Assembly: GCF_005877005.1 (NCBI RefSeq)
Contig: NZ_SSNH01000006.1
Coordinates: forward strand, 186,001 to 250,000
Origin: Sinomonas susongensis
Lineage (GTDB): Bacteria; Actinomycetota; Actinomycetes; Actinomycetales; Micrococcaceae
Direction: 5' to 3'
Length of the DNA: 64,000 bases
Shown here in pieces: positions 1 through 64,000 of the stretch. The notes beneath the pieces were generated by a model, which saw only the letters and a program-made list of their open reading frames with translations, had not been told where the DNA came from and searched no databases. The number at the start of each line of letters is the position of its first letter. Position 1 is the stretch's first letter. The position numbers and the translations under genes were made by a program.

Positions 1-1
1 G

Positions 2-886
2 AGCTGGTTCCAGCTCCTCATTGCTGCCGCTCTCGGCATCCTCTTCACGCAGGTGGCGTTCCTCGCGCACGAGGCTGGCCACCGCCAGATCCTCGCGGGC
101 GGACCGGCCAACGATGTGCTGGCCCGAGCCCTCGCCGTTGTAGCCGGGGTGAGCTTCTCGTGGTGGGATTCAAAGCACACACGTCATCATGCGAACCCGA
201 ACCGGGTGGGCCGCGATCCAGACATCGAGGTCGACACGGTCTCCTTCCTCGAGGAAGACGCGGCGAAGGCGAGGGGATGGCGGGCCTTCATCACTCGCCG
301 CCAGGGGTGGCTGTTCTTCCCTCTCCTGACGCTCGAGGGCATCAACCTGCACTATCTGAGCTTCCGGCACCTCTTCTCCAGACGCCCGGTCAAGGCACGC
401 TGGACCGAACTGGGCCTGCTCGCACTCCGCTTCGGCCTGGTCCTGGTACCGCTCTTCTGGGGGCTGCCGCTGGGCATGGGATTCGCATTCCTCGGTGTCC
501 AGGTCGCGGTGTTCGGGCTCTACATGGGGGCGACCTTCGCGCCGAACCACAAGGGGATGCCCATCGTGGCAGCTGACGCGAAGCTCGACTTCTTCAGCAA
601 GCAGGTCCGGACCTCGCGGAACATCTCCGGCGGCTGGTGGGCCACGTGGCTCATGGGCGGCCTGAACTACCAGGTGGAGCACCACCTGTTCCCGAGCATG
701 CCGCGGCCGCACCTCGCCAAGGCCCGCAGGCTGGTGCGGGAGCAGTGCGCCCAGCTCGCCGTCCCGTACGCGGAGACGACCATCTGGCGCTCCTACGGGA
801 TCGTGATCTCCTACCTCAACAGGGTCGGGCTCGCGGCCCGGGACCCCTTCGAGTGCCCCGTCAGCGCCCGCTTCCGGCGCATCTGA
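2..886 (+). CDS. fatty acid desaturase, 5'-truncated by window edge
   Basis: Membrane di-iron desaturase of the acyl-CoA/acyl-lipid type. The reading frame is open to the window edge, so the start lies upstream; the GTG at 53 is internal, because it directly precedes the first histidine box. All three histidine boxes are visible: HEAGH, HTRHH about 36 residues later, and QVEHHLFP near the C-terminus. Hydrophobic segments lie between boxes two and three, as in the family. By family knowledge it inserts a double bond into membrane acyl chains using O2 and an electron donor; regiospecificity cannot be told. The downstream gene is a decayed dehydrogenase, so no operon partner is evident. Confidence 0.9.
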   Translation, partial: SWFQLLIAAALGILFTQVAFLAHEAGHRQILAGGPANDVLARALAVVAGVSFSWWDSKHTRHHANPNRVGRDPDIEVDTVSFLEEDAAKARGWRAFITRRQGWLFFPLLTLEGINLHYLSFRHLFSRRPVKARWTELGLLALRFGLVLVPLFWGLPLGMGFAFLGVQVAVFGLYMGATFAPNHKGMPIVAADAKLDFFSKQVRTSRNISGGWWATWLMGGLNYQVEHHLFPSMPRPHLAKARRLVREQCAQLAVPYAETTIWRSYGIVISYLNRVGLAARDPFECPVSARFRRI

Positions 887-917
887 GAGCATCATCGAGT
901 CGACCGCATACAGCGCG

Positions 918-1235
918 GTGCCGATGCTGTCCTCAGGTGCCGAAGGGGTTGCGCCGGATCACGAGAACGACTTCACCCTGCTCTCCGACATCTTCCCGAC
1001 GGGGTACCACGGCGCCGAACTCGCAGAGGTGAGCCCCGGGCACACCGTCGTCGTGTTCGGTGGGCAGTGCCCGGGGAAGAAGTACAACCGGTACCTGCGC
1101 GATCTCATCATCGCGGGCCGCGCCGAGCCCTCCCTCATCGTGTCGCATGAGGTCGGGCTCGACGAGGCTCCGGATGCCTATGAGAAGTTCGACAAGCGCG
1201 TAGACGGCTACACGAAGGTGCTACCGCACCCGTGA
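918..1235 (+). pseudogene. remnant of zinc-dependent formaldehyde/alcohol dehydrogenase (FdhA-like)
   Basis: The 105-residue frame joins two pieces of a glutathione-independent formaldehyde dehydrogenase-like MDR protein. The first (LLSDIFPTGYHGAEL, then HTVVVFG) is the stretch leading into the Rossmann fold. The second (GQCPGKKYNRYLRDLI to VDGYTKV) is the C-terminal end. The GxGxxG loop and most of the NAD-binding domain, plus the whole N-terminal zinc-binding catalytic domain, are missing. Family members are about 380-400 residues. Inference: internal and 5' deletions left a dead gene. An intact zinc alcohol dehydrogenase lies just downstream on the opposite strand. Confidence 0.75.
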
Positions 1236-1253
1236 GCTAGGCGACGCTTCGAG

Positions 1254-2294
1254 TCACAGCGTGGACGTGTCGATCACGAACCGGTAGCGGACGTCGCTTG
1301 CAACGACGCGGTCCCAGGCCTCGTTGATCTTCTCGGCTGGGATGACCTCGATTTCTGCGCCGAGCCCATGCTCGGCGCAGAAGTCGAGCATCTCCTGCGT
1401 CTGGCGGATGCCGCCGTTCTTCGTTCCGGCGAGGCGGCGGCGGAAGCCGACGAGGGAGCCGGGGCCGAAGCTCATCGGGTTCTCCGGGAGTCCGGCCGCG
1501 ACGAACGTTCCGTCGAGGGCCAGGAGGGACAGGTAGGCGTCGAGGTCCAGGTCGGAGGAGACCGTGCTGACAATCAGGTCGAAGCGACCCTGAAGGTCCT
1601 CGAACGTGCTCTCGTCCGAGCTGGCGTAGTAGTGGTCCGCACCGAGCCGGAACGCGTCGTCCTGCTTCTTGAGCGACTGGCTGATGACCGAGACCTCGGC
1701 ACCGAGCGCGTGGGCGATCTTGACGCCCATGTGCCCGAGGCCGCCCATCCCGACAATTGCGACCTGCTTGCCGGGGCCGGCCTGCCAGGTCTTCAGCGGT
1801 GAGTACAGCGTGATTCCGGCGCACAGCAGAGGCGCGGCGACGTCGAGGTCGAGCCCGTCAGGGATCCGCAGGACATAGTCCTCCTCGACGGTGATGTAGG
1901 TGCTGTACCCGCCTGCGGTCGGTTTGCCGTCGCGGCCGATGGCGTTGTAGGTGCCGATCTCGCCCTCGAGGCAGTACTGCTCCTCACCGGCGAGGCAGTT
2001 GGCGCACTTCCGGCACGAGTCGACGTAGCAGCCGACGCCGACCCTGTCGCCGACGGCGTACTTTTCCACTTCGGCGCCGACCGCCTCGACGACGCCGGCG
2101 ATCTCGTGGCCAGTGACGATGGGGTACGAGACGGCGCCCCACTCGCCCCGGGCGGTGTGGATGTCCGAGTGGCAGATGCCGGCGAACTTGATCGCGATGA
2201 GGACCTCGTGGGGCCCCGGTTCGCGGCGTTCGATGGTGATCGGAACAAGGGGTTCGGTCGCGGACGGCGCCGCGTAAGCACGTGCGGTAGGCAT
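1254..2294 (-). CDS. NAD(P)-dependent zinc alcohol dehydrogenase (YahK/CAD-like)
   Basis: Medium-chain dehydrogenase of 346 residues, cinnamyl-alcohol/YahK subgroup, reducing aldehydes or oxidising primary alcohols with NAD(P)H in the cytosol. The catalytic zinc site shows as GICHSD and GHEIAG. The four-cysteine structural zinc loop is [15 protein letters not shown], and the dinucleotide loop is GMGGLGHMG. Length is normal for the family. It is transcribed away from the amino-sugar operon, so 2295-2490 is a divergent promoter region. The substrate is not determinable; detoxifying aldehydes is the usual inferred role for orphan members. Confidence 0.9.
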
Positions 2295-2407
2295 GCTTCC
2301 AAGCTACGCACCGTGAGCCTGGCTGTCAGGCCGGAGCCCACTCCCTGCCTTTCCTAGGACTCTCAGACCCACCTTCGCCGATGCCGAAATCCGCCTCCCC
2401 AAACCCC

Positions 2408-2436
2408 TTGTCATGCAAACGTTTGCAGAGAAACAT
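2408..2436 (+). promoter_or_regulatory. promoter with LacI-type operator in the spacer
   Basis: A perfect 14-bp palindrome TGCAAACGTTTGCA (2414-2427) has the central CG and half-site typical of LacI-family operators. It sits between a -35-like TTGTCA (2408-2413) and a weak -10-like AAACAT (2431-2436), a 17-nt spacer. A repressor bound there would block RNA polymerase directly. The LacI-family gene ending at 10275 is the last gene of the operon this would drive, so autoregulation by that protein is the natural inference. The palindrome is seen directly; the promoter boxes are less certain. Confidence 0.65.
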
Positions 2437-2490
2437 GACGATTCAACGCCCCCCAAACTGGAGGGCCGCGTTCCATCGAGGAGGCTGGAA

Positions 2491-4023
2491 ATGCACATTG
2501 GCGATTGGCTCGTTCTGTCTGGCTACTTCGTCGTCATGGTCGGAATCGGCTTGTGGGCGAAGAAGCGTGTCACGAACGCCGCTGACTTCTTTACTGCTGG
2601 AGGCCGTATGCCTTGGTGGCTGTCCGGCATCTCTCATCACATGTCCGGATACTCCGCCGCCGTGTTCGTGGCGTACGCCGCCATCGCCTACACCACTGGG
2701 TTCGCCCTGTACGTCTGGTGGGCGATCACGATCACCATTGCCTGCCTTATAGGTTCTTTCCTGTTCGCACCACGGTGGCCGCGGCTGAGGCAGCGTCTCG
2801 GCATCATCTCGCCGCTCGAATACCTGAGCACCCGCTACAACCTGCCCGCCCAACAGGTGCTCGCCTGGTCAGGCGCCGCACTCAAGGTCTTCGACGTCGC
2901 GGCCAAATGGGCCGCCAGCGCCCTGCTCCTCAACGTGTTTGCAGGCGTTCCCGTTGCGCTCGGCGTTCTGATCGTCGGCGGCGTCACGCTGATCTACTCG
3001 ACCGTGGGCGGCCTTTGGGCGGACGCGCTCACCGATTTCGGCCAGTTCGTCATTCAGCTCGTGGCCGGCATCGCGATGCTCGTCTCTTCGCTGATCCGGC
3101 TTGGCGGGGTCTCAGCCATCGGGGGCATCTGGACCAGGCTGCCCGCTTCCCACGCCCAGCCGTTCGGGGGCGACTACACGCTCCCCTTCTTCCTGGCCTA
3201 CATCCTCATCAGCACCATCTCCTACAACGGCGGCACATGGAACCTTGCCCAGCGCTTCATCGCCTCGCCGACTGGCTCTGCGGCTCGAAAGTCCTTGCTG
3301 CTCTCCGGCGCACTCTACTTGTTCTGGCCCCTCGTCCTCTTCTTCCCGATGTGGGCCGCCCCGCTGATACTGCCGAACTTGACTCACCCAGATCAGTCCT
3401 ACGCGCTACTGACCCAGCAGTTGCTTCCCGTGGGTCTCATCGGACTTGTCGTGGCAGGGATGTTCTCCCACACCATGGCCATGTCCTCGTCTGATGCGAA
3501 CGCGATCTCCGCCGTCGTCGTTCGAGACATCATCCCGGCCCTCCGCGGATCGCACCGGCCCCTGTCCTCAAAGCTGGAGCTGGCCGCCGGACGCGTGTCA
3601 ACGTTCCTGTTCATCGGGCTGTCAATGGTCATTGCGCTGAGCGCCAGCTCGTTCGGCGGCGTGCTCGGCCTGATCATCCTGTGGTTCGGCGCGCTGGTCG
3701 GCCCGATAGCGGTGCCGATGCTGCTCGGAATGCTCAAGCCGTTCCGTCGCTGCGGCCCGTCGGCAGCACTCTTCTCCTGGGCCGCCGGGCTGATCGTCTT
3801 CGCCCTCACCAAGTACGCCTTGGCTGCTCCTATCGCGAGCCTCGGCTCGGCGAGCGCCCAGAGCATCCTGGTGGCCGCACCCATTGTGGCGTCGATCGTC
3901 ATCTACGTCGTCATGGGCTGGATTCGGCCATGGCACAGCGCCGCCTCGGACGAGCTCGTCGAATCTCTCGACCACGACATGGTCGTCGAGTTGCCTGTGG
4001 CCGTGGCGGCTGATGCCTCGTGA
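2491..4023 (+). CDS. sodium:solute symporter (SSS family)
   Basis: Polytopic SSS-family transporter of 510 residues (about 13 hydrophobic segments) for Na+-coupled uptake. The start at ATG 2491 is chosen because GAGGAGG (2478-2484) lies 6 nt upstream; an in-frame ATG at 2413 lies inside the operator and lacks a ribosome binding site. Family features include the N-terminal VGIGLWAKKR and FFTAGGRMPWW segments. It is the first gene of the operon and its stop overlaps the next start by 3 nt. Context (NagA, AGE epimerase) suggests uptake of an N-acetylated amino sugar or sialic-acid-like compound; SSS members also carry sialate. The substrate is inferred only. Confidence 0.88.
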   Translation: MHIGDWLVLSGYFVVMVGIGLWAKKRVTNAADFFTAGGRMPWWLSGISHHMSGYSAAVFVAYAAIAYTTGFALYVWWAITITIACLIGSFLFAPRWPRLRQRLGIISPLEYLSTRYNLPAQQVLAWSGAALKVFDVAAKWAASALLLNVFAGVPVALGVLIVGGVTLIYSTVGGLWADALTDFGQFVIQLVAGIAMLVSSLIRLGGVSAIGGIWTRLPASHAQPFGGDYTLPFFLAYILISTISYNGGTWNLAQRFIASPTGSAARKSLLLSGALYLFWPLVLFFPMWAAPLILPNLTHPDQSYALLTQQLLPVGLIGLVVAGMFSHTMAMSSSDANAISAVVVRDIIPALRGSHRPLSSKLELAAGRVSTFLFIGLSMVIALSASSFGGVLGLIILWFGALVGPIAVPMLLGMLKPFRRCGPSAALFSWAAGLIVFALTKYALAAPIASLGSASAQSILVAAPIVASIVIYVVMGWIRPWHSAASDELVESLDHDMVVELPVAVAADAS

Positions 4024-5288
4024 CTGCGGAAGCGGAGCGAGTCCAGAGCGAGCTGCTCGACAATGTGCTGCCGTGGTGGTTGGAACATGGGGCGGACACC
4101 GAGCAGGGAGGAGTCCTGACCTGCTTCTCCAATGACGGACGCCTTCTATCGTCGGAGAAGTACACCTGGTCGCAAGGACGGTGGGCCTGGCTTTGTGCCA
4201 GGCTAGCTGCCGCGGCCCGAGGTGGGGCGATCACCTCCGATGCAAGCCAATGGGAGAGGATGGCAGTCGCGACCGCCCGCTTCCTTCAGGACCACACGCT
4301 TCTCCCAGGCCCCGTGGTCGCGTACCGGACCAGCGTCGACGGTAGGCCGCTCCCCAGTGGGCGGAACGGAGAACTCGCAGTCAGCGTGCTCGCGGATCTC
4401 TTCGCCGCCCTCGGTCTGGCCGGAGCTGCGCGTGTGCCGGGCGCCGCCACGGACGAACGCTCCCAATGGCTCCAGATCTCACACGCACTGCTGCGGCACG
4501 CGAGGGAGAGGATCAGTTCGAGGACGGCTCCGTCGGAGCCCTACCCGGTCCGGGCGGGATTCACCGATGCAGCGGGATTCATGCTGCTGCTCAACGTGGG
4601 GGCTGAACTGCACCGATCCAGTGGGTCCAGTGAGAGCGCGGAGACCGCCGAGTGGGCTTTGGACCAGCTCCTAGGGGACGGCTCGGACGGGAGCGGGATG
4701 TGGCGCCGTGATGCCTGGTGGGAGTACCGCCCGGATGATGACGGCGACCGTGACACCCTGCTTGCCCGGCATCGGACTCCCGGGCACCTTCTGGAGATGA
4801 CCTGGATGGTGGCGGACGCCGCGGAGGCGATCCCCTCGCTCGGCCCGCGTATCCCGGCGTGGCTCCCGGATCTCGCGGTGCGGGCCCTCGAGCTGGGATG
4901 GGACCAGGAGTACGGCGGCATCTTCCGTTACGTCGACGCGGACGGCGGCCAGCCACGTGGCCGATTGTTCGGCGACGACCGTTACGAAGTGCTCGTGCAG
5001 CGGACGTGGGACACGAAGCTGTGGTGGGTGCACGTTGAGGCCCTCTACGCCACGCAACGCCTTGCAGCCGAATTTGACCGGGCGGATCTCCGCGAATGGC
5101 GCGACCGGCTATGCGCCTACACTCTGGACACCTTCCCCGAGCCCCGGGGAGGGGAATGGACTCAGATCCGCGACCGTCATGGGAGACCGCTTGACGAGGT
5201 CGTTGCGCTGCCCGTGAAGGACCCCTTCCACATTGCTCGTGCCTTGCTTCTCATCACTGAACTCGACTCCGAGAGGAACCCCCTGTGA
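4020..5288 (+). CDS. AGE-family epimerase/isomerase (N-acylglucosamine 2-epimerase fold)
   Basis: The 422-residue protein matches the (alpha/alpha)6-barrel N-acylglucosamine 2-epimerase/mannose isomerase family. Visible family motifs are PGHLLEMTW (H256, E259), DTKLWWVHVEAL (K333, W335-336) and DPFHIARALL (H404). The two histidines fit the conserved general acid/base pair. It probably interconverts a 2-epimeric sugar such as ManNAc/GlcNAc or mannose/fructose type; genes for amino-sugar breakdown around it favour an N-acyl amino sugar. The GTG start overlaps the symporter stop (GTGA), implying translational coupling. Confidence 0.82.
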   Translation: MTAEAERVQSELLDNVLPWWLEHGADTEQGGVLTCFSNDGRLLSSEKYTWSQGRWAWLCARLAAAARGGAITSDASQWERMAVATARFLQDHTLLPGPVVAYRTSVDGRPLPSGRNGELAVSVLADLFAALGLAGAARVPGAATDERSQWLQISHALLRHARERISSRTAPSEPYPVRAGFTDAAGFMLLLNVGAELHRSSGSSESAETAEWALDQLLGDGSDGSGMWRRDAWWEYRPDDDGDRDTLLARHRTPGHLLEMTWMVADAAEAIPSLGPRIPAWLPDLAVRALELGWDQEYGGIFRYVDADGGQPRGRLFGDDRYEVLVQRTWDTKLWWVHVEALYATQRLAAEFDRADLREWRDRLCAYTLDTFPEPRGGEWTQIRDRHGRPLDEVVALPVKDPFHIARALLLITELDSERNPL

Positions 5289-6034
5289 CCACGACGACCA
5301 CCTACCCTGTTGCCGTTTCCTCGTACCCGACGCGGGAGCAAATGGGCCTGCATGCCGGCCGCCGTGCGGCGGCTGCCCTGCGCCGCACCCTCGCCGAGAA
5401 GGGAGAGGCAAGGATGATGCTCGCCGCGGCGCCGAGCCAGGAAGCGACGCTTCAGGCCCTTGCGGCCGAACCGGGAATCGAGTGGGCCCAAGTGACCTGC
5501 TTCCACATGGACGACTACATCGGTCTTCCCCAGGATGCTCCACAGGGCTTCGGGAATTGGTTGCGCCAGACCTTCTTCACCCACGTGCCGGAGGCGACTT
5601 TCCACGCGATCGACACGACTCAGGCGGCGGAAGAGGAATCAGAGCGATACGGCCGCATCATGGGCGAAAAGCCGTTCGACGTCGTCCTGCTCGGCATCGG
5701 CGTCAATGGACACCTCGCGTTCAACGACCCGCCGGCAGACCTCAATGATCCGGAACCAGCGCGGGTCATCGCCCTGGATCCCGTGAGCCGCCAGCAACAG
5801 GTCGATGAAGGCTTGTTCGGGCGCTTCGAGGATGTCCCGGACCGGGCGATCACCGTGACGATCCCGCGGCTCCTGAACGCCGTCGAAATTATCGGTTCTG
5901 TCGCAGGGAAGGCGAAGCGGAACGCAGTGGCCGACACACTGAACCAACCCGTGAGCGGGCAGCATCCCGGTACTGCTCTGCGGACTCATCCCAACGTAGC
6001 GCTGTACCTCGACGCAGAGGCAGATCCAAGGTGA
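5285..6034 (+). CDS. glucosamine-6-phosphate deaminase-like protein (NagB family)
   Basis: A 249-residue NagB/6-phosphogluconolactonase-fold protein. NagB converts glucosamine-6-P to fructose-6-P and ammonia. Motifs: FHMDDYIGLP (D76/D77, the E. coli D72 region) and GIGVNGHLAFNDPP (N141, H143, D148). In E. coli NagB the latter reads D141, H143, E148, so the ring-opening histidine is kept while two acidic positions are changed (Asp to Asn, Glu to Asp). Paralogous NagB subgroups with FNDP exist, so the enzyme may be active on a related substrate. The GTG start overlaps the upstream stop; the protein sits between the epimerase and SIS genes. Confidence 0.82.
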   Translation: MTTTTTYPVAVSSYPTREQMGLHAGRRAAAALRRTLAEKGEARMMLAAAPSQEATLQALAAEPGIEWAQVTCFHMDDYIGLPQDAPQGFGNWLRQTFFTHVPEATFHAIDTTQAAEEESERYGRIMGEKPFDVVLLGIGVNGHLAFNDPPADLNDPEPARVIALDPVSRQQQVDEGLFGRFEDVPDRAITVTIPRLLNAVEIIGSVAGKAKRNAVADTLNQPVSGQHPGTALRTHPNVALYLDAEADPR

Positions 6035-6840
6035 CCTCGATGAACAAGATGCCTTCAGTGAATGGAGCCGAGAGCGCGGACGTGACTGCGGGCCTGGCCG
6101 AGCAGTACTTCCAGAAAGTCACGGGCCTCCTGGAGCGGATTCGTGCCGAAGAGGTTGCCAGCGTAGACAGGATCGCGGCACTCCTGGCCGACCACATCGC
6201 GGAAGACCGCCTCATCTACGTTTTCGGACCAGGCGGCCATTCCAACCTTGCCAGTCAGGAGATTTTCTTTCGGGCGGGTGGTCTCATGCATATCTCGGCA
6301 CTGCTCGACGAGGGGACGCTGCTTTCGAATGGTGCGCTCCGTTCGATGGCCATTGAGCGGACGCCGGGCTACGGGCGAATCGTCATCGACGACGCCGGAC
6401 TCGGTGCCGGCGACATCCTCATCCTGGTCAATGCCTACGGGATCAATAGCGCACTGATCGATGCGGCCCTGACCGCGAGGGAGAGGTCCGTGACCACTGT
6501 CGGCGTCTCGTCGCGATCGCACGCTGATCAGACGAGCGAAGGGCATCCGGCGCGCCATCCCAGCAAGCTGAATCTGCACGACGTCGTCGACTACCACATT
6601 GACAGCAAAGTGCCCGTCGGTGACGCCGTGATGGAGATCCCCAACGTCACGGAGAAGACGGCCGCCGTCTCGACATTCGCCAATGCGTTCGCCCTCAACT
6701 GGCTCACGACCGCAACGATCGCCAAGCTGAGCGCGAAGGGGATCGATCCTCCCTTGTGGCGCTCCGGGAACGCACCAGGCGGTGATGAGGCGAACGGTAG
6801 GTTCATCGAGCGTTTCAAGGGGCGAGTGCGAAAGCTGTGA
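6031..6840 (+). CDS. SIS-domain sugar-phosphate isomerase-like protein (UPF0309 type)
   Basis: A 269-residue single-SIS-domain protein. YVFGPGGHSNLASQEIFFRAGG (around residues 64-86) is the sugar-phosphate-binding loop region, and GAGDILILVNAYG precedes the typical second beta strand. No DNA-binding domain is present, so it is an enzyme-type SIS protein rather than an RpiR regulator. UPF0309 proteins are poorly characterised; isomerisation of a phosphorylated sugar or amino sugar is inferred from domain and operon. The GTG start overlaps the preceding stop by 4 nt; internal ATG 6040 is possible but less coupled. Confidence 0.78.
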   Translation: MTSMNKMPSVNGAESADVTAGLAEQYFQKVTGLLERIRAEEVASVDRIAALLADHIAEDRLIYVFGPGGHSNLASQEIFFRAGGLMHISALLDEGTLLSNGALRSMAIERTPGYGRIVIDDAGLGAGDILILVNAYGINSALIDAALTARERSVTTVGVSSRSHADQTSEGHPARHPSKLNLHDVVDYHIDSKVPVGDAVMEIPNVTEKTAAVSTFANAFALNWLTTATIAKLSAKGIDPPLWRSGNAPGGDEANGRFIERFKGRVRKL

Positions 6841-8009
6841 TGATGGCGAGACATGTGCGAGGCAAGGACCCTCATAGCGGCACGACCTTGGAGGTCGCGT
6901 ACGACGACACGAGAATCGTGTCCGTCACGGATCTCGGAGTACCCGCGGATGCAGAGCTTCCGTATATAGCCCCTGGCTTCATTGACGGCCAGGTCAACGG
7001 CTATCGAGGACTGGACATCAACGGCGAGGACATCACCCCCGAAGCGGTCATGGATATTACCGGCGAATTGGCAAAGAAGGGTGTGACCAGCTGGGTTCCG
7101 ACCATCGTCACCGCCCCCGAGGAAGCCATCGTCAACGCCCTGCAGGTCATCTCGTCCGCCCGGGAGAAAGACCCGATCACCCATGCGGCCGTCCCTTGCG
7201 TCCATATCGAAGGTCCGTTCATCTCTGACCAAGACGGCCCACGAGGTGTCCACGATGCACAGTGGGTCCGGCCGCTGGATGCTCAAGAAGTACAACGCTG
7301 GAAGAGGGCAAGCCGTCTCGTAGGGATTGTGACAGTCTCGCCCCACACGGCAGACGCAATGCGCCAGATCGCGCGCATGCGTGCCCTTGGGGTTGAAGTT
7401 GCCATCGGCCATACGCATGCCACCCCCGAACAGGTGTCGGAGGCCGTGGACGCAGGCGCAACGCTGTCTACGCACTTGGGCAACGGCATCTCTACGACGA
7501 TTCCTCGGCACCCCAACGTCCTCTGGACGCAGCTCGCCGACGACAGGCTCACGGCCGGACTCATCGCGGACGGTCATCATCTGCCGCCGGAGGCGCTCAA
7601 GGTGATGCTCAGGGCCAAAGGCACCGAACGGGCATACCTCGTCTCGGATGCAACTGCCCTCGCCGGGAAGGAACCGGGGCGCTACGAGACCCCGGTTGGC
7701 GGGACGGTCGATCTTTCGGAGAACGGCCGCCTCTCGTACGTCGGGACCCAGCTGCTGGCGGGTGCCGCGGCAGACCTTGCGAGCGGCTTCCGGTTCGTGC
7801 TCGCAGAGGTGGGTCTGGCCCTTGACGAGGCGCTCAAGCTGGTCACCTCAACTCCCGCCCGGGTCATCCCTTCAACGCGCCCAGGCCTGGGCCACCTCAT
7901 GCCCGGAGCGCCCGCCGATCTCGTACTCCTAGGCTCCAGCGAGGCGAGCCTCGGCCAGGTGGTGGGCGCGGTGCAGTCAGGCCGCTGGGTAGCGGGCGGT
8001 CCGGAGTGA
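6837..8009 (+). CDS. nagA: N-acetylglucosamine-6-phosphate deacetylase
   Basis: Amidohydrolase-superfamily NagA of 390 residues, removing acetate from GlcNAc-6-P in the cytosol. It resembles the E. coli type, with DGQVNG in place of the HxH motif on strand one. Metal and catalytic positions are visible: E125 in HIEGPF, H192 in GHTHAT, H213 in STHLGN and D271 in LVSDAT; HHLPPEAL is the substrate loop. The start codons GTG 6837, ATG 6840 and ATG 6843 are adjacent; GTG overlaps the upstream stop. With the NagB-like protein it forms the classic deacetylase/deaminase pair, but no kinase for GlcNAc is encoded nearby. Confidence 0.92.
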   Translation: MMMARHVRGKDPHSGTTLEVAYDDTRIVSVTDLGVPADAELPYIAPGFIDGQVNGYRGLDINGEDITPEAVMDITGELAKKGVTSWVPTIVTAPEEAIVNALQVISSAREKDPITHAAVPCVHIEGPFISDQDGPRGVHDAQWVRPLDAQEVQRWKRASRLVGIVTVSPHTADAMRQIARMRALGVEVAIGHTHATPEQVSEAVDAGATLSTHLGNGISTTIPRHPNVLWTQLADDRLTAGLIADGHHLPPEALKVMLRAKGTERAYLVSDATALAGKEPGRYETPVGGTVDLSENGRLSYVGTQLLAGAAADLASGFRFVLAEVGLALDEALKLVTSTPARVIPSTRPGLGHLMPGAPADLVLLGSSEASLGQVVGAVQSGRWVAGGPE

Positions 8010-9289
8010 GTGGGAAGCGGGAAGGCGAGCCGCCATTTAGGGTCGGCGCCGCCGTCGTCGACGTCTACCCGCCTCCGGGGACGAGGATGGCGGGCTTCGC
8101 AGCCCGGACTGACCCCAGTACGGGAGTCCACGATCCGGTGAGCGTCCGAGCATTGGCGGTAGACGAGACTTGCTTGATCACGGTTGATGCCTGCGGGCTC
8201 CACGAGATGACGTGCCACCAGATCGCGAGCGCGTTGCCGGTTCCCACCGGGAACGTGGCCGTCACGGCGACCCACACCCACGCTGGCCCCTGCATCATGC
8301 CCGGGCGGCTGGGAGGCCACGACGAGAAGGTGCTCGACCAAGTTGTTGCCGCCGCTGTCAGGGCTGCCGAGGAAGCGATCACCCGTCAGGAACCCGCCGA
8401 GCTCTTCTACCGGGAGGCCACCGGCATAGGCGTCGCTTCCAACCGCCGTCATGTGGAGCGGACCATCGACCCCGCTGCCCAGCTGGCTTCCTTTCGCAGG
8501 CCGGGCGGCCGGGTCATAGCGTGGGTCCTGCTCTACCCCTGCCATCCGGTCGTCGTCGGGCCCTCGAACCGTCTGATCAGCGGTGACTATCCCGCCTTCG
8601 CCCGGAACTCGCTCGAGGCAGGTGCCCCTGGTTCTACCGCATTCTTCCTGCCGGGAGCAGCCGGAGACGTCAACACCGGCCATTCCGCGGAGGCGTCCTA
8701 CAGCCTCGGAGGAGGATCGGGACGGACCATGGAGGAGGCCAGACGAATCGGCGAGCTTATCGCGCAGAGGGTTCTCGGCGAGCCGGCGCAAAAGATGAGG
8801 CCGCTCCCGGAGCGTTCTCCTACGAGTGTTCGGAAACAGAGTGTGAGCCTCCGAATGGAACCCCTCGACAGCTGTGGACCGAGGGAACTGGCGGCCAAAT
8901 GGTTGGCTGAGGCCGACTCCGCGGATCCGGGCCGCCGAGCCCTCCTCAGGACATGGATCAACTGGGCCGAAGGGTGCACAGCGACCGACGAGCTGATGTG
9001 GCTCGCGCCTGTGAGCGTCATCAGATGGGGGTCACTCACAATCGTCGCTCTGCCCGGTGAGCCCTTTCTCGAAACGGCAGACGCCGCAGCAGCCGGGATT
9101 GGCGGTACGGTGATGGTCACGGGGTACACGAATGGGTGCCCGGGGTACCTCCCCCCACAGGATGAATACGAATTCGGAGGCTACGAAGTCATCGATGCAC
9201 ACCGTTACTACGGCATGCCGGCGCCGTTCGCCCGCGGGAGTGCGGAAGAACTGGTGCGCGCAGCCGTCAGATTAGCCAGCCACCAGTGA
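8006..9289 (+). CDS. neutral/alkaline ceramidase N-terminal-domain-like hydrolase
   Basis: A 427-residue protein resembling the catalytic N-terminal domain of neutral/alkaline non-lysosomal ceramidases, which are zinc amidases. VTATHTHAGP (H90, H92) is the signature metal-binding segment; YPCHPVVVGP and FLPGAAGDVNTG are further conserved blocks. Unlike true ceramidases it has no obvious signal peptide and no C-terminal Ig-like domain, so it is probably cytosolic. Its place between nagA and the regulator, overlapping both, implies a role in the same pathway, perhaps hydrolysing an N-acyl bond. The reaction is unknown. Confidence 0.75.
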   Translation: MSGKREGEPPFRVGAAVVDVYPPPGTRMAGFAARTDPSTGVHDPVSVRALAVDETCLITVDACGLHEMTCHQIASALPVPTGNVAVTATHTHAGPCIMPGRLGGHDEKVLDQVVAAAVRAAEEAITRQEPAELFYREATGIGVASNRRHVERTIDPAAQLASFRRPGGRVIAWVLLYPCHPVVVGPSNRLISGDYPAFARNSLEAGAPGSTAFFLPGAAGDVNTGHSAEASYSLGGGSGRTMEEARRIGELIAQRVLGEPAQKMRPLPERSPTSVRKQSVSLRMEPLDSCGPRELAAKWLAEADSADPGRRALLRTWINWAEGCTATDELMWLAPVSVIRWGSLTIVALPGEPFLETADAAAAGIGGTVMVTGYTNGCPGYLPPQDEYEFGGYEVIDAHRYYGMPAPFARGSAEELVRAAVRLASHQ

Positions 9290-10275
9290 TTCCACGGCCG
9301 ACCATCACCCAGCTTGCGGCGCAGCTCGGCGTTTCCCCGTCGACAGTCTCGCGCGCCTTTACCCGCCCTGACCTCCTTCGCACCGACACGGTGGACAGGG
9401 TGCTCGCGGCCGCCCAAGCCGTTGGCTACGTTCCCAACAACCATGCCAGAGCACTCTCGACGGGCAAAGCCGGAGCCATCGGGCTCATCGTCCCCGATAT
9501 CGCGAATCCCTTTTTCCCGCCGCTCATCCGCGCGGCTCAGAATCACGCGACCGCCGCCGGCCTGGCCGTCTTCCTTGCGGACAGTGACGAGAACCCGGAC
9601 CGCGAGGAACGGCTGATCATCGCCATGGCACCGCAGGTCGAGGGGCTCCTCGTCGTGTCCTCGAGGCTTCCCTCGTCGCGTCTCCGTGATCTGTCGGGGC
9701 GCTATCGACTCGCGTTGGTTAATCGGGATGTAGGCGGGACATTCAGAGTCTTGCTCGACGCAACGAGTGCCATTCACGCCGCACTGTCCCACCTGGCGGG
9801 TCTGGGGCACACCCGGATCGCGTATGTGGGAGGCCCGGAGCGTTCCTGGTCGAACCGCCAGCGTCGAGCGGCTGTGGAGAAGCGATCTCGGGAACTGGGC
9901 CTGCACTTCATGTCCTACAGCGCTGGTCCCGGGACGTACGAGGCAGCCAAGGCCCTCAGTAGGACCGTGGTAGGCAACGGGGCGACGGCAGTCATCGCCT
10001 TCGACGACGTTCTGGCCCACGGTCTCATGGGAGGCTTCGCGGAAGAGAAGGTGGATGTTCCCGGGGATGTCAGCATCATCGGGTGCGACGATGCCCTCGC
10101 GACGACCACTTTCCCTCCTCTTTCCACCATCTCGTTCAGGGTCGACGAAGCAGCCGCCGAGGCTGTCCACGCCTTGACCGCGCACTCGAGCCCGGGGACC
10201 CTCCCCGCCACCAGGGTGGCTTTCGAGGGAAGCCTCGTGTTGAGGGGAACCACTTCAACACCTAGACGGGACTAA
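9286..10275 (+). CDS. LacI-family transcriptional regulator
   Basis: A 329-residue LacI/GalR repressor. The N-terminal helix-turn-helix is TITQLAAQLGVSPSTVSRAF (residues 6-25), followed by the hinge helix near NNHARALSTG and a periplasmic-binding-protein-like effector domain starting GAIGLIVPDIANPFF. The GTG start overlaps the hydrolase stop (GTGA), placing it last in the operon. It probably binds the palindrome at 2414-2427 and is relieved by an amino sugar or its phosphate; the effector is inferred only. Confidence 0.92.
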   Translation: MIPRPTITQLAAQLGVSPSTVSRAFTRPDLLRTDTVDRVLAAAQAVGYVPNNHARALSTGKAGAIGLIVPDIANPFFPPLIRAAQNHATAAGLAVFLADSDENPDREERLIIAMAPQVEGLLVVSSRLPSSRLRDLSGRYRLALVNRDVGGTFRVLLDATSAIHAALSHLAGLGHTRIAYVGGPERSWSNRQRRAAVEKRSRELGLHFMSYSAGPGTYEAAKALSRTVVGNGATAVIAFDDVLAHGLMGGFAEEKVDVPGDVSIIGCDDALATTTFPPLSTISFRVDEAAAEAVHALTAHSSPGTLPATRVAFEGSLVLRGTTSTPRRD

Positions 10276-10288
10276 TTCGGTTCCCCTC
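10242..10288 (+). terminator. possible terminator hairpin after the lacI-type gene
   Basis: Ten-base inverted repeat GAGGGGAACC (10242-10251) and GGTTCCCCTC (10279-10288) flanks the end of the regulator gene. The 27-nt loop is long and no T-run follows, so factor-independent termination is uncertain. Confidence 0.25.
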
Positions 10289-10353
10289 GTGGTTCACGCT
10301 TGAGGACGCTGGCCATTCGTGCCACTCACCCCTTCACAGAAGAGACGGAACAC

Positions 10354-11799
10354 ATGACGAACAAACACGCCGAAGGAGTGGGTTTCCGCTCCGAGCGTGG
10401 CCCCATCCTGATCGCACTGATGCTCACGACCGCTCTGGTCGCCATCGATTCGACGATTGTCGCGACCGCGGTCCCGTCCATCGTCCGCGACGTGGGCGGG
10501 TTCTCGTCCTTCCCGTGGCTCTTCTCCGGCTACCTGCTCGCGCAGGCCGTCTCGGTGCCTGTCTACGCGAAGCTCTCCGACATGGTCGGCCGCAAGCCGA
10601 TCGTCCTTGCCGGCATCGGCCTCTTCCTCCTCGGCTCGATCCTCTGCGGCATCGCCGTCAGCATGCCGGCGCTCATCGCGTTCCGGGTCCTCCAGGGCCT
10701 CGGCGCCGGAGCCGTCCAGCCCATGGCGATCACGATCGCGGGCGACATCTACTCCCTCGCCGAGCGTGCGAAGGTCCAGGGCTACCTCGCGAGCGTGTGG
10801 GCCATCTCGTCCGTCGTCGGGCCGACGCTCGGCGGCGTGTTCTCGTCGCTCGGCATCTGGCGCGGGATCTTCCTCATCAACGTCCCGCTCTGCCTGCTTG
10901 CCGGCTGGATGCTCATCCGCACGTTCCACGAAAACGTCGAACGTGCCCGGCACCGCATTGACTACCTCGGGTCCGCGCTCCTCACCGGGGCCATGACGCT
11001 CATCATCCTCGGTGCTCTCGAGGGCGGGCAGGCCTGGGGCTGGAACTCGCCCCTCGGCATCGGTGTCTTCGTGATCGGCGCGGTGCTGCTCGTCATCTTC
11101 GTGTTCGTCGAGCGGCGCGCTGCCGAGCCGGTCCTGCCGATGTGGGTTGTCTCGCGCAGGCTCCTGCTCACCACGACGCTCGTCTCCTTCGGCGTCGGCG
11201 CCATCATCCTCGGTCTCACGTCGTATGTGCCCACGTTCCTCGAAGGTTCCCTCTCGGTCTCGCCGGTGCTCGCGGGCCTTGCCCTCGCCGCGTTGACGAT
11301 CGGCTGGCCCATCAGCGCGTCCCAGTCCGGGAAGCTCTATCTCCGGATCGGATTCCGCAACACGGCCCTCATCGGGATCGTGATCTCGGTGGCCGGCGCG
11401 GCGGTCCTGGCCCTGACCGCTCAGGCACCGACCGTCCTGCTCGTTGCGGTGAGCTGCTTCGTCGTCGGCCTGGGCCTGGGCCTCGTTGCGACGCCGACCC
11501 TCATCGCCGCCCAGTCGAGCGTGGAATGGAACGAGCGCGGCGTCGTCACCGGCACCAACATGTTCGCGCGCTCGATCGGCAGCTCCCTCGGCGTCGCGGT
11601 GTTCGGTGCGGTTGCGAACGCGATCTACGCGGCCACGCCGGGCGGCAGCTCGAACCCCCACACGATCATCTCGGCGTCGGACACGGTGTTCTTCGCAGTC
11701 CTGATCTGCACCCTGCTCACGGTTGCCGCCGTCGTCGGGATGCCGCGCACGGAGCGTGAGGTCCCCGCGCCGGCACAGCGCGCGGCCGCCTCGTCCTGA
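10354..11799 (+). CDS. MFS transporter, DHA2 (EmrB/QacA) family
   Basis: A 481-residue, 14-TM-type major facilitator. TALVAIDSTIVATAVPSI is the classical DHA2 first-helix motif (antiporter motif region), and KLSDMVGRKP is motif A between helices two and three. The start at ATG 10354 follows GACGGA; an in-frame upstream ATG-less extension to 10300 lacks a ribosome binding site. Likely proton-driven efflux of small hydrophobic compounds. It converges on the IclR gene with only 7 nt between stops, so it has no obvious pathway partner. Confidence 0.87.
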   Translation: MTNKHAEGVGFRSERGPILIALMLTTALVAIDSTIVATAVPSIVRDVGGFSSFPWLFSGYLLAQAVSVPVYAKLSDMVGRKPIVLAGIGLFLLGSILCGIAVSMPALIAFRVLQGLGAGAVQPMAITIAGDIYSLAERAKVQGYLASVWAISSVVGPTLGGVFSSLGIWRGIFLINVPLCLLAGWMLIRTFHENVERARHRIDYLGSALLTGAMTLIILGALEGGQAWGWNSPLGIGVFVIGAVLLVIFVFVERRAAEPVLPMWVVSRRLLLTTTLVSFGVGAIILGLTSYVPTFLEGSLSVSPVLAGLALAALTIGWPISASQSGKLYLRIGFRNTALIGIVISVAGAAVLALTAQAPTVLLVAVSCFVVGLGLGLVATPTLIAAQSSVEWNERGVVTGTNMFARSIGSSLGVAVFGAVANAIYAATPGGSSNPHTIISASDTVFFAVLICTLLTVAAVVGMPRTEREVPAPAQRAAASS

Positions 11800-11806
11800 A
11801 CCGCCT

Positions 11807-12610
11807 CTAGAACCGGGTCCCCGGGCTCCCTGCCGAGCCGCCGAGCCGCCGCGTCACCTCGGCGGCGGTGACGGCGCAGGCCTTCCCGAGTTCCGTGACC
11901 TGTTCGGGGGAGATGCGGAAGCGCGGGGCGGAGATGAGCACCGCGGCGACGACGTCTCCGCGGTGGTCGTGGACGGGAGCGGCGACGCCGACCTCTTCGT
12001 CGGACGTCTCGCCGTAGTTGACTGCGTATCCGCGCTCCGAGACTTCGGCGAGGCGCCGCCTGTAGGCCTCGAACTCGTCGTCGTCCGGGGCGCCTGGGCT
12101 TCCGTGGGCGAGGATCTCGCGCACGCGCTCTGGTGGCTCGCTCGCGAGGAAGACCTGGACGGAGGCCGAGAGCGTGGTCGCGTAGCGCGTGCCGAGGGTC
12201 GTGGTGTGCTTGACCTGGTGGCGGCTCGGGATCTGCTCGACCGAAACCGCCTCGCTCCCGTTCCAGAGGAGGAGGGCGCTCGTCTCGCCGGTCTGCTCGG
12301 CAAGCTCGCGCAGCGCTGGGTAGGCCACGCGGCGCTCGTCGAGGTCCGCGAGGAGCGGCCCGGCGATGCCGATGACGCCGAGTCCGAGCCGGAAACGGCG
12401 GGTCGGCTCGTCACGCTCGACGAGTCCCTCCGACTCGAGGATCGCGAGGATGCGCGACACCGAGCTCTTGTGGAGGCCCACCCGCACTGCGATGTCCGTG
12501 ACGCCGAGCAGCGGTTCGTCCACGCTGAAGCACCGCAGGACCGCAACGGCGTTCGAGATGGGGGAGGCTCCGCGGGGCTCCGCCTGCTCCCCGTTCCCGT
12601 TCTGAGTCAT
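11807..12610 (-). CDS. IclR-family transcriptional regulator
   Basis: A 267-residue IclR regulator. The N-terminal winged HTH runs from about residue 18 (NAVAVLRCFS) through VTDIAVRVGLHKSSVSRILA; the C-terminal effector domain includes TSALLLWNG and GYAVNYGETSDEEVGVAAPV. Start ATG at 12610 is preceded by AAGGTGG with good spacing. It lies downstream of creatinase on the same strand, behind a strong hairpin. It is the best candidate to bind the paired TGCAAC-N3-GTTGCA operators at 15424-15505 in front of the transporter/creatinase genes, with creatine or creatinine as plausible effector; this is inference. Confidence 0.9.
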   Translation of the reverse strand: MTQNGNGEQAEPRGASPISNAVAVLRCFSVDEPLLGVTDIAVRVGLHKSSVSRILAILESEGLVERDEPTRRFRLGLGVIGIAGPLLADLDERRVAYPALRELAEQTGETSALLLWNGSEAVSVEQIPSRHQVKHTTTLGTRYATTLSASVQVFLASEPPERVREILAHGSPGAPDDDEFEAYRRRLAEVSERGYAVNYGETSDEEVGVAAPVHDHRGDVVAAVLISAPRFRISPEQVTELGKACAVTAAEVTRRLGGSAGSPGTRF

Positions 12611-12651
12611 GAATTCCACCTTAGGGGCGCCCTTCGCCAAAACGGACGACG

Positions 12652-12688
12652 GCGGCGCGGCGCCATGGGTGTCATGGCGCCGCGCCGC
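12652..12688 (-). terminator. strong hairpin between creatinase and iclR-type gene
   Basis: A perfect 16-bp stem: GCGGCGCGGCGCCATG (12652-12667) and CATGGCGCCGCGCCGC (12673-12688), 5-nt loop. On the minus strand it follows the creatinase stop by about 20 nt, and GTTTTGG lies 8 nt past the stem. It likely ends the creatinase transcript or attenuates read-through into the regulator. Confidence 0.65.
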
Positions 12689-12708
12689 TGCAGCCGGCAA
12701 GCGGCCTG

Positions 12709-13965
12709 TCAGGCCTCGATGATGTTGTTCTCGGGCCCGAAGCCGAACTTCGTGATGTTCTCGGCCCCGTCCTCGCCGACCACGAGGATGTCGTGCTCGC
12801 GGTACCCGCCCGCCCCCGGCTGGCCCTCGGCCACCGTGATCATGGGTTCCATGGAGACCACCATGCCCGGCTCGAGCACCGTGTCGATGTCCTCGCGCAG
12901 CTCGAGGCCCGCCTCGCGCCCGTAGTAGTGCGAGAGGACGCCGAACGAGTGGCCGTAGCCGAACGTGCGGTTCGGGAGCAGGCCGTAGCCGATGTAGATC
13001 TCGTTGAGCTCGGCTGCGATGTCCTTGCAGACAGCGCCCGGCTTGATGAGCTCGAGACCGCGGCGGTGCACCTCGACGTTGATCTCCCACAGCTCCCGCG
13101 AGCGGGCGTCGGGCTCGCCGAGGAACATCGTGCGCTCGAGGGCGGTGTAGTAGCCGGAGGTCATGGGGAAGCAGTTGAGCGAGAGGATGTCGCCCTTCTG
13201 CAGCTTCCTGGTGGTGGCCCAGTTGTGGGCGCCGTCGGTGTTGATGCCGGATTGGAACCACACCCAGGTGTCGCGGATCTCGGAGTCGGGGAACGTGCGG
13301 GCGATCTCGTGCACCATCGCCTCCGTGCCGATGAGCGCGACCTCGTACTCGCTGATGCCCTCGCGGATCGCGGCCTTGATGGCCTCGCCCCCGAGGTCCC
13401 CGATGCGAGCGCCGTGCTTGATGACCTCGATCTCCTCGGCCGACTTGACCATGCGCTGCCGCATCGCGGCCTGGGAGACGTCCACCAGCGCCACGCCCGG
13501 GAAGGCGCCAGCGATGCGTTCGCGCTGGAGCTGCGGCACGGTGTCGTCCTCGATGCCGAGGCGCTTCGCGTTGATGCCCCGCTGGCGCAGGGCCTCCTGG
13601 AGCCCGAAGTAGTAGTTGTCGCGCCGCCAGTCCGTGTAGACGATGTTCTCGCCATAGCTCCGGCGCCACGGCATGCCAGCGTCGATGTTCGCGGTCACGG
13701 TCACCTGGTCGTCGGGCGTGACGACGAGCGCGTACGAGCGGCCGAAGTACGTGAAGAGGAAGTCGGAGTAGTACTTGATGCTCTGGTACGAGGTGAGGAC
13801 GACGGCGTCCAGCTCCTTCTCGGCCATGATCTGCCGGAGCCCCGCAAGGCGGCGCTCGAACTCGGCGTCCGAGAACGTGAGCGGCTGCTTCGTGCCGTTG
13901 TGGAGGACCTTGAGGCGCTCGAGCTCGGCGACCGAGGTGATGTTGGGGGTCGTGTCGATGGACAT
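12709..13965 (-). CDS. creatinase (creatine amidinohydrolase)
   Basis: Hydrolyses creatine to sarcosine and urea (EC 3.5.3.3). The 418-residue pita-bread-fold protein of the M24 family matches characterised Pseudomonas-type creatinases over the full length, with a 15-residue N-terminal offset. Active-site positions are present: H247 (TDGAHN; H232 in P. putida), E277 (TALERT; E262) and E373 (SMEPM; E358). The N-terminal FTYFGRSYALVVT and the C-terminal AENITKFGFGPENNI are typical. It is not a metal-dependent Xaa-Pro peptidase: the aspartate ligands are absent. Start ATG 13965 follows AAGGAGA. It shares its operon with the MHS transporter upstream. Known Pseudomonas homologues are called creatinase/creA. 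Confidence 0.94.
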   Translation of the reverse strand: MSIDTTPNITSVAELERLKVLHNGTKQPLTFSDAEFERRLAGLRQIMAEKELDAVVLTSYQSIKYYSDFLFTYFGRSYALVVTPDDQVTVTANIDAGMPWRRSYGENIVYTDWRRDNYYFGLQEALRQRGINAKRLGIEDDTVPQLQRERIAGAFPGVALVDVSQAAMRQRMVKSAEEIEVIKHGARIGDLGGEAIKAAIREGISEYEVALIGTEAMVHEIARTFPDSEIRDTWVWFQSGINTDGAHNWATTRKLQKGDILSLNCFPMTSGYYTALERTMFLGEPDARSRELWEINVEVHRRGLELIKPGAVCKDIAAELNEIYIGYGLLPNRTFGYGHSFGVLSHYYGREAGLELREDIDTVLEPGMVVSMEPMITVAEGQPGAGGYREHDILVVGEDGAENITKFGFGPENNIIEA

Positions 13966-14045
13966 GTGTCTCCTTGAGGAAGGGTGTGTGATGGAAGGGG
14001 TCGATGGTGCAGGGAAAGCAGGGGGAAGCAGCTGTGGTCCCGCCG

Positions 14046-15389
14046 CTACTGCGCGAGCGGCTTGCGGGACGTCTCCTTCGCGCAGAGCACGGCGGCCAGG
14101 GAGATGAGCGCGGCGGCCACGAGGTACCAGGCCGGGGCGAGCTTGGTGTGCAGGGCCCCGATGAGGAGCGTGGCCACGAACGGGGCGGTTCCGCCGAAGA
14201 GGGCATTCGCGAGGTTGAAGCTCACCGCGAAGCCCGAATAGCGGATCCGGGTCGGGAAGAGCTCGGCGAGGAAGCTCGGCAGCGTGCCGTCGTTGAGCGT
14301 GAGCATGCCGCCCAGGAAGATCTCGACGAGCAGGATCACGCCGAAGTTGCCCACGTCGAGGAGCATGAACGCGGGGACCGTGAGCAGGGTGAAAAGCACG
14401 GACGCCGTGATCAGGACTCGCTTCCGGCCGAAGCGGTCCGACGCGAGGCCCGTCAGGAAGATGAAGCCGATGTAGGTCACGAGCGCGATCGTCGTGGCTG
14501 CGAAGGACTCCGTCGCGCTGAAGCCGAGCTCGGTCGAGAGGTAGGTCGGCATGTACGAGAGGATCACGTAGAAGCCGACCGCGTTGAGCAGCACGGCTCC
14601 GACCGCGAGCACGAGCGAGGCCCAGTGCCGCGTGAACATGTCCTTGACAGGCGCATGGTCGACCTTGTCCTCTAGGGCGAGTTCGCGGAACACCGGGGTG
14701 TCCTCGAGCTTCGTCCGGATGTACCGCCCGATGAGCCCCATGGGTGCCGCGAGGAGGAACGGGAGGCGCCAGCCCCATTCGGCCATCTGCTGGGCGTTCA
14801 GGACGACGGAGAGCACGGCCGCGAGGAGTGAGCCGAGCAGGAGGCCCGCTGCCGTCGAGGCGGGGACGACCGCGGCGTACATGCCGCGGCGGTGGGCGGG
14901 GGCGTACTCGACGAGGAAGGCCGAGGCTCCCGCGTACTCTCCCGCTGCTGAGAAGCCCTGGATGACGCGGATGACAAGAAGGATGATGGGCGCCCCCATG
15001 CCGATGAGGCTGTACGAGGGGATGAGTGCGATGCAGAAGGTCGCGCCGCTCATGATCAGGATCGAGATCGACAGGGCTGTGCGGCGGCCGATCCGGTCGC
15101 CGATGTGCCCCCATACGAAGCCGCCGAGGGGGCGGACGAAGAACGAGATCGCGAAGACCGCGAACGTCGCGAGGAGGGCGGTCCGCTTGTCGGAGTCGGG
15201 GAAGAATGCTGCTGCGATCGTCGAGGCGAGGTAGCCGTAGACGGCGTAGTCGAACCATTCGACGAAGTTGCCGATGAAGCTGCCCCAGAGGACCCGGCGG
15301 CGCGCATCTTTGCTGAGGCCGGTCGGGAGCGGGGTCCTGCTGTCGGGGGAGGTGCTGGGTGCTGCAAGAGGGGAGTCGTCAGTGCTCAT
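14046..15389 (-). CDS. MHS-family MFS transporter (probable creatine/creatinine-related uptake)
   Basis: A 447-residue, 12-TM metabolite:H+ symporter of the ProP/KgtP-like MHS subgroup. GNFVEWFDYAVYGYLA in helix one and the loop GHIGDRIGRR (motif A) are diagnostic. ATG 15389 is preferred (GGTGG upstream); four more codons are possible. Because it is cotranscribed with creatinase behind a creatinine-island promoter, creatine, sarcosine or betaine-like compounds are plausible substrates; the sequence alone does not decide. The 80-nt gap to creatinase holds only that gene's ribosome binding site. Confidence 0.88.
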   Translation of the reverse strand: MSTDDSPLAAPSTSPDSRTPLPTGLSKDARRRVLWGSFIGNFVEWFDYAVYGYLASTIAAAFFPDSDKRTALLATFAVFAISFFVRPLGGFVWGHIGDRIGRRTALSISILIMSGATFCIALIPSYSLIGMGAPIILLVIRVIQGFSAAGEYAGASAFLVEYAPAHRRGMYAAVVPASTAAGLLLGSLLAAVLSVVLNAQQMAEWGWRLPFLLAAPMGLIGRYIRTKLEDTPVFRELALEDKVDHAPVKDMFTRHWASLVLAVGAVLLNAVGFYVILSYMPTYLSTELGFSATESFAATTIALVTYIGFIFLTGLASDRFGRKRVLITASVLFTLLTVPAFMLLDVGNFGVILLVEIFLGGMLTLNDGTLPSFLAELFPTRIRYSGFAVSFNLANALFGGTAPFVATLLIGALHTKLAPAWYLVAAALISLAAVLCAKETSRKPLAQ

Positions 15390-15423
15390 GGAAACCACCA
15401 AGGGGGATTCTGGGGTTGCTATG

Positions 15424-15505
15424 GATGCAACGCTGTTGCATCAGATTACGAGTGGTCCAGATCACGGTCAAGGGTTAATCTCGCTCAGTGCAACGTCGTT
15501 GCATC
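15424..15505 (-). promoter_or_regulatory. promoter flanked by two identical palindromic operators
   Basis: On the minus strand TTGACC (15466-15471), a 17-nt spacer and TAATCT (15443-15448) form a candidate promoter for the transporter/creatinase pair. TGCAAC-N3-GTTGCA occurs twice: at 15426-15440, directly downstream of the -10 box over the expected start site, and at 15489-15503, upstream of the -35 box. Centres are 63 bp apart, about six helical turns. The -35 box overlaps the creatininase stop codon. The two-site arrangement fits an IclR-family regulator that represses or loops. Confidence 0.7.
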
Positions 15506-16292
15506 TGGAGGGTTCCGGGAAAGCCCTGCCGATCGCCTCGGTGAGTGCCGCCGTCGTCCGCTCGAGCAGCAGGCGCCCCGCCTCCTTCGAGGCCCGCGCC
15601 GCCGAGGAGAGGCAGCCGGAGGCGGGGGTGAGTTCGCTGCGGACCGGCAGGACGTCGTAGCGCGGCAGCTCCGCCGGCGGGAGGTCCATGACGCGGCCTA
15701 GGTCCACGAGCTGCGGGCAGAGGTGGAGCATGAGCGACGTCTCGAGGACCCCGCCGTGTTCGACCTCCCACCCCGGGAAGCTCCCGGCGTAGACCTCGTC
15801 GAGAGTCGCGTCGTCCACGAAGTCCCAGTAGGAAACGAGCATCGCCTCGACGCCTGGGCCGCCTCCGGTCCGCAGGGACAGCTCCGTCGTCGCGAGCTCG
15901 ACCCCTTCGTAGAGGAACTGGTAGTTCTCGAAATGGCCGTTGAGGAAGACAACCCGCTCGGCCCCGTGCCGCGCGAACTCGAGGGTGAGGGAGCGGGCAA
16001 TGGCGATCATCGTGGTGGCGTCGAGGCTCGTCGTGCCGCCGAGGTGGTTGCCGCCGCCCGAGCGCTGCTGCGACTTGTACCCGTACACGATCGGAGCGGC
16101 CACGAGCGCTCCGAGGGCCTCCGCCAGCCGGCCGCTCACAGCACGGGCGAGCAGGACGTCCGTGGTGAGGGGGAGGTGCGGGCCATGCTGTTCGACGGAC
16201 CCCACGGGGACGATGACGAGCCGGCCGCCCGTCGCGAGGCGCTCGCGGTAGGTGAAGGCGTCGAGGTCCTCCATGAAGACGCTCGTGCTCAT
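15468..16292 (-). CDS. creatininase (creatinine amidohydrolase)
   Basis: Interconverts creatinine and creatine (EC 3.5.2.10). The 274-residue protein has the metal ligands at the same positions as P. putida creatininase: E34 and H36 (VEQHG), D45 (TTDVLL), H120 and E122 (NGHFEN). YGYKSQQRSGGGNH and SYWDFVDD are creatininase-specific, arguing against the related FAPy or mycofactocin MftE-type members. Start ATG 16292 overlaps the NCS1 permease stop (ATGA), so uptake and first hydrolysis are coupled. The 3' end contains one copy of the operator palindrome. Confidence 0.94.
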   Translation of the reverse strand: MSTSVFMEDLDAFTYRERLATGGRLVIVPVGSVEQHGPHLPLTTDVLLARAVSGRLAEALGALVAAPIVYGYKSQQRSGGGNHLGGTTSLDATTMIAIARSLTLEFARHGAERVVFLNGHFENYQFLYEGVELATTELSLRTGGGPGVEAMLVSYWDFVDDATLDEVYAGSFPGWEVEHGGVLETSLMLHLCPQLVDLGRVMDLPPAELPRYDVLPVRSELTPASGCLSSAARASKEAGRLLLERTTAALTEAIGRAFPEPSRCNDVALSEINP

Positions 16293-17833
16293 GATGCCTC
16301 CTCGAGGGGTGCATTCTGGAGGGCTGCCGGCGCGGTCGGTGCCTGCTCGAGGGCGAGGTACTCCGCGTCGGTGAGGTCGGTGCGGATCCCGAGGGGGATG
16401 TGATGGGCGATGCGGGTCCGGAAGCGGAAGTATCCGAGCCCGAAGTAGACGGCGGCGGAGGTTGCGGTCCCTGCGAGCCACGAGAGGTCGACGCCGCCCA
16501 TGGCCGTGGCGATCGGCCCCTGGAAGATCGGGAGGGTCCCGTACATGAACATCCACGTCATGACGAGCCCCGCGCCGAACGCGATGAGCGCGGCCGGGTT
16601 CACTGCCTTGAGCCGCGTGTCGCGGGGGCTCAGGAACAGGTAGCTGTAGTCGCTGTGCCTGCGTTCGAAGATGAAGTAGTGTACCGCCATGATCCCGCCC
16701 CACGTGGCGACCCACGCGACGATCGTGCCGAGCCAGTTGTCGAGCAGGGTCGCGAAGTCCTGGGCGAAGAGGAACAGGACCACGGCGGCCATCGACAGGC
16801 ACCCGACCACGATCGAGAGCTTCTTGCGGGAGATCCTGATGTCGAGGGCCTGGGTGGCGACGCCGAACGTGTACAGGTTGATGATGTTCGTCGCGATGGG
16901 GCCGTGGATGACGAGCAGGATGACCGGGACGGCGAGGGCCCCGAAGCTCTTGACCACGAGCTCGCCCGGATCGGCTGTGCCGTTCATGGTCGCGAGGCTC
17001 GCTCCGAGGAGGCCCAGCCACACCACGGGGAGGAACTGGCCGAGGACCGACGTGAGGTAGAGCTTCGTGCGGGGGATGCTCTTCGAGACGAAGCGGGAGT
17101 AGTCCGGGGCGTACGTGAACCAGCCGATGCCCCACCCGATGCCGATCACGGTCATGATGCCGGACATGGCTGCGAATCTGGCGTCTCCGGTCAGGATGTG
17201 GCCCGGCTGCCCTTGGTACCCCCAGTCGATGTGGAGCTGGGTCCACGCGATGACGGACATGGCGACGAGGACGAGGAGGGTCGGCGGCATCGTGATGCGC
17301 TCGAACTTGGCGATGGCACCGTAGCCCCGGTAGCAGATGGCGACCTGGACGCTCATGATGATCGCGGCGACGACGACCCTCCACGCGATGTTCTGCTGGT
17401 TCGGGTCCACCCAGCCGAGCTGGCCGAAGAGCGCCATGACGAGGTCGAGGATGACCCACGTGTTGACGGCGGACCATCCGACCGCGACGATCGCCTGGAT
17501 CGCCGCCGGCAGGTACGCACCCCGCCGGCCGAACGCACCGCGGGCGAGGAGCATGCCGGTCGCGCCGGTCTTCTGCCCGAGGAGGACGAAGAAGCCGAAG
17601 CCGAGCATGCCGATGGCATTGCCGATGACGAGGACCGTCATGGTGTCGGCGAGCCCTAGGCCGAGCTGGATGCCGAGGGCTCCGAGGATCCAGTTGATGG
17701 GGGCGACGTTTGCTCCCGCCCAGATCCAGAACTGCCCCGACACCTTCGTCGTGCGGGCGGACTCGGGAATGGGCTGGAGGACGTCTTCGACGCTGTGGGT
17801 AGCGCTCTCGGAGCGCTGGGGTTCGAGGCTCAT
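16289..17833 (-). CDS. NCS1-family permease (probable creatinine/cytosine-type uptake)
   Basis: A 514-residue nucleobase:cation symporter-1 family transporter with about 12 TM segments. Helix one contains WIWAGANVAPINWILG, and GIGWGIGWFTYAPDYSRF is a typical NCS1 block. Start ATG 17833 follows AAGGTGG. Overlap with the creatininase start points to creatinine as the transported ring compound; creatinine and cytosine are chemically similar and CodB-like proteins are known near creatininase genes. It is transcribed divergently from the PucR-type regulator, which probably controls it. Confidence 0.9.
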   Translation of the reverse strand: MSLEPQRSESATHSVEDVLQPIPESARTTKVSGQFWIWAGANVAPINWILGALGIQLGLGLADTMTVLVIGNAIGMLGFGFFVLLGQKTGATGMLLARGAFGRRGAYLPAAIQAIVAVGWSAVNTWVILDLVMALFGQLGWVDPNQQNIAWRVVVAAIIMSVQVAICYRGYGAIAKFERITMPPTLLVLVAMSVIAWTQLHIDWGYQGQPGHILTGDARFAAMSGIMTVIGIGWGIGWFTYAPDYSRFVSKSIPRTKLYLTSVLGQFLPVVWLGLLGASLATMNGTADPGELVVKSFGALAVPVILLVIHGPIATNIINLYTFGVATQALDIRISRKKLSIVVGCLSMAAVVLFLFAQDFATLLDNWLGTIVAWVATWGGIMAVHYFIFERRHSDYSYLFLSPRDTRLKAVNPAALIAFGAGLVMTWMFMYGTLPIFQGPIATAMGGVDLSWLAGTATSAAVYFGLGYFRFRTRIAHHIPLGIRTDLTDAEYLALEQAPTAPAALQNAPLEEAS

Positions 17834-17964
17834 GGGCCACCTTCTGGGGCAGAAGCAGGGCGGTTTGGGGGATTCGATACAGAGGGCCGGCCGGCTTGCG
17901 ATCCAGCCTAGATGTGGCACGCAGCACACCATAGATTCACTTCGTCACCTCTCTCGTCGCTGCG

Positions 17965-17981
17965 GGTGACAGAGCGTCACC
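17965..17981. promoter_or_regulatory. interrupted palindrome in the NCS1/pucR divergent region
   Basis: GGTGAC-N5-GTCACC occupies 17965-17981, and another GTCACC copy lies at 17944-17949. On the plus strand GTGACA (17966-17971) could be a -35 box for TAAGAT at 17991 (19-nt spacer), so a protein bound here would cover the regulator promoter. It is a candidate PucR operator. Confidence 0.45.
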
Positions 17982-18050
17982 TGACCTCGCTAAGATGGTC
18001 AGCCTGAAGGGTCGCGCAGGAGGCGCGCCGCGAGAACCGGAGGCAGCGAG

Positions 18051-19568
18051 TTGTCCGTACCCCTCGAAGAGGTCCTCGGGAGTGAACCTCTGCGCTTCGG
18101 CGACCCCGTCGTCGTTGCCGGCGCCGAAGCCGTCGCCCGCAAGGTGGTGCGCTGGGTCCACTCGAGCGAGGTGGTCCAGATCGCTCCGCTCCTGCGCGGC
18201 GGCGAGCTGCTCCTCACGGGAGGCCAGGCCTTCCTCGCGCTGCGCCCCGGCGCCCAGCTCGAATATGTCCGCAGCCTCGCGGAGCGCGCCGTCGCCGGCG
18301 TGGCCGTCGAGACCGTCGGAGGGCGCCTCCTTCCCAGGGCCGTCCTGGAGGCCGCGGACGAGCTCGGGCTCCCGCTCGTCGAGCTGCGGCGGGTCGTGCC
18401 GTTCGTCGAGGTGGCGGAGTCAGTCAACCGGCGGATCGTCTCCCGCCAGGTCGAGGCGCTCCAGACCGCGGACGCCCTCTCGCAGCGGCTCGCCGAGCGC
18501 ATGGCGGTCTCCGGGTCCGCCCTGCGGCCGATCCTCGAGTTGACGGCGCAGGCGCTCGGGGCGGCGGTCGCCGTCGTCGATCCCGCCCTGGGGATCCTCG
18601 AAGCAGCGGGAGACCAGGCAGCGGGCGCGCCGGCGCAGGAAGGCGGGGCGTTCGCGAGCGTCGGGCTGAGCGTGGGAGGCGTCGACGTCGCCCGGCTCGA
18701 GCTGCGCGGCGGTCCCGACGTCGACGCGTCACTGCTCGAGACCGTCGCCCAGCGGGTCAGGGGGATCGTGGCCCTCGCGCTCGCCCAGCGTCATAGGCCC
18801 AGCTTGGCGCGCATGGCCGACGACGCGCTCATGCGGATGGTCGTCGCGGGAGGGGGCGGCGACCAGCTCGTCGAGCTTGCCGAGGCATCGGGCCTCGCGG
18901 CCGACGCCCCGGTCGCCGTCGCGCTCTTCCAGGCGTCGGCCGACTCGCAGCCTCGCGGCGCCGTCGAGCGCGCGCTCAGAGGCGCTGGCGCTCGGGCTCG
19001 CCTCCACACCGACGGCGAGACCACCATCGCCCTCGTCGCGCTCACCGCGCCTCGCGCCCCGGCCGAACGGGCGGGCCTCATGGCCGCCCTCCGCGAGGCG
19101 CTGGCCCGGACTGGGACCGTGGGCGCCCTGGGGCCTACCGCGCCGACCATCCGAGGAGCGTCGTCCTCGCTGGCCGAGGCCCGCACGACCCTGCGCCTCG
19201 GCCGTGCCTCGAAATGGGACCATGCGGTGTACGACAGTGCCGACTTCGTCGTCGAGCGCTTCGCCGAGCGCGAGCTCTCCCGCACGGCAGCCGAGGCTCT
19301 CGTGCAGGAGACGCTCGGAGCGGTGATTGAGCTCGAGCAGCGCCGGGGCGGCGAACTGGTCCGCACCCTCGACGTCTGGATCACGGCGGGCTGCAATACC
19401 GCAGACGCTGCTCGCATCCTGTTCCTCGAGCGGCAGAGCCTGCACAAGCGGCTCGCGCGGATCTTCGACGCCCTCGGCGGGGATCCTCGCGGCACGGGCC
19501 GGCTGGGTGCCCTCGCGTTCGCCGTCAAGCTCGCCCGGGGCAACGCCCAGCTGCGCGACGGCGCGTGA
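18051..19568 (+). CDS. PucR-family transcriptional regulator
   Basis: A 505-residue PucR/CdaR-type regulator. The N-terminal PucR domain spans about residues 1-130 (EVLGSEPLRFGDPVVVAG, HSSEVVQIAPLLRGGELLLTGG). The C-terminal HTH_30 domain is in the last 70 residues (TLDVWITAGCNTADAARILFLERQSLHKRL). The start is TTG 18051, supported by GGAGG at 18039-18043. Members often activate purine, allantoin or related nitrogen-compound catabolism; divergent placement next to the NCS1 permease and creatininase suggests control of creatinine uptake. Confidence 0.9.
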   Translation: MSVPLEEVLGSEPLRFGDPVVVAGAEAVARKVVRWVHSSEVVQIAPLLRGGELLLTGGQAFLALRPGAQLEYVRSLAERAVAGVAVETVGGRLLPRAVLEAADELGLPLVELRRVVPFVEVAESVNRRIVSRQVEALQTADALSQRLAERMAVSGSALRPILELTAQALGAAVAVVDPALGILEAAGDQAAGAPAQEGGAFASVGLSVGGVDVARLELRGGPDVDASLLETVAQRVRGIVALALAQRHRPSLARMADDALMRMVVAGGGGDQLVELAEASGLAADAPVAVALFQASADSQPRGAVERALRGAGARARLHTDGETTIALVALTAPRAPAERAGLMAALREALARTGTVGALGPTAPTIRGASSSLAEARTTLRLGRASKWDHAVYDSADFVVERFAERELSRTAAEALVQETLGAVIELEQRRGGELVRTLDVWITAGCNTADAARILFLERQSLHKRLARIFDALGGDPRGTGRLGALAFAVKLARGNAQLRDGA

Positions 19569-19603
19569 TGCGCGCTGGCCACCGCGTGAGCCACAGTGGA
19601 GGC

Positions 19604-20062
19604 ATGCAGCCTCAGCTCATCCAGTTCCTGGCCGCCCTCGCCAACAGGCGTTCTCGGGCGCGCTTCGCCGAGATCGTGCGGGGAGGGCACGACGGCGTCG
19701 CCCAAGACGAGCGTCAGGATCGCCTCCTCACCGCGGCCGGGGTCCTGAAAGCGGACCCCCATGGGCGGGTGACTGTCGACGACGATGCCCTTCACACGCT
19801 GCTGTCCGAAGCCCGTGCGGCCCTTCCCGAGAAGCCGAGCGGAAAGCTCGAGCAGCTCCCGCGCCAGCACAGGCATCGGCACGAGCTGCTGCGGGAGCTG
19901 GGAGCGGATCTCCTGGGCCCCGACGAGGAAGTCTCCGAGGCGGAGTTCAACGCGCGGCTCGGAACAAGGGTCGACGACGTCCCGGGGGTGCGCCGCGCGC
20001 TGGTCGACGAGGGCGTCGTCGACCGCAAGCGCGACGGCAGCGGATATTGGCGGGTTCCGTAG
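19604..20062 (+). CDS. DUF2087 domain-containing protein
   Basis: A 152-residue protein with an N-terminal helical/winged-helix-like segment (LIQFLAALANRRSRARFAEI) and a C-terminal DUF2087 region (VSEAEFNARLGTRVDDVPGVRRALVDEGVVDRKRDGSGYWRV), commonly found in small actinobacterial regulators. GGAGG sits very close to ATG 19604; GTG 19565 or ATG 19568, overlapping the PucR stop, are alternative starts giving coupling. Function is unknown; DNA binding is plausible from the fold only. Confidence 0.72.
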   Translation: MQPQLIQFLAALANRRSRARFAEIVRGGHDGVAQDERQDRLLTAAGVLKADPHGRVTVDDDALHTLLSEARAALPEKPSGKLEQLPRQHRHRHELLRELGADLLGPDEEVSEAEFNARLGTRVDDVPGVRRALVDEGVVDRKRDGSGYWRVP

Positions 20063-20090
20063 CCTCGCAGCGGATGTGGCACACCCGTCC

Positions 20091-20107
20091 TAGGACTGCG
20101 AGTCCTA
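20091..20107. promoter_or_regulatory. perfect 7-3-7 palindrome upstream of HTH regulator
   Basis: TAGGACT-GCG-AGTCCTA (20091-20107) lies about 47 nt upstream of the start of the helix-turn-helix gene at 20154. Position and symmetry suggest an autoregulatory operator. No second copy was noticed in the window. Confidence 0.5.
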
Positions 20108-20153
20108 CCTTGCGCGTGGAAGACGACCCCCCATTGGGGCCAGAATGGAGTGC

Positions 20154-21089
20154 ATGGGTCAAAGCGCTGAGTTCGGTCGGTTCCTCAAGGCCATGCGGTC
20201 GCGGCTCACGCCGGAGCAGGCAGGGATCCCCGCGAGCTCGAGCGGCCGCCGTGTGCCCGGGCTGCGGCGCGAGGAGATCGCGCTGCTTGCCGACGTGAGC
20301 ACGGACTACTACACACGGCTCGAGCAGGGGCGCAACATCCACCCTTCGCGCGCGGTGCTCGACTCCGTCGCCCGCGCGCTGCGTCTCGACGCCGCCGAGC
20401 GCGCCCACATGATGGACCTGCTCGAGCATTGCGCGAAGTCGCAGCGTTCGCCGCTGCCCGCCCAAGGCGTCCGGCCGGCGCTCCGCCAGCTTCTCGACGC
20501 CGTCGGCACGGTGCCTGCGCTCATCCTGGGCCGCCGCACCGACGTCCTTGCCGGAAACCGCCTTGCGTTCCTCCTGCTCGCGGACTTCCCGAGCATGCCA
20601 GTGAACGAGCGCAACCTCACCCGCTGGATCATCCTGGACCCACGCGCCCGGGAGCTCTTCCCCGACTGGGCGGCGATGGCGGCCGAGGCAACAGGGGCAC
20701 TGCGTGTCGACATCGGTCGTCACCCGAGCGACCCTCAGGCGAATCAGCTTGTCGGTGAGCTGGCTGTTCAGAGCGAGCACTTCCGGCAGTGGTGGGCCGG
20801 GCACCGGGTTGTGACCGAGCACGCCGGCACCGTGCGCCTGCGGCACCCGGTCGTGGGCGAGCTGGAACTGAACTTCGAGGATCTCGCGCCACGCGACGAC
20901 CCGGACCAGACCCTGCGGCTCTTCTCCGCGAAGCCCGGGTCGCCGTCGGCCGATTCCCTCGCCCTGCTCGGAAGCTACGGGGCGCCCGAGTCGTCGTTCA
21001 TCGGGTCCGCGTCGTCGACCACGGATCCGGCTCAAGCGACCACGCGAGGCGATGAAGGGCATTCGCGAGCCCACCGCGGAATTTCATGA
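20154..21089 (+). CDS. HTH transcriptional regulator with MmyB-like ligand domain
   Basis: A 311-residue protein with an N-terminal XRE-type HTH (LRREEIALLADVSTDYYTRLEQG) and a C-terminal MmyB-like PAS/ligand-binding domain (GRRTDVLAGNRLAFLLLADF, HPVVGELELNFEDL). Start ATG 20154 has GGAG 3-4 nt upstream and fits family N-termini; ATG 20145 is the alternative. Such regulators usually control an adjacent reductase or transporter, but the neighbouring 480 bases show no intact target gene. The last 30 residues are low-complexity. Confidence 0.85.
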   Translation: MGQSAEFGRFLKAMRSRLTPEQAGIPASSSGRRVPGLRREEIALLADVSTDYYTRLEQGRNIHPSRAVLDSVARALRLDAAERAHMMDLLEHCAKSQRSPLPAQGVRPALRQLLDAVGTVPALILGRRTDVLAGNRLAFLLLADFPSMPVNERNLTRWIILDPRARELFPDWAAMAAEATGALRVDIGRHPSDPQANQLVGELAVQSEHFRQWWAGHRVVTEHAGTVRLRHPVVGELELNFEDLAPRDDPDQTLRLFSAKPGSPSADSLALLGSYGAPESSFIGSASSTTDPAQATTRGDEGHSRAHRGIS

Positions 21090-21566
21090 GCAGTCGGCGT
21101 CGCTGATTCGCGCCGCGCCGGCCTTGGCCGTCGTCGACGATTGGTGCATTCGGCAGCGCGCTGCGGCTTTCTGGGTTGTCGAAGCCTACGAGTGCGAGGG
21201 CCATCAGGGCAGTGTGTTCCATGTTCCTCTTCTTGCTCTCACGGGCCCCTGCCTCGGTAAGGGCAGCGGCCCGGCGCACGGGCGCGCGGCTGCACGCCCC
21301 CAGTGGGGGTCCGGGTGGACGGTGAGCCGAGCGCACTCTTCGGGCGGCGGTCTCTCGGTCCGGTCGCCCCGGCGCGGTATGCATTCAACGCTACTTGAAG
21401 GCAGCTCCCAAGGCTCCACGTGAGGCGCGCCCTGCGCTTCCTAGGAGTGGGAGGCCTAGGCTGCCGGGGGAGACGCGGGTGGTATCCCGACCCAGCCGGG
21501 ACAATGCCGGTGCATGATGGGGAGCGACGGACTCGCGCCAGGCCCCACTCCTAGGAGGACCGATTG
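21090..21566. other. intergenic stretch without a supported gene
   Basis: About 480 bases with no frame that resembles a known protein. A minus-strand frame from ATG 21220 has a fair ribosome binding site but runs antisense into the HTH gene and is unrecognised. The ribosome binding site AGGAGG (21553-21558) of the aldo/keto reductase lies at the right end. Short CTAGGAG repeats occur near 21441 and 21551; their meaning is unclear. Confidence 0.5.
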
Positions 21567-22586
21567 ATGCAGACGCACACTATCCCGGGCACCCGGATCG
21601 ACCTGACGGTGCTCGGCTTCGGCGGTGCGCCCATTGGCAACCTGTACCGCCAGATGAGCGATGCGGATGCCATCGGAGCCGTCGAGGCTGCCTGGAAGCA
21701 CGGCATCCGCTACTTCGACACCGCGCCCCACTACGGAGTCGGACTGTCTGAGCGACGTCTCGGCGAAGCCCTCCGGGGCGTTCCTCGCGACGACTACGTC
21801 CTCTCGACCAAGGTCGGACGGCTCCTTCGTCCCAACGGCAATCCCGGCGGCAAGGACGCAGAGGGGTTCGATGTCAGCGATGAGCTGGTGCGAGTCCGCG
21901 ACTACTCCCGGGACGGGGTCCTGCGCTCGATCGAGGAGAGCCTCGCGCGGCTCGGCACCGACCATGTCGAGATCGTGTACATCCACGATCCCGACGACTA
22001 CTGGCCGGAGGCACTCGAGGGCGCCGTGCCCGCCTTGTCGCAACTGCGGGACGAAGGCGTCATCGGCGCGTACGGTGCCGGGATGAACCAGTCGGAGATG
22101 CTGCACCGGTTCGTGACCGAGACCGACGTGGATGTCATCATGCTCGCTGGGCGTTACACCCTGCTCGAACAGGGGGCGAAAGACGCTCTCCTGCCCGCCT
22201 GCGCCGAGCGCGGAGTCGGCATCGTCAACGTCAGCGTCTTCAACAGCGGCCTCCTCTCCGTGGACAGGCCGGCGCCCGGAGCGACGTACAACTACGCGCC
22301 GGCTCCCGCCGAACTCCTCGAACGGGCCAACCTCCTGGCGGACATCTGCGAGCGGCACGGCACCACCCTTCCGGCCGCCGCCCTCGCCTTCTCCTTCCGC
22401 GAGCCCATCGTGACCAGCACTCTCGTCGGAGTGCGCAGCGCGGCCGAAGTGGAGCGGAACGTTGCCCTGGCCGCGCAGGGAGTCCCCGACTCGCTCTGGA
22501 CGGAACTGCAGGAACGCGGCCTGGTCGACACAGCTTCCAACCCTGGCGCCCCCGAATCCCCGGCCCCGAAGGGAACAGCACGTTGA
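21567..22586 (+). CDS. aldo/keto reductase, probable L-fucose/D-threo-aldose 1-dehydrogenase
   Basis: A 339-residue AKR with the catalytic tetrad in place: D51, Y56 (FDTAPHYG), K82 (STKVGR), H140 (IHDPDD). The N-terminal VLGFGGAPIGNLY and the DTAPHYG block are typical of D-threo-aldose 1-dehydrogenases, which oxidise L-fucose or D-arabinose to the lactone. Start ATG 21567 lies 8 nt after AGGAGG; TTG 21564 is possible. It overlaps the following fumarylacetoacetase-family gene, and the trio matches three steps of the non-phosphorylative L-fucose route described in Xanthomonas. Confidence 0.87.
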   Translation: MQTHTIPGTRIDLTVLGFGGAPIGNLYRQMSDADAIGAVEAAWKHGIRYFDTAPHYGVGLSERRLGEALRGVPRDDYVLSTKVGRLLRPNGNPGGKDAEGFDVSDELVRVRDYSRDGVLRSIEESLARLGTDHVEIVYIHDPDDYWPEALEGAVPALSQLRDEGVIGAYGAGMNQSEMLHRFVTETDVDVIMLAGRYTLLEQGAKDALLPACAERGVGIVNVSVFNSGLLSVDRPAPGATYNYAPAPAELLERANLLADICERHGTTLPAAALAFSFREPIVTSTLVGVRSAAEVERNVALAAQGVPDSLWTELQERGLVDTASNPGAPESPAPKGTAR

Positions 22587-23458
22587 GATTCATGCGGATC
22601 GGTCTATCCGGTAGCGAGCAGCCTGTCGTCCTCCATGGCGACCGCGCCTACTCGCTCAGCCCCATTGCGTCAGATCTGGACGGAGCCTTCTGGGCAGACG
22701 GGCCCCGGAGGACATCTGAGGCCCTTGCTCAAGGAAGCCTGTCCGAAGTCGACATCGAGGGGGCCCGGGTCGGGGCGCCCATCGCGCGCCCGGGCGCCGT
22801 CGTATGCGTTGGACAGAACTACGCGGCCCATGCGGCAGAGTCGGGTTCAGCGCCGCCGTCCAGGCCCATCATCTTCTTGAAGACTCCCAACACTGTCGCC
22901 GGACCCTTCGACACCGTGACGATCCCGGAGAATTCCCGCAAGACGGACTGGGAAGTCGAACTCGGCGTCGTCATCGGGAAGACGGCGGCGTATCTTGCCT
23001 CCCCGGCGGAGGCACAAGAATGCATCGCCGGCTATCTCACTGCGAATGACCTGTCCGAACGCACCTACCAAATCGAGGAATCGGGCGGGCAATGGAGCAA
23101 GGGCAAATGCGTCAAGGGCTATCTTCCACTCGGCCCTGTGCTCGTCACCCCTGAAGAGGTCGATCCGTCCCGCCTGCGCCTCCGCACCTGGGTCAACGGG
23201 GATTCACGCCAGGACTCCTCCACTGCCGACATGATCTTCGACGTCAACCACCTCGTGCACGATCTCAGCCAGTACATGGAACTCGAGCCGGGCGATCTGG
23301 TGCTCACCGGAACTCCCGAGGGTGTGGCCCTGTCGGGTCGCTTCCCCTATCTGAAGGACGGAGACGTAGTCGAGCTCGAGATCGAAGGTCTGGGCAGGCA
23401 ACGGCAGGACTACATCCAGCGGGTGCGGGAGGAGAACGGCATTGGCGGCAGAGTTTGA
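22583..23458 (+). CDS. FAH-family hydrolase, probable 2,4-diketo-3-deoxy-L-fuconate hydrolase
   Basis: A 291-residue fumarylacetoacetate-hydrolase-family protein. GQNYAAHAAESG and RPIIFLKTPNTVAGP are the entry motifs; WEVELGVVIG and YLTANDLSER carry metal-binding acids; TGTPEGVA is the C-terminal signature. In L-fucose catabolism this family cleaves the diketo acid to lactate and pyruvate. The start could be TTG 22583, overlapping the preceding stop, or ATG 22592. Placement between an L-fucose-dehydrogenase-like AKR and an SDR supports the assignment. Confidence 0.85.
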   Translation: MRFMRIGLSGSEQPVVLHGDRAYSLSPIASDLDGAFWADGPRRTSEALAQGSLSEVDIEGARVGAPIARPGAVVCVGQNYAAHAAESGSAPPSRPIIFLKTPNTVAGPFDTVTIPENSRKTDWEVELGVVIGKTAAYLASPAEAQECIAGYLTANDLSERTYQIEESGGQWSKGKCVKGYLPLGPVLVTPEEVDPSRLRLRTWVNGDSRQDSSTADMIFDVNHLVHDLSQYMELEPGDLVLTGTPEGVALSGRFPYLKDGDVVELEIEGLGRQRQDYIQRVREENGIGGRV

Positions 23459-24203
23459 CGGCATGAGGGCAATCGTGACGGGCGGCGCTTCGGGAATAGG
23501 CGCGGCCGCTGCGTCCTATCTGATGGAGCGGGGCTGCGCGGTAGCCGTGCTGGACGTCGCTCCGGATTCGGCCCCTGAAGGAACTGTTCCGATCGCGTGC
23601 GACGTCGCGGACGCCCGCTCCGTCCAGTCAGCGGTTGAGGAAGCCGCCCGCGCCCTGGGCGGCCTCGATATCGTCGTGAACAACGCGGGCATCGGCGCCC
23701 AAGGCAGTGTCGAAGACAACGACGACGACGAGTGGCGCCGAGTGCTCGAGGTGAACGTCCTGGGGATCGTACGGGTGGCGCGGGCAGCTCTGCCACATTT
23801 GAGGAATTCGGAGCATCCAGCCATCGTCAACACCTCGTCCATCGCTGCCACCGCGGGTCTTCCGCAGCGTGCGCTCTACTCGGCGAGCAAGGGTGCCGTC
23901 TATTCGCTGACCTTGGCCATGGCCGCCGACCATGTGCGAGAGGGCATCAGGGTGAACTGCGTCAGCCCTGGGACCACTGATACCCCTTGGGTCGGCCGAC
24001 TGTTGGAAAAGACCGCCGATCCTGTCGCCGAGCGGGCTGCCCTGAACGGACGCCAGCCGCATGGCCGGCTCGTCTCTGCGGAGGAGGTTGCTGCGGGTAT
24101 CGCCTACCTCGCCAGTCCATTCAACGGTTCCACGACGGGAACCTCCCTCGCCGTCGACGGAGGCATGAGTGGCCTCCGCCTCCGTCCTGCCTCCGGGCGG
24201 TAA
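23442..24203 (+). CDS. SDR oxidoreductase, probable 2-keto-3-deoxy-L-fuconate dehydrogenase
   Basis: A 253-residue classical short-chain dehydrogenase: cofactor loop TGGASGIG, NNAG, catalytic S...YSASK, and the PG motif NCVSPGTTDTPW. The sequence around TPWVGRLL and RQPHGRL resembles 2-keto-3-deoxy-L-fuconate 4-dehydrogenases. It overlaps the hydrolase by 17 nt with a TTG start, so they are cotranslated. The predicted sequence of steps is aldose to lactone (AKR), keto-deoxy acid to diketo acid (this enzyme), then hydrolytic cleavage (FAH). Lactonase and sugar-acid dehydratase genes are not in the window. Confidence 0.85.
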   Translation: MAAEFDGMRAIVTGGASGIGAAAASYLMERGCAVAVLDVAPDSAPEGTVPIACDVADARSVQSAVEEAARALGGLDIVVNNAGIGAQGSVEDNDDDEWRRVLEVNVLGIVRVARAALPHLRNSEHPAIVNTSSIAATAGLPQRALYSASKGAVYSLTLAMAADHVREGIRVNCVSPGTTDTPWVGRLLEKTADPVAERAALNGRQPHGRLVSAEEVAAGIAYLASPFNGSTTGTSLAVDGGMSGLRLRPASGR

Positions 24204-24352
24204 AGCCGGACTAGGGCCCCAAGCGACGATCAAGCGCCGTAGGCAGCGGCGGGAGGTCGGTCGAAGCGCTGCCCCTGAGGGTTGGCTGGCCCATCGCGGG
24301 CGTCCCCTGCCAGGTTCTCTCCAGCAGAGCGCGGACTACAGCAGAGCGGGAA

Positions 24353-25027
24353 CTACAGCACAGCGCGGATGGTCTTCTCGAATCCCGTGACGTGCTCGAG
24401 TGCGAGCCGGCCTGCCTTCTCCGCGTCCCCGTCCGCAATCGCCCGGAGCAGCTCGGCGTGCTCGGTCACGTGGCCGGCCACGGAGGCTGCCCGATCGAGC
24501 ACGAGGCACCAGATCCGGGTTGCGAGATTGTCGTAGCGGATCAGCACGTCCTCGAGGTGGGCGTTGCCCGCGCTCCGGTAGATGAGCCGGTGCACGGAGA
24601 GGTCGAGCCGCATGAGCTGGATCTGGTCGGGCTCCGCCTGGTCCAGGCTGCCGATCTCGTCGGCCTTCGTCCGCATCTCCCGCCGTAGAGAAGGGCTTGC
24701 GTTCTCGGCCGCCCGCCGCGCGGCGAGGGGCTCGAGGAGCTCCCGGATCTCCGAGATGGCGGCGAGTTCGGTGATGTCGACGACCGTGGCGAACGTGCCG
24801 CGACGCGGGTACGAAACCACGAGGTGGTCCGTCTCGAGCCGCTTGAGCGCCTCCCTGACCGGCGTGCGGCCCACGCCGAGCTCGGCGGCCAGCTGGCCGT
24901 CGTTGATGGGCTCCCCGGGCCGGATGTCGAGCATGATGAGGCGGTCCTTGAGGACCTGATAAGCGTGCTCGGCGAGTGAGAGGGCTCCTCCAGGCTCGCC
25001 GGTGGCCAGTGTGCCCTGCGCCGTCAT
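24353..25027 (-). CDS. GntR-family regulator with FCD domain
   Basis: A 224-residue FadR-subfamily GntR repressor: winged HTH with INDGQLAAELGVGRTPVREALKRLE, then an all-helical FCD effector domain with the metal-binding pattern DLSVHRLIY and HAELLRAI. ATG 25027 is chosen with GGGAAGGGA upstream; ATG 25063 adds 12 residues and overlaps the glyA -35 box. Divergent to glyA-sox, it most likely represses that operon through the TGATATATCA palindrome. The effector might be sarcosine, glycine or a one-carbon metabolite; inferred. Confidence 0.87.
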   Translation of the reverse strand: MTAQGTLATGEPGGALSLAEHAYQVLKDRLIMLDIRPGEPINDGQLAAELGVGRTPVREALKRLETDHLVVSYPRRGTFATVVDITELAAISEIRELLEPLAARRAAENASPSLRREMRTKADEIGSLDQAEPDQIQLMRLDLSVHRLIYRSAGNAHLEDVLIRYDNLATRIWCLVLDRAASVAGHVTEHAELLRAIADGDAEKAGRLALEHVTGFEKTIRAVL

Positions 25028-25056
25028 CCCCAGACGTCCCTTCCCTCGGCAGATGG

Positions 25057-25109
25057 TTGACATCGTCCTTCAACGTCAATCATACTCGTGCACAGACTTT
25101 GATATATCA
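25057..25109 (+). promoter_or_regulatory. promoter and GntR-type operator of the glyA-sox operon
   Basis: A perfect -35 box TTGACA (25057-25062), 18-nt spacer and CATACT (25081-25086; five of six matches) precede glyA. A 10-bp palindrome TGATATATCA (25100-25109) lies about 8 nt after the expected start site, an arrangement suited to repression by the divergently encoded GntR protein. Confidence 0.7.
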
Positions 25110-25159
25110 GTCTCATACCAGTTGTTGAAAGTCTCTATGACACAGCAGAGGAGGACGCA

Positions 25160-26485
25160 ATGGTGACCGTCCTAACCACTCCACTCGCCGACGCGGACCC
25201 CGAGGTCGCGGCCGCGATCGACGGGGAGCTGAAGCGCCAGCAGGGCACGCTCGAGATGATCGCGTCGGAGAACTTCGCTCCGACGGCGGTCATGGAGGCC
25301 CAGGGCTCGGTGCTGACGAACAAGTACGCAGAGGGGTACCCGGGCAGGCGGTACTACGGCGGATGCGAGCACGTCGACGTGATCGAGCAGCTCGCGATAG
25401 ACCGCGTGAAGACGCTTTTCGGCGCCGGGTTCGCGAACGTCCAGCCTCACTCGGGCGCGCAGGCGAACGCGGCCGCCATGTCCGCGCTGCTCGAGCCGGG
25501 CGACACGATCCTCGGCCTCTCGCTCGCCCACGGCGGCCACCTCACCCACGGCATGAAGATCAACTTCTCAGGCCGCCTCTACAAGGTCGTCCCGTACGAG
25601 GTGAGCCCGAAGGACTTCCTGATCGACATGGCCGAGGTCGAGCGGCTGGCGCTCGAGCACCAGCCCAAGCTCATCGTGGCTGGCTGGTCCGCGTACTCAC
25701 GTCAGCTCGATTTCGCCGAGTTCCGCCGGATCGCCGACCTCGTCGGCGCATATCTCATGGTGGACATGGCCCATTTCGCGGGCCTCGTCGCGACCGGGCT
25801 CCACCCCAACCCCGTGCCTCACGCTGACATCGTGACGACGACGACACACAAGACCCTGGGCGGACCGCGCGGCGGGGTGATCCTCACCAACCGGGCGGAC
25901 ATCGCGAAGAAGGTCAACTCCTCCGTCTTCCCCGGCCAGCAGGGCGGCCCGCTCGAGCATGTGATTGCCGCCAAGGCCGTCGCCTTCAAGCTCGCGGCCG
26001 AGCCAGCCTTCCGGGAGCGCCAGGAACGCACGCTCCTCGGCGCGCGAATCATCGCCGAGCGCCTCCTCGAGGAGGACGTCGCTGCTGCCGGCATCTCCGT
26101 CGTTAACGGCGGCACCGACGTGCACCTCGTGCTCGTCGACCTGCGGAACTCCGAGCTCGACGGACAGCAGGGCGAAGACCGCCTCCACCGGATCGGGATC
26201 ACGGTGAACCGCAATGCGGTCCCGTTCGACCCTCGGCCACCGATGGTGTCCTCGGGGCTGCGGGTCGGGACGCCCGCGCTCGCAACGCGCGGATTCGGCG
26301 AGGCCGAGTTCCGCGAGGTCGCGGACATCATCGCCACGGCGCTCAAGGCGGAATTCAACGAGGAACTCGCGGGGGCCCTCCGGGGCCGGGTCGCGGCCCT
26401 CGCCGAGAAGCACCCCCTCTACCCGAACCTCACCCCGATCCTGACGGGCTCGAACCCCGAACTGACGTTGAACGGAGCCCAGTGA
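25160..26485 (+). CDS. glyA: serine hydroxymethyltransferase
   Basis: PLP enzyme interconverting glycine plus 5,10-methylene-THF with serine plus THF. The 441-residue protein carries [24 protein letters not shown], and the PLP lysine in [14 protein letters not shown]. The start follows GAGGAGGACGCA. As first gene of the sox operon it is probably a catabolic paralogue that converts the glycine and one-carbon unit from sarcosine into serine; a separate housekeeping glyA is expected elsewhere. The stop overlaps soxB. Confidence 0.96.
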
Positions 26486-27702
26486 TGGCGGACCTCCTGC
26501 CGGAACACCCAGACTTCCTCTGGCGCAATCCCGACCCCAAGCCGTCCTACGACGCGGTGATCGTAGGCGGCGGCGGCCACGGGCTCGCGACGGCCTACTA
26601 CCTCGCGAAGAACCACGGGATGGCCAACATCGCGGTGCTCGAGCGTGGGTGGCTCGCGGGCGGGAACATGGCCCGCAACACAACGATCATCCGCTCCAAC
26701 TACCTCTGGGACGAGTCGGCCGCGATCTACGAGCACTCGCTCAAGCTCTGGGAGGAGCTCCCCGAGGAACTCGAGTACGACTTCCTGTTCAGCCAGCGCG
26801 GCGTGCTCAACCTCGCGCACACGCTGCAGGACGTGCGCGAGTCGGTCCGCCGCGTGAGTGCCAACAAGCTCAACGGAGTCGACGCCGAATGGCTCGACGT
26901 CGACCAGGTCAAGGAAGTCTGCCCGATCCTCAACACGAGTGACAGGATCCGCTACCCCGTCCTCGGCGGAACGTTCCAGCCTCGCGCTGGCATCGCCAAG
27001 CATGACCACGTCGCCTGGGCCTTCGCGCGCAAGGCCGATGAGCTCGGCGTGGACCTCATCCAGAACTGCGAGGTCACCGGCTTCGTCAAGGACGGCAACC
27101 GCGTCGTCGGCGTCGAGACGAACCGGGGAACGATCGCGACCGGCAAGGTCGCCCTCTGCGCGGCGGGCCACTCGAGCGTTCTCGCGAAGCTCGCGGGCTT
27201 CGACCTCCCGATCCAGTCGCACCCGCTCCAGGCGCTCGTCTCGGAGCTCCACGAGATCGTGCACCCGACTGTCGTGATGTCGAACCACGTCCACGTGTAC
27301 GTCTCGCAGGCGCACAAGGGCGAGCTGGTCATGGGTGCTGGCATCGACTCCTACAACGGCTACGGCCAGCGCGGCGCGTTCCACGTGATCGAGGAGCAGA
27401 TGGCCGCCGCCGTCGAGCTCTTCCCGATCTTCGCCCGCGCCCACCTCCTCCGGACCTGGGGCGGCATCGTCGACGTCACGCTCGACGCCTCGCCGATCGT
27501 CGGCAAGTCACCGATCGAGAACCTCTACGTGAACTGCGGTTGGGGCACGGGCGGCTTCAAGGGCACTCCCGGGGCGGGCTGGACGATGGCGCACACCGTC
27601 GCCACCGACGAGCCGCACCCGCTCAACGCCCCTTTCGCCCTCGACAGGTTCGTCACGGGGGCCCTCATCGACGAGCACGGCGCGGCCGCCGTCGCCCACT
27701 AG
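26485..27702 (+). CDS. soxB: sarcosine oxidase, beta subunit
   Basis: Flavoprotein subunit of heterotetrameric sarcosine oxidase. The 405-residue protein has the FAD loop [17 protein letters not shown] and [22 protein letters not shown]. The histidine in [15 protein letters not shown] fits the site where FMN is covalently held in characterised enzymes. The C-terminus ends in the conserved [18 protein letters not shown] 26485 follows GGAG with 7-nt spacing; GTG 26482 is an alternative. It oxidises sarcosine to glycine with soxA, soxD and soxG, which follow in the usual order. Confidence 0.96.
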
Positions 27703-27750
27703 CAAAGTGCCACTCACCTACGCTCCCACCGAGCACCAAGGAAGCCAGCC

Positions 27751-28071
27751 ATGATCCTCATCAGCTGCCCGAACTGCGGGCCTCGCGACGAGACCGAGTT
27801 CCACTACGGAGGCCAGGCCCACGTCGCCTACCCCGAGGACCCCTACGCCCTCACCGACGAGGAGTGGGGCCGCTACCTCTTCTACCGCGAGAACCCGAAG
27901 GGCCTCTTCGCCGAGCGCTGGGTCCATTCCGGCGGCTGCCGGAAGTGGTTCAACGCCATCCGCGACACCACCACCTACCGCATCGCCGCGGTCTACCGCA
28001 TGGGCGAGACCCAGCCTTCCCTCGTCTCGGGCGAGAAGACGGGCGAGAAAATCGCAGGAGGAGCCAAATGA
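27751..28071 (+). CDS. soxD: sarcosine oxidase, delta subunit
   Basis: A small 106-residue zinc-binding subunit. [14 protein letters not shown] carries two cysteines of the zinc site; [18 protein letters not shown] is the conserved block with the third cysteine and a histidine. The ribosome binding site AAGGA lies 8-9 nt upstream, and the stop overlaps the soxA start (ATGA). Confidence 0.95.
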
Positions 28072-31010
28072 GCCGCCAACCGTTCCGCCTACGCGAGGGC
28101 GGCCGCGTCGACCGGTCGACGGAGCTCGAGTTCACCGTCGACGGCCGCACCTACACGGGCCACCCGGGCGACACCCTCGCTTCTGCGCTGCTGGCCGCAG
28201 GCGTCGTCGAGACCGCGCCGTCCCTCTACCTCGACCGGCCCCGGGGTATCGTCGCCGCGGGTGTCGAGGAGCCCAACGCACTCGTGAAGGTGAGCCGTCC
28301 CGGCCACTCGACCACCGAGTCGATGCTCCCCGCCACGACCGTCGAGCTCGTGGAGGGGATCGAGGCCCAGTACCTCTCCGGCCTCGGCCAGCTCGACCCC
28401 GCCGAGGACACCTCGGTCTACGACAAGAAGCACGTCCACGCTGACGTCCTCGTCGTCGGCGGGGGGTCCGCGGGCCTGGCTGCCGCCCGCGAGGCCGCAG
28501 CCACGGGTGCCCGCGTCGTCCTCATCGACGACCAGCCCGAGCTGGGCGGCTCGCTCCTCGCGGACCCGCGGGCGGAGATCGCGGGCCGGCCCGCCCTCGA
28601 ATGGGTCGCCGCCATCCGGCAGGAGCTCGACGCCGCGCCCGAGGCGACCGTGCTGACCCGCACGAATGCCTTCGGCAGCTACGACTCCAATTACGTCATC
28701 GCGCTCGAAAATCGCACCGACCACTTGGGTGCCAAGGCCACAGGCCCCGAGCTCGCAGGCGTCTCGAGGCAGCGCCTCTGGCACATCCGCGCCCGGCAGG
28801 TCGTCCTCGCGACGGGCGCCCACGAGCGGCCGCTCGTCTTCCGCAACAACGACCGCCCCGGGGTCATGCTCGCCGCGGCGGTCCGCACCTACCTGAACCG
28901 CTACGGGGTCGCCGCCGGGTCTCGCGCCGTCGTCGCGACGACGAACGACAGCGTGTACCCGCTGGTCGCCGAGCTCGCCGCGGCGGGTCTCCAGGTCGCC
29001 GCCGTCGCGGACGCCCGGCCCGAGCTCTCCCCCGCAGCCAAGGCAGCGCAGGCCGCCGGCGTCGTCGTCCTTCCCGGCACGGCTGTTGTAGACACAGCGG
29101 CAGGCGCCGGGGGGACCGCGCGCGTCGCCTCTGCGACGGTCCAGGCGATTGACGACGACGGCACACCGCGTAGCGGAGAAGGCAGCAGCCAACAGGTCAT
29201 CCCCTGCGACCTCGTCGCCGTCTCAGGCGGCTGGAGCCCGGTGGTGCACCTGCACAGCCAACGCCAGGGCAAGATCCGCTGGGACGACGACCTCGTCGCG
29301 TTCGTGCCGTCGGGCGCCGTCGAGGGGCAGCAGATCGTGGGCTCGGCGCGTGGCAGCTTCGTCCTCGAGGACTGTCTTGCCGAGGGCACCACTGCCGGTG
29401 CGGTCGCCGCGTTCAACGCGGGCTTCGTCAACGAGGGCGGGGAGCACGCGATCGCCGTCGCGGGCACAGCCCTGCACGTGAGCGGGAAGACCCGCCCGCT
29501 CTGGGTCGTGCGCGCCGAGGACGGCAGCCTCGACGGGCTCGACGAGCACTTCGTGGACCTCCAGCGCGACCAGACCGTCAAGGACGTCCTCCGTGCGACC
29601 GGCGCGGGCATGCGGAGCGTCGAGCACGTGAAGCGGTACACCTCGATCAGCACCGCGAACGACCAGGGCAAGACGTCCGGGGTCAACGCGATCGGTGTGA
29701 TCGCGGCCGCGCTCAACAACGGATCGACCCCAGGCGAGGTCGGCACCACGACCTACCGCGCCCCTTACGCTCCGGTCGCGTTCGCTGCCCTTGCGGGGCG
29801 CGAGCGGGGCGAGCTCTTCGACCCCGCACGCCTCACCTCCATCCACCAGTGGCACGTCGAGCACGGCGCCGAGTTCGAGATCGTGGGCCAGTGGCTGCGG
29901 CCGTGGTTCTACCCGGAGCCAGGCGAGTCGATGGACGACGCCGTGCTCCGGGAGTGCGCGGCCGTCCGCACCTCGGTGGGCATGATGGATGCGACGACCC
30001 TCGGCAAAATCGAAATCTGGGGCAGGGACGCCGGCGAGTTCCTCAACCGCGTCTACACGAACGCCTTCAAGAAGCTCGCGCGGGGCTCGGCCCGCTACGG
30101 GGTCATGTGCACCCCGGACGGGATGATCTTCGACGACGGGGTCACCCTGCGCATCGACGACAACCGCTATTTCATGACGACGACGACGGGCGGCGCCGCG
30201 CGCGTCCTCGACTGGCTCGAGGAGTGGCACCAGACCGAGTGGCCTGGGCTCGACGTGAACTTCACGTCCGTCACCGAGCAGTGGACGACGGTCGCCGTCG
30301 TCGGCCCGAAGTCCCGAGCGGTCATCGCCAAGCTCGCCCCGGAGCTCGACGTCGACAACGAGGCCTTCCCGTTCATGGCCTTCCGCGAGACGAGGCTGGC
30401 CTCGGGGATCCCGGCCCGCGTGTGCCGCATCTCGTTCTCGGGCGAGCTGGCCTTCGAGGTCAACGTCTCGGGCTGGTACGGGCAGCAGGTCTGGGAGGAC
30501 ATCTACGAGGCCGGGGCCGAGTTCGGGATCACCCCGTACGGCACCGAGACAATGCACGTCCTCCGTGCCGAGAAGGGCTACCCGATCGTCGGCCAGGATA
30601 CCGACGGGACGGTGACCCCGCAGGACGCCGGCATGGAGTGGATCGTCTCGAAGGCGAAGGACTTCATCGGCAAGCGGTCCTACTCGCGGGCCGACGCCGT
30701 CCGTACCGACCGCAAGCACCTCGTCTCGCTCCTGCCCGTCGACCCGACGTTCCGGCTTCCCGAGGGAACCCAGCTCGTCGAGGCGGGGATCAGTGTGAAT
30801 CCCGCCTACGGCCCCGTGCCGATGCTCGGCCACGTGACGTCGAGCTACCACTCCGCGGCGCTCGGGCGGTCCTTCGCCCTGGCCCTGATCAAGAACGGCC
30901 GGAACCGCATCGGCCAGACCCTCGTCGCCCCCGTGGGCAACCAGCTCGTCGACGTCGTCGTCGGCGATACCGTCCTCTACGACCCGGAAGGGAAGCGCCG
31001 AGATGGCTGA
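28068..31010 (+). CDS. soxA: sarcosine oxidase, alpha subunit
   Basis: A 980-residue multidomain subunit. The N-terminal ferredoxin-like segment ([25 protein letters not shown]) is followed by a dinucleotide-binding domain ([16 protein letters not shown]). A C-terminal GcvT-like aminomethyltransferase domain from about residue 600 ([25 protein letters not shown]) binds THF. It captures the methyl group as 5,10-methylene-THF. Start ATG 28068 follows AGGAGG (28056-28061); an open frame further upstream is out of register with soxD coding and not real. Length is normal for the family. Confidence 0.96.
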
Positions 31011-31617
31011 GCAGACCCTCATCGCCCCTATCACCGAGCTGCGCCGCAGCCCTGCAGCCCACCTCGCCGCCGAATTCGCGGCGGCTGAGGTGGCGGGCCC
31101 GTACAGCGTGGCCCTGCGCGAGGTCCCGTTCCAGACCATGGTCGGCCTCCGTGTCGCGCCGGGCACGGACGCAGCGCGCCGCGTCGAGGAACGGCTCGGC
31201 ACGGCGCTCCCGGCTCGCTGTGGCGAGGTCGCCCAGGGCGCGGACAGCTCGGTCCTGTGGCTGGGTCCCGACGAGTTCCTCGCCGTCTCCTCAGCCGACC
31301 CGGCGCACGCGACCGCCCACCTCGTCGAGGCCCTCGGCGGCGACCCGGGCTCCGTCGTCGACCTCTCAGCGAACCGCACTACATTCGAGCTGAAAGGCAC
31401 GGCGGCGCGCGACGTCCTCGAAAAGGGCTGTCCGCTCGGCCTGCACCCCCGCGCGTTCGCGGTCGGCTCGGCGTACGCCACCCAGCTGGGCCCGGTGCCG
31501 ATCCTCCTCTGGAAGACCGGCAGCGACTCGTGGGAGATCTTCCCGAGGGCCTCGTTCGCGGACTACCTGGGGCGTTGGCTGCTCGACGCGATGCGGGAAT
31601 TCCATGCCGCCCCGTGA
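31003..31617 (+). CDS. soxG: sarcosine oxidase, gamma subunit
   Basis: A 204-residue subunit overlapping soxA by 8 nt. LWLGPDEFL and [15 protein letters not shown] are typical of SoxG, and the C-terminal [19 protein letters not shown] is conserved. It completes the soxBDAG order. The stop lies 14 nt inside purU. Confidence 0.94.
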
Positions 31618-32443
31618 GTACGTCCTGACGCTCGACTGCGCTGAGCGGCTCGGGATCGTGTACGCCGTCTCGGGGTTCCTCGCGGAGCATCGGTGCGACA
31701 TCCTCGACATCAAGCAGTACGGCGACCGCCGGGGCGGGCACTTCTACATGAGAGTCCACTTCGAAGCACCCGGGCCGCTCGAAGCCGACTTCGGTCCGGT
31801 GGCGGAGCAGTTCGGCATGACGTGGCGCCTCCGCCCGGCCGGGGAGAAGACCCGCGTCCTGCTCATGGTCTCCAAGTTCGGCCACTGCCTCAACGACCTG
31901 CTCTTCCGGTCGCGGATCGGCGAGCTTCCCGTCGATATCGTGGCGGTCGTGTCGAACCACGAGGACCACCGGGGACTCGTGGAGTGGCACGGCATCCCGT
32001 ACCACCACATCCCCGTGACGCCGGGCGCAAAGCAGGAGGCGGAGGCCAAGCTCCTCTCCCTCGTCGACGGGTACGCGGTGGAGCTCGTCGTGCTCGCACG
32101 CTACATGCAGGTGCTCAGCGACGCCCTCGCCACGCGGATGACGGGCCGGGTGATCAACATCCACCACTCGTTCCTGCCGTCGTTCAAGGGCGCGAAGCCG
32201 TACCACCAGGCATGGGAACGCGGCGTCAAGACGGTCGGCGCCACGGCCCACTACGTCAACGCCGAGCTCGACGAGGGCCCGATCATCGCCCAGCAGGTCA
32301 TCGAGGTCGATCACACCCACTCGCCCGAGGACCTCGTCGCCGTCGGCCGCGATGCGGAGTGCAAGGCCCTCAGCAACGCGGTCCGGTGGCACTGCGAGGG
32401 CCGGGTCATCCTCAACGGAAACCGCACGGTGGTGCTCCGATGA
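31604..32443 (+). CDS. purU: formyltetrahydrofolate deformylase
   Basis: Hydrolyses 10-formyl-THF to formate and THF. The 279-residue protein has an N-terminal ACT domain ([20 protein letters not shown]) and a C-terminal formyltransferase fold with [12 protein letters not shown] and [10 protein letters not shown], including the catalytic Asn/His/Asp set. It overlaps soxG by 14 nt. In sarcosine operons it recycles THF when methylene-THF production exceeds demand, releasing formate, which the YdeP-like gene downstream may oxidise. Confidence 0.95.
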
Positions 32444-32462
32444 GCACGGAAGGAGCTCTTTC

Positions 32463-33839
32463 ATGGCACTGAGCGCACTCGACATGTTCTCGGTCGGCAT
32501 CGGACCCTCGTCGTCGCACACCGTGGGGCCGATGCGGGCCGCGGCAATCTTCCTCGACGGGCTCCGTTCGGGTGGCCTCATGGGCGACGTCGAACGGGTC
32601 CGGGCGGAGCTGTTCGGCTCGCTCGGCGCGACTGGGCACGGCCACGGCTCGGACAAGGCCGTGATCCTGGGCCTTCAGGGCGAACGGCCGGAGACCGTGG
32701 ACACCGACACGGCCGACGCGCGGGTCGCCCAGGCCACCGCCGAGGGCAAGCTGCTGCTCGCGGGAGAGCGGTACATTCCGTTCTCCCGCGGGGATGAGGT
32801 CGTGATGCACCGACGTCGGTCGCTCCCCGCCCACCCGAACGGGATGGTCTTCAGGGCGTACGACGGCGGGGGCTCCCTTCTGCGGGAGGCGACCTTCTAC
32901 TCCGTCGGCGGGGGCTTCGTCGTCGACGAGGACGCTGTCGGCTCGGACCGGATCGTCGAGGACTCGACCCCGCTGCCGTACCCCTTCACGACCGGCGCCG
33001 AGCTGCTCGCACATTGCCGCCGCGAGGCCATGAGGGTCAGCGACATCATGCTCGCGAACGAGCTCGCCTGGCGCACGGAGGAGGAGCTTCGCGCGGAGCT
33101 CCTCCACATCTGGGCTGTGATGAAGGAATGTGTGCGCAACGGCTGCACCCGCACGGAGAAGCTCCTCCCCGGGGGCCTGAAGGTTCCGCGTCGAGCGCCG
33201 AAGCTGCTCGCGGACCTCGAGGCCGCCGACGACCAGACCGATCCCATCCGTGCGATGGACTGGGTCAATCTCTTCGCGCTCGCAGTGAACGAGGAGAACG
33301 CTTCGGGGGGACGGATCGTCACCGCGCCCACGAACGGTGCGGCCGGAATCGTTCCCGCTGTCCTGCACTACTACGAGAAGTTCGTCCCGGGGGCCGACGA
33401 CGACGGCGTCGTGCGCTTCCTGCTCACCGCCGCAGCGGTGGGGATCCTGTTCAAGGAGAACGCCTCGATCTCGGGCGCGGAGGTGGGGTGCCAGGGCGAG
33501 GTCGGCTCCGCCTGCGCGATGGCCGCCGGCGGCCTGTGCGAAGTGATGGGCGGGAGTCCGGAGCAGGTTGAGAACGCCGCCGAGATCGGCATCGAGCACA
33601 ACCTCGGGCTCACCTGCGATCCGGTGGGCGGGCTTGTGCAAATCCCCTGCATCGAGCGCAATGCTGTGGCCAGCAACAAGGCCATCAACGCTGCCCGGAT
33701 CGCGATGCGGGGCGACGGCAGCCACAAGGTCTCCCTCGACAAGGCGATCAAGACCATGCGCGAGACCGGGGCGGACATGAAGGTCAAATACAAGGAGACC
33801 TCGCGTGGCGGGCTCGCCGTGAACGTCATCGAGTGCTGA
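32463..33839 (+). CDS. sdaA: L-serine ammonia-lyase
   Basis: Iron-sulfur L-serine dehydratase giving pyruvate and ammonia. The 458-residue single-chain protein has [20 protein letters not shown] at the start and three cysteines for the 4Fe-4S cluster in [21 protein letters not shown] and QIPCIERN. Start ATG 32463 follows AAGGAG; the frame stays open upstream inside purU but without a ribosome binding site. It is the last step turning creatinine carbon into pyruvate. A weak hairpin (GAGGTCC/GGACCTC, 33838-33859) overlaps the stop. Confidence 0.95.
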
Positions 33840-33921
33840 GGTCCTCCGCACCGGACCTCCGACGCCGCGAGACGCGCGACTGGCAGGAGGCGGCTCTAGT
33901 TCAGCATGGAAGGATGGGCTT

Positions 33922-36225
33922 GTGTTTGCGCAGAAGCCGGTTGTTGGGGATATCGATGAGGGTGCCCTCGAGGTTCATGCCCCGAAGACCGATGCGGCGG
34001 GGGTGAAGGCGGTGAGGGTCGCGCTCGGGCGTGGCCTCGCCCAGGCCGGTGTGGCTCGGACGGTGCGTTCGATGCTGCGGGTGAACCAGCGGGACGGGTT
34101 CGACTGCCCGGGGTGTGCGTGGCCGGAGTCGATCACCGACAGGCGCAAGCCGGCGGAGTTCTGCGAGAACGGGGCGAAGGCGATCGCGGAGGAGTCCACG
34201 CTCCGGACCGTGGGCCCGGAGTTCTGGGCGGCGCATCCGGTCGCGGAGCTCGGGGGCAGGAGCGAGTTCTGGCTCGGGTCGCAGGGCCGGATCACCGAGC
34301 CGGTCGTGATCCGGCCGGGGGAGACGCATTACAGCCCGATCTCCTGGCCGGACGCGTTCGCCCTGATCGCCGATCACATCAGGGCCACGACTCCTGAGAG
34401 GTGCGTGTTCTACACCTCGGGGCGGACGGCGAACGAGACCGCGTTCCTGTACCAGCTCTTCGCCCGCTCGCTGGGGACGAACAACCTCCCGGACTGCTCG
34501 AACATGTGCCACGAGTCCTCGGGGGCCGCGCTGAACCCGACGATCGGCATCGGGAAGGGCACGGTGTCCCTCGAGGACATCCACCGCGCGGACCTGGTCC
34601 TCGTGGTGGGGCAGAACCCCGGCACGAACCACCCGCGGATGCTCTCGGCCCTCGTGGAGGCGCGGAAGAACGGCGGGAAGGTCGTCGCCGTGAACCCGCT
34701 GCCGGAGGCCGGGCTGCTGGGGTTCAAGGACCCGCAGTCGGCCGCGGGCCTGGTCGGCGGCGGGGCGAAGGTGGCCGACGAGTTCCTGAAGATCAGGGTC
34801 GGCGGGGACCTTGCCCTGTTCCAGGCCCTGGGCCACCTGCTGCTGGCGGCTGAGGAACGCAGCCCGGGCACCGTCGTCGACCGGGCCTTCGTCGAGGCGC
34901 AGACCGAAGGGTTCGAGGCCTATGCCGCCGCCCGCGCCGCGGTGGACTGGGAGGCGACGGAACGCGCGACGGGGCTGTCCCGGGCGCAGATCGAGGCCGT
35001 CGCCCAGATGATGGCCGCCTCGAAGGCCACGATCGTGTGCTGGGCGCTGGGGCTCACGCAGCAGCCGCACTCGGTGGACACGCTCAAGGAGATCGTGAAC
35101 CTGCTCCTGGTCCAGGGGAACTTCGGAACGCCCGGGGCCGGGGCGTGCCCGGTGCGGGGCCACTCGAACGTCCAGGGCGACCGCACGATGGGGATCTGGG
35201 AGAAGCCGACCGAGAAGTTCATCGCCGCGCTCGAGGCCGAGTTCGGGCTCCCGTTCCCGCGCGATCACGGGTTCGAGTCGGTCGGGACCCAGCACGCCCT
35301 GGAGGCCGGGGAGGTGGACGTGTTCGTCTCGATGGGCGGGAACTTCCTCTCCGCCGCCTCGGACACCGCCCACACCATGGCAGGGCTGAAGCGGACCGGG
35401 CTGACCGTGCACGTCTCCACCAAGCCGAACCGCTCACACGTCGCGCACGGGCGCACGTCCCTGATCCTGCCCACCCTGGGCAGGACCGACGTCGACGACA
35501 AGCACCCCGCCGGGCGCCAGTTCGTCTCGGTCGAGGACTCGATGTCCGTCGTGCACGCCTCGCAGGGCCGGCTCCGCCCAGTCTCCGAGCACCTGCTCGC
35601 CGAGCCGGTCATCGTCGCGCGCATGGCCCAGGCCGTCCTGGGCGACGCGCACCCGATCGACTGGCGGGCCATGGCCGAGGACTACGACGTGATCCGGGAC
35701 CACATCTCCCGGGTGATCCCCGGGTTCGAGGACTACAACACCCGGGTCAGGGGCAGGAACGGGTTCGTCCTGCCCTCCCCGCCCAGGGACACCCGCACGT
35801 TCGCCACCGAGGCCGGCAAGGCCCGTTTCACGGTGTCCCCGCTCGAGTACCTCGAGGCTCCCGAAGGGCACCTGATCCTGCAGACCCTGCGCTCCCACGA
35901 CCAGTACAACACCACGGTCTACGGCCTCGACGACCGCTACCGCGGCATCAGCAACGCCCGCAAGGTGGTCCTGGCCAACCCCGAAGACCTCGCCTCGCTC
36001 GGGTTCGCGGACCGCGAGCTCGTCGACGTCGTCTCCGTCTTCAACGGCGACGAGCGCCGCGCCGAAGCCTTCCGCATCGTCGCCTACCCCACCGCCAAGG
36101 GCTGCGCCGCCGCCTACTTCCCCGAGGCCAACGTCCTGGTCCACAAGGACCTCGTCGCCCGCGGGTCCAACACCCCCGGCTACAAGGCCGTCACCATCAG
36201 ATTCGAAAAGCGCTCCGACGGCTAG
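33922..36225 (+). CDS. FdhF/YdeP-family molybdopterin oxidoreductase (formate dehydrogenase-like)
   Basis: A 767-residue bis-MGD-type oxidoreductase of the YdeP subfamily. Features: N-terminal GFDCPGCAWPE cysteine pair and EFCENGAKAIAEE, YTSGRTANETAFL, SNMCHESSG, the GTNHPRML cofactor-binding segment and a C-terminal LRSHDQYNTTVYG domain. GTG 33922 follows GAAGGA. Selenocysteine is not needed here. Family members are annotated as formate dehydrogenase alpha-like, but activity is rarely shown. Position behind purU and sdaA suggests disposal of formate or formaldehyde from sarcosine; no partner subunit is adjacent. Confidence 0.9.
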   Translation: MFAQKPVVGDIDEGALEVHAPKTDAAGVKAVRVALGRGLAQAGVARTVRSMLRVNQRDGFDCPGCAWPESITDRRKPAEFCENGAKAIAEESTLRTVGPEFWAAHPVAELGGRSEFWLGSQGRITEPVVIRPGETHYSPISWPDAFALIADHIRATTPERCVFYTSGRTANETAFLYQLFARSLGTNNLPDCSNMCHESSGAALNPTIGIGKGTVSLEDIHRADLVLVVGQNPGTNHPRMLSALVEARKNGGKVVAVNPLPEAGLLGFKDPQSAAGLVGGGAKVADEFLKIRVGGDLALFQALGHLLLAAEERSPGTVVDRAFVEAQTEGFEAYAAARAAVDWEATERATGLSRAQIEAVAQMMAASKATIVCWALGLTQQPHSVDTLKEIVNLLLVQGNFGTPGAGACPVRGHSNVQGDRTMGIWEKPTEKFIAALEAEFGLPFPRDHGFESVGTQHALEAGEVDVFVSMGGNFLSAASDTAHTMAGLKRTGLTVHVSTKPNRSHVAHGRTSLILPTLGRTDVDDKHPAGRQFVSVEDSMSVVHASQGRLRPVSEHLLAEPVIVARMAQAVLGDAHPIDWRAMAEDYDVIRDHISRVIPGFEDYNTRVRGRNGFVLPSPPRDTRTFATEAGKARFTVSPLEYLEAPEGHLILQTLRSHDQYNTTVYGLDDRYRGISNARKVVLANPEDLASLGFADRELVDVVSVFNGDERRAEAFRIVAYPTAKGCAAAYFPEANVLVHKDLVARGSNTPGYKAVTIRFEKRSDG

Positions 36226-36360
36226 CGACGGTCCTCCAACGCCCGGGAGAGGCGGCCTCAGCGCAGTTTCGCCAGCACTCTGCAAGGGTATTGGACTTAC
36301 GAGACGCCTGACTACCGCGTGTGGCCGTCCGGCCGTCCTGGGCGATGAAAGCGGGTAAGG

Positions 36361-37299
36361 GTGGCTAGACACGTACGCGGTACTGACGCTCTCGGCGGCA
36401 GATACCGCCTGCTCGAAAAAGTGGGGGCGGGCTCGATGTCCGTGGTCCACCGAGCCTTCGACGAGTTCCTCGAGCGTGAGGTCGCCGTCAAGCTCATCCA
36501 TTCGAGCGCCGCCGACGACGCTGAGCTGCGCCGCAGCGACGTCGAGGTCAAGCTCCTCGCCCGGCTCACACACCCGGGCCTGGTGACCCTCCTCGACGCG
36601 GGCACGGAGTGGACGCCCGAGGGCCTGCCGCGCATCTTCCTCGTCATGGAGCTCGTGTCCGGCCCCGACCTCCGGGCGCGGCTCAAGGAGGGTCCCCTCC
36701 CGGCGACGCGGGTCGCTGAGATCGGTCACGACCTCGCGGAGGCGCTCGACTACATCCACGGCAGGGGCGTGGTGCACCGCGACGTCAAACCCGCGAACGT
36801 CCTGCTGCTCGACGACCCCGTCAAGGGGATGGACTCCATCCGGTGGACCAGGGCGCACGCGAAGCTCACGGACTTCGGCATCGCGTGCATGACCGAATCG
36901 GTCCTCACCCTCGAGGACGCGGTCTCGGGGACACCCGCCTATCTGAGCCCCGAGCAGGTGCGCGGCGAGGTGGTGACCCCGGCGAGTGACATCTACTCGC
37001 TCGGGCTCGTCCTCCTGCAGTCCCTCACGGGTGAACTGGCCTTTCCCGGGCCACCCCTCGAGAGCGCGGTGCGTCGCCTCACGCAGGGACCGCCGATCCC
37101 GGAGACGGTCGACCCGCTATGGCGCGAGCTCGTCGTCGGGATGACGGCCCTGGAGCCGGCCCAACGGCTTACCGCCGCCGACGCCGCTGCCGCGCTCTAC
37201 CGCCTCGCGGCGCTGGGTGCCGTCGGCGGACCCATCGCCTTGGGCGGCGCCGGCACACCGGCAGCCCTGGGTGCCCAGCCAGCCAGCTTGGGCAGCTGA
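36361..37299 (+). CDS. serine/threonine protein kinase, soluble
   Basis: A 312-residue Hanks-type kinase. Glycine loop VGAGSMSVV, lysine K44 (VAVKLI), helix-C E62, HRDVKPAN (139-146), DFG (171-173), and a SPE variant of APE (YLSPEQVRG). Kinase domain covers residues 14-280; the tail is Gly/Ala-rich with no transmembrane helix or PASTA repeats, so it is cytosolic. The GTG start has only a poor ribosome binding site (AAGG adjacent), but no better start exists before the glycine loop. Substrates are unknown; neighbours give no hint. Confidence 0.88.
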   Translation: MARHVRGTDALGGRYRLLEKVGAGSMSVVHRAFDEFLEREVAVKLIHSSAADDAELRRSDVEVKLLARLTHPGLVTLLDAGTEWTPEGLPRIFLVMELVSGPDLRARLKEGPLPATRVAEIGHDLAEALDYIHGRGVVHRDVKPANVLLLDDPVKGMDSIRWTRAHAKLTDFGIACMTESVLTLEDAVSGTPAYLSPEQVRGEVVTPASDIYSLGLVLLQSLTGELAFPGPPLESAVRRLTQGPPIPETVDPLWRELVVGMTALEPAQRLTAADAAAALYRLAALGAVGGPIALGGAGTPAALGAQPASLGS

Positions 37300-37330
37300 G
37301 CTGGGCGCCTAGGCTCCCGCCGAGCAGCAC

Positions 37331-38008
37331 TCAGGCAGCGAGGCGTCCCAGGAGGCTCGTCGCGAAGCCCTCGAGGAGCTTGTCCGGACCCGAATAGACC
37401 TCTGCCGCGCCCGCTTCCCTGAGTTCGGCCTCGCTCGTCCCCCCGCACGTGACCGCGACCGTCGGGATGCCAAGCTTCGAGGCCGCGTAGACGTCCCAGA
37501 CAGAGTCGCCGACGAAGACTGCATCCTCCGCCCGCAGGCCGCCGGCGTCGAGCGCGGCCGTGAGGATGTCGGGGGCCGGCTTGCTCTCCTCCGCGTCCGA
37601 GGAACTCGTGGCGGCACTGATCGCCTCGTCCGCGTCGAGGGCCCGCCGCAGGACGTGGAGCTCTCGGTCCCGTGCCGAGGACGCGAGGACCACGGTGAGT
37701 CCCTCCCCGGCGCAGTGCTTCAGGAGCGATCGGGCGCCGTCGAACGCTATGAGCGAGGGCCAATACGTGCCGAACACCGCCCCGTGGGTGGCCTTGAGCT
37801 CGTCGTCCTGGCTCTCGTCCCGGTCCTCGCCCAGCAGGTGGGGGAGGAGCTTCTCGCCGCCCATTCCGATCGCTCGGTGGATCGCCGCCATCGGGACGGT
37901 GTGCTCGAACTGGCGGAAGGCCTCCCACCACGCGAGTGCATGGAAGTAGTTCGAGTCGACGAGGGTTCCGTCGACGTCGAAGAGCACTCCGCGTGGGCGC
38001 GTGTCCAT
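37331..38008 (-). CDS. HAD-superfamily phosphatase
   Basis: A 225-residue subfamily-I HAD hydrolase: motif I FDVDGTLVD (nucleophile D11, D13), motif II LASSA, motif III KPAPD, motif IV FVGDSVWD. The alpha-helical cap lies between motifs I and II as in phosphoglycolate phosphatase/beta-phosphoglucomutase relatives. Start ATG 38008 follows AGAGGGA. The substrate, probably a small sugar or organic phosphate, cannot be named. Confidence 0.87.
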   Translation of the reverse strand: MDTRPRGVLFDVDGTLVDSNYFHALAWWEAFRQFEHTVPMAAIHRAIGMGGEKLLPHLLGEDRDESQDDELKATHGAVFGTYWPSLIAFDGARSLLKHCAGEGLTVVLASSARDRELHVLRRALDADEAISAATSSSDAEESKPAPDILTAALDAGGLRAEDAVFVGDSVWDVYAASKLGIPTVAVTCGGTSEAELREAGAAEVYSGPDKLLEGFATSLLGRLAA

Positions 38009-38132
38009 CCATTCCCTCTTTCCGTCAATGCTGCTGTCTCTCGGGCTGCGGGAGTGATTGCGAAACCCCCACCCCGGGGTAATGCTCCGGTGCCCCAAAC
38101 CTCAAACGCAACTCGGACGCAAGGAGGATGCC

Positions 38133-38522
38133 ATGGCAGACCAGAAGGAAGCCGGCGGCGTGCGCAAGGGCAGCGAAAGCTCGGACTCCCTCAAGTACTC
38201 GCAGGAGATCACTTCACCCGAGGACAAGCCCGAGCGCGAGGGCCGCAGCCTCGTCACGACGAATCACGAGGTGATCCGGAAGTGGGCCGAGGAGCGCAAC
38301 GGCTCGCCCGCGACCGTGGAGGGCACGGAACACGGGGACCACCTCGGCGTCCTGCGGATCGACTTCGGCGCCAAGAACGACAAGCTCCGGCACATCGACT
38401 GGGACGAGTGGTTCGAGACGTTCGATGAGCGTGGGCTCAACTTCATCTACCAAGAGCAGCGCAGCGACGGCAGCCAGTCCAACTTCTTCCAGCTGGAGAA
38501 CCCCAACCGCGAGGACGCCTAG
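38133..38522 (+). CDS. conserved hypothetical protein, acidic, 129 aa
   Basis: Start ATG 38133 is set by AAGGAGG (38121-38127). The N-terminal 40 residues are charged and probably disordered; the rest (TTNHEVIRKWAEERNG, VLRIDFGAKNDKLRHIDWDEWFETFDERGLNFIYQEQ) resembles a small conserved protein seen in actinobacteria and cyanobacteria whose function is unknown. No signal or transmembrane segment. It converges on the MFS gene with overlapping stops (38519-38522). Confidence 0.75.
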   Translation: MADQKEAGGVRKGSESSDSLKYSQEITSPEDKPEREGRSLVTTNHEVIRKWAEERNGSPATVEGTEHGDHLGVLRIDFGAKNDKLRHIDWDEWFETFDERGLNFIYQEQRSDGSQSNFFQLENPNREDA

Positions 38523-40306
38523 CCTTCGAGCGCGGCGTCCGGCGCTGGAACGAGCACGATGTCCGGACGCGGCGTCGCCGGGACCCCGGTCCCGGAGAAC
38601 AACGCTCCGAGGCTCGGCTCGAGGTGCTTCGCGACCGTGCCACGCACGGAGTCGCGGAGGACGATCGCCCGCGCCCCGACATCCGCGGCGTGCCGGGCAA
38701 GGACTTCGGCTGTTGCCGCATGCCCCCCGACGCTGTGGAGGACGAGGCCGCGAACCGCGAGGGCTTCCCGGACCGGTCGGCCGTCTCCGAGCCGGTCCTC
38801 CGCGAGCTGGTTCCCCGCCAGCCGCTCGAGGTGGGCGGCGACGGCTGCGCGCGCCTCGTCCCCGCTCTCCGGGCTGATCGCGAGCTCTTCGAGCACGTCG
38901 GTCTCACGTACGTGGACGATCTCGAGCGATGCATGCTCGGCCCGGGCAAGCGCTGCTGCGCGGTCGACGACGGCGGCAGCGGCGGCGTTCGAGGCCACGG
39001 CGGCGACGACGGGACGAGAACCTTCGAGGACCGGGCCAAGCGGCTCGAGGGTGGGCGTGGCAGGGCTCGCAGCAGTTGCCGGGCCCGAAGCGGCGACGTC
39101 CTCGGGCGCCACGACCTCAGGCTGCGCGTCGCGCTCGGCGGCCGTGACGAGCCGGTGGCCTGCCGCGAGGACCGGGATCGCGAGGAGGAACGCGAGGGCC
39201 CCGACGAGGAACGCCATGCTCTGGTTCGAGGCCTCGGCGATCTTGCCCGCGGCGAACGGGGCGAGGCCTCCGCCGATGAACCGGACGAAGCCGTAGGAGG
39301 AGGACGCGACCGACCGGTCCACGGGGGCGACGAGCATCACGGCCTGGGTCGTGAGCGTGTTGTTGATGCCGATGAACGCGCCGCTCACGATCACCGCGAC
39401 GATGACGACGGACGGCGTCGCCACCCCGAAGGCGATCACGGCCATGACGATGGCGAGGCCGAGCATGTTGGCGTAGAGCACGGGGGCGGTGCCGAACCGC
39501 CGCTGGAGCCGCGGAGCGAAGACGACGGCGAACAGGGCTACGAGGACACCCCAGCCGGTGAAGACGAGGCCGAGCTCGTGGGCTCCGAGCTTCATGGGGT
39601 AGGGGGCGTAGCCGAGCATGGTGAAGAAGCCCCAGTTGTACAGGAGCGCCATGAGGCCCATGATCAGGAGGCCGCGGTGCCGTAGCGCGAGCAGCGGGGC
39701 GGCAAGCGACGTCTTCTGCGCGGGCCGGGGCTGCTGGGGGACGAAGAGGAGCGTTGCGATGAGGGCGATCGCCATGAGCACTGCGACCCCGTAGAACGGG
39801 CCGCGCCAGCTGATGCTGCCGAGCTCGCCGCCGAGCAGCGGCCCGACGGCGATGCCGATGCCGAGTGCCGTCTCGTAGAGGATGATCGCGCCGGAGAAGC
39901 CCCCCTTGGCCGAGGCGACGATGACCGCGAGGCTCGTCGCGATGAACAGGGCGTTGCCGAGGCCCCAGCCCGCGCGGAATCCGACGATTCCCCCGATGGA
40001 ACCGGACGTGCCGGCCAGCCCTGCGAAGACGACGATGAGGAAGAGGCCCAGGATGAGGGTGAGCTTGGAGCCGATGCGGCTCGAGACCCAGCCCACAACG
40101 AGCATGGCGACGGCAGTCACCACGAGATAGCTCGTGAACAGGAGGGAGACGTCGCTCGGGGTCGCGTGCAGGCTCGACGCGAGGGCAGGCAGGATGGGGT
40201 CGACGAGACCGATGCCCATGAACGAGATGACGCACGCGAACGCCACCGCCCATACTGCGCTCGGCTGTTTGAACGGGTTGGTCTTCGTGCCGTGCGGCGC
40301 GCTCAT
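38519..40306 (-). CDS. MFS transporter fused to universal-stress-like domain
   Basis: A 595-residue protein: residues 1-400 form a 12-TM DHA1-type major facilitator (SFMGIGLVDPILPALA, GWVSSRIGSK). An Ala/Pro linker (about 400-440) leads to a cytosolic UspA-like alpha/beta domain (VAAVASNAAAAAVVDRAAALA, ASLEIVHVRE, GARAIVLRDSVRGTVAKH, DIVLVPAP). The ATP-binding glycine pattern of the stress domain is degenerate. The start overlaps the marR-type stop (ATGA). Likely a regulated efflux pump controlled by the MarR protein; the substrate is unknown. Confidence 0.87.
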   Translation of the reverse strand: MSAPHGTKTNPFKQPSAVWAVAFACVISFMGIGLVDPILPALASSLHATPSDVSLLFTSYLVVTAVAMLVVGWVSSRIGSKLTLILGLFLIVVFAGLAGTSGSIGGIVGFRAGWGLGNALFIATSLAVIVASAKGGFSGAIILYETALGIGIAVGPLLGGELGSISWRGPFYGVAVLMAIALIATLLFVPQQPRPAQKTSLAAPLLALRHRGLLIMGLMALLYNWGFFTMLGYAPYPMKLGAHELGLVFTGWGVLVALFAVVFAPRLQRRFGTAPVLYANMLGLAIVMAVIAFGVATPSVVIVAVIVSGAFIGINNTLTTQAVMLVAPVDRSVASSSYGFVRFIGGGLAPFAAGKIAEASNQSMAFLVGALAFLLAIPVLAAGHRLVTAAERDAQPEVVAPEDVAASGPATAASPATPTLEPLGPVLEGSRPVVAAVASNAAAAAVVDRAAALARAEHASLEIVHVRETDVLEELAISPESGDEARAAVAAHLERLAGNQLAEDRLGDGRPVREALAVRGLVLHSVGGHAATAEVLARHAADVGARAIVLRDSVRGTVAKHLEPSLGALFSGTGVPATPRPDIVLVPAPDAALEG

Positions 40307-40782
40307 CGTGTCGCTGTTCCTCTCATGGGTAGGGAAGGCTGCTGTGCAGCCGCCGATACAAGGCGTTCGAGTGCCGGAAGGGCAGCCTCGATCGCGGCCC
40401 GGTCGGCGGGCTCGAGGCTTTCGAGGAGCTCGTGCAGGTAGTCCGAGCGCCGCGCGCGACGCCGGGAGAAGACTTCCCGGCCGCGGGCAGTCGGGGCGAT
40501 CAGGACGCCGCGCCGGTCGCCCTGGGGAGTCGTGCGCTCCACGAAGCCGTCGTTCTCCATTCGCCCGACGAGCTGGGTCATGGCCGGCTGGGAGACCCCT
40601 TCGGCGCGGGCGAGTTCGGTGATGCGAAGCGGGCCTTCGGCTTCGAGCCGGCTGAGGGCCGAGGCCACTGACGGCGAGATCCCGCCGACGGACGCAACCG
40701 AACGCAAACGGCGGACGAGCTGCTCGATGACCCGGGAGAAGCGCTCCACGGGATCGTCGGCCGATTTGCCCTTCCGATTCAT
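40303..40782 (-). CDS. MarR-family transcriptional regulator
   Basis: A 159-residue MarR repressor with the winged HTH at about residues 45-95 (LRITELARAEGVSQPAMTQLVGRMENDGFVER, wing DRRGVL). Start ATG 40782 lies inside the 31-bp palindrome 40780-40810; TTG 40788 is an alternative. There is no clear ribosome binding site, so the mRNA may be leaderless. It is translationally coupled to the MFS pump it presumably controls, and self-repression by the palindrome is expected. Confidence 0.9.
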   Translation of the reverse strand: MNRKGKSADDPVERFSRVIEQLVRRLRSVASVGGISPSVASALSRLEAEGPLRITELARAEGVSQPAMTQLVGRMENDGFVERTTPQGDRRGVLIAPTARGREVFSRRRARRSDYLHELLESLEPADRAAIEAALPALERLVSAAAQQPSLPMRGTATR

Positions 40783-40810
40783 AAGCAACTTATATCATAA
40801 GGTGCTTATG
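40780..40810. promoter_or_regulatory. 31-bp MarR operator over the start codon
   Basis: CATAAGCAACTTAT (40780-40793), 3-nt centre, ATAAGGTGCTTATG (40797-40810): 13 of 14 positions are symmetric. It covers the regulator start codon and a TATGAT -10-like sequence on the minus strand, so binding would shut off both the regulator and the MFS pump. Confidence 0.75.
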
Positions 40811-40822
40811 AGGAGAAGGGCC

Positions 40823-42112
40823 CTAACCCGCCGTCCTCGCATCCGCCCCGGAGCCCACGAACTCCTTGCCCCGGGTCTCAGGCCCGAAGGCGATGAGCAC
40901 GGCGATGAAGACCGCGATGATCGCGGCTACGACCGCCATGGCGAGTGCGTAGTTTCCGCCGGCCGACTGGGCGATGAGGGCTTGGATGGTCGCGTTCGCG
41001 GCCGCTATGACATTGCCGACCTGGTACACGAACCCGGGCAGGACGGCGCGGGTCCCCTCGGGCACGAGCTCGTTGAGGTACGCGGGGACGACCCCCCACG
41101 CGCCCTGCACCATGAACTGGATGAGGAATGCGCCCACCCCGAGTGCCACGGAACCGGTGGAGAACGCCCACAGGGGGATGCAGGGGAGGGCGAGCAGCGC
41201 AAAGACGATGATCGTCCGCTTCCGCCCGAAGCGCTCCGAGAGCGTGCCGGCGATGAGGCCGCCGATGATCGCCGCGATGTTGTAGAAGATCGCGATGATG
41301 CTCACGGTTCCCGCGGTGAAGTGCTGCTGGACCGTGAGGAACGTGGGGTAGAGGTCCTGCGTGCCGTGGCTGAAGAAGTTGAAGCCGGCCATGAGGAACA
41401 CGGCGAAGACCAGGACCGGCCAGTTCGCTGCGACGGCTGGCCAGAATGCAGGCTTGCGCTCGCCCTGAATCCCGCCGTCGGGCCGGGCGCCTGCGGCGGA
41501 GCGGCGCGTCGCCGTCCACACGGGCGATTCGTCGACCCAGAAGAAGATGTACGCGGCCAAGAGGATCGGGACGACGCCGATGGCGAACATCCCGCGCCAG
41601 CCCACGGTGTCGATGAGCAGCCCGTAGATCACGGACGCGATGAGGTAGCCGAGCGGGTAACCGGCCTGAAAGACTCCGGACACGAACCCACGGGAGCGGG
41701 TCGGGATGGACTCCATGGTGAGGGCCGAGGCAACGCCCCAGATGCCGCCCATGGCGACGCCGTACAGGAGGCGCAGCGCGAAGAACGTTTCGAAATTGGG
41801 CGAGAGCGCAGAAGCCAGCTCGATGAGCGAGAACACGACGATGTTCACCACGAGGATCGGCTTCCGGCCGAAACGCTCTGCGAGCGGGCCGAAGATGAGA
41901 GCCCCGACGGGGCGGAGGATCAGAGTGAAGGTGATCGCGAGCGTCGCAGTGACGATCGTGATGTGGAACTCCTTCGCCATCGTCGAGAGGACGAAGACGA
42001 GAACGAAGTAGTCGAACGCATCGAGGGTCCAACTGCCGGCGCCCGCGAACAGTGCCTTCCGCTGGGCGGGGGACCACCGTTCCTTCGGCGGGATCGTGCT
42101 GCTGCTTGGCAT
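40823..42112 (-). CDS. MFS transporter, SHS (sialate/lactate:H+ symporter)-like
   Basis: A 429-residue, 12-TM major facilitator. FAGAGSWTLDAFDYFVLVFVL in helix one and LAERFGRKP in loop 2-3, repeated as LSERFGRKR in loop 8-9, match the sialate:H+ symporter family (NanT, Jen1). Start ATG 42112 follows GGAGGAAGG. The gene stands alone between the MarR operator and a FUSC-type gene. A monocarboxylate or sialic-acid-like substrate is suggested by family only. Confidence 0.85.
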   Translation of the reverse strand: MPSSSTIPPKERWSPAQRKALFAGAGSWTLDAFDYFVLVFVLSTMAKEFHITIVTATLAITFTLILRPVGALIFGPLAERFGRKPILVVNIVVFSLIELASALSPNFETFFALRLLYGVAMGGIWGVASALTMESIPTRSRGFVSGVFQAGYPLGYLIASVIYGLLIDTVGWRGMFAIGVVPILLAAYIFFWVDESPVWTATRRSAAGARPDGGIQGERKPAFWPAVAANWPVLVFAVFLMAGFNFFSHGTQDLYPTFLTVQQHFTAGTVSIIAIFYNIAAIIGGLIAGTLSERFGRKRTIIVFALLALPCIPLWAFSTGSVALGVGAFLIQFMVQGAWGVVPAYLNELVPEGTRAVLPGFVYQVGNVIAAANATIQALIAQSAGGNYALAMAVVAAIIAVFIAVLIAFGPETRGKEFVGSGADARTAG

Positions 42113-42244
42113 GAGCTTGCCTTCCTCCCCTTCTCCTCCACCGCCTTTCCCACCTTCGGCCGTTTCACACAGGCTGTCCGGGGGACGGGGGAAGCGGCGT
42201 GTCCGATTTGCGCCGCGGGGGCGCTCAGGTGCAACCCTTGAGAG

Positions 42245-43366
42245 ATGGCGGCCAGCAGCCGATCCGGCACCTACCCAGCCCGCGAAACCCTGAGCAAGGC
42301 GCGCAGCTCGGCCCTTTCAGGGCTGCGCAAGGCCGTCGCCCGCAGCCGCCTCGAGCTCGCGGGGAAGACCGCGCTCGCGGCGGGGCTCGCTTGGGCCGTC
42401 GCCCCGTTCATGCCCGGCTCCGCAGCCCACTATCCGTACTACGCCCCCCTCGGTGCACTCGTCACGATGTATCCGACGGTTGCCGACTCCGCACGGAAGG
42501 GCCTTCAGAGCCTCCTCGGGCTCGGCCTCGGAATCGGCGTCGCCTTCGCCGTGGCCACGTTCACGGGTGCGAACGCCGCTGCGGTCGCGGCCGTCGTCGG
42601 CCTCGGCGTCCTGGTCGGCGGGCTGCCGCGCATGGGCGCCGCGAGCGACTGGGTGCCCATGGCCGGGCTGTTCGTTCTGGTCATCGGCGGCCAGCGCGCA
42701 GACACCTTCTCGCTGGCCTACCTGCTGCAGATGGCGGTGGGCGTCGGGATCGGCTTCGCCGTCAATTGGCTCATCCTGCCACCACTTCACTTCCAGGCGA
42801 TAAGCCTTGCCTTCGCCCGCCAGCGCCATGCGCTCGCACGGCAGCTCGAGGACATGGCGGAGGCCATGGACGAATCCTGGCCGCCGGACCACAGCGACTG
42901 GGCGGAACGGGACGAGCAGCTCGCACGGACGGCCGGCGAGGTCCGGCAGGCCGTGCACCGCGCCGAGGTGAGCGCGCGCGCCAACCCGCGGCGCCGTCGT
43001 CATCCGCGCGACCTCGGCGAGGACCTCAAGGACCTCCGCGCCGTCGAGCGCCTCACCTTCCAGGTCCAGGACATCACCGACGTCCTCGCGAGCGCCATCT
43101 GGGAGGAGCGCGCAGGGACCACGGTTCCCCCCGAGCTGACGCGGGAACTCGGAGTAGCGCTTCGAGCATCATCCAAGGTCGTGCGGGCGTGGGGAGAGGA
43201 CGACGTCGATGGGCTGGTGGAGGAGGCCGAGGGCGCCCTGGCCGTGCTCAGCACGGGGTTCGCCGAGGTCATTTCGAGGGACGTGTCGGTCAACGCCACA
43301 GCGTCCGTCGCGATGAGCCTCCGGCGTATGGTCCAGATCGTGAGGAGCCGCTCCTCGGCTCGCTAG
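42245..43366 (+). CDS. FUSC/aromatic-acid-exporter-like membrane protein
   Basis: A 373-residue protein: about six hydrophobic helices in residues 40-185 (YYAPLGALVTMYPTVADSARKGLQSLLGLGLG is the family block) followed by a soluble charged C-terminal half. FUSC/ArAE proteins are proposed exporters of aromatic acids. Divergent from the SHS transporter. Substrate unknown. Confidence 0.8.
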   Translation: MAASSRSGTYPARETLSKARSSALSGLRKAVARSRLELAGKTALAAGLAWAVAPFMPGSAAHYPYYAPLGALVTMYPTVADSARKGLQSLLGLGLGIGVAFAVATFTGANAAAVAAVVGLGVLVGGLPRMGAASDWVPMAGLFVLVIGGQRADTFSLAYLLQMAVGVGIGFAVNWLILPPLHFQAISLAFARQRHALARQLEDMAEAMDESWPPDHSDWAERDEQLARTAGEVRQAVHRAEVSARANPRRRRHPRDLGEDLKDLRAVERLTFQVQDITDVLASAIWEERAGTTVPPELTRELGVALRASSKVVRAWGEDDVDGLVEEAEGALAVLSTGFAEVISRDVSVNATASVAMSLRRMVQIVRSRSSAR

Positions 43367-43386
43367 CGCTCGCCGGCGCTCGAGTG

Positions 43387-43758
43387 CTAGCGGGTGGCCG
43401 GCCGCTGCGAGGGGCGGGATTCGACGGTTGGGGACCGGGATCCGGCCATTCGGGACTGGGACATGTACGAACGGGACCGGCGACGCTCCGTCGCCGCGAC
43501 CAGATCGGCGACACTGATCTCGATGCCCTGCCACGGATTCTGACTGCTCGGCAGCACGAGCTCGCTCAACGGCACGTCCCGGCGCTGGGTGCGGCCCGTG
43601 CCGCAGACCCACAGCACCTTGGCCCGCGCTTCGCCGACGGACACCAGGTAGCCGTGGACCTCCGCCTTTCCCTTGCGGACGATGACCTTCCGGTTTCCGG
43701 CCATGGCGATGGCCAGATCCTCGCGGCTTGCACCGTTCGCGTCGGTAGGTTCCACCAC
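43387..43758 (-). CDS. hypothetical protein, 123 aa
   Basis: Not recognised. The central part (KVIVRKGKAEVHGYLVSVGEARAKVLWVCGTG) is beta-rich, resembling a small SH3/KOW-like barrel; the C-terminal 35 residues are Arg/Ser-rich. The gene is convergent with the FUSC-type gene. Start GTG/ATG choice near 43758 is uncertain. Confidence 0.5.
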   Translation of the reverse strand: MVEPTDANGASREDLAIAMAGNRKVIVRKGKAEVHGYLVSVGEARAKVLWVCGTGRTQRRDVPLSELVLPSSQNPWQGIEISVADLVAATERRRSRSYMSQSRMAGSRSPTVESRPSQRPATR

Positions 43759-43909
43759 AGCACCCCCTGAGCAGAGGCTCCTACACAGGTACAGGATGGA
43801 CCGCCGGACGGCAGGGCGCCAGAGACTTTCAGAAGGAATTCAGGCCGGCGTGAGGTCGCTCGGAGAGGAGCCGAAATGGCGCCCGCGAGGGAGGGCCGGA
43901 CATGGCCGA

Positions 43910-43943
43910 CCGGAGGACTCCCCGGCCCTTCGGAGTCCTCCGG
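43910..43943. terminator. 12-bp hairpin downstream of small membrane gene
   Basis: CCGGAGGACTCC (43910-43921) pairs with GGAGTCCTCCGG (43932-43943), 10-nt loop. It lies 40 nt beyond the stop of the minus-strand gene at 43983; no T-run follows, so termination is tentative. Confidence 0.4.
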
Positions 43944-43982
43944 CCGGTATCTCTGGGGGGGGTCTGTGCCTGACGGCTGGCG

Positions 43983-44204
43983 TCAGAGCACCTTCTTCTC
44001 CTCGAGCCTCAGGGCGATGCCGATCGCAAAGAACGTCGGCGCCCAGTGGCCCACGAAGATGCCCCACCGGTCGGATTGAGCGCGGTCATGCCGCGGGTTG
44101 ATCCGGCTGAAGGTCCAGGAGAGGACCGAGAGCCCGATTGATCCGAATCCCGCCATGTAGGCGTATTCGCTCTTGATTCCCATGTCATGCAGTTTCTCCA
44201 GCAT
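43983..44204 (-). CDS. small membrane protein, 73 aa
   Basis: Two hydrophobic segments (AYMAGFGSIGLSVLSWTF and GIFVGHWAPTFFAIGIAL) and a charged C-terminus indicate a two-helix inner-membrane protein. ATG 44204 has GAGGAG close upstream; ATG at codon 9 is an alternative. It resembles small conserved proteins of Arthrobacter-type genomes with no known role. Confidence 0.68.
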   Translation of the reverse strand: MLEKLHDMGIKSEYAYMAGFGSIGLSVLSWTFSRINPRHDRAQSDRWGIFVGHWAPTFFAIGIALRLEEKKVL

Positions 44205-44317
44205 GACTCCTCAATGCCCAGCCGCCGCGGTTTGAATCCTCATCGTGCCACCCATCATTTGGGGAAAGGATGAACTCTGACCAGAATCGTGCTCCCAGGC
44301 AAAGCCCAGCGGCGCGG

Positions 44318-44623
44318 TCAGTTCGGCGTGATGGCGTCGATCGACCACTCGTGGCCGAGGATCTCTTCGAGCACCGAGCGGCGCTTTTCGCAGAGGGTTC
44401 CGCGCTGGGCGTGCCCCTTCTGGGCCTCGAGCCAGCGGCCGAGGAGGGCTTCATCGGCATGCCGGCCAGTCGGTTCCGGTGCCCTGCGGTGGGTTCTGCA
44501 GAAGTCTCTGAGCTGATCGACAGCGGCACCGAACAGCCCGTCCTCGGGCTGCGGCACTTCGCGGACGTCCGTGATCTGGCGGGAAAGCTCCCGCCTCATG
44601 AACTCGTCCAAGAATTCCCCCAT
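44318..44623 (-). CDS. stand-alone helicase-associated (HA) domain protein
   Basis: A 101-residue protein whose body (LRDFCRTHRRAP, DEALLGRWLEAQKGHAQRGTL, RRSVLEEILGHEW) fits one repeat of the helicase-associated domain, normally found in tandem at the end of large superfamily-II helicases. No helicase motifs are present here. The HA repeat is thought to bind nucleic acid; the role of a single orphan repeat is unknown. The start ATG 44623 has only a weak ribosome binding site. Confidence 0.65.
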   Translation of the reverse strand: MGEFLDEFMRRELSRQITDVREVPQPEDGLFGAAVDQLRDFCRTHRRAPEPTGRHADEALLGRWLEAQKGHAQRGTLCEKRRSVLEEILGHEWSIDAITPN

Positions 44624-44775
44624 TCGTTTTACGTGCTTGATGGCCGGGATTATTCAACTTCAAGCTGGGAGCCAGCTGTCAGTTTCCGCGTGACCCTACG
44701 CCGTCTCGGGTGGGCACCCAAGTCGCCCAGCATCCTTTCCGAATGCCGGACACATTCCATCGATAGGATGGCCGA

Positions 44776-45744
44776 ATGGTGCGTTCCCGGCTTTACCGCG
44801 ACGGCAAGCTCGAGCGCGAGGATCTGGCTCTCGATGAAATCGAGGGCATCCTCGCCCAAGATGGAGTGGCGGTCTGGATCGACTACGAGTCGCCCAGCGA
44901 AGAGGATCTCGGGGCCATGGAGACGATCTTCGGGCTCCACCGGCTTGCGATCGAGGACGCGATGCACGAGCACCAGCGCCCCAAGCTCGATCGCTACCCA
45001 ACCCACCTCTTCCTTGCGGCCTACGAGGCCTCGCTCGTTCCGGAGGGGAATGAGCTGACCGTGAGCGAGGTGAAGGCGTTCATCACCCGCAAGGCACTCG
45101 TCACCGTCCACGGTGCGGACTTTGCCTCCGAGCGTCTGGCTGAGAAGTGGGACCAGGAGAACGACCTGGCGGGCCACGGCACCGCCTTCCTGCTCTGGGG
45201 CCTCGTCGACCTCCTCGTGGACGGCCATTTCGACGTGGTCCAGGACCTCGACGAGCGCATCGAGGGCCTTGAGGACGCCCTTTTCGACGATCACTCGTCG
45301 GACCACGATCTCCAGCGGCGCTCCTTCGAGCTTCGGAAGAGCCTCGTACGGCTCCGCCGAATCGTGCTCCCCATGCGCGAGGTGCTCAACACGGTCCTGC
45401 GCCGGGACCTCGACATCGCGGACCAGTCGATGCAGCCGTTCTTCCAGGACGTGTACGACCACGTCCTGAGGGCCTCCGACTGGACGGAGTCACTCCGCGA
45501 TCTGGTCGGCAGCATCCTCGAGACGCACATCAGCATCCAAGGCAACCGGATGAACCTCGTGATGAAGAAGCTCACGAGCTGGGCTGCGATCATCGCGGTC
45601 CCCACGGCGGTGACTGGCTTCTTCGGCCAGAATGTGCCGTTCCTCGGGTTCCAGAGCATGCTCGGCCTCATCCTGTCGCTGAGCTTGATCATCGTCGGGG
45701 CGTTCGGTCTGTATGTGCTCTTCCGGAGCAAGGAATGGCTCTGA
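44776..45744 (+). CDS. CorA-family divalent cation transporter with GQN motif
   Basis: A 322-residue CorA-like channel: long soluble N-terminal domain, helical stalk (VQDLDERIEGLEDALF) and two C-terminal TM helices. The selectivity loop reads FFGQNVPF where classical Mg2+ CorA has YGMNF. Actinobacterial homologues with GQN occur, so this is probably a functional variant for Mg2+, Co2+ or Zn2+ transport. Start ATG 44776 follows TAGGATGG. Confidence 0.9.
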   Translation: MVRSRLYRDGKLEREDLALDEIEGILAQDGVAVWIDYESPSEEDLGAMETIFGLHRLAIEDAMHEHQRPKLDRYPTHLFLAAYEASLVPEGNELTVSEVKAFITRKALVTVHGADFASERLAEKWDQENDLAGHGTAFLLWGLVDLLVDGHFDVVQDLDERIEGLEDALFDDHSSDHDLQRRSFELRKSLVRLRRIVLPMREVLNTVLRRDLDIADQSMQPFFQDVYDHVLRASDWTESLRDLVGSILETHISIQGNRMNLVMKKLTSWAAIIAVPTAVTGFFGQNVPFLGFQSMLGLILSLSLIIVGAFGLYVLFRSKEWL

Positions 45745-45836
45745 CCCACAGGGATGGGCAATCGCCTTACCGTCGGGTAACATCATCGGTTGTGGGTGAC
45801 GAAACTCACACTCGGCTACTCGGGACTGGGGCATCA

Positions 45837-45998
45837 ATGGACGTAAGCACCATGCGCGAACTCGCGCTGCAGATCAGCGGCATCGATACTGTCGTTGCCC
45901 TCTCCGCAACGTCGGGAACTCCCGTGGTGACGCCCTCCGATGCAGCGTCTTCTGGCCACGATGCCCAGGCGCCCTCAGCTCCGGCGACTGCCCGTTAG
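45837..45998 (+). CDS. possible small hypothetical protein
   Basis: A 53-residue frame starting MDVSTMRELALQISGIDTVV, ending in a low-complexity Ala/Ser/Pro tail. No recognised domain and only a modest ribosome binding site (GGGACTGGGG). The frame extends upstream to 45735 over the corA end, which seems less likely. Reality is uncertain. Confidence 0.35.
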   Translation: MDVSTMRELALQISGIDTVVALSATSGTPVVTPSDAASSGHDAQAPSAPATAR

Positions 45999-46010
45999 GC
46001 GGCAGGACCT

Positions 46011-46241
46011 CTAGTAGGACTGGGCCCTCCGGAGCAGTTCACTCGGGTCGACCTCGAGGCTGTCGCAGATCGCCAGGAACGTCATGAGCGGCATGTCGCG
46101 GATCCCTGCGAGGTACTGGAACAGGACATCCACGGGCACGCCGGACCGGTAGGCGAGGAGGTCCATGGAGACCTGCCGCGCCGACTTCTCAACGCGTAGC
46201 TCTGCGGCGACAGCCGAGACGCGGGTATCCCCGTAAACCAT
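46011..46241 (-). CDS. small XRE-type HTH protein, 76 aa
   Basis: Almost entirely a Cro/C1-type helix-turn-helix: EKSARQVSMDLLAYRSGVPVDVLFQYLAGIRDMP followed by LMTFLAICDSLEVDPSELL. A single-domain DNA-binding protein with no effector region. There is no ribosome binding site before ATG 46241, so leaderless expression is possible. The target is unknown. Confidence 0.72.
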   Translation of the reverse strand: MVYGDTRVSAVAAELRVEKSARQVSMDLLAYRSGVPVDVLFQYLAGIRDMPLMTFLAICDSLEVDPSELLRRAQSY

Positions 46242-46396
46242 AGAGGGAAAGTACCCGGGGAGAAGGCCGGGCTAACGGCCGTTATGCGAATGTGTCTCCG
46301 GTTGCTGGCCCCGCTAGCGAAGGGCACTCAGGCTGCTCGAAAATGCGCATGGTCGGCGCAGAGAGGAATCGATTGACCGCTCAAGGTGCGCTGTGT

Positions 46397-46435
46397 GAGC
46401 ATAAATGTGCTCGATAAGAGCAAGAGCTGATGCTC
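46397..46435. promoter_or_regulatory. DeoR-type operator: four alternating half-sites
   Basis: GAGCA (46397), TGCTC (46408), GAGCA (46418) and TGCTC (46431) alternate with 10-13-nt steps, giving overlapping palindromes such as GAGCA-N6-TGCTC. Located about 57 nt before the sugar-acid kinase start, it probably binds the DeoR protein encoded in the same operon. Confidence 0.6.
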
Positions 46436-46491
46436 CTCCTGTTCGCCCTGCCTAGTCAATCGAGGGTCATGCCCGTTTGGACCGATGCGTG

Positions 46492-47757
46492 ATGGTCTCC
46501 ACCGTCGTCATCGCCGATGATCTCACCGGGGCTGCCGATTCCGCCGTCGCGTTCGCTCGCCGGGCCCGCACTGTTGTGGTCACGCGCCCTGGCGCCGAGT
46601 GGCCCGAAGCGGAGGTCGTCGCGGTCTCGACGGAGAGCCGTCATCTGGACCCCGAACAAGCCCGAGCCCTCGTGAGGGACGCGACGTGGAAAGCAGCGAG
46701 AGCAGGGGCGCTCGTCTTCAAGAAGATCGATTCGCTCCTGCGAGGAAACGTCGGAGCGGAAGTGGCCGGAGTCCTCGACGTCTTGGCGCCCAGAGGCCCC
46801 GTGCTTGCAGTCTTGGCGCCAGCGTTCCCCAGAACGGGACGCACGACCGAACGAGGCAGCGTCTTGCTTGACGGCGTCCCTCTTCCTGGTCGTTCGAGCG
46901 TGTCCGAGGCGATGGCAGGGGTCGGGCTGAGCTGCGCCGTCGTGCAGCGTGCGGACTGGACCGACGAACAGTCCTTGATCCGACGCCTCCGCGCCTTGCT
47001 CGCCTCGGGCATTCAGGCGGCAGTAGCCGACGCCGCGACCGAGGAAGACCTGTCCGCGATCGCAGCGGCGACTGAAGCCTTGGGAAGAGAAGCATTCCTC
47101 GTGGGAACCGGTGGCATCGCCGCGCATCTGGCCGGGCGGGCAGAAGCTGGTCGGGCTCCTCTTCCCGACAGGCCAGCGTCTCCCCGCAGGCCACCGCTCG
47201 CAGCAGTCGAGCCGCCTCCACCTGCCGGAAGCCGCCCGCTGATGGTGGTGGGCAGCTACTCGACGACGAGCCGGCTTCAGCTGGAGGAGCTGATTCGGAT
47301 CGGTTTCCCACACGTCCAGCTGCCTCGCCTCAGTGCTCCCCTCGGCCCCGAGGAGCGGGACGCCGTCGGAGCCCTGCACGCCGCCTTGGGTGAGGGCGGC
47401 GCCGTGCTGACCCCGCATCTGGGCGATCCCCTCGACAAGTCTCGGGCCGCCCTTGTCTCCCGAGCTCTGGCTTCGGCCGTGGCCGCAGCCGTGCCGTATG
47501 CCTCAGCCCTTGTCGTCTCAGGGGGAGAGACCGCGGCTGCGGTGCTCGAGGCGCTGGGCACCCCACTGTTCTGGCCGCACACCGAGCTGCTGCCCGGCGT
47601 CGTCCTCGCCGAACTGCCCGGACAGACCCTCCCCTTCGTCATCAAGTCCGGCAGCTTCGGGGGAACGGAGACCTTGGCAGAGGTCGCCGCCCTCCTGGGC
47701 TGGACCCACCCCTCGCTTTCCGCCCCACACCCTGAGAAGAGGAGCACGAGGCCATGA
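46492..47757 (+). CDS. four-carbon acid sugar kinase (DUF1537; DtnK/DenK-like)
   Basis: A 421-residue kinase of the two-domain DUF1537 family: N-terminal substrate domain VIADDLTGAADSAVAFA with KKIDSLLRGN, C-terminal nucleotide domain ending VIKSGSFGG. It phosphorylates C4 of D-threonate, D-erythronate or a similar four-carbon acid. ATG 46492 is preferred; GTG 46489 and TTG 46477 are in frame. It overlaps the PdxA2-type gene (ATGA), the partner needed to give dihydroxyacetone phosphate. Confidence 0.87.
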   Translation: MVSTVVIADDLTGAADSAVAFARRARTVVVTRPGAEWPEAEVVAVSTESRHLDPEQARALVRDATWKAARAGALVFKKIDSLLRGNVGAEVAGVLDVLAPRGPVLAVLAPAFPRTGRTTERGSVLLDGVPLPGRSSVSEAMAGVGLSCAVVQRADWTDEQSLIRRLRALLASGIQAAVADAATEEDLSAIAAATEALGREAFLVGTGGIAAHLAGRAEAGRAPLPDRPASPRRPPLAAVEPPPPAGSRPLMVVGSYSTTSRLQLEELIRIGFPHVQLPRLSAPLGPEERDAVGALHAALGEGGAVLTPHLGDPLDKSRAALVSRALASAVAAAVPYASALVVSGGETAAAVLEALGTPLFWPHTELLPGVVLAELPGQTLPFVIKSGSFGGTETLAEVAALLGWTHPSLSAPHPEKRSTRP

Positions 47758-48773
47758 GCCTTCCGATCGTTGCCGTCACGATGGGAGACCCAGCAGGGGT
47801 CGGTCCCGAGATCATTGCGAAGTCCATGGCGGACGAGAGGCTGCACGAGCAGGCCCGCGTGCTCGTCATCGGGGATCTCCACCGCCTCCAGCAGGCGATG
47901 GACATCGTCGGCAGCACGCTGTCTGTCCGCTCCATCGCTTCCGTCGGGGAAGCGCTCTTCGAGCGGTCCGGCATCGACGTCTTCGACATCCCGGGCCTCG
48001 ACCCTGACCTGCCGTGGGGCGAGCTGTCGCCGCAGGCCGGCCACGCGGCATACCTCTACATCAAGAAGGCGGTCGAGCTCGCTCTCGGCGGCGAGATCGA
48101 CGCCATCTGCACGGCACCGCTCAACAAGGCCGCACTCCATGCAGCCGGGCACCGGTATCCGGGGCACACGGAACTCCTGGCCGAGCTCACCGGAACCCCC
48201 GAGGTCTCGATGATGCTCACCGCTCCGCGCATGCGCGTCATCCACGTGACGACCCATATCGGTCTCATCGATGCGATTGCCAAGATCGACGGTCCGCTCG
48301 TCTACCGCACCATCCGTCGCGGCTACGAGCTGCTGGTCCGCGCGGGAATTGAGAACCCACGCATCGGGGTGGCCGCCATCAACCCCCATGCGGGCGAGAA
48401 TGGGCTCTTCGGCTACGGCGAGGAGGCCGAGAAGATCGCCCCGGGCATCGCACGGGCGGAGGCGGAGGGCATCCACGCGGAGGGGCCGCTTCCTGCTGAC
48501 ACGCTCTTCTTCCGGGCCGGACGCGGCGACTACGACCTCGTCGTCGCCATGTACCACGATCAGGGCCACGGCCCCGTGAAGGTTCTCGGGCTGGAAAACG
48601 GAGTGAACATCACGGTCGGCCTTCCCGTCGTCCGGACTTCCGTGGACCACGGCACCGCGTTCGACATCGCCGGCAAGAACCTCGCCGACCACGCGTCCAT
48701 GCTCGAAGCGCTCCGCGCCGCCGTCGACCTCGCCGGCGTGCGGGACGGATCCACGAAAGAAACGGGGGCATGA
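47754..48773 (+). CDS. pdxA2: PdxA2-type D-threonate/D-erythronate 4-phosphate dehydrogenase
   Basis: A 339-residue PdxA-family NAD dehydrogenase: VTMGDPAGVGPEI, metal-binding YPGHTELLAE, NPHAGENGLFG, YHDQGHGPVK and VRTSVDHGTAFDIAG. Because it is coupled to a DUF1537 kinase and a DeoR regulator, catabolic PdxA2 (oxidative decarboxylation of the 4-phosphate to dihydroxyacetone phosphate and CO2) is favoured over pyridoxine synthesis. Confidence 0.88.
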   Translation: MSLPIVAVTMGDPAGVGPEIIAKSMADERLHEQARVLVIGDLHRLQQAMDIVGSTLSVRSIASVGEALFERSGIDVFDIPGLDPDLPWGELSPQAGHAAYLYIKKAVELALGGEIDAICTAPLNKAALHAAGHRYPGHTELLAELTGTPEVSMMLTAPRMRVIHVTTHIGLIDAIAKIDGPLVYRTIRRGYELLVRAGIENPRIGVAAINPHAGENGLFGYGEEAEKIAPGIARAEAEGIHAEGPLPADTLFFRAGRGDYDLVVAMYHDQGHGPVKVLGLENGVNITVGLPVVRTSVDHGTAFDIAGKNLADHASMLEALRAAVDLAGVRDGSTKETGA

Positions 48774-49540
48774 ACGCTGCCGAGCGGCGCTCGCGCATCG
48801 CCGCGAGCCTCGAACTGCGTCCGGCAACCGTGGACGAGCTCGCCGGGGAGTTCGATGTGTCCCTCTCCACCATCCGGCGCGACCTCGACCGCCTGGCCGG
48901 CAGTGGGCGGATCCTGCGCACCTACGGAGGCGCGGCCCCTGCCAGTCCGAAGAGGGAGCAGAGCCTGCGGGAGCGTGAACTGACGGCGAGCGAGGCGAAG
49001 GAAGCCATCGGACGTCAGGCCGCCTCCCTCGTGGCGCCTGGCTCGGTGAACATCCTCGACGCCGGCACCACCGTCGGGGCGCTTGCCCGCTGCCTGACGG
49101 CGCGCGAGGACGTCACCGTCGTCACGAACGGCATGACGACGGCGCGCGCACTCGAGCATGCTGACGGCGTCGAAGTCGTGCTGCTCGGCGGCCGCTTGCG
49201 CCACATCAGCTCCGGGACCGTCGGCCCACTCGCAGAGGCGGCCCTCGCCGCTCTGACCGCTGACGCCGCGTTCCTCGGCGCGGACGGTGTGAGCGCCCGC
49301 CGGGGGCTCAGCGAAGAGACGGACCAGCAGGCCTCACTCAAGCGAGCCATGGTCCAAGCCGCCGAGCAGCTCTACGTCCTGGCAGACGCAACGAAGCTCG
49401 AGGCCAGCGCGGGCCACTGGTGGACTCCCATCGAACGGCCGTGGACCCTCATCACCGACGCCTCGGCGAGCGAAGACCAGCTCCGGCCGTTCCGAGACAA
49501 TCCTCACGTCACCCTGCTGGTCGTCGAATCAGGCGCGTGA
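48770..49540 (+). CDS. DeoR/GlpR-family regulator
   Basis: A 256-residue DeoR repressor: winged HTH (TVDELAGEFDVSLSTIRRDLDRLA, RTYGGA) and a C-terminal sugar-phosphate-binding domain (NILDAGTTVGALA, VTNGMTTARAL, GADGVSARRGLS). ATGA overlap with pdxA2 places it last in the operon. Likely effector: the phosphorylated sugar acid. It converges with and overlaps the deaminase gene by 12 nt. Confidence 0.9.
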   Translation: MNAAERRSRIAASLELRPATVDELAGEFDVSLSTIRRDLDRLAGSGRILRTYGGAAPASPKREQSLRERELTASEAKEAIGRQAASLVAPGSVNILDAGTTVGALARCLTAREDVTVVTNGMTTARALEHADGVEVVLLGGRLRHISSGTVGPLAEAALAALTADAAFLGADGVSARRGLSEETDQQASLKRAMVQAAEQLYVLADATKLEASAGHWWTPIERPWTLITDASASEDQLRPFRDNPHVTLLVVESGA

Positions 49541-50539
49541 AGCCCACTCGTCGATGAGCGCATGGAGCTCGGCCTTGCGCTCATCACTCGCGAACGATGC
49601 CTCGACTGAGTTGCGGGCGAGCCGTTCGAGGGCGCCGTCGAGAGCGGGGAACGCGTCAACGAGCCCGGCCATGTTGTCGGCGAGATAGCCGCCGAAGTAG
49701 GCCGGATCGTCCGAGTTGACCGTCACCAGGATCTCTTTGTCGAGCAGGTCCAAGATGGGATGCTCCGCAAGGGTGGGGATGACGGCGAGCTTCACGTTGG
49801 AGAGCGGGCAGACCGTCAGTGGGATCCGTTCGCGGCGGAGCCGTTCGATGAGTTCTGGGTCTTCGAGCGAACGGATGCCGTGGTCGATCCGTTCGGCGCC
49901 GAGGAGATCGAGGGCTTCCCGCACGTAGGCTGCTGGGCCTTCCTCCCCGGCGTGCGCCACGAGGCGGAGGCCGAGCTCCTTCGCACGGGCGAAGACGGGC
50001 GTGAAGAGTTCAGGCGGATAGCCGACCTCGGCGGAATCCAAGCCGACGCCGAGCAGGTCCCCGGCACGATGGGCCAGCGATTCGAGAGTCTCAAGCGCTT
50101 CCGCCACCGGGCGGTCGCGAAGGAACGAGAGGATGAGGCCGCCGCTGATCCCCTTCCGTGCGCCGGCTTCGAGGGCGTCGAGCAGGCCGTCGAGGACTTC
50201 CTCCGCATCGACTCCGCGGATCGTGTGCGCTTGGGCGTCGAAGAAGATCTCGGCGTGCCGGACCCCTTGCTCGTAAGCCCGCTCGAGATACCGCTCGCCG
50301 AGGGTCCGAAAGTCCGCCCGCGTCTGCAGGACGGACATGCAGTCGTAGTACAGATCGAGGAAGGACTGCAGGCTCGTGAACTGGTAGCGCTCCCGGAGCG
50401 CCTCGACGGAATCGAAGGGGAGGGCCACACCATTGTTCTCGGCGAGCTCGAAAACCAGCTCGGGTTCGAGCGTTCCCTCGATGTGCAGATGCAATTCCGC
50501 GGTGGGCAGCGAAAAGATCCGCGTGTTCGAGGGAGCCAT
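49529..50539 (-). CDS. adenosine/adenine deaminase family protein (adenine-deaminase type)
   Basis: A 336-residue amidohydrolase with H17 and H19 (ELHLHIEG), HAGEEGPA, IDHGIRS and VNSDDPAYFGGY. HIEGTLEPELVFELAENNGVALPF and SDDPAYFGGY resemble the Pseudomonas-type adenine deaminase (adenine to hypoxanthine) more than true adenosine deaminases, which usually read HVHLDGA and NTDDP. It is not part of the threonate operon; the 3' ends overlap. Confidence 0.85.
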   Translation of the reverse strand: MAPSNTRIFSLPTAELHLHIEGTLEPELVFELAENNGVALPFDSVEALRERYQFTSLQSFLDLYYDCMSVLQTRADFRTLGERYLERAYEQGVRHAEIFFDAQAHTIRGVDAEEVLDGLLDALEAGARKGISGGLILSFLRDRPVAEALETLESLAHRAGDLLGVGLDSAEVGYPPELFTPVFARAKELGLRLVAHAGEEGPAAYVREALDLLGAERIDHGIRSLEDPELIERLRRERIPLTVCPLSNVKLAVIPTLAEHPILDLLDKEILVTVNSDDPAYFGGYLADNMAGLVDAFPALDGALERLARNSVEASFASDERKAELHALIDEWASRA

Positions 50540-50698
50540 AAGTTCTTCCTTTCCTGATGCCGCTGAAGGGCGGACAGCAAGGAACCTAGCACAGGGTCCG
50601 CCGGTGGAAATCCGCGGCGTTTGCAGACGTAAATAGGGGGTATCTGATGTTCAGGCGCCGCTGAGCTCCAAGCGGAGGTGGCGCCGGTGAGTGGTGTT

Positions 50699-51730
50699 TC
50701 ATGGGTGGATGCCAGGGGAAGATGGCGGGTCGGATTCCGGCCCGCCATCTCTGCTGATTGCCCCCGCCAGGACGACTGTGAATCCGACCAGTACGCCCAG
50801 AATGGTTTCGACGGCGCGGTCTGTGATCATGGCCCGCGGTGAGCCGGGCATTGCGAGCCAGGTCATGAGAAGGATCAGCGGCGTGAAGAAGAACAACGCC
50901 AGAGCGTAGTGCCGGAGCATGAACAGCTCGGTCGGGAACTGAAGTGCCACGACGAGGATGCCCATGACCAGCGGTGACGGGTGAGCTGCGAGGATCACTC
51001 CTGTCAGGCCGAGTCCAGCAAGCGTTCCGACGACTCTGTGGACACCGCGCCGGACCCGGCCCGAAACGCCGACGGCGGAGAGGGGCACCGCCGCGGCGGC
51101 CATGGCCCAATGTGGATGGCCGATACCGATGGCCAGAGCAGTGAGGCCCGAGACGGCGACTGCGGTCGCATAGCCAGCAGCCCTCCGCAACGACGGACGC
51201 ACGGCGGGCGCGGGCATGATGGGCCTTGCTGCGGCCCGAGGCGAAGAGGCCCCGATGGCCAGCGCGAACGCGGCCGAACCCAGAGCGATCAAGGTCGCCA
51301 CCAGCGGGTTCGCACGGTCGAGTGCGGCGCAGGCACCGAACGCGAACAGGGCGAAGAAGGGGCCGGCGGGGCGGAAGCCGACCCGGTCGGCGACCAGGGA
51401 GGCGAGTCCAGCGAACACCGCTTCGCCCACCACGAGGACTGCCTCCGGGGAGCGGAGGTAGGACAGCCCAGACCCGAGCCCGACCCCGGCCACGAGCAGG
51501 GCGCCCGCGAAGGATTGGTGCCGCAGCCGGACGGCACGGTTCGCCCCGCGACCGTACATGCCCGCAAACCCGCCGAACACGGCATCGATCACGAGATCGC
51601 TACGCCCGGCGAGCAGCAGAACCACGGTCGGTATGCCGACGCCCAAGGCCATTCTCAGAGCCGGCCAGTGGTCCTGGTCAGCGGGGCCGAGGGCAGCGAA
51701 TCCCCGCACATGCGAGACCAGCAACCGCAC
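50699..51730 (-). CDS. FUSC-family membrane protein
   Basis: A 343-residue protein with two sets of about five TM helices arranged as a repeat; VFGGFAGMYGRGANRAVRLRH is the FUSC block after the first pair. No large soluble domain. GTG 51730 follows GGGAG. Possible exporter of aromatic or other organic acids. It is unrelated in operon to the deaminase (160-nt gap). Confidence 0.75.
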   Translation of the reverse strand: MRLLVSHVRGFAALGPADQDHWPALRMALGVGIPTVVLLLAGRSDLVIDAVFGGFAGMYGRGANRAVRLRHQSFAGALLVAGVGLGSGLSYLRSPEAVLVVGEAVFAGLASLVADRVGFRPAGPFFALFAFGACAALDRANPLVATLIALGSAAFALAIGASSPRAAARPIMPAPAVRPSLRRAAGYATAVAVSGLTALAIGIGHPHWAMAAAAVPLSAVGVSGRVRRGVHRVVGTLAGLGLTGVILAAHPSPLVMGILVVALQFPTELFMLRHYALALFFFTPLILLMTWLAMPGSPRAMITDRAVETILGVLVGFTVVLAGAISRDGGPESDPPSSPGIHP

Positions 51731-51852
51731 CCTGGCGCTCCCTTCCTCCGCCGCCGCGCCAGCCGCGGGACGAACACCGGCGTTGACGCGGGCACGGAGG
51801 CCCTCCTGCCTCTAAGCATAAGTGCCGGCCGTGGGCGGCCCCGGACGGGCTG

Positions 51853-52725
51853 GTGTCGGAGCGGTCCATCTCCTTCGACCTGACCATCCCGCCCGCGTTC
51901 GCCATCGTCGGTCCAAGGGACCAGGTACTGGTGCCGCTCGCCCTCATCGAAAAGGGCGCTCTCCGGCGGGTCGACACCGATGATCCCGACCGGCACCCCA
52001 TGCCCGTCCTCGGGGCGGCCGACAACAGCAGGCTCACCGCCGAGCTGCTCGCCTTCCTGCTCGACCCGGCCACCGGCCCCGGCGGAGGCGCCCCGTCCGC
52101 AGGCCTGCGGCTCCTTTTGGACAGGCTCGTGGGGTTCCGGCCCGGCATCGACAGGGACGCTGACCGTTCGCGGATCGAGTCGGACCTCGGGCAGGCCATC
52201 AGGAACGCCTGGCCGGACCCGAGCCCCGAGCAGGCCGAGGATGCCGCCCTCGCCGAGCACATAGCCAAGGGCTTCCTCGACCACTTCCTCTTGATCGTCG
52301 CGGTTTCCGGACAGCTCGTGGGGCGGAGGATCGTGCTGAAATTCGGCTACGACCGCGAGGTGGGTGCGCCCGAAAGGGGCAACCGCGTCGGGGCCGTCCG
52401 GTTCACTCTGCCCGACGCCGGTCTCAGCCACAGCCAGCACGTCGAGTTCGAGGGACCGCCCGGGCTGAAGGTCGTGGAGCTCGACGTGTCGGAGACGTTC
52501 CGCGAGAGGGCGACCGGCAAAGGGGGAGTGGACCATCCTGCCGAGCAGCGCGCCGTCGCCCACATCGCGTTCACCCCGACGCGCCCGCTCTCCGGCGCCG
52601 AGGTCCGCGTCGAGATCGCCCCTGTCGGATCGGGCATCCTCACCTTCACCGTTGCCGCGGTCCTCGCTGTTCTCGAGCCTTGTCGTGAGCGAGCGATTGC
52701 ACTGGTTCCGACCGATCTCCCCTGA
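51853..52725 (+). CDS. hypothetical protein, probable N-terminal part of a frameshifted membrane protein
   Basis: A 290-residue frame, unrecognised. It contains a helical region (GLRLLLDRLVGFRPGIDR), a beta-rich region (HVEFEGPPGLKVVELDVSETF) and ends in the first half of a transmembrane helix (GSGILTFTVAAVLAVL) followed by an unrelated tail. The next frame (+1) at 52652 resumes with SSLVVSERLHWF, which would complete that helix. The two frames are probably one gene broken by a single-base change near 52672. Confidence 0.5.
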   Translation: MSERSISFDLTIPPAFAIVGPRDQVLVPLALIEKGALRRVDTDDPDRHPMPVLGAADNSRLTAELLAFLLDPATGPGGGAPSAGLRLLLDRLVGFRPGIDRDADRSRIESDLGQAIRNAWPDPSPEQAEDAALAEHIAKGFLDHFLLIVAVSGQLVGRRIVLKFGYDREVGAPERGNRVGAVRFTLPDAGLSHSQHVEFEGPPGLKVVELDVSETFRERATGKGGVDHPAEQRAVAHIAFTPTRPLSGAEVRVEIAPVGSGILTFTVAAVLAVLEPCRERAIALVPTDLP

Positions 52726-53041
52726 CTTCCACGCGCCGTCGCAGGCCCTTTCACTGCTGCTGATCGGTCCAGCGTTGTTCCTGTCCTGGATGGCGAGGGC
52801 GCCCGAGCATCGTGCTCTGGCAGCGCTCCTGGCACCGCTTCGGCTCATGCTCGTGGTGTGCACCGTGGTGCTGCTCCTCGCCGGGTTCGCCGCCGCCGTC
52901 CCGTTGGAGAGGTGGGCCTGGGATGCGGTCTGGGTGGCGGTCCCGGTCCTCGGACTTCTGAATTCAATCGCACTGCTCCTCTATTCGTTGAATGCTCCCG
53001 GGTATGTCCGGGCGCTATTCGAGAGACAACCCGCCACGTAG
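52652..53041 (+). CDS. membrane protein fragment, probable C-terminal part of the frameshifted gene
   Basis: A 129-residue frame with three hydrophobic segments (ALSLLLIGPALFLSW, LMLVVCTVVLLLAGFAAAV, VWVAVPVLGLLNSIALLLY). It lacks a ribosome binding site before TTG 52652 and overlaps the preceding frame by 74 nt, consistent with a +1 frameshift rather than an independent gene. Confidence 0.5.
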   Translation: MPRSSLFSSLVVSERLHWFRPISPDFHAPSQALSLLLIGPALFLSWMARAPEHRALAALLAPLRLMLVVCTVVLLLAGFAAAVPLERWAWDAVWVAVPVLGLLNSIALLLYSLNAPGYVRALFERQPAT

Positions 53042-53065
53042 ACTTCTGGGTGGAGGGAGGTCGCA

Positions 53066-53287
53066 ATGCGAAACGACAACAAGCGGGCAAAGTCGAACGG
53101 CCAGCGGCGGTCCCGCCGCACGTACACGGACTTGTACATCAACATGGGCGGCGGCTCACTCGTCAGCAAGGATCTCCCGCTGACCGAGGAGCAGGCCGAT
53201 CGCGCCGTCAACTCTCTCCTCGACAGGGCCCAGAAGGCAGTTGCTGCCCGTCGCAATGCCAGCGGGTACCAGCCGAAGAGCGCCTGA
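53066..53287 (+). CDS. small basic hypothetical protein, 73 aa
   Basis: Starts at ATG 53066 with GGAGGGAGG upstream. The N-terminal 18 residues are strongly basic (NDNKRAKSNGQRRSRR); the rest (DLYINMGGGSLVSKDLPLTEEQADRAVNSLLDRAQ) may form a beta hairpin and helix. Nucleic-acid binding is possible; function unknown. Confidence 0.6.
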   Translation: MRNDNKRAKSNGQRRSRRTYTDLYINMGGGSLVSKDLPLTEEQADRAVNSLLDRAQKAVAARRNASGYQPKSA

Positions 53288-53306
53288 CTCAGGATTCGCT
53301 TCTTCC

Positions 53307-53651
53307 TCAGGATCGCTTTTTCGCGGCGCCTACCTTGAGCCAGAGGGTGTCACCCTCGACCCGGTCCAGGTCGTCCGAAGCGACATATTCATGGCCTCCG
53401 AACAGGCCGGACCTGTCGATCTTCACGTAGCCCAGCCGTAGAAGTCTCTCAGCGGTATGTCTGGGCAGCCTGGAGGTTTCGGCGAAGTCGTCAATGACGC
53501 TGCCCACGAGCCCCCCGGTTTCAGGAGCAGTCTGGCCGTCCGCCGTCACTGCATCCGGATCGCCCATCTTGAGGTCGTCGACCTTGCCGATCTTCTTTCC
53601 ATCCGGCCCGACGACGTGCATTCCTTCTCGTACCTGCTCGATGACCATCAT
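53307..53651 (-). CDS. DUF2171/PRC-barrel-like protein
   Basis: A 114-residue protein beginning VIEQVREGMHVVGPDGKKIGKVDDLKMGD, typical of DUF2171/PRC-barrel proteins, and ending in a region of YVKIDRSGLFGGHEYVASDDLDRV. ATG 53651 follows GAGG; ATG 53648 is equivalent. Role unknown; such proteins are often stress- or envelope-associated. Confidence 0.75.
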   Translation of the reverse strand: MMVIEQVREGMHVVGPDGKKIGKVDDLKMGDPDAVTADGQTAPETGGLVGSVIDDFAETSRLPRHTAERLLRLGYVKIDRSGLFGGHEYVASDDLDRVEGDTLWLKVGAAKKRS

Positions 53652-53745
53652 GGTTGGCCTCTTTCCACCGGTCCGGTGAGGGATGCCCACATTGTAGAAC
53701 CGGCGCCGCGCTACGAGAATGCGCAGAGGCGGCGAACTTGTCCGT

Positions 53746-54432
53746 TCAGAAGCCGCGTGCGGCGTACGTCGGGACGTCGAAGCGCTGGCCCGCCGGATGC
53801 GGCGGCAGCAGGGTGAAGGCGAGCACAACAAAGCCCCCGACGAAGGGGACCAAGGCGATGAGGTACATCCATCCGCTCATGTTCACGTCGTGCAGCCGGC
53901 GGACAGTCAGCGCGAGCGTCGGAACAAGGATGGCCAGGGCCCAGATCAGCACGAGGATGTACGCGATGATCGCGACCGGCCCGAGGGTCGGGGTCACGTA
54001 GCTCTGTCCGTGGTAGGTGCTCCGGGTGTAGGTCATGCCGGCGAAGACGAAGATTTCCATCAGGAGGCCGACCAGGCTCCCGGCGAGGGTCCACCACCAG
54101 TACTCCGCACGGCTCGCGCGGCCCGAGAACGTGGCGTACTTCTTGAAGAACCTCTGGACCGCATCTCTGAACGGGGCACCGTAGTAGGGCGCCCACAGCG
54201 GAGGGGCAGTGTTGAAACCGCCTGGGGCATGGCCCGGGTACTGCTGCGGGTACGGGTACTGCTGGCCGTAGGGGTAGGGCTGCGGATATTGGTACGGCCC
54301 GCCGTAAGGGTGCTGCTGGCCGTACGGATACGGCTGGCCGTACGGATACGGCCCGCCGTACGGATACGGCTGGTCCGGGGACTGCGGATGGTTGGGGTCC
54401 TGCTGAGGGTCGGGATTCTGCGGCGTGGTCAT
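53746..54432 (-). CDS. DUF805 membrane protein with Tyr/Pro/Gly-rich N-terminus
   Basis: A 228-residue protein. Residues 1-70 are a low-complexity tail of PYPYG-type repeats; residues 80-220 form a DUF805 domain with about four TM helices (RASRAEYWWWTLAGSLVGLL, LALTVRRLHDVNMSGW). ATG 54432 follows GGGGGA. Repeat-rich cytosolic tails of this kind are common in actinobacterial membrane proteins; function unknown. Confidence 0.85.
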   Translation of the reverse strand: MTTPQNPDPQQDPNHPQSPDQPYPYGGPYPYGQPYPYGQQHPYGGPYQYPQPYPYGQQYPYPQQYPGHAPGGFNTAPPLWAPYYGAPFRDAVQRFFKKYATFSGRASRAEYWWWTLAGSLVGLLMEIFVFAGMTYTRSTYHGQSYVTPTLGPVAIIAYILVLIWALAILVPTLALTVRRLHDVNMSGWMYLIALVPFVGGFVVLAFTLLPPHPAGQRFDVPTYAARGF

Positions 54433-54593
54433 GGGTCCCCCTGCGTCCAATGTGATGACGAGCCGATACTACGGGCCGTTGGACATGTGCGACAGGGGTG
54501 CCCCAAGGAGCTCTGGCTCTCGCTGCCCCTTCGGCCGGCCTCGGACGAGCAGCCGTCTAGGGCCCCAAACGGGTGGTGGCAGCGCCGAAACGC

Positions 54594-54637
54594 AAAAGCC
54601 CCTCTCCGATCCGCGTTTCCGCAGGCCGAAGAGGGGC
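54594..54637 (-). terminator. factor-independent terminator of tRNA-Thr
   Basis: On the minus strand GCCCCTCT pairs with AGAGGGGC (arms at 54630-54637 and 54598-54605) and is followed by TTTT (54594-54597). It starts only 3 nt after the tRNA 3' end. Confidence 0.75.
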
Positions 54638-54639
54638 AG

Positions 54640-54715
54640 TGGAGCCTCCTAGCAGGATCGAACTGCTGACCTTCTCATTACGAGTGAGACGCTCTACCGT
54701 CTGAGCTAAGGAGGC
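54640..54715 (-). tRNA. tRNA-Thr(CGT)
   Basis: A full cloverleaf on the minus strand: acceptor GCCTCCT/AGGAGGC, D-arm TTAGCTCAGACGGTAGAGC, anticodon stem TCTCA/TGAGA with loop CTCGTAA (anticodon CGT) and T-arm with GTTCGATCC. The CCA end is encoded (54640-54642). A terminator follows directly. Confidence 0.93.
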
Positions 54716-54779
54716 AACCGGATAGGCCGCCGAAGCGGAACCACCGAGTGAATACTCTAGTGGAGCGGGCTGTCCGGGG

Positions 54780-55220
54780 TCAAAACGAACGGTCGGCCGT
54801 CGTCCTGCCCAAGTATTCGACCGCACACGCGACGGCCGCGGAGAAGAGCCGCCACGAGCGGTAGTGAGCCGAATCGACGTAGGCGCTCCCGCCCTGGCTT
54901 CGCAGGCACGCGAGCGTGCTCTGCCGACCGCCCGGTCGTTCGGGGTACACGACGATGTCCACCGAACCGATCATCCCGAGGGCGAGGCGCGCCCCGGTCC
55001 CTTTCAGAGCAGCCCGGAGCTGCCTGCTGACCTGCAGTCTGTCCAGCGCGGTGGTCCCCGTCACCCTGTGCTCCCCATGTTGTCTGGCCGCCCGGGCGGT
55101 GGCCGCCACCCTCAGCGTGGCGTCGCCGCTGGGGGAGAACAAGTGCACCGCGCCGTATGACGCAATATTCCCTAAATTCCCTGGGGATCTGGCTCCGAAT
55201 CTTTCTCGGGAGCTGTTCAT
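54780..55220 (-). CDS. hypothetical protein, 146 aa
   Basis: Not recognised. The frame includes a helix-rich part (RLQVSRQLRAALKGTGARLALGMIGSVDIVVYPERPGG) and CLRSQGGSAYVDSAHYRSWRLFSAAVACAVEYLG, with mild hydrophobicity near the end. Only GCAGG precedes ATG 55220. It lies upstream of the tRNA gene on the same strand; a later start is possible. Confidence 0.45.
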   Translation of the reverse strand: MNSSRERFGARSPGNLGNIASYGAVHLFSPSGDATLRVAATARAARQHGEHRVTGTTALDRLQVSRQLRAALKGTGARLALGMIGSVDIVVYPERPGGRQSTLACLRSQGGSAYVDSAHYRSWRLFSAAVACAVEYLGRTTADRSF

Positions 55221-55321
55221 CCTGCGTACGCGGCGAATTCAGGGTCGGGACGCGAGTGGATGCCACGGTGGTAATTCAGTCGCCGGAGCTGCCCGGCGCA
55301 AGAGAGAATTCGGGAGCCTAA

Positions 55322-56044
55322 GTGTCTGTGCCGAACCTGCCGCCGGCCGTGGCCCGCTGCATCCGTCTCGCCGTACTCGATCTGAACGGCACGACGGTCG
55401 TGGACGGAGGCGCCGCGGAGCGGGCCATCGCCGAGGTGCTGGGCACATTCGGTATTTCGGGGGAGCGGCTCGAAGCAGCGCTTGCAATGTCGCGGCGCAG
55501 CGCGGGGCTGGACAGGGCCGAGCTTTTCGAGCGGATCTTCCCGGACGACGCCGAGAGCGCTCGGGCGGCGAGCCGCGCCTTCGCGGTTGCCTATGACCGG
55601 ATGATCACGGCTGGTTGCCTCAGCCCGGTCCCGGGGGCGGAGGAGACGATTCACGTCCTCCGAGAGCACGGCGTCAAGGTCTGCCTCGCCACCGGATTCG
55701 GGCGTCACACGCAGAACAGCGTGCTCGACGCACTCGGCTGGATGGGCCTCGCCGACCTTTCGCTCTGCTCGGAGGACGCGGGCCGGGGACGTCCTTACCC
55801 GGACATGGTCCTCACCGCAGTGCTGGCACTCGATCTCGACGACGTGCGAGAGGTCCTCGTTGCCGGGGACACGACGGCGGACATCACCTCGGCCCTCCGC
55901 GCGGGGGCCGGCGCCGCAGTCGGCGTCCTGACCGGCGCGCAGATGGCAGGCGAGCTCCGAGCGGCGGGAGCGACCGCCGTCGTCAGTTCGGTCGCAGACC
56001 TGCCGAGCCTCCTGTGGGGCCGAGAGGCAATCGCAGCAGGCTAG
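55322..56044 (+). CDS. phosphonatase-like HAD hydrolase
   Basis: A 240-residue HAD protein: motif I AVLDLNGTTV (D18 region), motif II ATGFG, motif III GRGRPYPDMV, motif IV VAGDTTADI. It matches the PhnX-like hydrolase subgroup, but the second aspartate of DxD is replaced by asparagine (DLN), which is known in phosphonatase-like members. GTG 55322 start. The substrate is unknown; no phosphonate genes are nearby. Confidence 0.82.
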   Translation: MSVPNLPPAVARCIRLAVLDLNGTTVVDGGAAERAIAEVLGTFGISGERLEAALAMSRRSAGLDRAELFERIFPDDAESARAASRAFAVAYDRMITAGCLSPVPGAEETIHVLREHGVKVCLATGFGRHTQNSVLDALGWMGLADLSLCSEDAGRGRPYPDMVLTAVLALDLDDVREVLVAGDTTADITSALRAGAGAAVGVLTGAQMAGELRAAGATAVVSSVADLPSLLWGREAIAAG

Positions 56045-56058
56045 GGGCGTCGGCCTCT

Positions 56059-57615
56059 TCAGCAGCGAGTGCCGTCTTTCGGGGCAGCCCCGCCGACGAG
56101 GTAGCCGTCCACGGCGTTGTCGATGCAGCTCGAGCCGCGCCCGTACGCAGTGTGGCCCTGGCCATTCCAGGTGAGCAGGCCCGCGTTCCCGAGTTCGTTC
56201 CGGAGGGATTGCGCCCACGGGTAGGGAGTGGCCGGGTCTCCGGTGGTGCCGACGACGACGATCGGGCTGCTTCCCGTGTAGTGCGCCGGGGCGGGGGAGC
56301 GCACCGGCTTGTACGGCCAGTCGCGGCAGTTGACGCCTCCGTAGGCGAAGAACTGGCCGAAGGTCGGCGAGGCCTGCGTGAGCTGAGCGGCCTCTGCGGC
56401 CATGCCCGCAGCGTCCGACGGTTCGGAGTAGTCGAGGCAGTTGTAGGCCATGAAGGCGAAGTTGCTGTTGGAGGAGTACGTTCCGTCCGAGGCGCGGTCG
56501 GCCGCGAGGTCGGAGAGCCGGAGCATTGCCGTCCCGTCGCCCCTGAGCGCGCTCGTGAGGGCGTCTGTGAGGGCGCTCCAGTTCTGGTCGTTGTAGAGCG
56601 GGATGATCATGCCGTTCACGAAGTCTGTGATCGGCAGGATGCGTCCGCTCGTCGTCGGCATGGGCTGCTTCACGACCGACTGGAGGAGGTTCTGCACCTG
56701 GGCGACTGCCTCGTCCTCACTGCCGTGGAGCGGGCAGCCGGAACCGGCCAGGCACGATCGGATGTAGGCGTGGAGGGCATCCTCGAACCCCTTCGCCTGC
56801 CCGATCGTGATCTCGCTTGCCGTGAGCGCCGGATCGAGGGCGCCGTCGAGCACGAACCGTCCTACCCGGTCCGAGAAGAGCGAGGCGTAGGTCGCACCGA
56901 GGAAGGTCCCGTAGGAGAACCCGAGGTAGTTGAGCTTGGACTGCCCCGCAGCAACGGCCCGGATGACGTCCATGTCCCTGGCAGAGCTCACAGTGTCCGT
57001 GTGCGCGAGGACGGGCCCAGTGTTCGCCTTGCACGCGTCGATGACGGTCTTCTGCTCCGCGAAGGACTGTTCGAGGCCGGCCGGCGTCGACGGATCGATG
57101 TTCATCTGCCGGGCCGCGTCCTCCTGCGAGGCGTTCAGGCACGTGACCGGCGCGGAGCGCTTCACGCCGCGGGGATCCCAGCCGATGATGTTGTACGCGT
57201 CCCTCAGCTTCTGCGAGAACATCTGGGTCGCGGAGTCGCGGACGAGGTCGATTCCGGACGCGCCGGGGCCACCGGGATTCACGAGAAGGCCCGCGGAGGT
57301 GTTCTTCCCCCGGAGACGGGCGACGGCGAGCTGGATCGTGTCGCCGTCGGGCTTCGAGTAGTCCACAGGCACGGTGACCTTCGCGCACTCGAGCCCGTTC
57401 TCGCACGACGACCACTGGATCTGCTGCTGGTAGAACTTCGCCAGCTCCGGAGGGGCACCAGCGGTGGCCGAGGGGTCCAGCCCCGGCGTCGCCCCCTGGC
57501 CCGGGCTCAGGAGGGGCGTGCAGGCGGTGAGGGCAAGCACGATCACCGCGAGGCCCGCGATCACGGCGAGAACCGCGCGGAGGGGAGACCCCTGGTTTGG
57601 GGCAGGTGTGCTCAC
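56059..57615 (-). CDS. secreted lipoprotein alpha/beta-hydrolase (tripeptidyl aminopeptidase-like)
   Basis: A 518-residue exported serine hydrolase. Signal peptide with lipobox LTAC (cysteine about 32), then VNPGGPGASG (oxyanion region), nucleophile elbow GFSYGT, the acid in GTTGDPATPY, and histidine GQGHTAYG. The C-terminal TAP-like domain matches Streptomyces SlpD/E-type peptidases, which trim N-terminal tripeptides from secreted proteins. It is encoded next to holB on the same strand. Confidence 0.9.
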   Translation of the reverse strand: MSTPAPNQGSPLRAVLAVIAGLAVIVLALTACTPLLSPGQGATPGLDPSATAGAPPELAKFYQQQIQWSSCENGLECAKVTVPVDYSKPDGDTIQLAVARLRGKNTSAGLLVNPGGPGASGIDLVRDSATQMFSQKLRDAYNIIGWDPRGVKRSAPVTCLNASQEDAARQMNIDPSTPAGLEQSFAEQKTVIDACKANTGPVLAHTDTVSSARDMDVIRAVAAGQSKLNYLGFSYGTFLGATYASLFSDRVGRFVLDGALDPALTASEITIGQAKGFEDALHAYIRSCLAGSGCPLHGSEDEAVAQVQNLLQSVVKQPMPTTSGRILPITDFVNGMIIPLYNDQNWSALTDALTSALRGDGTAMLRLSDLAADRASDGTYSSNSNFAFMAYNCLDYSEPSDAAGMAAEAAQLTQASPTFGQFFAYGGVNCRDWPYKPVRSPAPAHYTGSSPIVVVGTTGDPATPYPWAQSLRNELGNAGLLTWNGQGHTAYGRGSSCIDNAVDGYLVGGAAPKDGTRC

Positions 57616-57628
57616 AGGGGCTGTCTCC

Positions 57629-58771
57629 TCAGATCAGGCTTACTGCCATGGCCTCGACCGCGAGGAGCGGGGCCACATTCGTGGTCGTGATGCGTTGTCT
57701 CGTGGTGTTAACCGCATCCATGCGGGTCAGGGTTACGTCGGGGGTCGAAGCTGCCGCGAACTCGGCGATCTCGGCGGCGATCTCCGTGTTCACGGGCTCG
57801 ACCCCGCCGCCGAGCTGGACCATGAGCACGTCCCGGTAGAACGAGAGCAGGTCCGTGAGGGTCCGATCGAGGGAGTCGGTGACCGAGCGCTTTGCCCGGC
57901 GCTTCTGATCCTCTTCGAGCTGGCGCACTTGAGCGCGGAGGCTCGGCGGCAGCTTCTCGTCGCCGGAGACCCCGAGGGTCTCGAGGAGGCGTGCCCGCTC
58001 CTGCGCGTCCCGCTCCTCATTGGAGCTCGCGGCCTCGTCGGTTGCGATCTTCACGAGCTGCTCCGCGAGGACCACGGCCTGCGAGACGGTGGAGAGGGTG
58101 AGCGGCAGCCGCACAGTCGCGGCGCGCCGCTCGCGCGCGGCCCCGTCGTGGACGAGCCGGCGGGCGATCCCGATGTGGCTCTGCGCCGCGCGGGCAGCCT
58201 GTTGCGCGAGCTCGGGGGCCGCGCCGTCGCGCTCCACGAGCAGCGCGGCGACGTCGTCGACGGGCGGCAGGCGCAGGTTCACGGCCCGGCAGCGTGAACG
58301 GATCGTGACGAGGACGTCGGCGGGCGACGGCGCGCAGAGCATCCACACTGTCCGGGGTGTGGGCTCCTCGATCGCCTTGAGCAGGACGTTCGTGGTGCGT
58401 TCGGCCATGCGGTCGGCGTCCTCGACGACGACGATGCGCCAGCGCCCGGTCGATGGGCGATCGCCCGCCTTGGCGACGAGCTCTCGGGCCTCGTCGATGG
58501 TGATCGTGATCTTCTCGGTCCGCACGAAGGTCACGTCGCTGTGGGATTCCGCCAGCACCGTTCGGCACCCCGCGCACACGCCGCACCCACGCTGCGTGAC
58601 GTCGTCGGCCTCGCAGTTGAGAGCGGCGGCGAACGCCTTCGCCGCCGTCGACCGCCCCGAGCCCGGGGGGCCCGTGAAGAGCCACGCGTGCGTGAGCCCC
58701 TCGCCAGCGGCGGCACGCCGCAGCTGGTCGACGACGGGCTCCTGCCCGACGAGCTGCTCCCACACCGTCAT
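57629..58771 (-). CDS. holB: DNA polymerase III subunit delta'
   Basis: A 380-residue clamp-loader subunit. P-loop-like GPPGSGRST has arginine in place of the Walker lysine, consistent with a non-ATPase delta' role. Zinc-type cysteines lie in NCEADD and GCGVCAGC, and VVEDADRM/LLKAIEEP are typical. ATGA overlap with tmk upstream gives the usual actinobacterial tmk-holB pair. Confidence 0.93.
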   Translation of the reverse strand: MTVWEQLVGQEPVVDQLRRAAAGEGLTHAWLFTGPPGSGRSTAAKAFAAALNCEADDVTQRGCGVCAGCRTVLAESHSDVTFVRTEKITITIDEARELVAKAGDRPSTGRWRIVVVEDADRMAERTTNVLLKAIEEPTPRTVWMLCAPSPADVLVTIRSRCRAVNLRLPPVDDVAALLVERDGAAPELAQQAARAAQSHIGIARRLVHDGAARERRAATVRLPLTLSTVSQAVVLAEQLVKIATDEAASSNEERDAQERARLLETLGVSGDEKLPPSLRAQVRQLEEDQKRRAKRSVTDSLDRTLTDLLSFYRDVLMVQLGGGVEPVNTEIAAEIAEFAAASTPDVTLTRMDAVNTTRQRITTTNVAPLLAVEAMAVSLI

Positions 58772-59451
58772 GGGCGTGCCTCGAGCACCCGCGTGACCGC
58801 TGCGAGGATCCGCTCGGAGAGCTCTTCGAGGCTGCGCCGGCCGTCGAGCACGAGATACGAGTCAGGCCGGGCTTCGGCCAAGTCGAGGAATGCGGTGCGG
58901 ACGTCGCGGTGGAAGTCGTCGGACTCGGATTCGAGCCGGTCCTCGACTGCATCGTCGGCGGCCCGCCGCGCGCGCCCCTCGCCCTCGTCGACGTCGAGGA
59001 GCACCGTGAGATCGGGCCAGAGGCCGTCGGTCGCCCAGACATTGAGATCGCGGACGGGCTCGATGCCGAGACCGCGCGCAACCCCCTGATAGACGATGGA
59101 GGACCCTATGTAGCGGTCCGTGATGACCACGCTGCCTCGATCGAGGGCGGGCCGGATCGTCTGGGCGACATGGGCCGCGCGCGCGGCCGCGAAGATGAGG
59201 GCCTCGGTCCGTGCGTCGACTTCCCCCTGGCCGTGCTCGAGCACGAGGGACCGCAGCTTCTCTCCGATGGGAGTCCCACCCGGCTCGCGTGTGAGCAGGA
59301 CCTCGTGGCCGGCTGCAAGGAGCGAGCCCGCGAGGAGCCGGGCCTGAGTCGACTTCCCCGCGCCGTCGCCGCCCTCGAACGCGACGAAGAGGCCACGGGC
59401 GGGCCCGGGGCCAGGCGCACTGTCGGGGGTGGCGGGGGAGGAGGAGGTCAC
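58768..59451 (-). CDS. tmk: thymidylate kinase
   Basis: A 227-residue dTMP kinase: P-loop FEGGDGAGKSTQARLL, REPGGTPIGEKLR and DRYIGSSIVYQG (DRY/lid region). A short N-terminal extension (about 20 residues, Pro/Ala-rich) precedes the core. Coupled to holB by a 4-nt overlap; divergent from the cystathionine enzyme gene with 50 nt between. Confidence 0.95.
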   Translation of the reverse strand: MTSSSPATPDSAPGPGPARGLFVAFEGGDGAGKSTQARLLAGSLLAAGHEVLLTREPGGTPIGEKLRSLVLEHGQGEVDARTEALIFAAARAAHVAQTIRPALDRGSVVITDRYIGSSIVYQGVARGLGIEPVRDLNVWATDGLWPDLTVLLDVDEGEGRARRAADDAVEDRLESESDDFHRDVRTAFLDLAEARPDSYLVLDGRRSLEELSERILAAVTRVLEARP

Positions 59452-59501
59452 CGTCCAAGCCTACCGACTCAGGCCCACTCGCAGAGGCATACCCTAGGGG
59501 C

Positions 59502-60698
59502 ATGACCGACGTCCCGGAAGCCGGCTCCCCCCTGCCCGAGTACACCTTCCCGCATCTCGATGCCGCGGCGCTCTGCGCACTCTCGCCTGAGACGCTCGCA
59601 GTGGCAGCGGGCCGCCCTGAACGCGGGCACGATACGCCCGTGAACCCGAGTGTCGTCTTCTCGTCGACGTTCGTCGGGCTCGGGTCGGTGGGCGAGGGCG
59701 CGAGGGGCTACGCGCGCTTCTCCAACCCCACCTGGGAACCTTTCGAGGAGGCGGTGGCACGTCTCGAAGGCGCCGACATCCCCGCGCTCCTCTTCTCCTC
59801 CGGCATGGCCGCCGTCGCGGCCGCTCTGAGCCTCGTTCCGGTGGGCGGCGTGCTCGTCGCCCCCGCCCACGCATACTCGGGCACGCTCGGGCTTGCCCAG
59901 GCCAAAGGCGCACGCGGCGAACTCGAGCTCCGCTCCGTGGACATCGCAGACACGGAGGCCGTCACCGCTGCCCTCGACGGCGCCGACGTCCTGTGGGTCG
60001 AGAGCCCGACCAACCCCATGATGGAGGTAGCCGACCTCCCCGCCCTCGCCGCCGCCGCGCACGCCGCCGGCGCCCTCGTCGTCGTCGACAACACATTCAG
60101 CACCCCGCTCGGGCAGCGACCCCTCGCGGTGGGCGCCGACCTCGTCGTGCACTCCGCCACGAAGTACCTCGCAGGTCACTCCGACGTGCTGCTCGGCCTC
60201 GCCGTCACGGCCGACGACGAACTGCGGGCCAGGCTCCTGGGCCATCGAACGCTGCACGGGGCCATCGCCGGGCCCATGGAGGCGTGGCTCGGCCTCCGCG
60301 GCCTCCGCACCCTCGCGTTACGGGTCGAGCGCTCGCAGGCGACGGCGGCAGAGCTCGCCCGCCGCCTCGAGGGCCACCCGGCCGTGCGGCGAACCCGGTA
60401 CCCCGGCCTCCCCTCCGACCCCGGCCACGTCCGCGCCGCGGCCCAGTTCGACGGCTTCGGCTCGATCATCAGCATCGAGCTCGACGACGCCGCAGCAGCG
60501 GACGCGCTCGTCGCGGCGCTCGCCCTGTGGCTCCCCGCGACGTCGCTCGGAGGGGTCGAATCCACGATCGAGCGGCGCCGTCGTCACGCCGCCGAACCGG
60601 CGACCGTCCCCGAGGGCCTCGTGCGGCTGAGCGTGGGGATCGAGAACGTCGAGGACCTGTGGGCGGATCTGGCCCAGGGGCTCGACGCGCTCGCGTGA
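59502..60698 (+). CDS. cystathionine gamma-synthase/lyase family PLP enzyme
   Basis: A 398-residue Cys/Met-metabolism PLP enzyme: YARFSNPTWEPFEEAVARLEGA, SSGMAAVAAAL, WVESPTNPMMEVAD, PLP lysine in HSATKYLAGHSD, and the C-terminal GGVESTIERRRRH. Family members perform gamma-synthase, gamma-lyase or O-acetylhomoserine reactions; sequence alone does not separate them. No riboswitch was seen in the 50-nt leader. Confidence 0.88.
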   Translation: MTDVPEAGSPLPEYTFPHLDAAALCALSPETLAVAAGRPERGHDTPVNPSVVFSSTFVGLGSVGEGARGYARFSNPTWEPFEEAVARLEGADIPALLFSSGMAAVAAALSLVPVGGVLVAPAHAYSGTLGLAQAKGARGELELRSVDIADTEAVTAALDGADVLWVESPTNPMMEVADLPALAAAAHAAGALVVVDNTFSTPLGQRPLAVGADLVVHSATKYLAGHSDVLLGLAVTADDELRARLLGHRTLHGAIAGPMEAWLGLRGLRTLALRVERSQATAAELARRLEGHPAVRRTRYPGLPSDPGHVRAAAQFDGFGSIISIELDDAAAADALVAALALWLPATSLGGVESTIERRRRHAAEPATVPEGLVRLSVGIENVEDLWADLAQGLDALA

Positions 60699-60786
60699 GG
60701 CCGTGGAGCCCGGGAGACACGGATACGTCTCTTCGCGCTGGTCGTGTGGTCGCGCTGATCGCGCAGATCCTCTGTAGGCTGGGGGA

Positions 60787-61095
60787 GTGATCGGCAGCTA
60801 CATCATCGGCTACAGCGACCTCATCGTGGGCTACGCGGTCTCGCTGCTGTGCCTCGTCATCTCCCTGTGGGCCTTCATCGACTGCGCCACCCGCAGGGGA
60901 GAGGCCTTCGAAGCGGGATTCAAGCGCACGAAGGGCTTCTGGCTGGGCATCACCGGAGGCGCGACGCTCGTCGGGATCCTCGCTGCGGTGAGCCCCATCA
61001 GCCCGCTCTTCGGCCCGAGCCTGTTCACGCTCGCTGCCGTGACCGCCGCCGGCGTCTACCTCGCGGACGTCCGCCCGGCCGTCTCGTCGCGCTGA
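60787..61095 (+). CDS. DUF2516 family membrane protein
   Basis: A 102-residue small membrane protein with three hydrophobic segments (LIVGYAVSLLCLVISLWAFIDCATRR, FWLGITGGATLVGILAAV, LFTLAAVTAAGVYLADVRP), fitting the actinobacterial DUF2516 family. GTG 60787 follows GGGGGA. Function unknown. Confidence 0.85.
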   Translation: MIGSYIIGYSDLIVGYAVSLLCLVISLWAFIDCATRRGEAFEAGFKRTKGFWLGITGGATLVGILAAVSPISPLFGPSLFTLAAVTAAGVYLADVRPAVSSR

Positions 61096-61143
61096 CCTCA
61101 CTGATCCCCGGAGTGACCGCTACGACCCCGACGGGCTGAGAGC

Positions 61144-61962
61144 GTGGTCCAGAAGGCGAGCCCGATCAGGGCCACACGCGGGGGCCCCGTGGGGAATGTG
61201 ACCCGTGGGACCACCAATCCCAACCGTATGCGGCGGGTCGACCGCTGGATCACGGGCGTGCACGGGCGCCGCTTCCGGGCGCTGCCCGCCTCGCCCCTCG
61301 CGGTCGACCTCGGCTACGGCGCCTCGCCGGCGACCGCCGTCGAGCTTTTCGAACGGCTCCGCGCGGTGCGGGACGACTTCCGTCTCACCGGCATCGAGAT
61401 CGAGCCGGGACGGGTCGCGGCGGCCAAGCCGCTCGAGCGTGAGGGGCTCGACTTCCGGCTCGGCGGCTTCGAACTGCCGGTCGACGGCGCTCCCGCGCTC
61501 GTGCGCGCGTTCAACGTGCTGCGCCAGTACGAGGAGGCCGACGTCCCAGCGATCTGGGAGCTCGTCTGCTCCCGCCTCGCATCCGGCGGGCTGTTCGTCG
61601 AGGGGACGTGCGACGAGATCGGGCGCCGCGCCGCGTGGGTGGCGCTCGACAGCGGGGGCCCGCGGACGCTGTCCGTCGCCTTGCGCTTCGGCTCGTTCGA
61701 GCGGCCGTCCGACGTCGCGGAGCGGCTGCCGAAGGCGCTCATCCACCGCAATGTGCCCGGCGAGCGGATCCACGAATTCCTCGCGGCATTCGACGCACTC
61801 TGGGCCGCGGCGGCCCCGCTGGCTCCGTTCGGGAACCGTCAGCGGTGGATCACGGCGGCGCGCTCGCTCAAGGACGCAGGCTGGCCCGTGCTGCACGGCC
61901 CCGCGCGCTGGCGGCTCGGAGAGCTGACGGTCGCGTGGGAGGCCGTGGCTCCCTCCCGTTGA
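61144..61962 (+). CDS. class I SAM-dependent methyltransferase-like protein
   Basis: A 272-residue protein with motif I LAVDLGYGASPATAVELF (tyrosine in place of the usual cysteine) and GIEIEPGRVAAA as the acidic ribose-binding strand. The start is uncertain: GTG 61144, or GTG 61198 giving MTRGTTNPNRMRRVDRW, which looks like the natural N-terminus. Substrate unknown; conserved beside gpmA in this lineage by inference. Confidence 0.78.
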   Translation: MVQKASPIRATRGGPVGNVTRGTTNPNRMRRVDRWITGVHGRRFRALPASPLAVDLGYGASPATAVELFERLRAVRDDFRLTGIEIEPGRVAAAKPLEREGLDFRLGGFELPVDGAPALVRAFNVLRQYEEADVPAIWELVCSRLASGGLFVEGTCDEIGRRAAWVALDSGGPRTLSVALRFGSFERPSDVAERLPKALIHRNVPGERIHEFLAAFDALWAAAAPLAPFGNRQRWITAARSLKDAGWPVLHGPARWRLGELTVAWEAVAPSR

Positions 61963-62032
61963 GCGGTGACGGGGCGGTGTCACGGAAGGAAGGGCACGGG
62001 TTCCGTCGATTCGGCCCCGCTAGCATGAGTCC

Positions 62033-62779
62033 ATGACTTACACGCTGATCCTGCTGCGCCATGGGCACAGCGACTGGAACGCCAAGAACCTCTTCACGGG
62101 ATGGGTGGACGTCGACCTCAACGACCAGGGCCGCGAGGAGGCACAGCGCGGGGGGGAGCTGCTCGCCGAGAAGGGCCTCCTCCCGGACATCCTGTTCACG
62201 TCCCGTCTCAAGCGCGCGATCAACACGGCGAACCTCGCGCTCGCCGCTGCCGACCGCGGGTGGATCGACGTGAAGCGCTCATGGCGGCTCAACGAGCGCC
62301 ACTACGGCGCCCTGCAGGGCAAGGACAAGGCCCAGACGCTCGCCGAATTCGGCGAGGAGCAGTTCATGGAGTGGCGCCGCTCGTACGACGTTCCGCCGCC
62401 CCCGCTGGCCGACGACTCGGAGTTCTCGCAGGTGGGCGACCCGCGCTACGCGGACCTCGGCGACGACGTCCCGCGTACCGAGTGCCTCAAGGACGTCCTC
62501 GAGCGCCTCCTGCCGTACTGGGAATCGGAGATCAAGGCCGAGCTCGCGGCCGGCAAGACGGTGCTCGTCACGGCGCACGGCAACTCGCTGCGTGCCCTCG
62601 TGAAGCATCTGGACGGCATCAGCGATGACGACATCGCTGGCCTCAACATCCCCACGGGCATCCCGCTCGTCTACGAGCTCGACGAGGACTTCCGGCCCAC
62701 CAGCCCGGGAGGCACGTACCTCGACCCGGCGGCCGCGGCCGCGTCGATCGAGGCCGTGAAGAACCAGGGCAAGAAGTAG
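62033..62779 (+). CDS. gpmA: phosphoglycerate mutase, 2,3-BPG-dependent
   Basis: Glycolytic interconversion of 3- and 2-phosphoglycerate. The 248-residue protein has the phosphohistidine in [10 protein letters not shown], the [17 protein letters not shown] loop, [15 protein letters not shown] and [14 protein letters not shown]. Length and motifs are canonical. Followed by a strong terminator. Confidence 0.96.
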
Positions 62780-62788
62780 CCGAGAACA

Positions 62789-62834
62789 GACGACGACGGC
62801 CGCCCACCGAACAAGGAGGGCGGCCGTCGTCGTC
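62789..62834. terminator. bidirectional terminator between gpmA and phoU
   Basis: A perfect 17-bp stem, GACGACGACGGCCGCCC (62789-62805) with GGGCGGCCGTCGTCGTC (62818-62834), 12-nt loop, located between two convergent genes. Confidence 0.8.
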
Positions 62835-62860
62835 TCTTGGGTTCCGGGGCCGGGCGGGCC

Positions 62861-63520
62861 TCAGTTCGACGTCATGTCCCCGTCCCACTCACCCGTGACA
62901 AGGTAGGAGACCTTGCGGGCGACCGAGACGCCGTGGTCCGCGAAGCGCTCGAAATAGCGGCTGGCAAGGGCAGCATCCACCGCGAGGGCAGGCGAGCCGG
63001 TCCACCCGGCGTCGGCGATCGCGCGGAAGACGCTCGCGTGGAGATCGTCGATCTCCGCATTCGTGCCCTGGATTTTCGCGACGAGTGCGAGGTCATGGGT
63101 GTCGAGGAGCTGCGCGACGTCCTCGATGAGGGACTTGTCGAGGTCGGCCATCCGCGCGAACGTCCGTGCGAGCGGCGCTGGGACCGCGTTCTCGGGGTAC
63201 CGGAGGCGGGTCAGCTGAGCGATGTGGCGCGCGAGGTCGCCCATGCGCTCGAGCGACGCGCTCATGCGGAGCGAGCCGACGATGGTGCGGAGGTCGCTCG
63301 CCACAGGGCCCTGGAGGGCGAGGATGTCGATGGCGCGCTCGTCGAGCGCGGTCTGGCGGAAGTCGATGCGCGCATCCTCCGCGATGACTTCCTGGGCAAG
63401 ATCGACGTCCGTGTTCTGGAAGGATTCGACAGCCTTGTCGAGCGCTGTCTCGACCAGCCTTGCGATCTCTACGAGGTCCTCGTGGACCAGCTTGAGCTCT
63501 TCTTGGAATACTTTGCGCAC
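62861..63520 (-). CDS. phoU: phosphate transport system regulatory protein
   Basis: A 219-residue PhoU with two three-helix repeats containing the metal-binding patterns IAEDARID and ASLERMGDLARHI, and ASRYFERFADHGVSVARKV. GTG 63520 (MRKVFQEEL) is chosen with GGAAGGA upstream; the longer frame to 63616 has no support. It modulates SenX3-RegX3 signalling through the Pst transporter, and its divergent neighbour is senX3. Confidence 0.93.
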   Translation of the reverse strand: MRKVFQEELKLVHEDLVEIARLVETALDKAVESFQNTDVDLAQEVIAEDARIDFRQTALDERAIDILALQGPVASDLRTIVGSLRMSASLERMGDLARHIAQLTRLRYPENAVPAPLARTFARMADLDKSLIEDVAQLLDTHDLALVAKIQGTNAEIDDLHASVFRAIADAGWTGSPALAVDAALASRYFERFADHGVSVARKVSYLVTGEWDGDMTSN

Positions 63521-63693
63521 GGCGGTGTCCTTCCGTCCTGTCCCCACCCATTGCCCTTTTCGGACACTCCGACTCGTCACACTCTCAGCAGCAGATGAAT
63601 ACTTGTCCGCGCCCATATGAACGATACGTGAACCGGGGCCGGTGGGGGCGGAATGCGGACCGCGGTCCTCACCGCGCCCTCTAAGCTAAAGAG

Positions 63694-64000
63694 GTGGATC
63701 CTCTCGTCGTCGGCATCGTGGCGGGTCTTCTGGGCCTGTCCTTCGGCGCCTTCGGCGTCCTCGCGTTCCGCGCGAGCGAGCGCCAGCGAGCGCTCCTCGA
63801 AGAGGGGCCGGGAGATGCGTCGTTCCCCGAGGGGGCGGCCGATGTGCTGTCCGTCCTCGGCAAGGCCTTCGTCGTCGTGGACGCCATCGACAGCGTGGTC
63901 CGGGCCAGTCCGGCAGCCTACGCGTACGGCCTCGTCCGCGGGCACACTGTGGTCCACCGGGAGCTCCTCGAGATGACGGCGAAGGTGCGGGGCAACGGCG
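63694..64000 (+). CDS. senX3: sensor histidine kinase SenX3, 3'-truncated by window edge
   Basis: The frame from GTG 63694 runs open to the window end. It begins MDPLVVGIVAGLLGLSFGAFGVLAF (one TM helix), then DVLSVLGKAFVVVDAIDSVVRASPAAYAYGLV (start of a PAS domain), the typical SenX3 N-terminus. The kinase core lies beyond the window. Its divergent position from phoU, with gpmA next to it, is the order expected for the phosphate-starvation two-component system in Micrococcaceae. Confidence 0.85.
   Translation, partial: MDPLVVGIVAGLLGLSFGAFGVLAFRASERQRALLEEGPGDASFPEGAADVLSVLGKAFVVVDAIDSVVRASPAAYAYGLVRGHTVVHRELLEMTAKVRGNG

Follow-up and report, generated by a model that had tools for sequence, protein, structure and literature searches.

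Organization of the locus

The window, by which we mean the whole 64-kb stretch of DNA analysed, from a soil Sinomonas, carries two blocks of catabolic genes, called here with Pfam and NCBIfam profiles. The first holds the genes for creatinine, which is a waste product of muscle, and for creatine:

11807..12700, minus strand: IclR-family regulator (PF01614, PF09339), coding sequence probably beginning a little further in; candidate repressor for the creatine operon
12709..13965, minus strand: creatinase (creatine amidinohydrolase), phmmer E 5.6e-166 to 1chm; H247, E277, E373
14046..15401, minus strand: MHS-type MFS symporter, proposed creatine importer; TIGR00883 400.5 bits, below the cut-off of 443.45
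15468..16292, minus strand: creatininase (creatinine amidohydrolase), TIGR04448 312.5 bits, above the cut-off of 235; PF02633; phmmer E 1.1e-78 to 1j2t
16289..17932, minus strand: NCS1-family permease, proposed creatinine importer; PF02133 over cut-off
18051..19568, plus strand: PucR-family regulator (PF07905, PF13556)
19565..20062, plus strand: DUF2087 protein (PF09860), 3' of PucR, found in some Sinomonas relatives

These family matches agree with a sequence-only reading of the window, which had placed creatininase, creatinase, two transporters and IclR and PucR regulators here, and the catalytic residues that it listed as intact are all in place. The creatininase passes its equivalog cut-off (TIGR04448) and, aligned to 1j2t, retains E34, H36, D45, H120 and E122, which we take to be the metal ligands. 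Alignment of the creatinase to 1chm puts H247, E277 and E373 at the catalytic His/Glu/Glu positions, presumably H232, E262 and E358 of the P. putida enzyme. Eleven NCBIfam families also match this protein (peptidases, ectoine hydrolases and DMSP lyase, all below cut-off) and none of them is a creatinase model, as might be expected if the 12709-13965 product were an Xaa-Pro peptidase or another M24 hydrolase. We considered this identity and rejected it as extremely improbable: the match to creatinase 1chm (E 5.6e-166) far exceeds that to the best dipeptidase (1.8e-25), and an alignment to 1pv9 finds three of the five prolidase dimetal-ligand positions replaced. Loss of M24 dimetal ligands is expected of a creatinase.

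Both the HTH and C-terminal domains are detected in the IclR protein. The NCS1 permease gene shares 4 bp with the start of the creatininase gene, and the permease matches cytosine permease 7qoa weakly and scores 142 bits against a TIGR00800 cut-off of 353. In many relatives the MHS gene has creatinase, creatininase or IclR as a neighbour, and its linkage to creatinase is as expected of a creatine transporter of the CreT kind.

The second block begins beyond an interval:

20052..24352, no strand assigned: lineage-specific interval with an MmyB-type regulator, aldo/keto reductase, FAH-family hydrolase and SDR (profile families)
24353..25063, minus strand: GntR/FCD regulator (PF00392, PF07729), divergent from glyA
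25160..26485, plus strand: glyA, serine hydroxymethyltransferase (PF00464)
26482..27702, plus strand: soxB, TIGR01373 621 bits, above the cut-off of 529
27751..28071, plus strand: soxD, TIGR01374 over cut-off
28068..31010, plus strand: soxA, TIGR01372 over cut-off; phmmer E 0 to 1vrq and 2gag
31003..31617, plus strand: soxG, TIGR01375 over cut-off
31604..32443, plus strand: purU, formyl-THF deformylase, TIGR00655 over cut-off
~32472..33839 (start approximate), plus strand: sdaA, L-serine ammonia-lyase, TIGR00720 687 bits, over cut-off
33922..36225, plus strand: FdhF/YdeP-family molybdopterin oxidoreductase, TIGR01701 902 bits, over cut-off

Profile matches bear out the order and families read earlier, glyA-soxBDAG-purU-sdaA followed by a YdeP-like oxidoreductase, with all four sarcosine oxidase subunits over curated cut-offs within one gene run. 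The sdaA reading frame from 32352 begins too early, since TIGR00720 matches it only from residue 41 on. A further serine hydroxymethyltransferase gene lies on contig 23, giving the genome two.

The sequence-only reading also held that fucose-type genes separate the blocks. Genes do lie between them here, including the MmyB-type regulator (20145-21089) besides IclR, PucR and GntR, but the NCBIfam matches behind the fucose label all fall below curated cut-offs, the 4.3-kb interval is missing between aligned flanks in S. gamaensis L003, and the two blocks adjoin each other in relatives. Because the interval is lineage-specific and the blocks are otherwise neighbours, separate control does not rest on a fucose-type separation. 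Searching the interval ends for repeats returned only short, imperfect or scattered pairs and no clear flanking repeat.

Gene families and catalytic residues support the claim that every step from creatinine to pyruvate is encoded. The sequence-only reading saw no urease here, and urease alpha was indeed not found in the 64 kb; a genome search places the single copy on contig 23. Membership of the YdeP-like gene fares less well: it is present 3' of sdaA, but is not reliably an island member in other Sinomonas. FdhF/YdeP is over cut-off in 13 of 15 Sinomonas genomes, including one (G001) that matches neither creatininase nor creatinase and lacks a soxB above the cut-off, which weakens its membership and leaves the gene only loosely linked to the island. 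Its product is a possible formate dehydrogenase. C196, H197 and R412 align to the catalytic residues of FDH-H, positions to which we assume the same roles apply, and the protein fails the equivalog formate dehydrogenase cut-off (TIGR01591, 252.5 against 666.25 bits), qualifying for the FdhF/YdeP subfamily only.

A palindrome that accompanies IclR

Two perfect copies of a TGCAAC palindrome, TGCAACNNNGTTGCA, lie ahead of the MFS-creatinase-IclR operon:

15426..15440, no strand assigned: perfect palindrome TGCAACGCTGTTGCA, a putative operator for IclR, lying 2 bp beyond a promoter-like pair (TTGACC-17-TAATCT) of the minus strand
15489..15503, no strand assigned: perfect palindrome TGCAACGTCGTTGCA, second copy, within the creatininase gene at its 3' end; the centres of the two copies are 63 bp apart

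Across 79 loci of relatives, which are related by descent so that counts over them are not independent, we find 81 sites in 52 loci, against 0-6 sites for six control palindromes matched in composition. All but three of the copies (78/81) lie at most 400 bp upstream of MHS, creatinase or creatininase genes, and each of the 12 creatinase-bearing Sinomonas has a site within 1.6 kb of creatinase. The palindrome typically sits directly 3' of a -10 hexamer: a -35/-10 pair scoring 9/12 or better precedes 55 of 77 sites, compared with 2.3% of shuffles. The window's own promoter-like pair scores 8/12, and a stricter promoter scan reports none there. Genome-wide, at up to one mismatch, there is little excess (40 sites against 28 for the control in 15 genomes); the evidence for an IclR box is positional.

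Scoring IclR as present in a locus at 50% identity or more, we find the palindrome in 46 of 48 loci with IclR and in 6 of 31 without, the comparable figures for PucR being 29 of 38 and 23 of 41. These counts suggest that TGCAACNNNGTTGCA tracks IclR rather than PucR, with which its association is weak. If the palindrome were instead the site of some other regulator (PucR, or one acting globally), this would account for the six loci that carry it without IclR, for one-mismatch sites away from the island and for one stretch (L160) in which IclR and MHS genes occur without it. We regard this as improbable, given the weak PucR association and the fact that in all six cases the genome encodes an IclR relative elsewhere. 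Moreover, six of nine stretches around IclR genes located elsewhere have the site upstream of an MHS gene; of the remaining three, two (L151, L158) are truncated where their contigs end, which leaves L160 as a genuine miss. L064 has IclR and lacks the box, and among nine genomes examined whose locus has neither, four have an IclR relative elsewhere.

Candidate sites for GntR and PucR

Two further palindromes lie in the divergent gaps of the island:

25100..25109, no strand assigned: palindrome TGATATATCA, proposed GntR operator, between gntR and glyA
17965..17981, no strand assigned: GGTGAC-N5-GTCACC palindrome, weak candidate PucR site, in the divergent PucR/NCS1 gap

TGATATATCA occurs once in the whole 3.77 Mb genome and in 21 of 25 homologous gaps, the window included. 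Every copy in the 79 loci (28/28) lies at most 400 bp upstream of gntR, glyA or soxB, a placement seen for none of five control 10-mers (four of them palindromes) in the same loci. Only 5 of the 14 Sinomonas that have soxB carry the perfect sequence at the spacing from this gene that was predicted. For PucR, a search of 36 divergent PucR/NCS1 gaps found no single conserved element: GGTGAC-N5-GTCACC is present in 16 (window included) at up to one mismatch, where 0.45 would be expected from the background of the loci, and exactly in nine; TGTGGC-N4-GCCACA is present in eight.

Linkage of the two blocks in relatives

Of 15 Sinomonas genomes, 12 have a creatininase over cut-off, and these are the 12 that have creatinase. 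In 11 of these, soxB lies on the creatininase contig in opposite orientation, 5.9-29.5 kb away. The sox block could nonetheless be a general sarcosine, dimethylglycine or betaine module that merely sits beside the creatinine genes, its linkage inherited rather than functional. Two genomes (G009, G013) have soxB over cut-off without creatinase, so the sox module is not specific to creatinine; the spacing within Sinomonas varies over the range just given; and among the 59 loci that extend 9 kb or more upstream of creatininase, over which soxB linkage was counted, 22 of the 49 with creatinase have no soxB. On the other side, soxB is present in all 12 creatinase-bearing Sinomonas of the 15 searched, and every relative's locus with soxB (27 of 27) contains creatinase and has its sox genes diverging from creatininase. 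We therefore consider a merely adjacent general module possible but doubtful; the view that the two blocks are unrelated neighbours survives only partly in the relatives' loci.

Discussion

We propose that the locus is, very probably, a catabolic island of three modules, of the creatinine-degradation kind known from actinobacteria, with IclR acting at TGCAACNNNGTTGCA and GntR at TGATATATCA. The gene families, their catalytic residues, the arrangement shared with relatives, and the conserved palindromes with their placement are observed, and the reaction chemistry of these enzyme families is established; that the route operates in this strain, which substrates the transporters carry, what the regulators bind as ligands and DNA, and that control is by repression rather than activation, we infer. 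In module 1 (PucR, NCS1 permease, creatininase), creatinine would be taken up and its ring opened to creatine. Module 2 (MHS symporter, creatinase, IclR) would import creatine and split it into sarcosine and urea, with IclR probably repressing its own operon from TGCAACNNNGTTGCA just downstream of the -10 box until creatine or a related metabolite releases it. Module 3 (GntR, glyA-soxBDAG-purU-sdaA) would oxidise sarcosine to glycine and methylene-THF, from which serine and then pyruvate would be made and surplus formyl-THF shed as formate, with GntR probably acting at TGATATATCA. The urea may pass to the urease encoded elsewhere in the genome.

The two different conserved palindromes ahead of the blocks support the view that the creatine and sarcosine steps are controlled separately, with regulator ligands and DNA binding predicted. 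This part of the earlier suggestion (IclR/PucR against GntR) stands; the fucose-type interval does not serve as its basis, and the interval contributes an MmyB-type regulator of its own. If the operators are real, they would explain the separate switching-on of route steps in soil actinobacteria and would provide testable regulators, common to several genera, that may sense creatine and sarcosine and be useful for biosensors. Clinical assays for creatinine use enzymes of this kind.

Our literature searches, which covered few subscription papers, found none on an IclR operator for creatine degradation, on Sinomonas and creatinine, or on an NCS1 creatinine/hydantoin transporter. Nor did a full-text search of that scope find a paper joining creatinine, creatinase and IclR, so that PMC8864220 does not name IclR.

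The enzymes are of known kind, and creatinine clusters have already been published. The heterotetrameric sarcosine oxidase has been solved as 1vrq and 2gag, and here soxBDAG are all over curated cut-offs with the alpha subunit at E 0 to both. With FdhF/YdeP oxidoreductases the protein here shares TIGR01701 and, where FDH-H has its catalytic residues, a Cys, a His and an Arg, and its first 110 residues hold only three Cys (62, 65, 81). Judging from the title of Nishiya et al. 1998 (cited in PMC8864220), creatinine-degradation genes are clustered in TE1826, a close relative. PMC8864220 describes creatine/creatinine clusters in Arthrobacter sp. AQ5-05, Pseudomonas putida and Corynebacterium glutamicum, in which an MFS transporter usually adjoins creatinase or creatininase, as here; a figure legend gives AQ5-05 and P. 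putida a heterotetrameric sarcosine oxidase, also as here. In C. glutamicum ATCC 14067 the same source names AmtR, a TetR-family nitrogen regulator, whereas local IclR, PucR and GntR genes are found here. We consider it likely that, in place of this Corynebacterium nitrogen-regulator control, Micrococcaceae use a local, substrate-by-substrate relay to govern creatinine catabolism. In it an uncharacterised IclR subfamily would be a dedicated repressor of the creatine operon, acting close to the transcription start at TGCAACNNNGTTGCA, and the sarcosine module would be under a GntR/FCD regulator acting at TGATATATCA.

Island enzymes and their distribution

The window, bases 186001-250000 of contig 33 in a genome of 3.77 Mb, contains all of the genes that the sequence-only reading had assigned to the creatinine island, and the creatininase and creatinase residues named there are intact in the encoded proteins. 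Creatininase scores 312.5 bits against a curated equivalog cut-off of 235, and SoxB, SoxD, SoxA, SoxG, PurU, and SdaA all pass their cut-offs. For creatinase, the match to creatine amidinohydrolase 1chm has E 5.6e-166 and the best peptidase match 1.8e-25; three of the five prolidase dimetal ligand positions are substituted in its alignment. Because the genome has a second glyA on contig 23, the island glyA is one of two copies. The last gene (33922-36225, forward strand) belongs to the FdhF/YdeP family (902 bits, cut-off 582) and, at 252.5 bits, misses the formate dehydrogenase equivalog cut-off of 666.25. Cys196, His197, and Arg412 of its product align with the FDH-H catalytic residues.

Our creatininase scan returned 93 relatives; the best 80 make up the set of 79 loci analyzed here, most of which are Micrococcaceae judging from record titles. 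Among the 59 loci with 9 kb or more of sequence upstream of creatininase, creatinase (>75% identity) is found in 49 and soxB (>70% identity) in 27; in all 27 of the latter, soxB is divergent and creatinase is present. Creatininase is above cut-off in 12 of 15 Sinomonas genomes, the same 12 that carry creatinase, and soxB in 14. In 11 of these 12 genomes, creatininase and soxB share a contig and point in opposite directions, with 5.9-29.5 kb between them; in the twelfth (G008), they are on different contigs.

Other genes lie beside the island:
2413-9289, amino-sugar type run: SSF symporter, GlcNAc 2-epimerase family, glucosamine isomerase family, SIS domain, amidohydrolase, and ceramidase-like protein
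9286-10275, LacI regulator, following this run
10300-11799, DHA2-type MFS efflux-like transporter, adjoining iclR
The transporter has a neighboring counterpart with 93% identity in S. humi and falls under the cut-off for all 25 NCBIfam families listed, of 61.

A palindrome that accompanies IclR

The putative IclR operator lies before the proposed creatine importer gene:
14046-15401, reverse strand, MHS symporter gene
15426-15440 and 15489-15503, perfect TGCAACNNNGTTGCA palindromes

These are the only perfect copies in the genome. By itself the pair is unremarkable for the window size, as two matches with up to two mismatches also occur in 36 of 100 shuffles. Across the 79 loci, TGCAACNNNGTTGCA with at most one mismatch yields 81 sites in 52 loci, compared with 0, 3, 6, 1, 1, and 1 sites for six composition-matched control palindromes. 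Of the 81 sites, 78 are no more than 400 bp upstream of an MHS, creatinase, or creatininase gene, and three are upstream of glyA only. In the 15 Sinomonas genomes, TGCAACNNNGTTGCA has 40 sites and the control has 28; 18 of the 40, including all six perfect ones, fall within 1.6 kb of creatinase (coordinates read by eye), and all 12 creatinase-bearing genomes have a site within this distance.

A site is present in 46 of 48 loci with IclR (at least 50% identity) versus 6 of 31 without, and in 29 of 38 loci with PucR versus 23 of 41 without, counts whose significance cannot be taken at face value given the relatedness of the loci. The two IclR-bearing loci that lack a site are L028, whose IclR is a 34-residue fragment only, and L064, which has a full-length match and starts just before creatininase. 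We extended the IclR search to 17 whole genomes, covering nine of the 25 loci with neither IclR nor site. All six genomes with a site and no IclR at the locus carry an IclR relative elsewhere (51-64% identity); where the locus has neither, four of nine genomes searched do so and five have none. The surroundings of the match were taken for 9 of the 11 genomes with one, and six of these stretches have a TGCAACNNNGTTGCA site upstream of MHS. Two others (L151, L158) are interrupted by contig ends, and the IclR-MHS stretch L160 is without a site.

We scanned for promoters at 77 of the 81 sites, each with sufficient preceding DNA and followed by MHS, creatinase, or creatininase on the forward strand; the three glyA-only sites and one before a reverse-strand gene were omitted. 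Shortly before the box, 55 of the 77 show a -35/-10 pair with a score of 9 or more out of 12 (shuffles, 2.3%), and the gap to the box is 2-5 bp among the pairs listed. The window pair, TTGACC-17-TAATCT, scores 8 of 12 and lies 2 bp from the box; a stricter scan of the window reported none there. This position would suit a repressor acting at the start site.

Putative GntR and PucR elements

The putative GntR operator is a single copy in its genome:
25100-25109, TGATATATCA

Of 25 gntR-glyA gaps examined (the window and 24 loci), 21 contain TGATATATCA and those of L005, L014, L037, and L045 lack it. The 79 loci contain 28 copies, each no more than 400 bp upstream of gntR, glyA, or soxB, and 23 of 28 glyA-bearing loci have one; five control 10-mers, including four palindromes, have no copies. 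The Sinomonas genomes hold 16 copies (control, 0). Among the 14 with soxB, a copy lies ~1.4 kb before soxB in five and is not there in the other nine, three of which (G005, G011, G012) have one ~13 kb before soxB. S. gamaensis has two more perfect copies ~9 and ~15 kb past soxB (G007 contig 32:167086 and 172745), which suggests possible further GntR targets. A weaker element in the PucR/NCS1 permease gap occurs in 16 of 36 gaps with at most one mismatch, against 0.45 expected.

Interval between the blocks

The interval at 20052-24352 separates the creatinine block from gntR. Window segments 19401-20051 and 24353-25299 align to S. gamaensis pieces ~120 bp apart, so that species lacks the 4.3 kb encoding MmyB, aldo-keto reductase, FAH hydrolase, and SDR at this locus; its best relative of the FAH hydrolase (85%) sits on another contig. 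In G014, another Sinomonas genome, similarity continues to ~21468, beyond MmyB, and is followed by ~3.6 kb of other DNA and then the gntR flank. The interval is a site of lineage-specific insertion or loss.

Urease

Urease is indeed absent from the window, as first read, and a genome search located urease alpha on contig 23, adjoined by the gamma, F, G, and D genes. Urease alpha is above cut-off in 12 of 15 Sinomonas genomes; G010, G011, and G012 have no alpha match, yet possess creatininase and creatinase. Urease beta and alpha share a single 724-aa open frame (contig 23:36506-38680; L154:8507-10681), with beta at ~11-113 and alpha from ~148, which is an in-frame fusion. Gamma is encoded separately, and open frames of at least 719 aa surround urease alpha in several other Sinomonas.

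Relation to described clusters

We found no paper on the IclR link in the literature searched. PMC8864220 reports control by AmtR in C. glutamicum and cites a creatinine gene cluster of Arthrobacter sp. TE1826. Since creatine and creatinine clusters of Corynebacterium, Pseudomonas, and Arthrobacter are already described there, the Sinomonas island belongs to a known kind.
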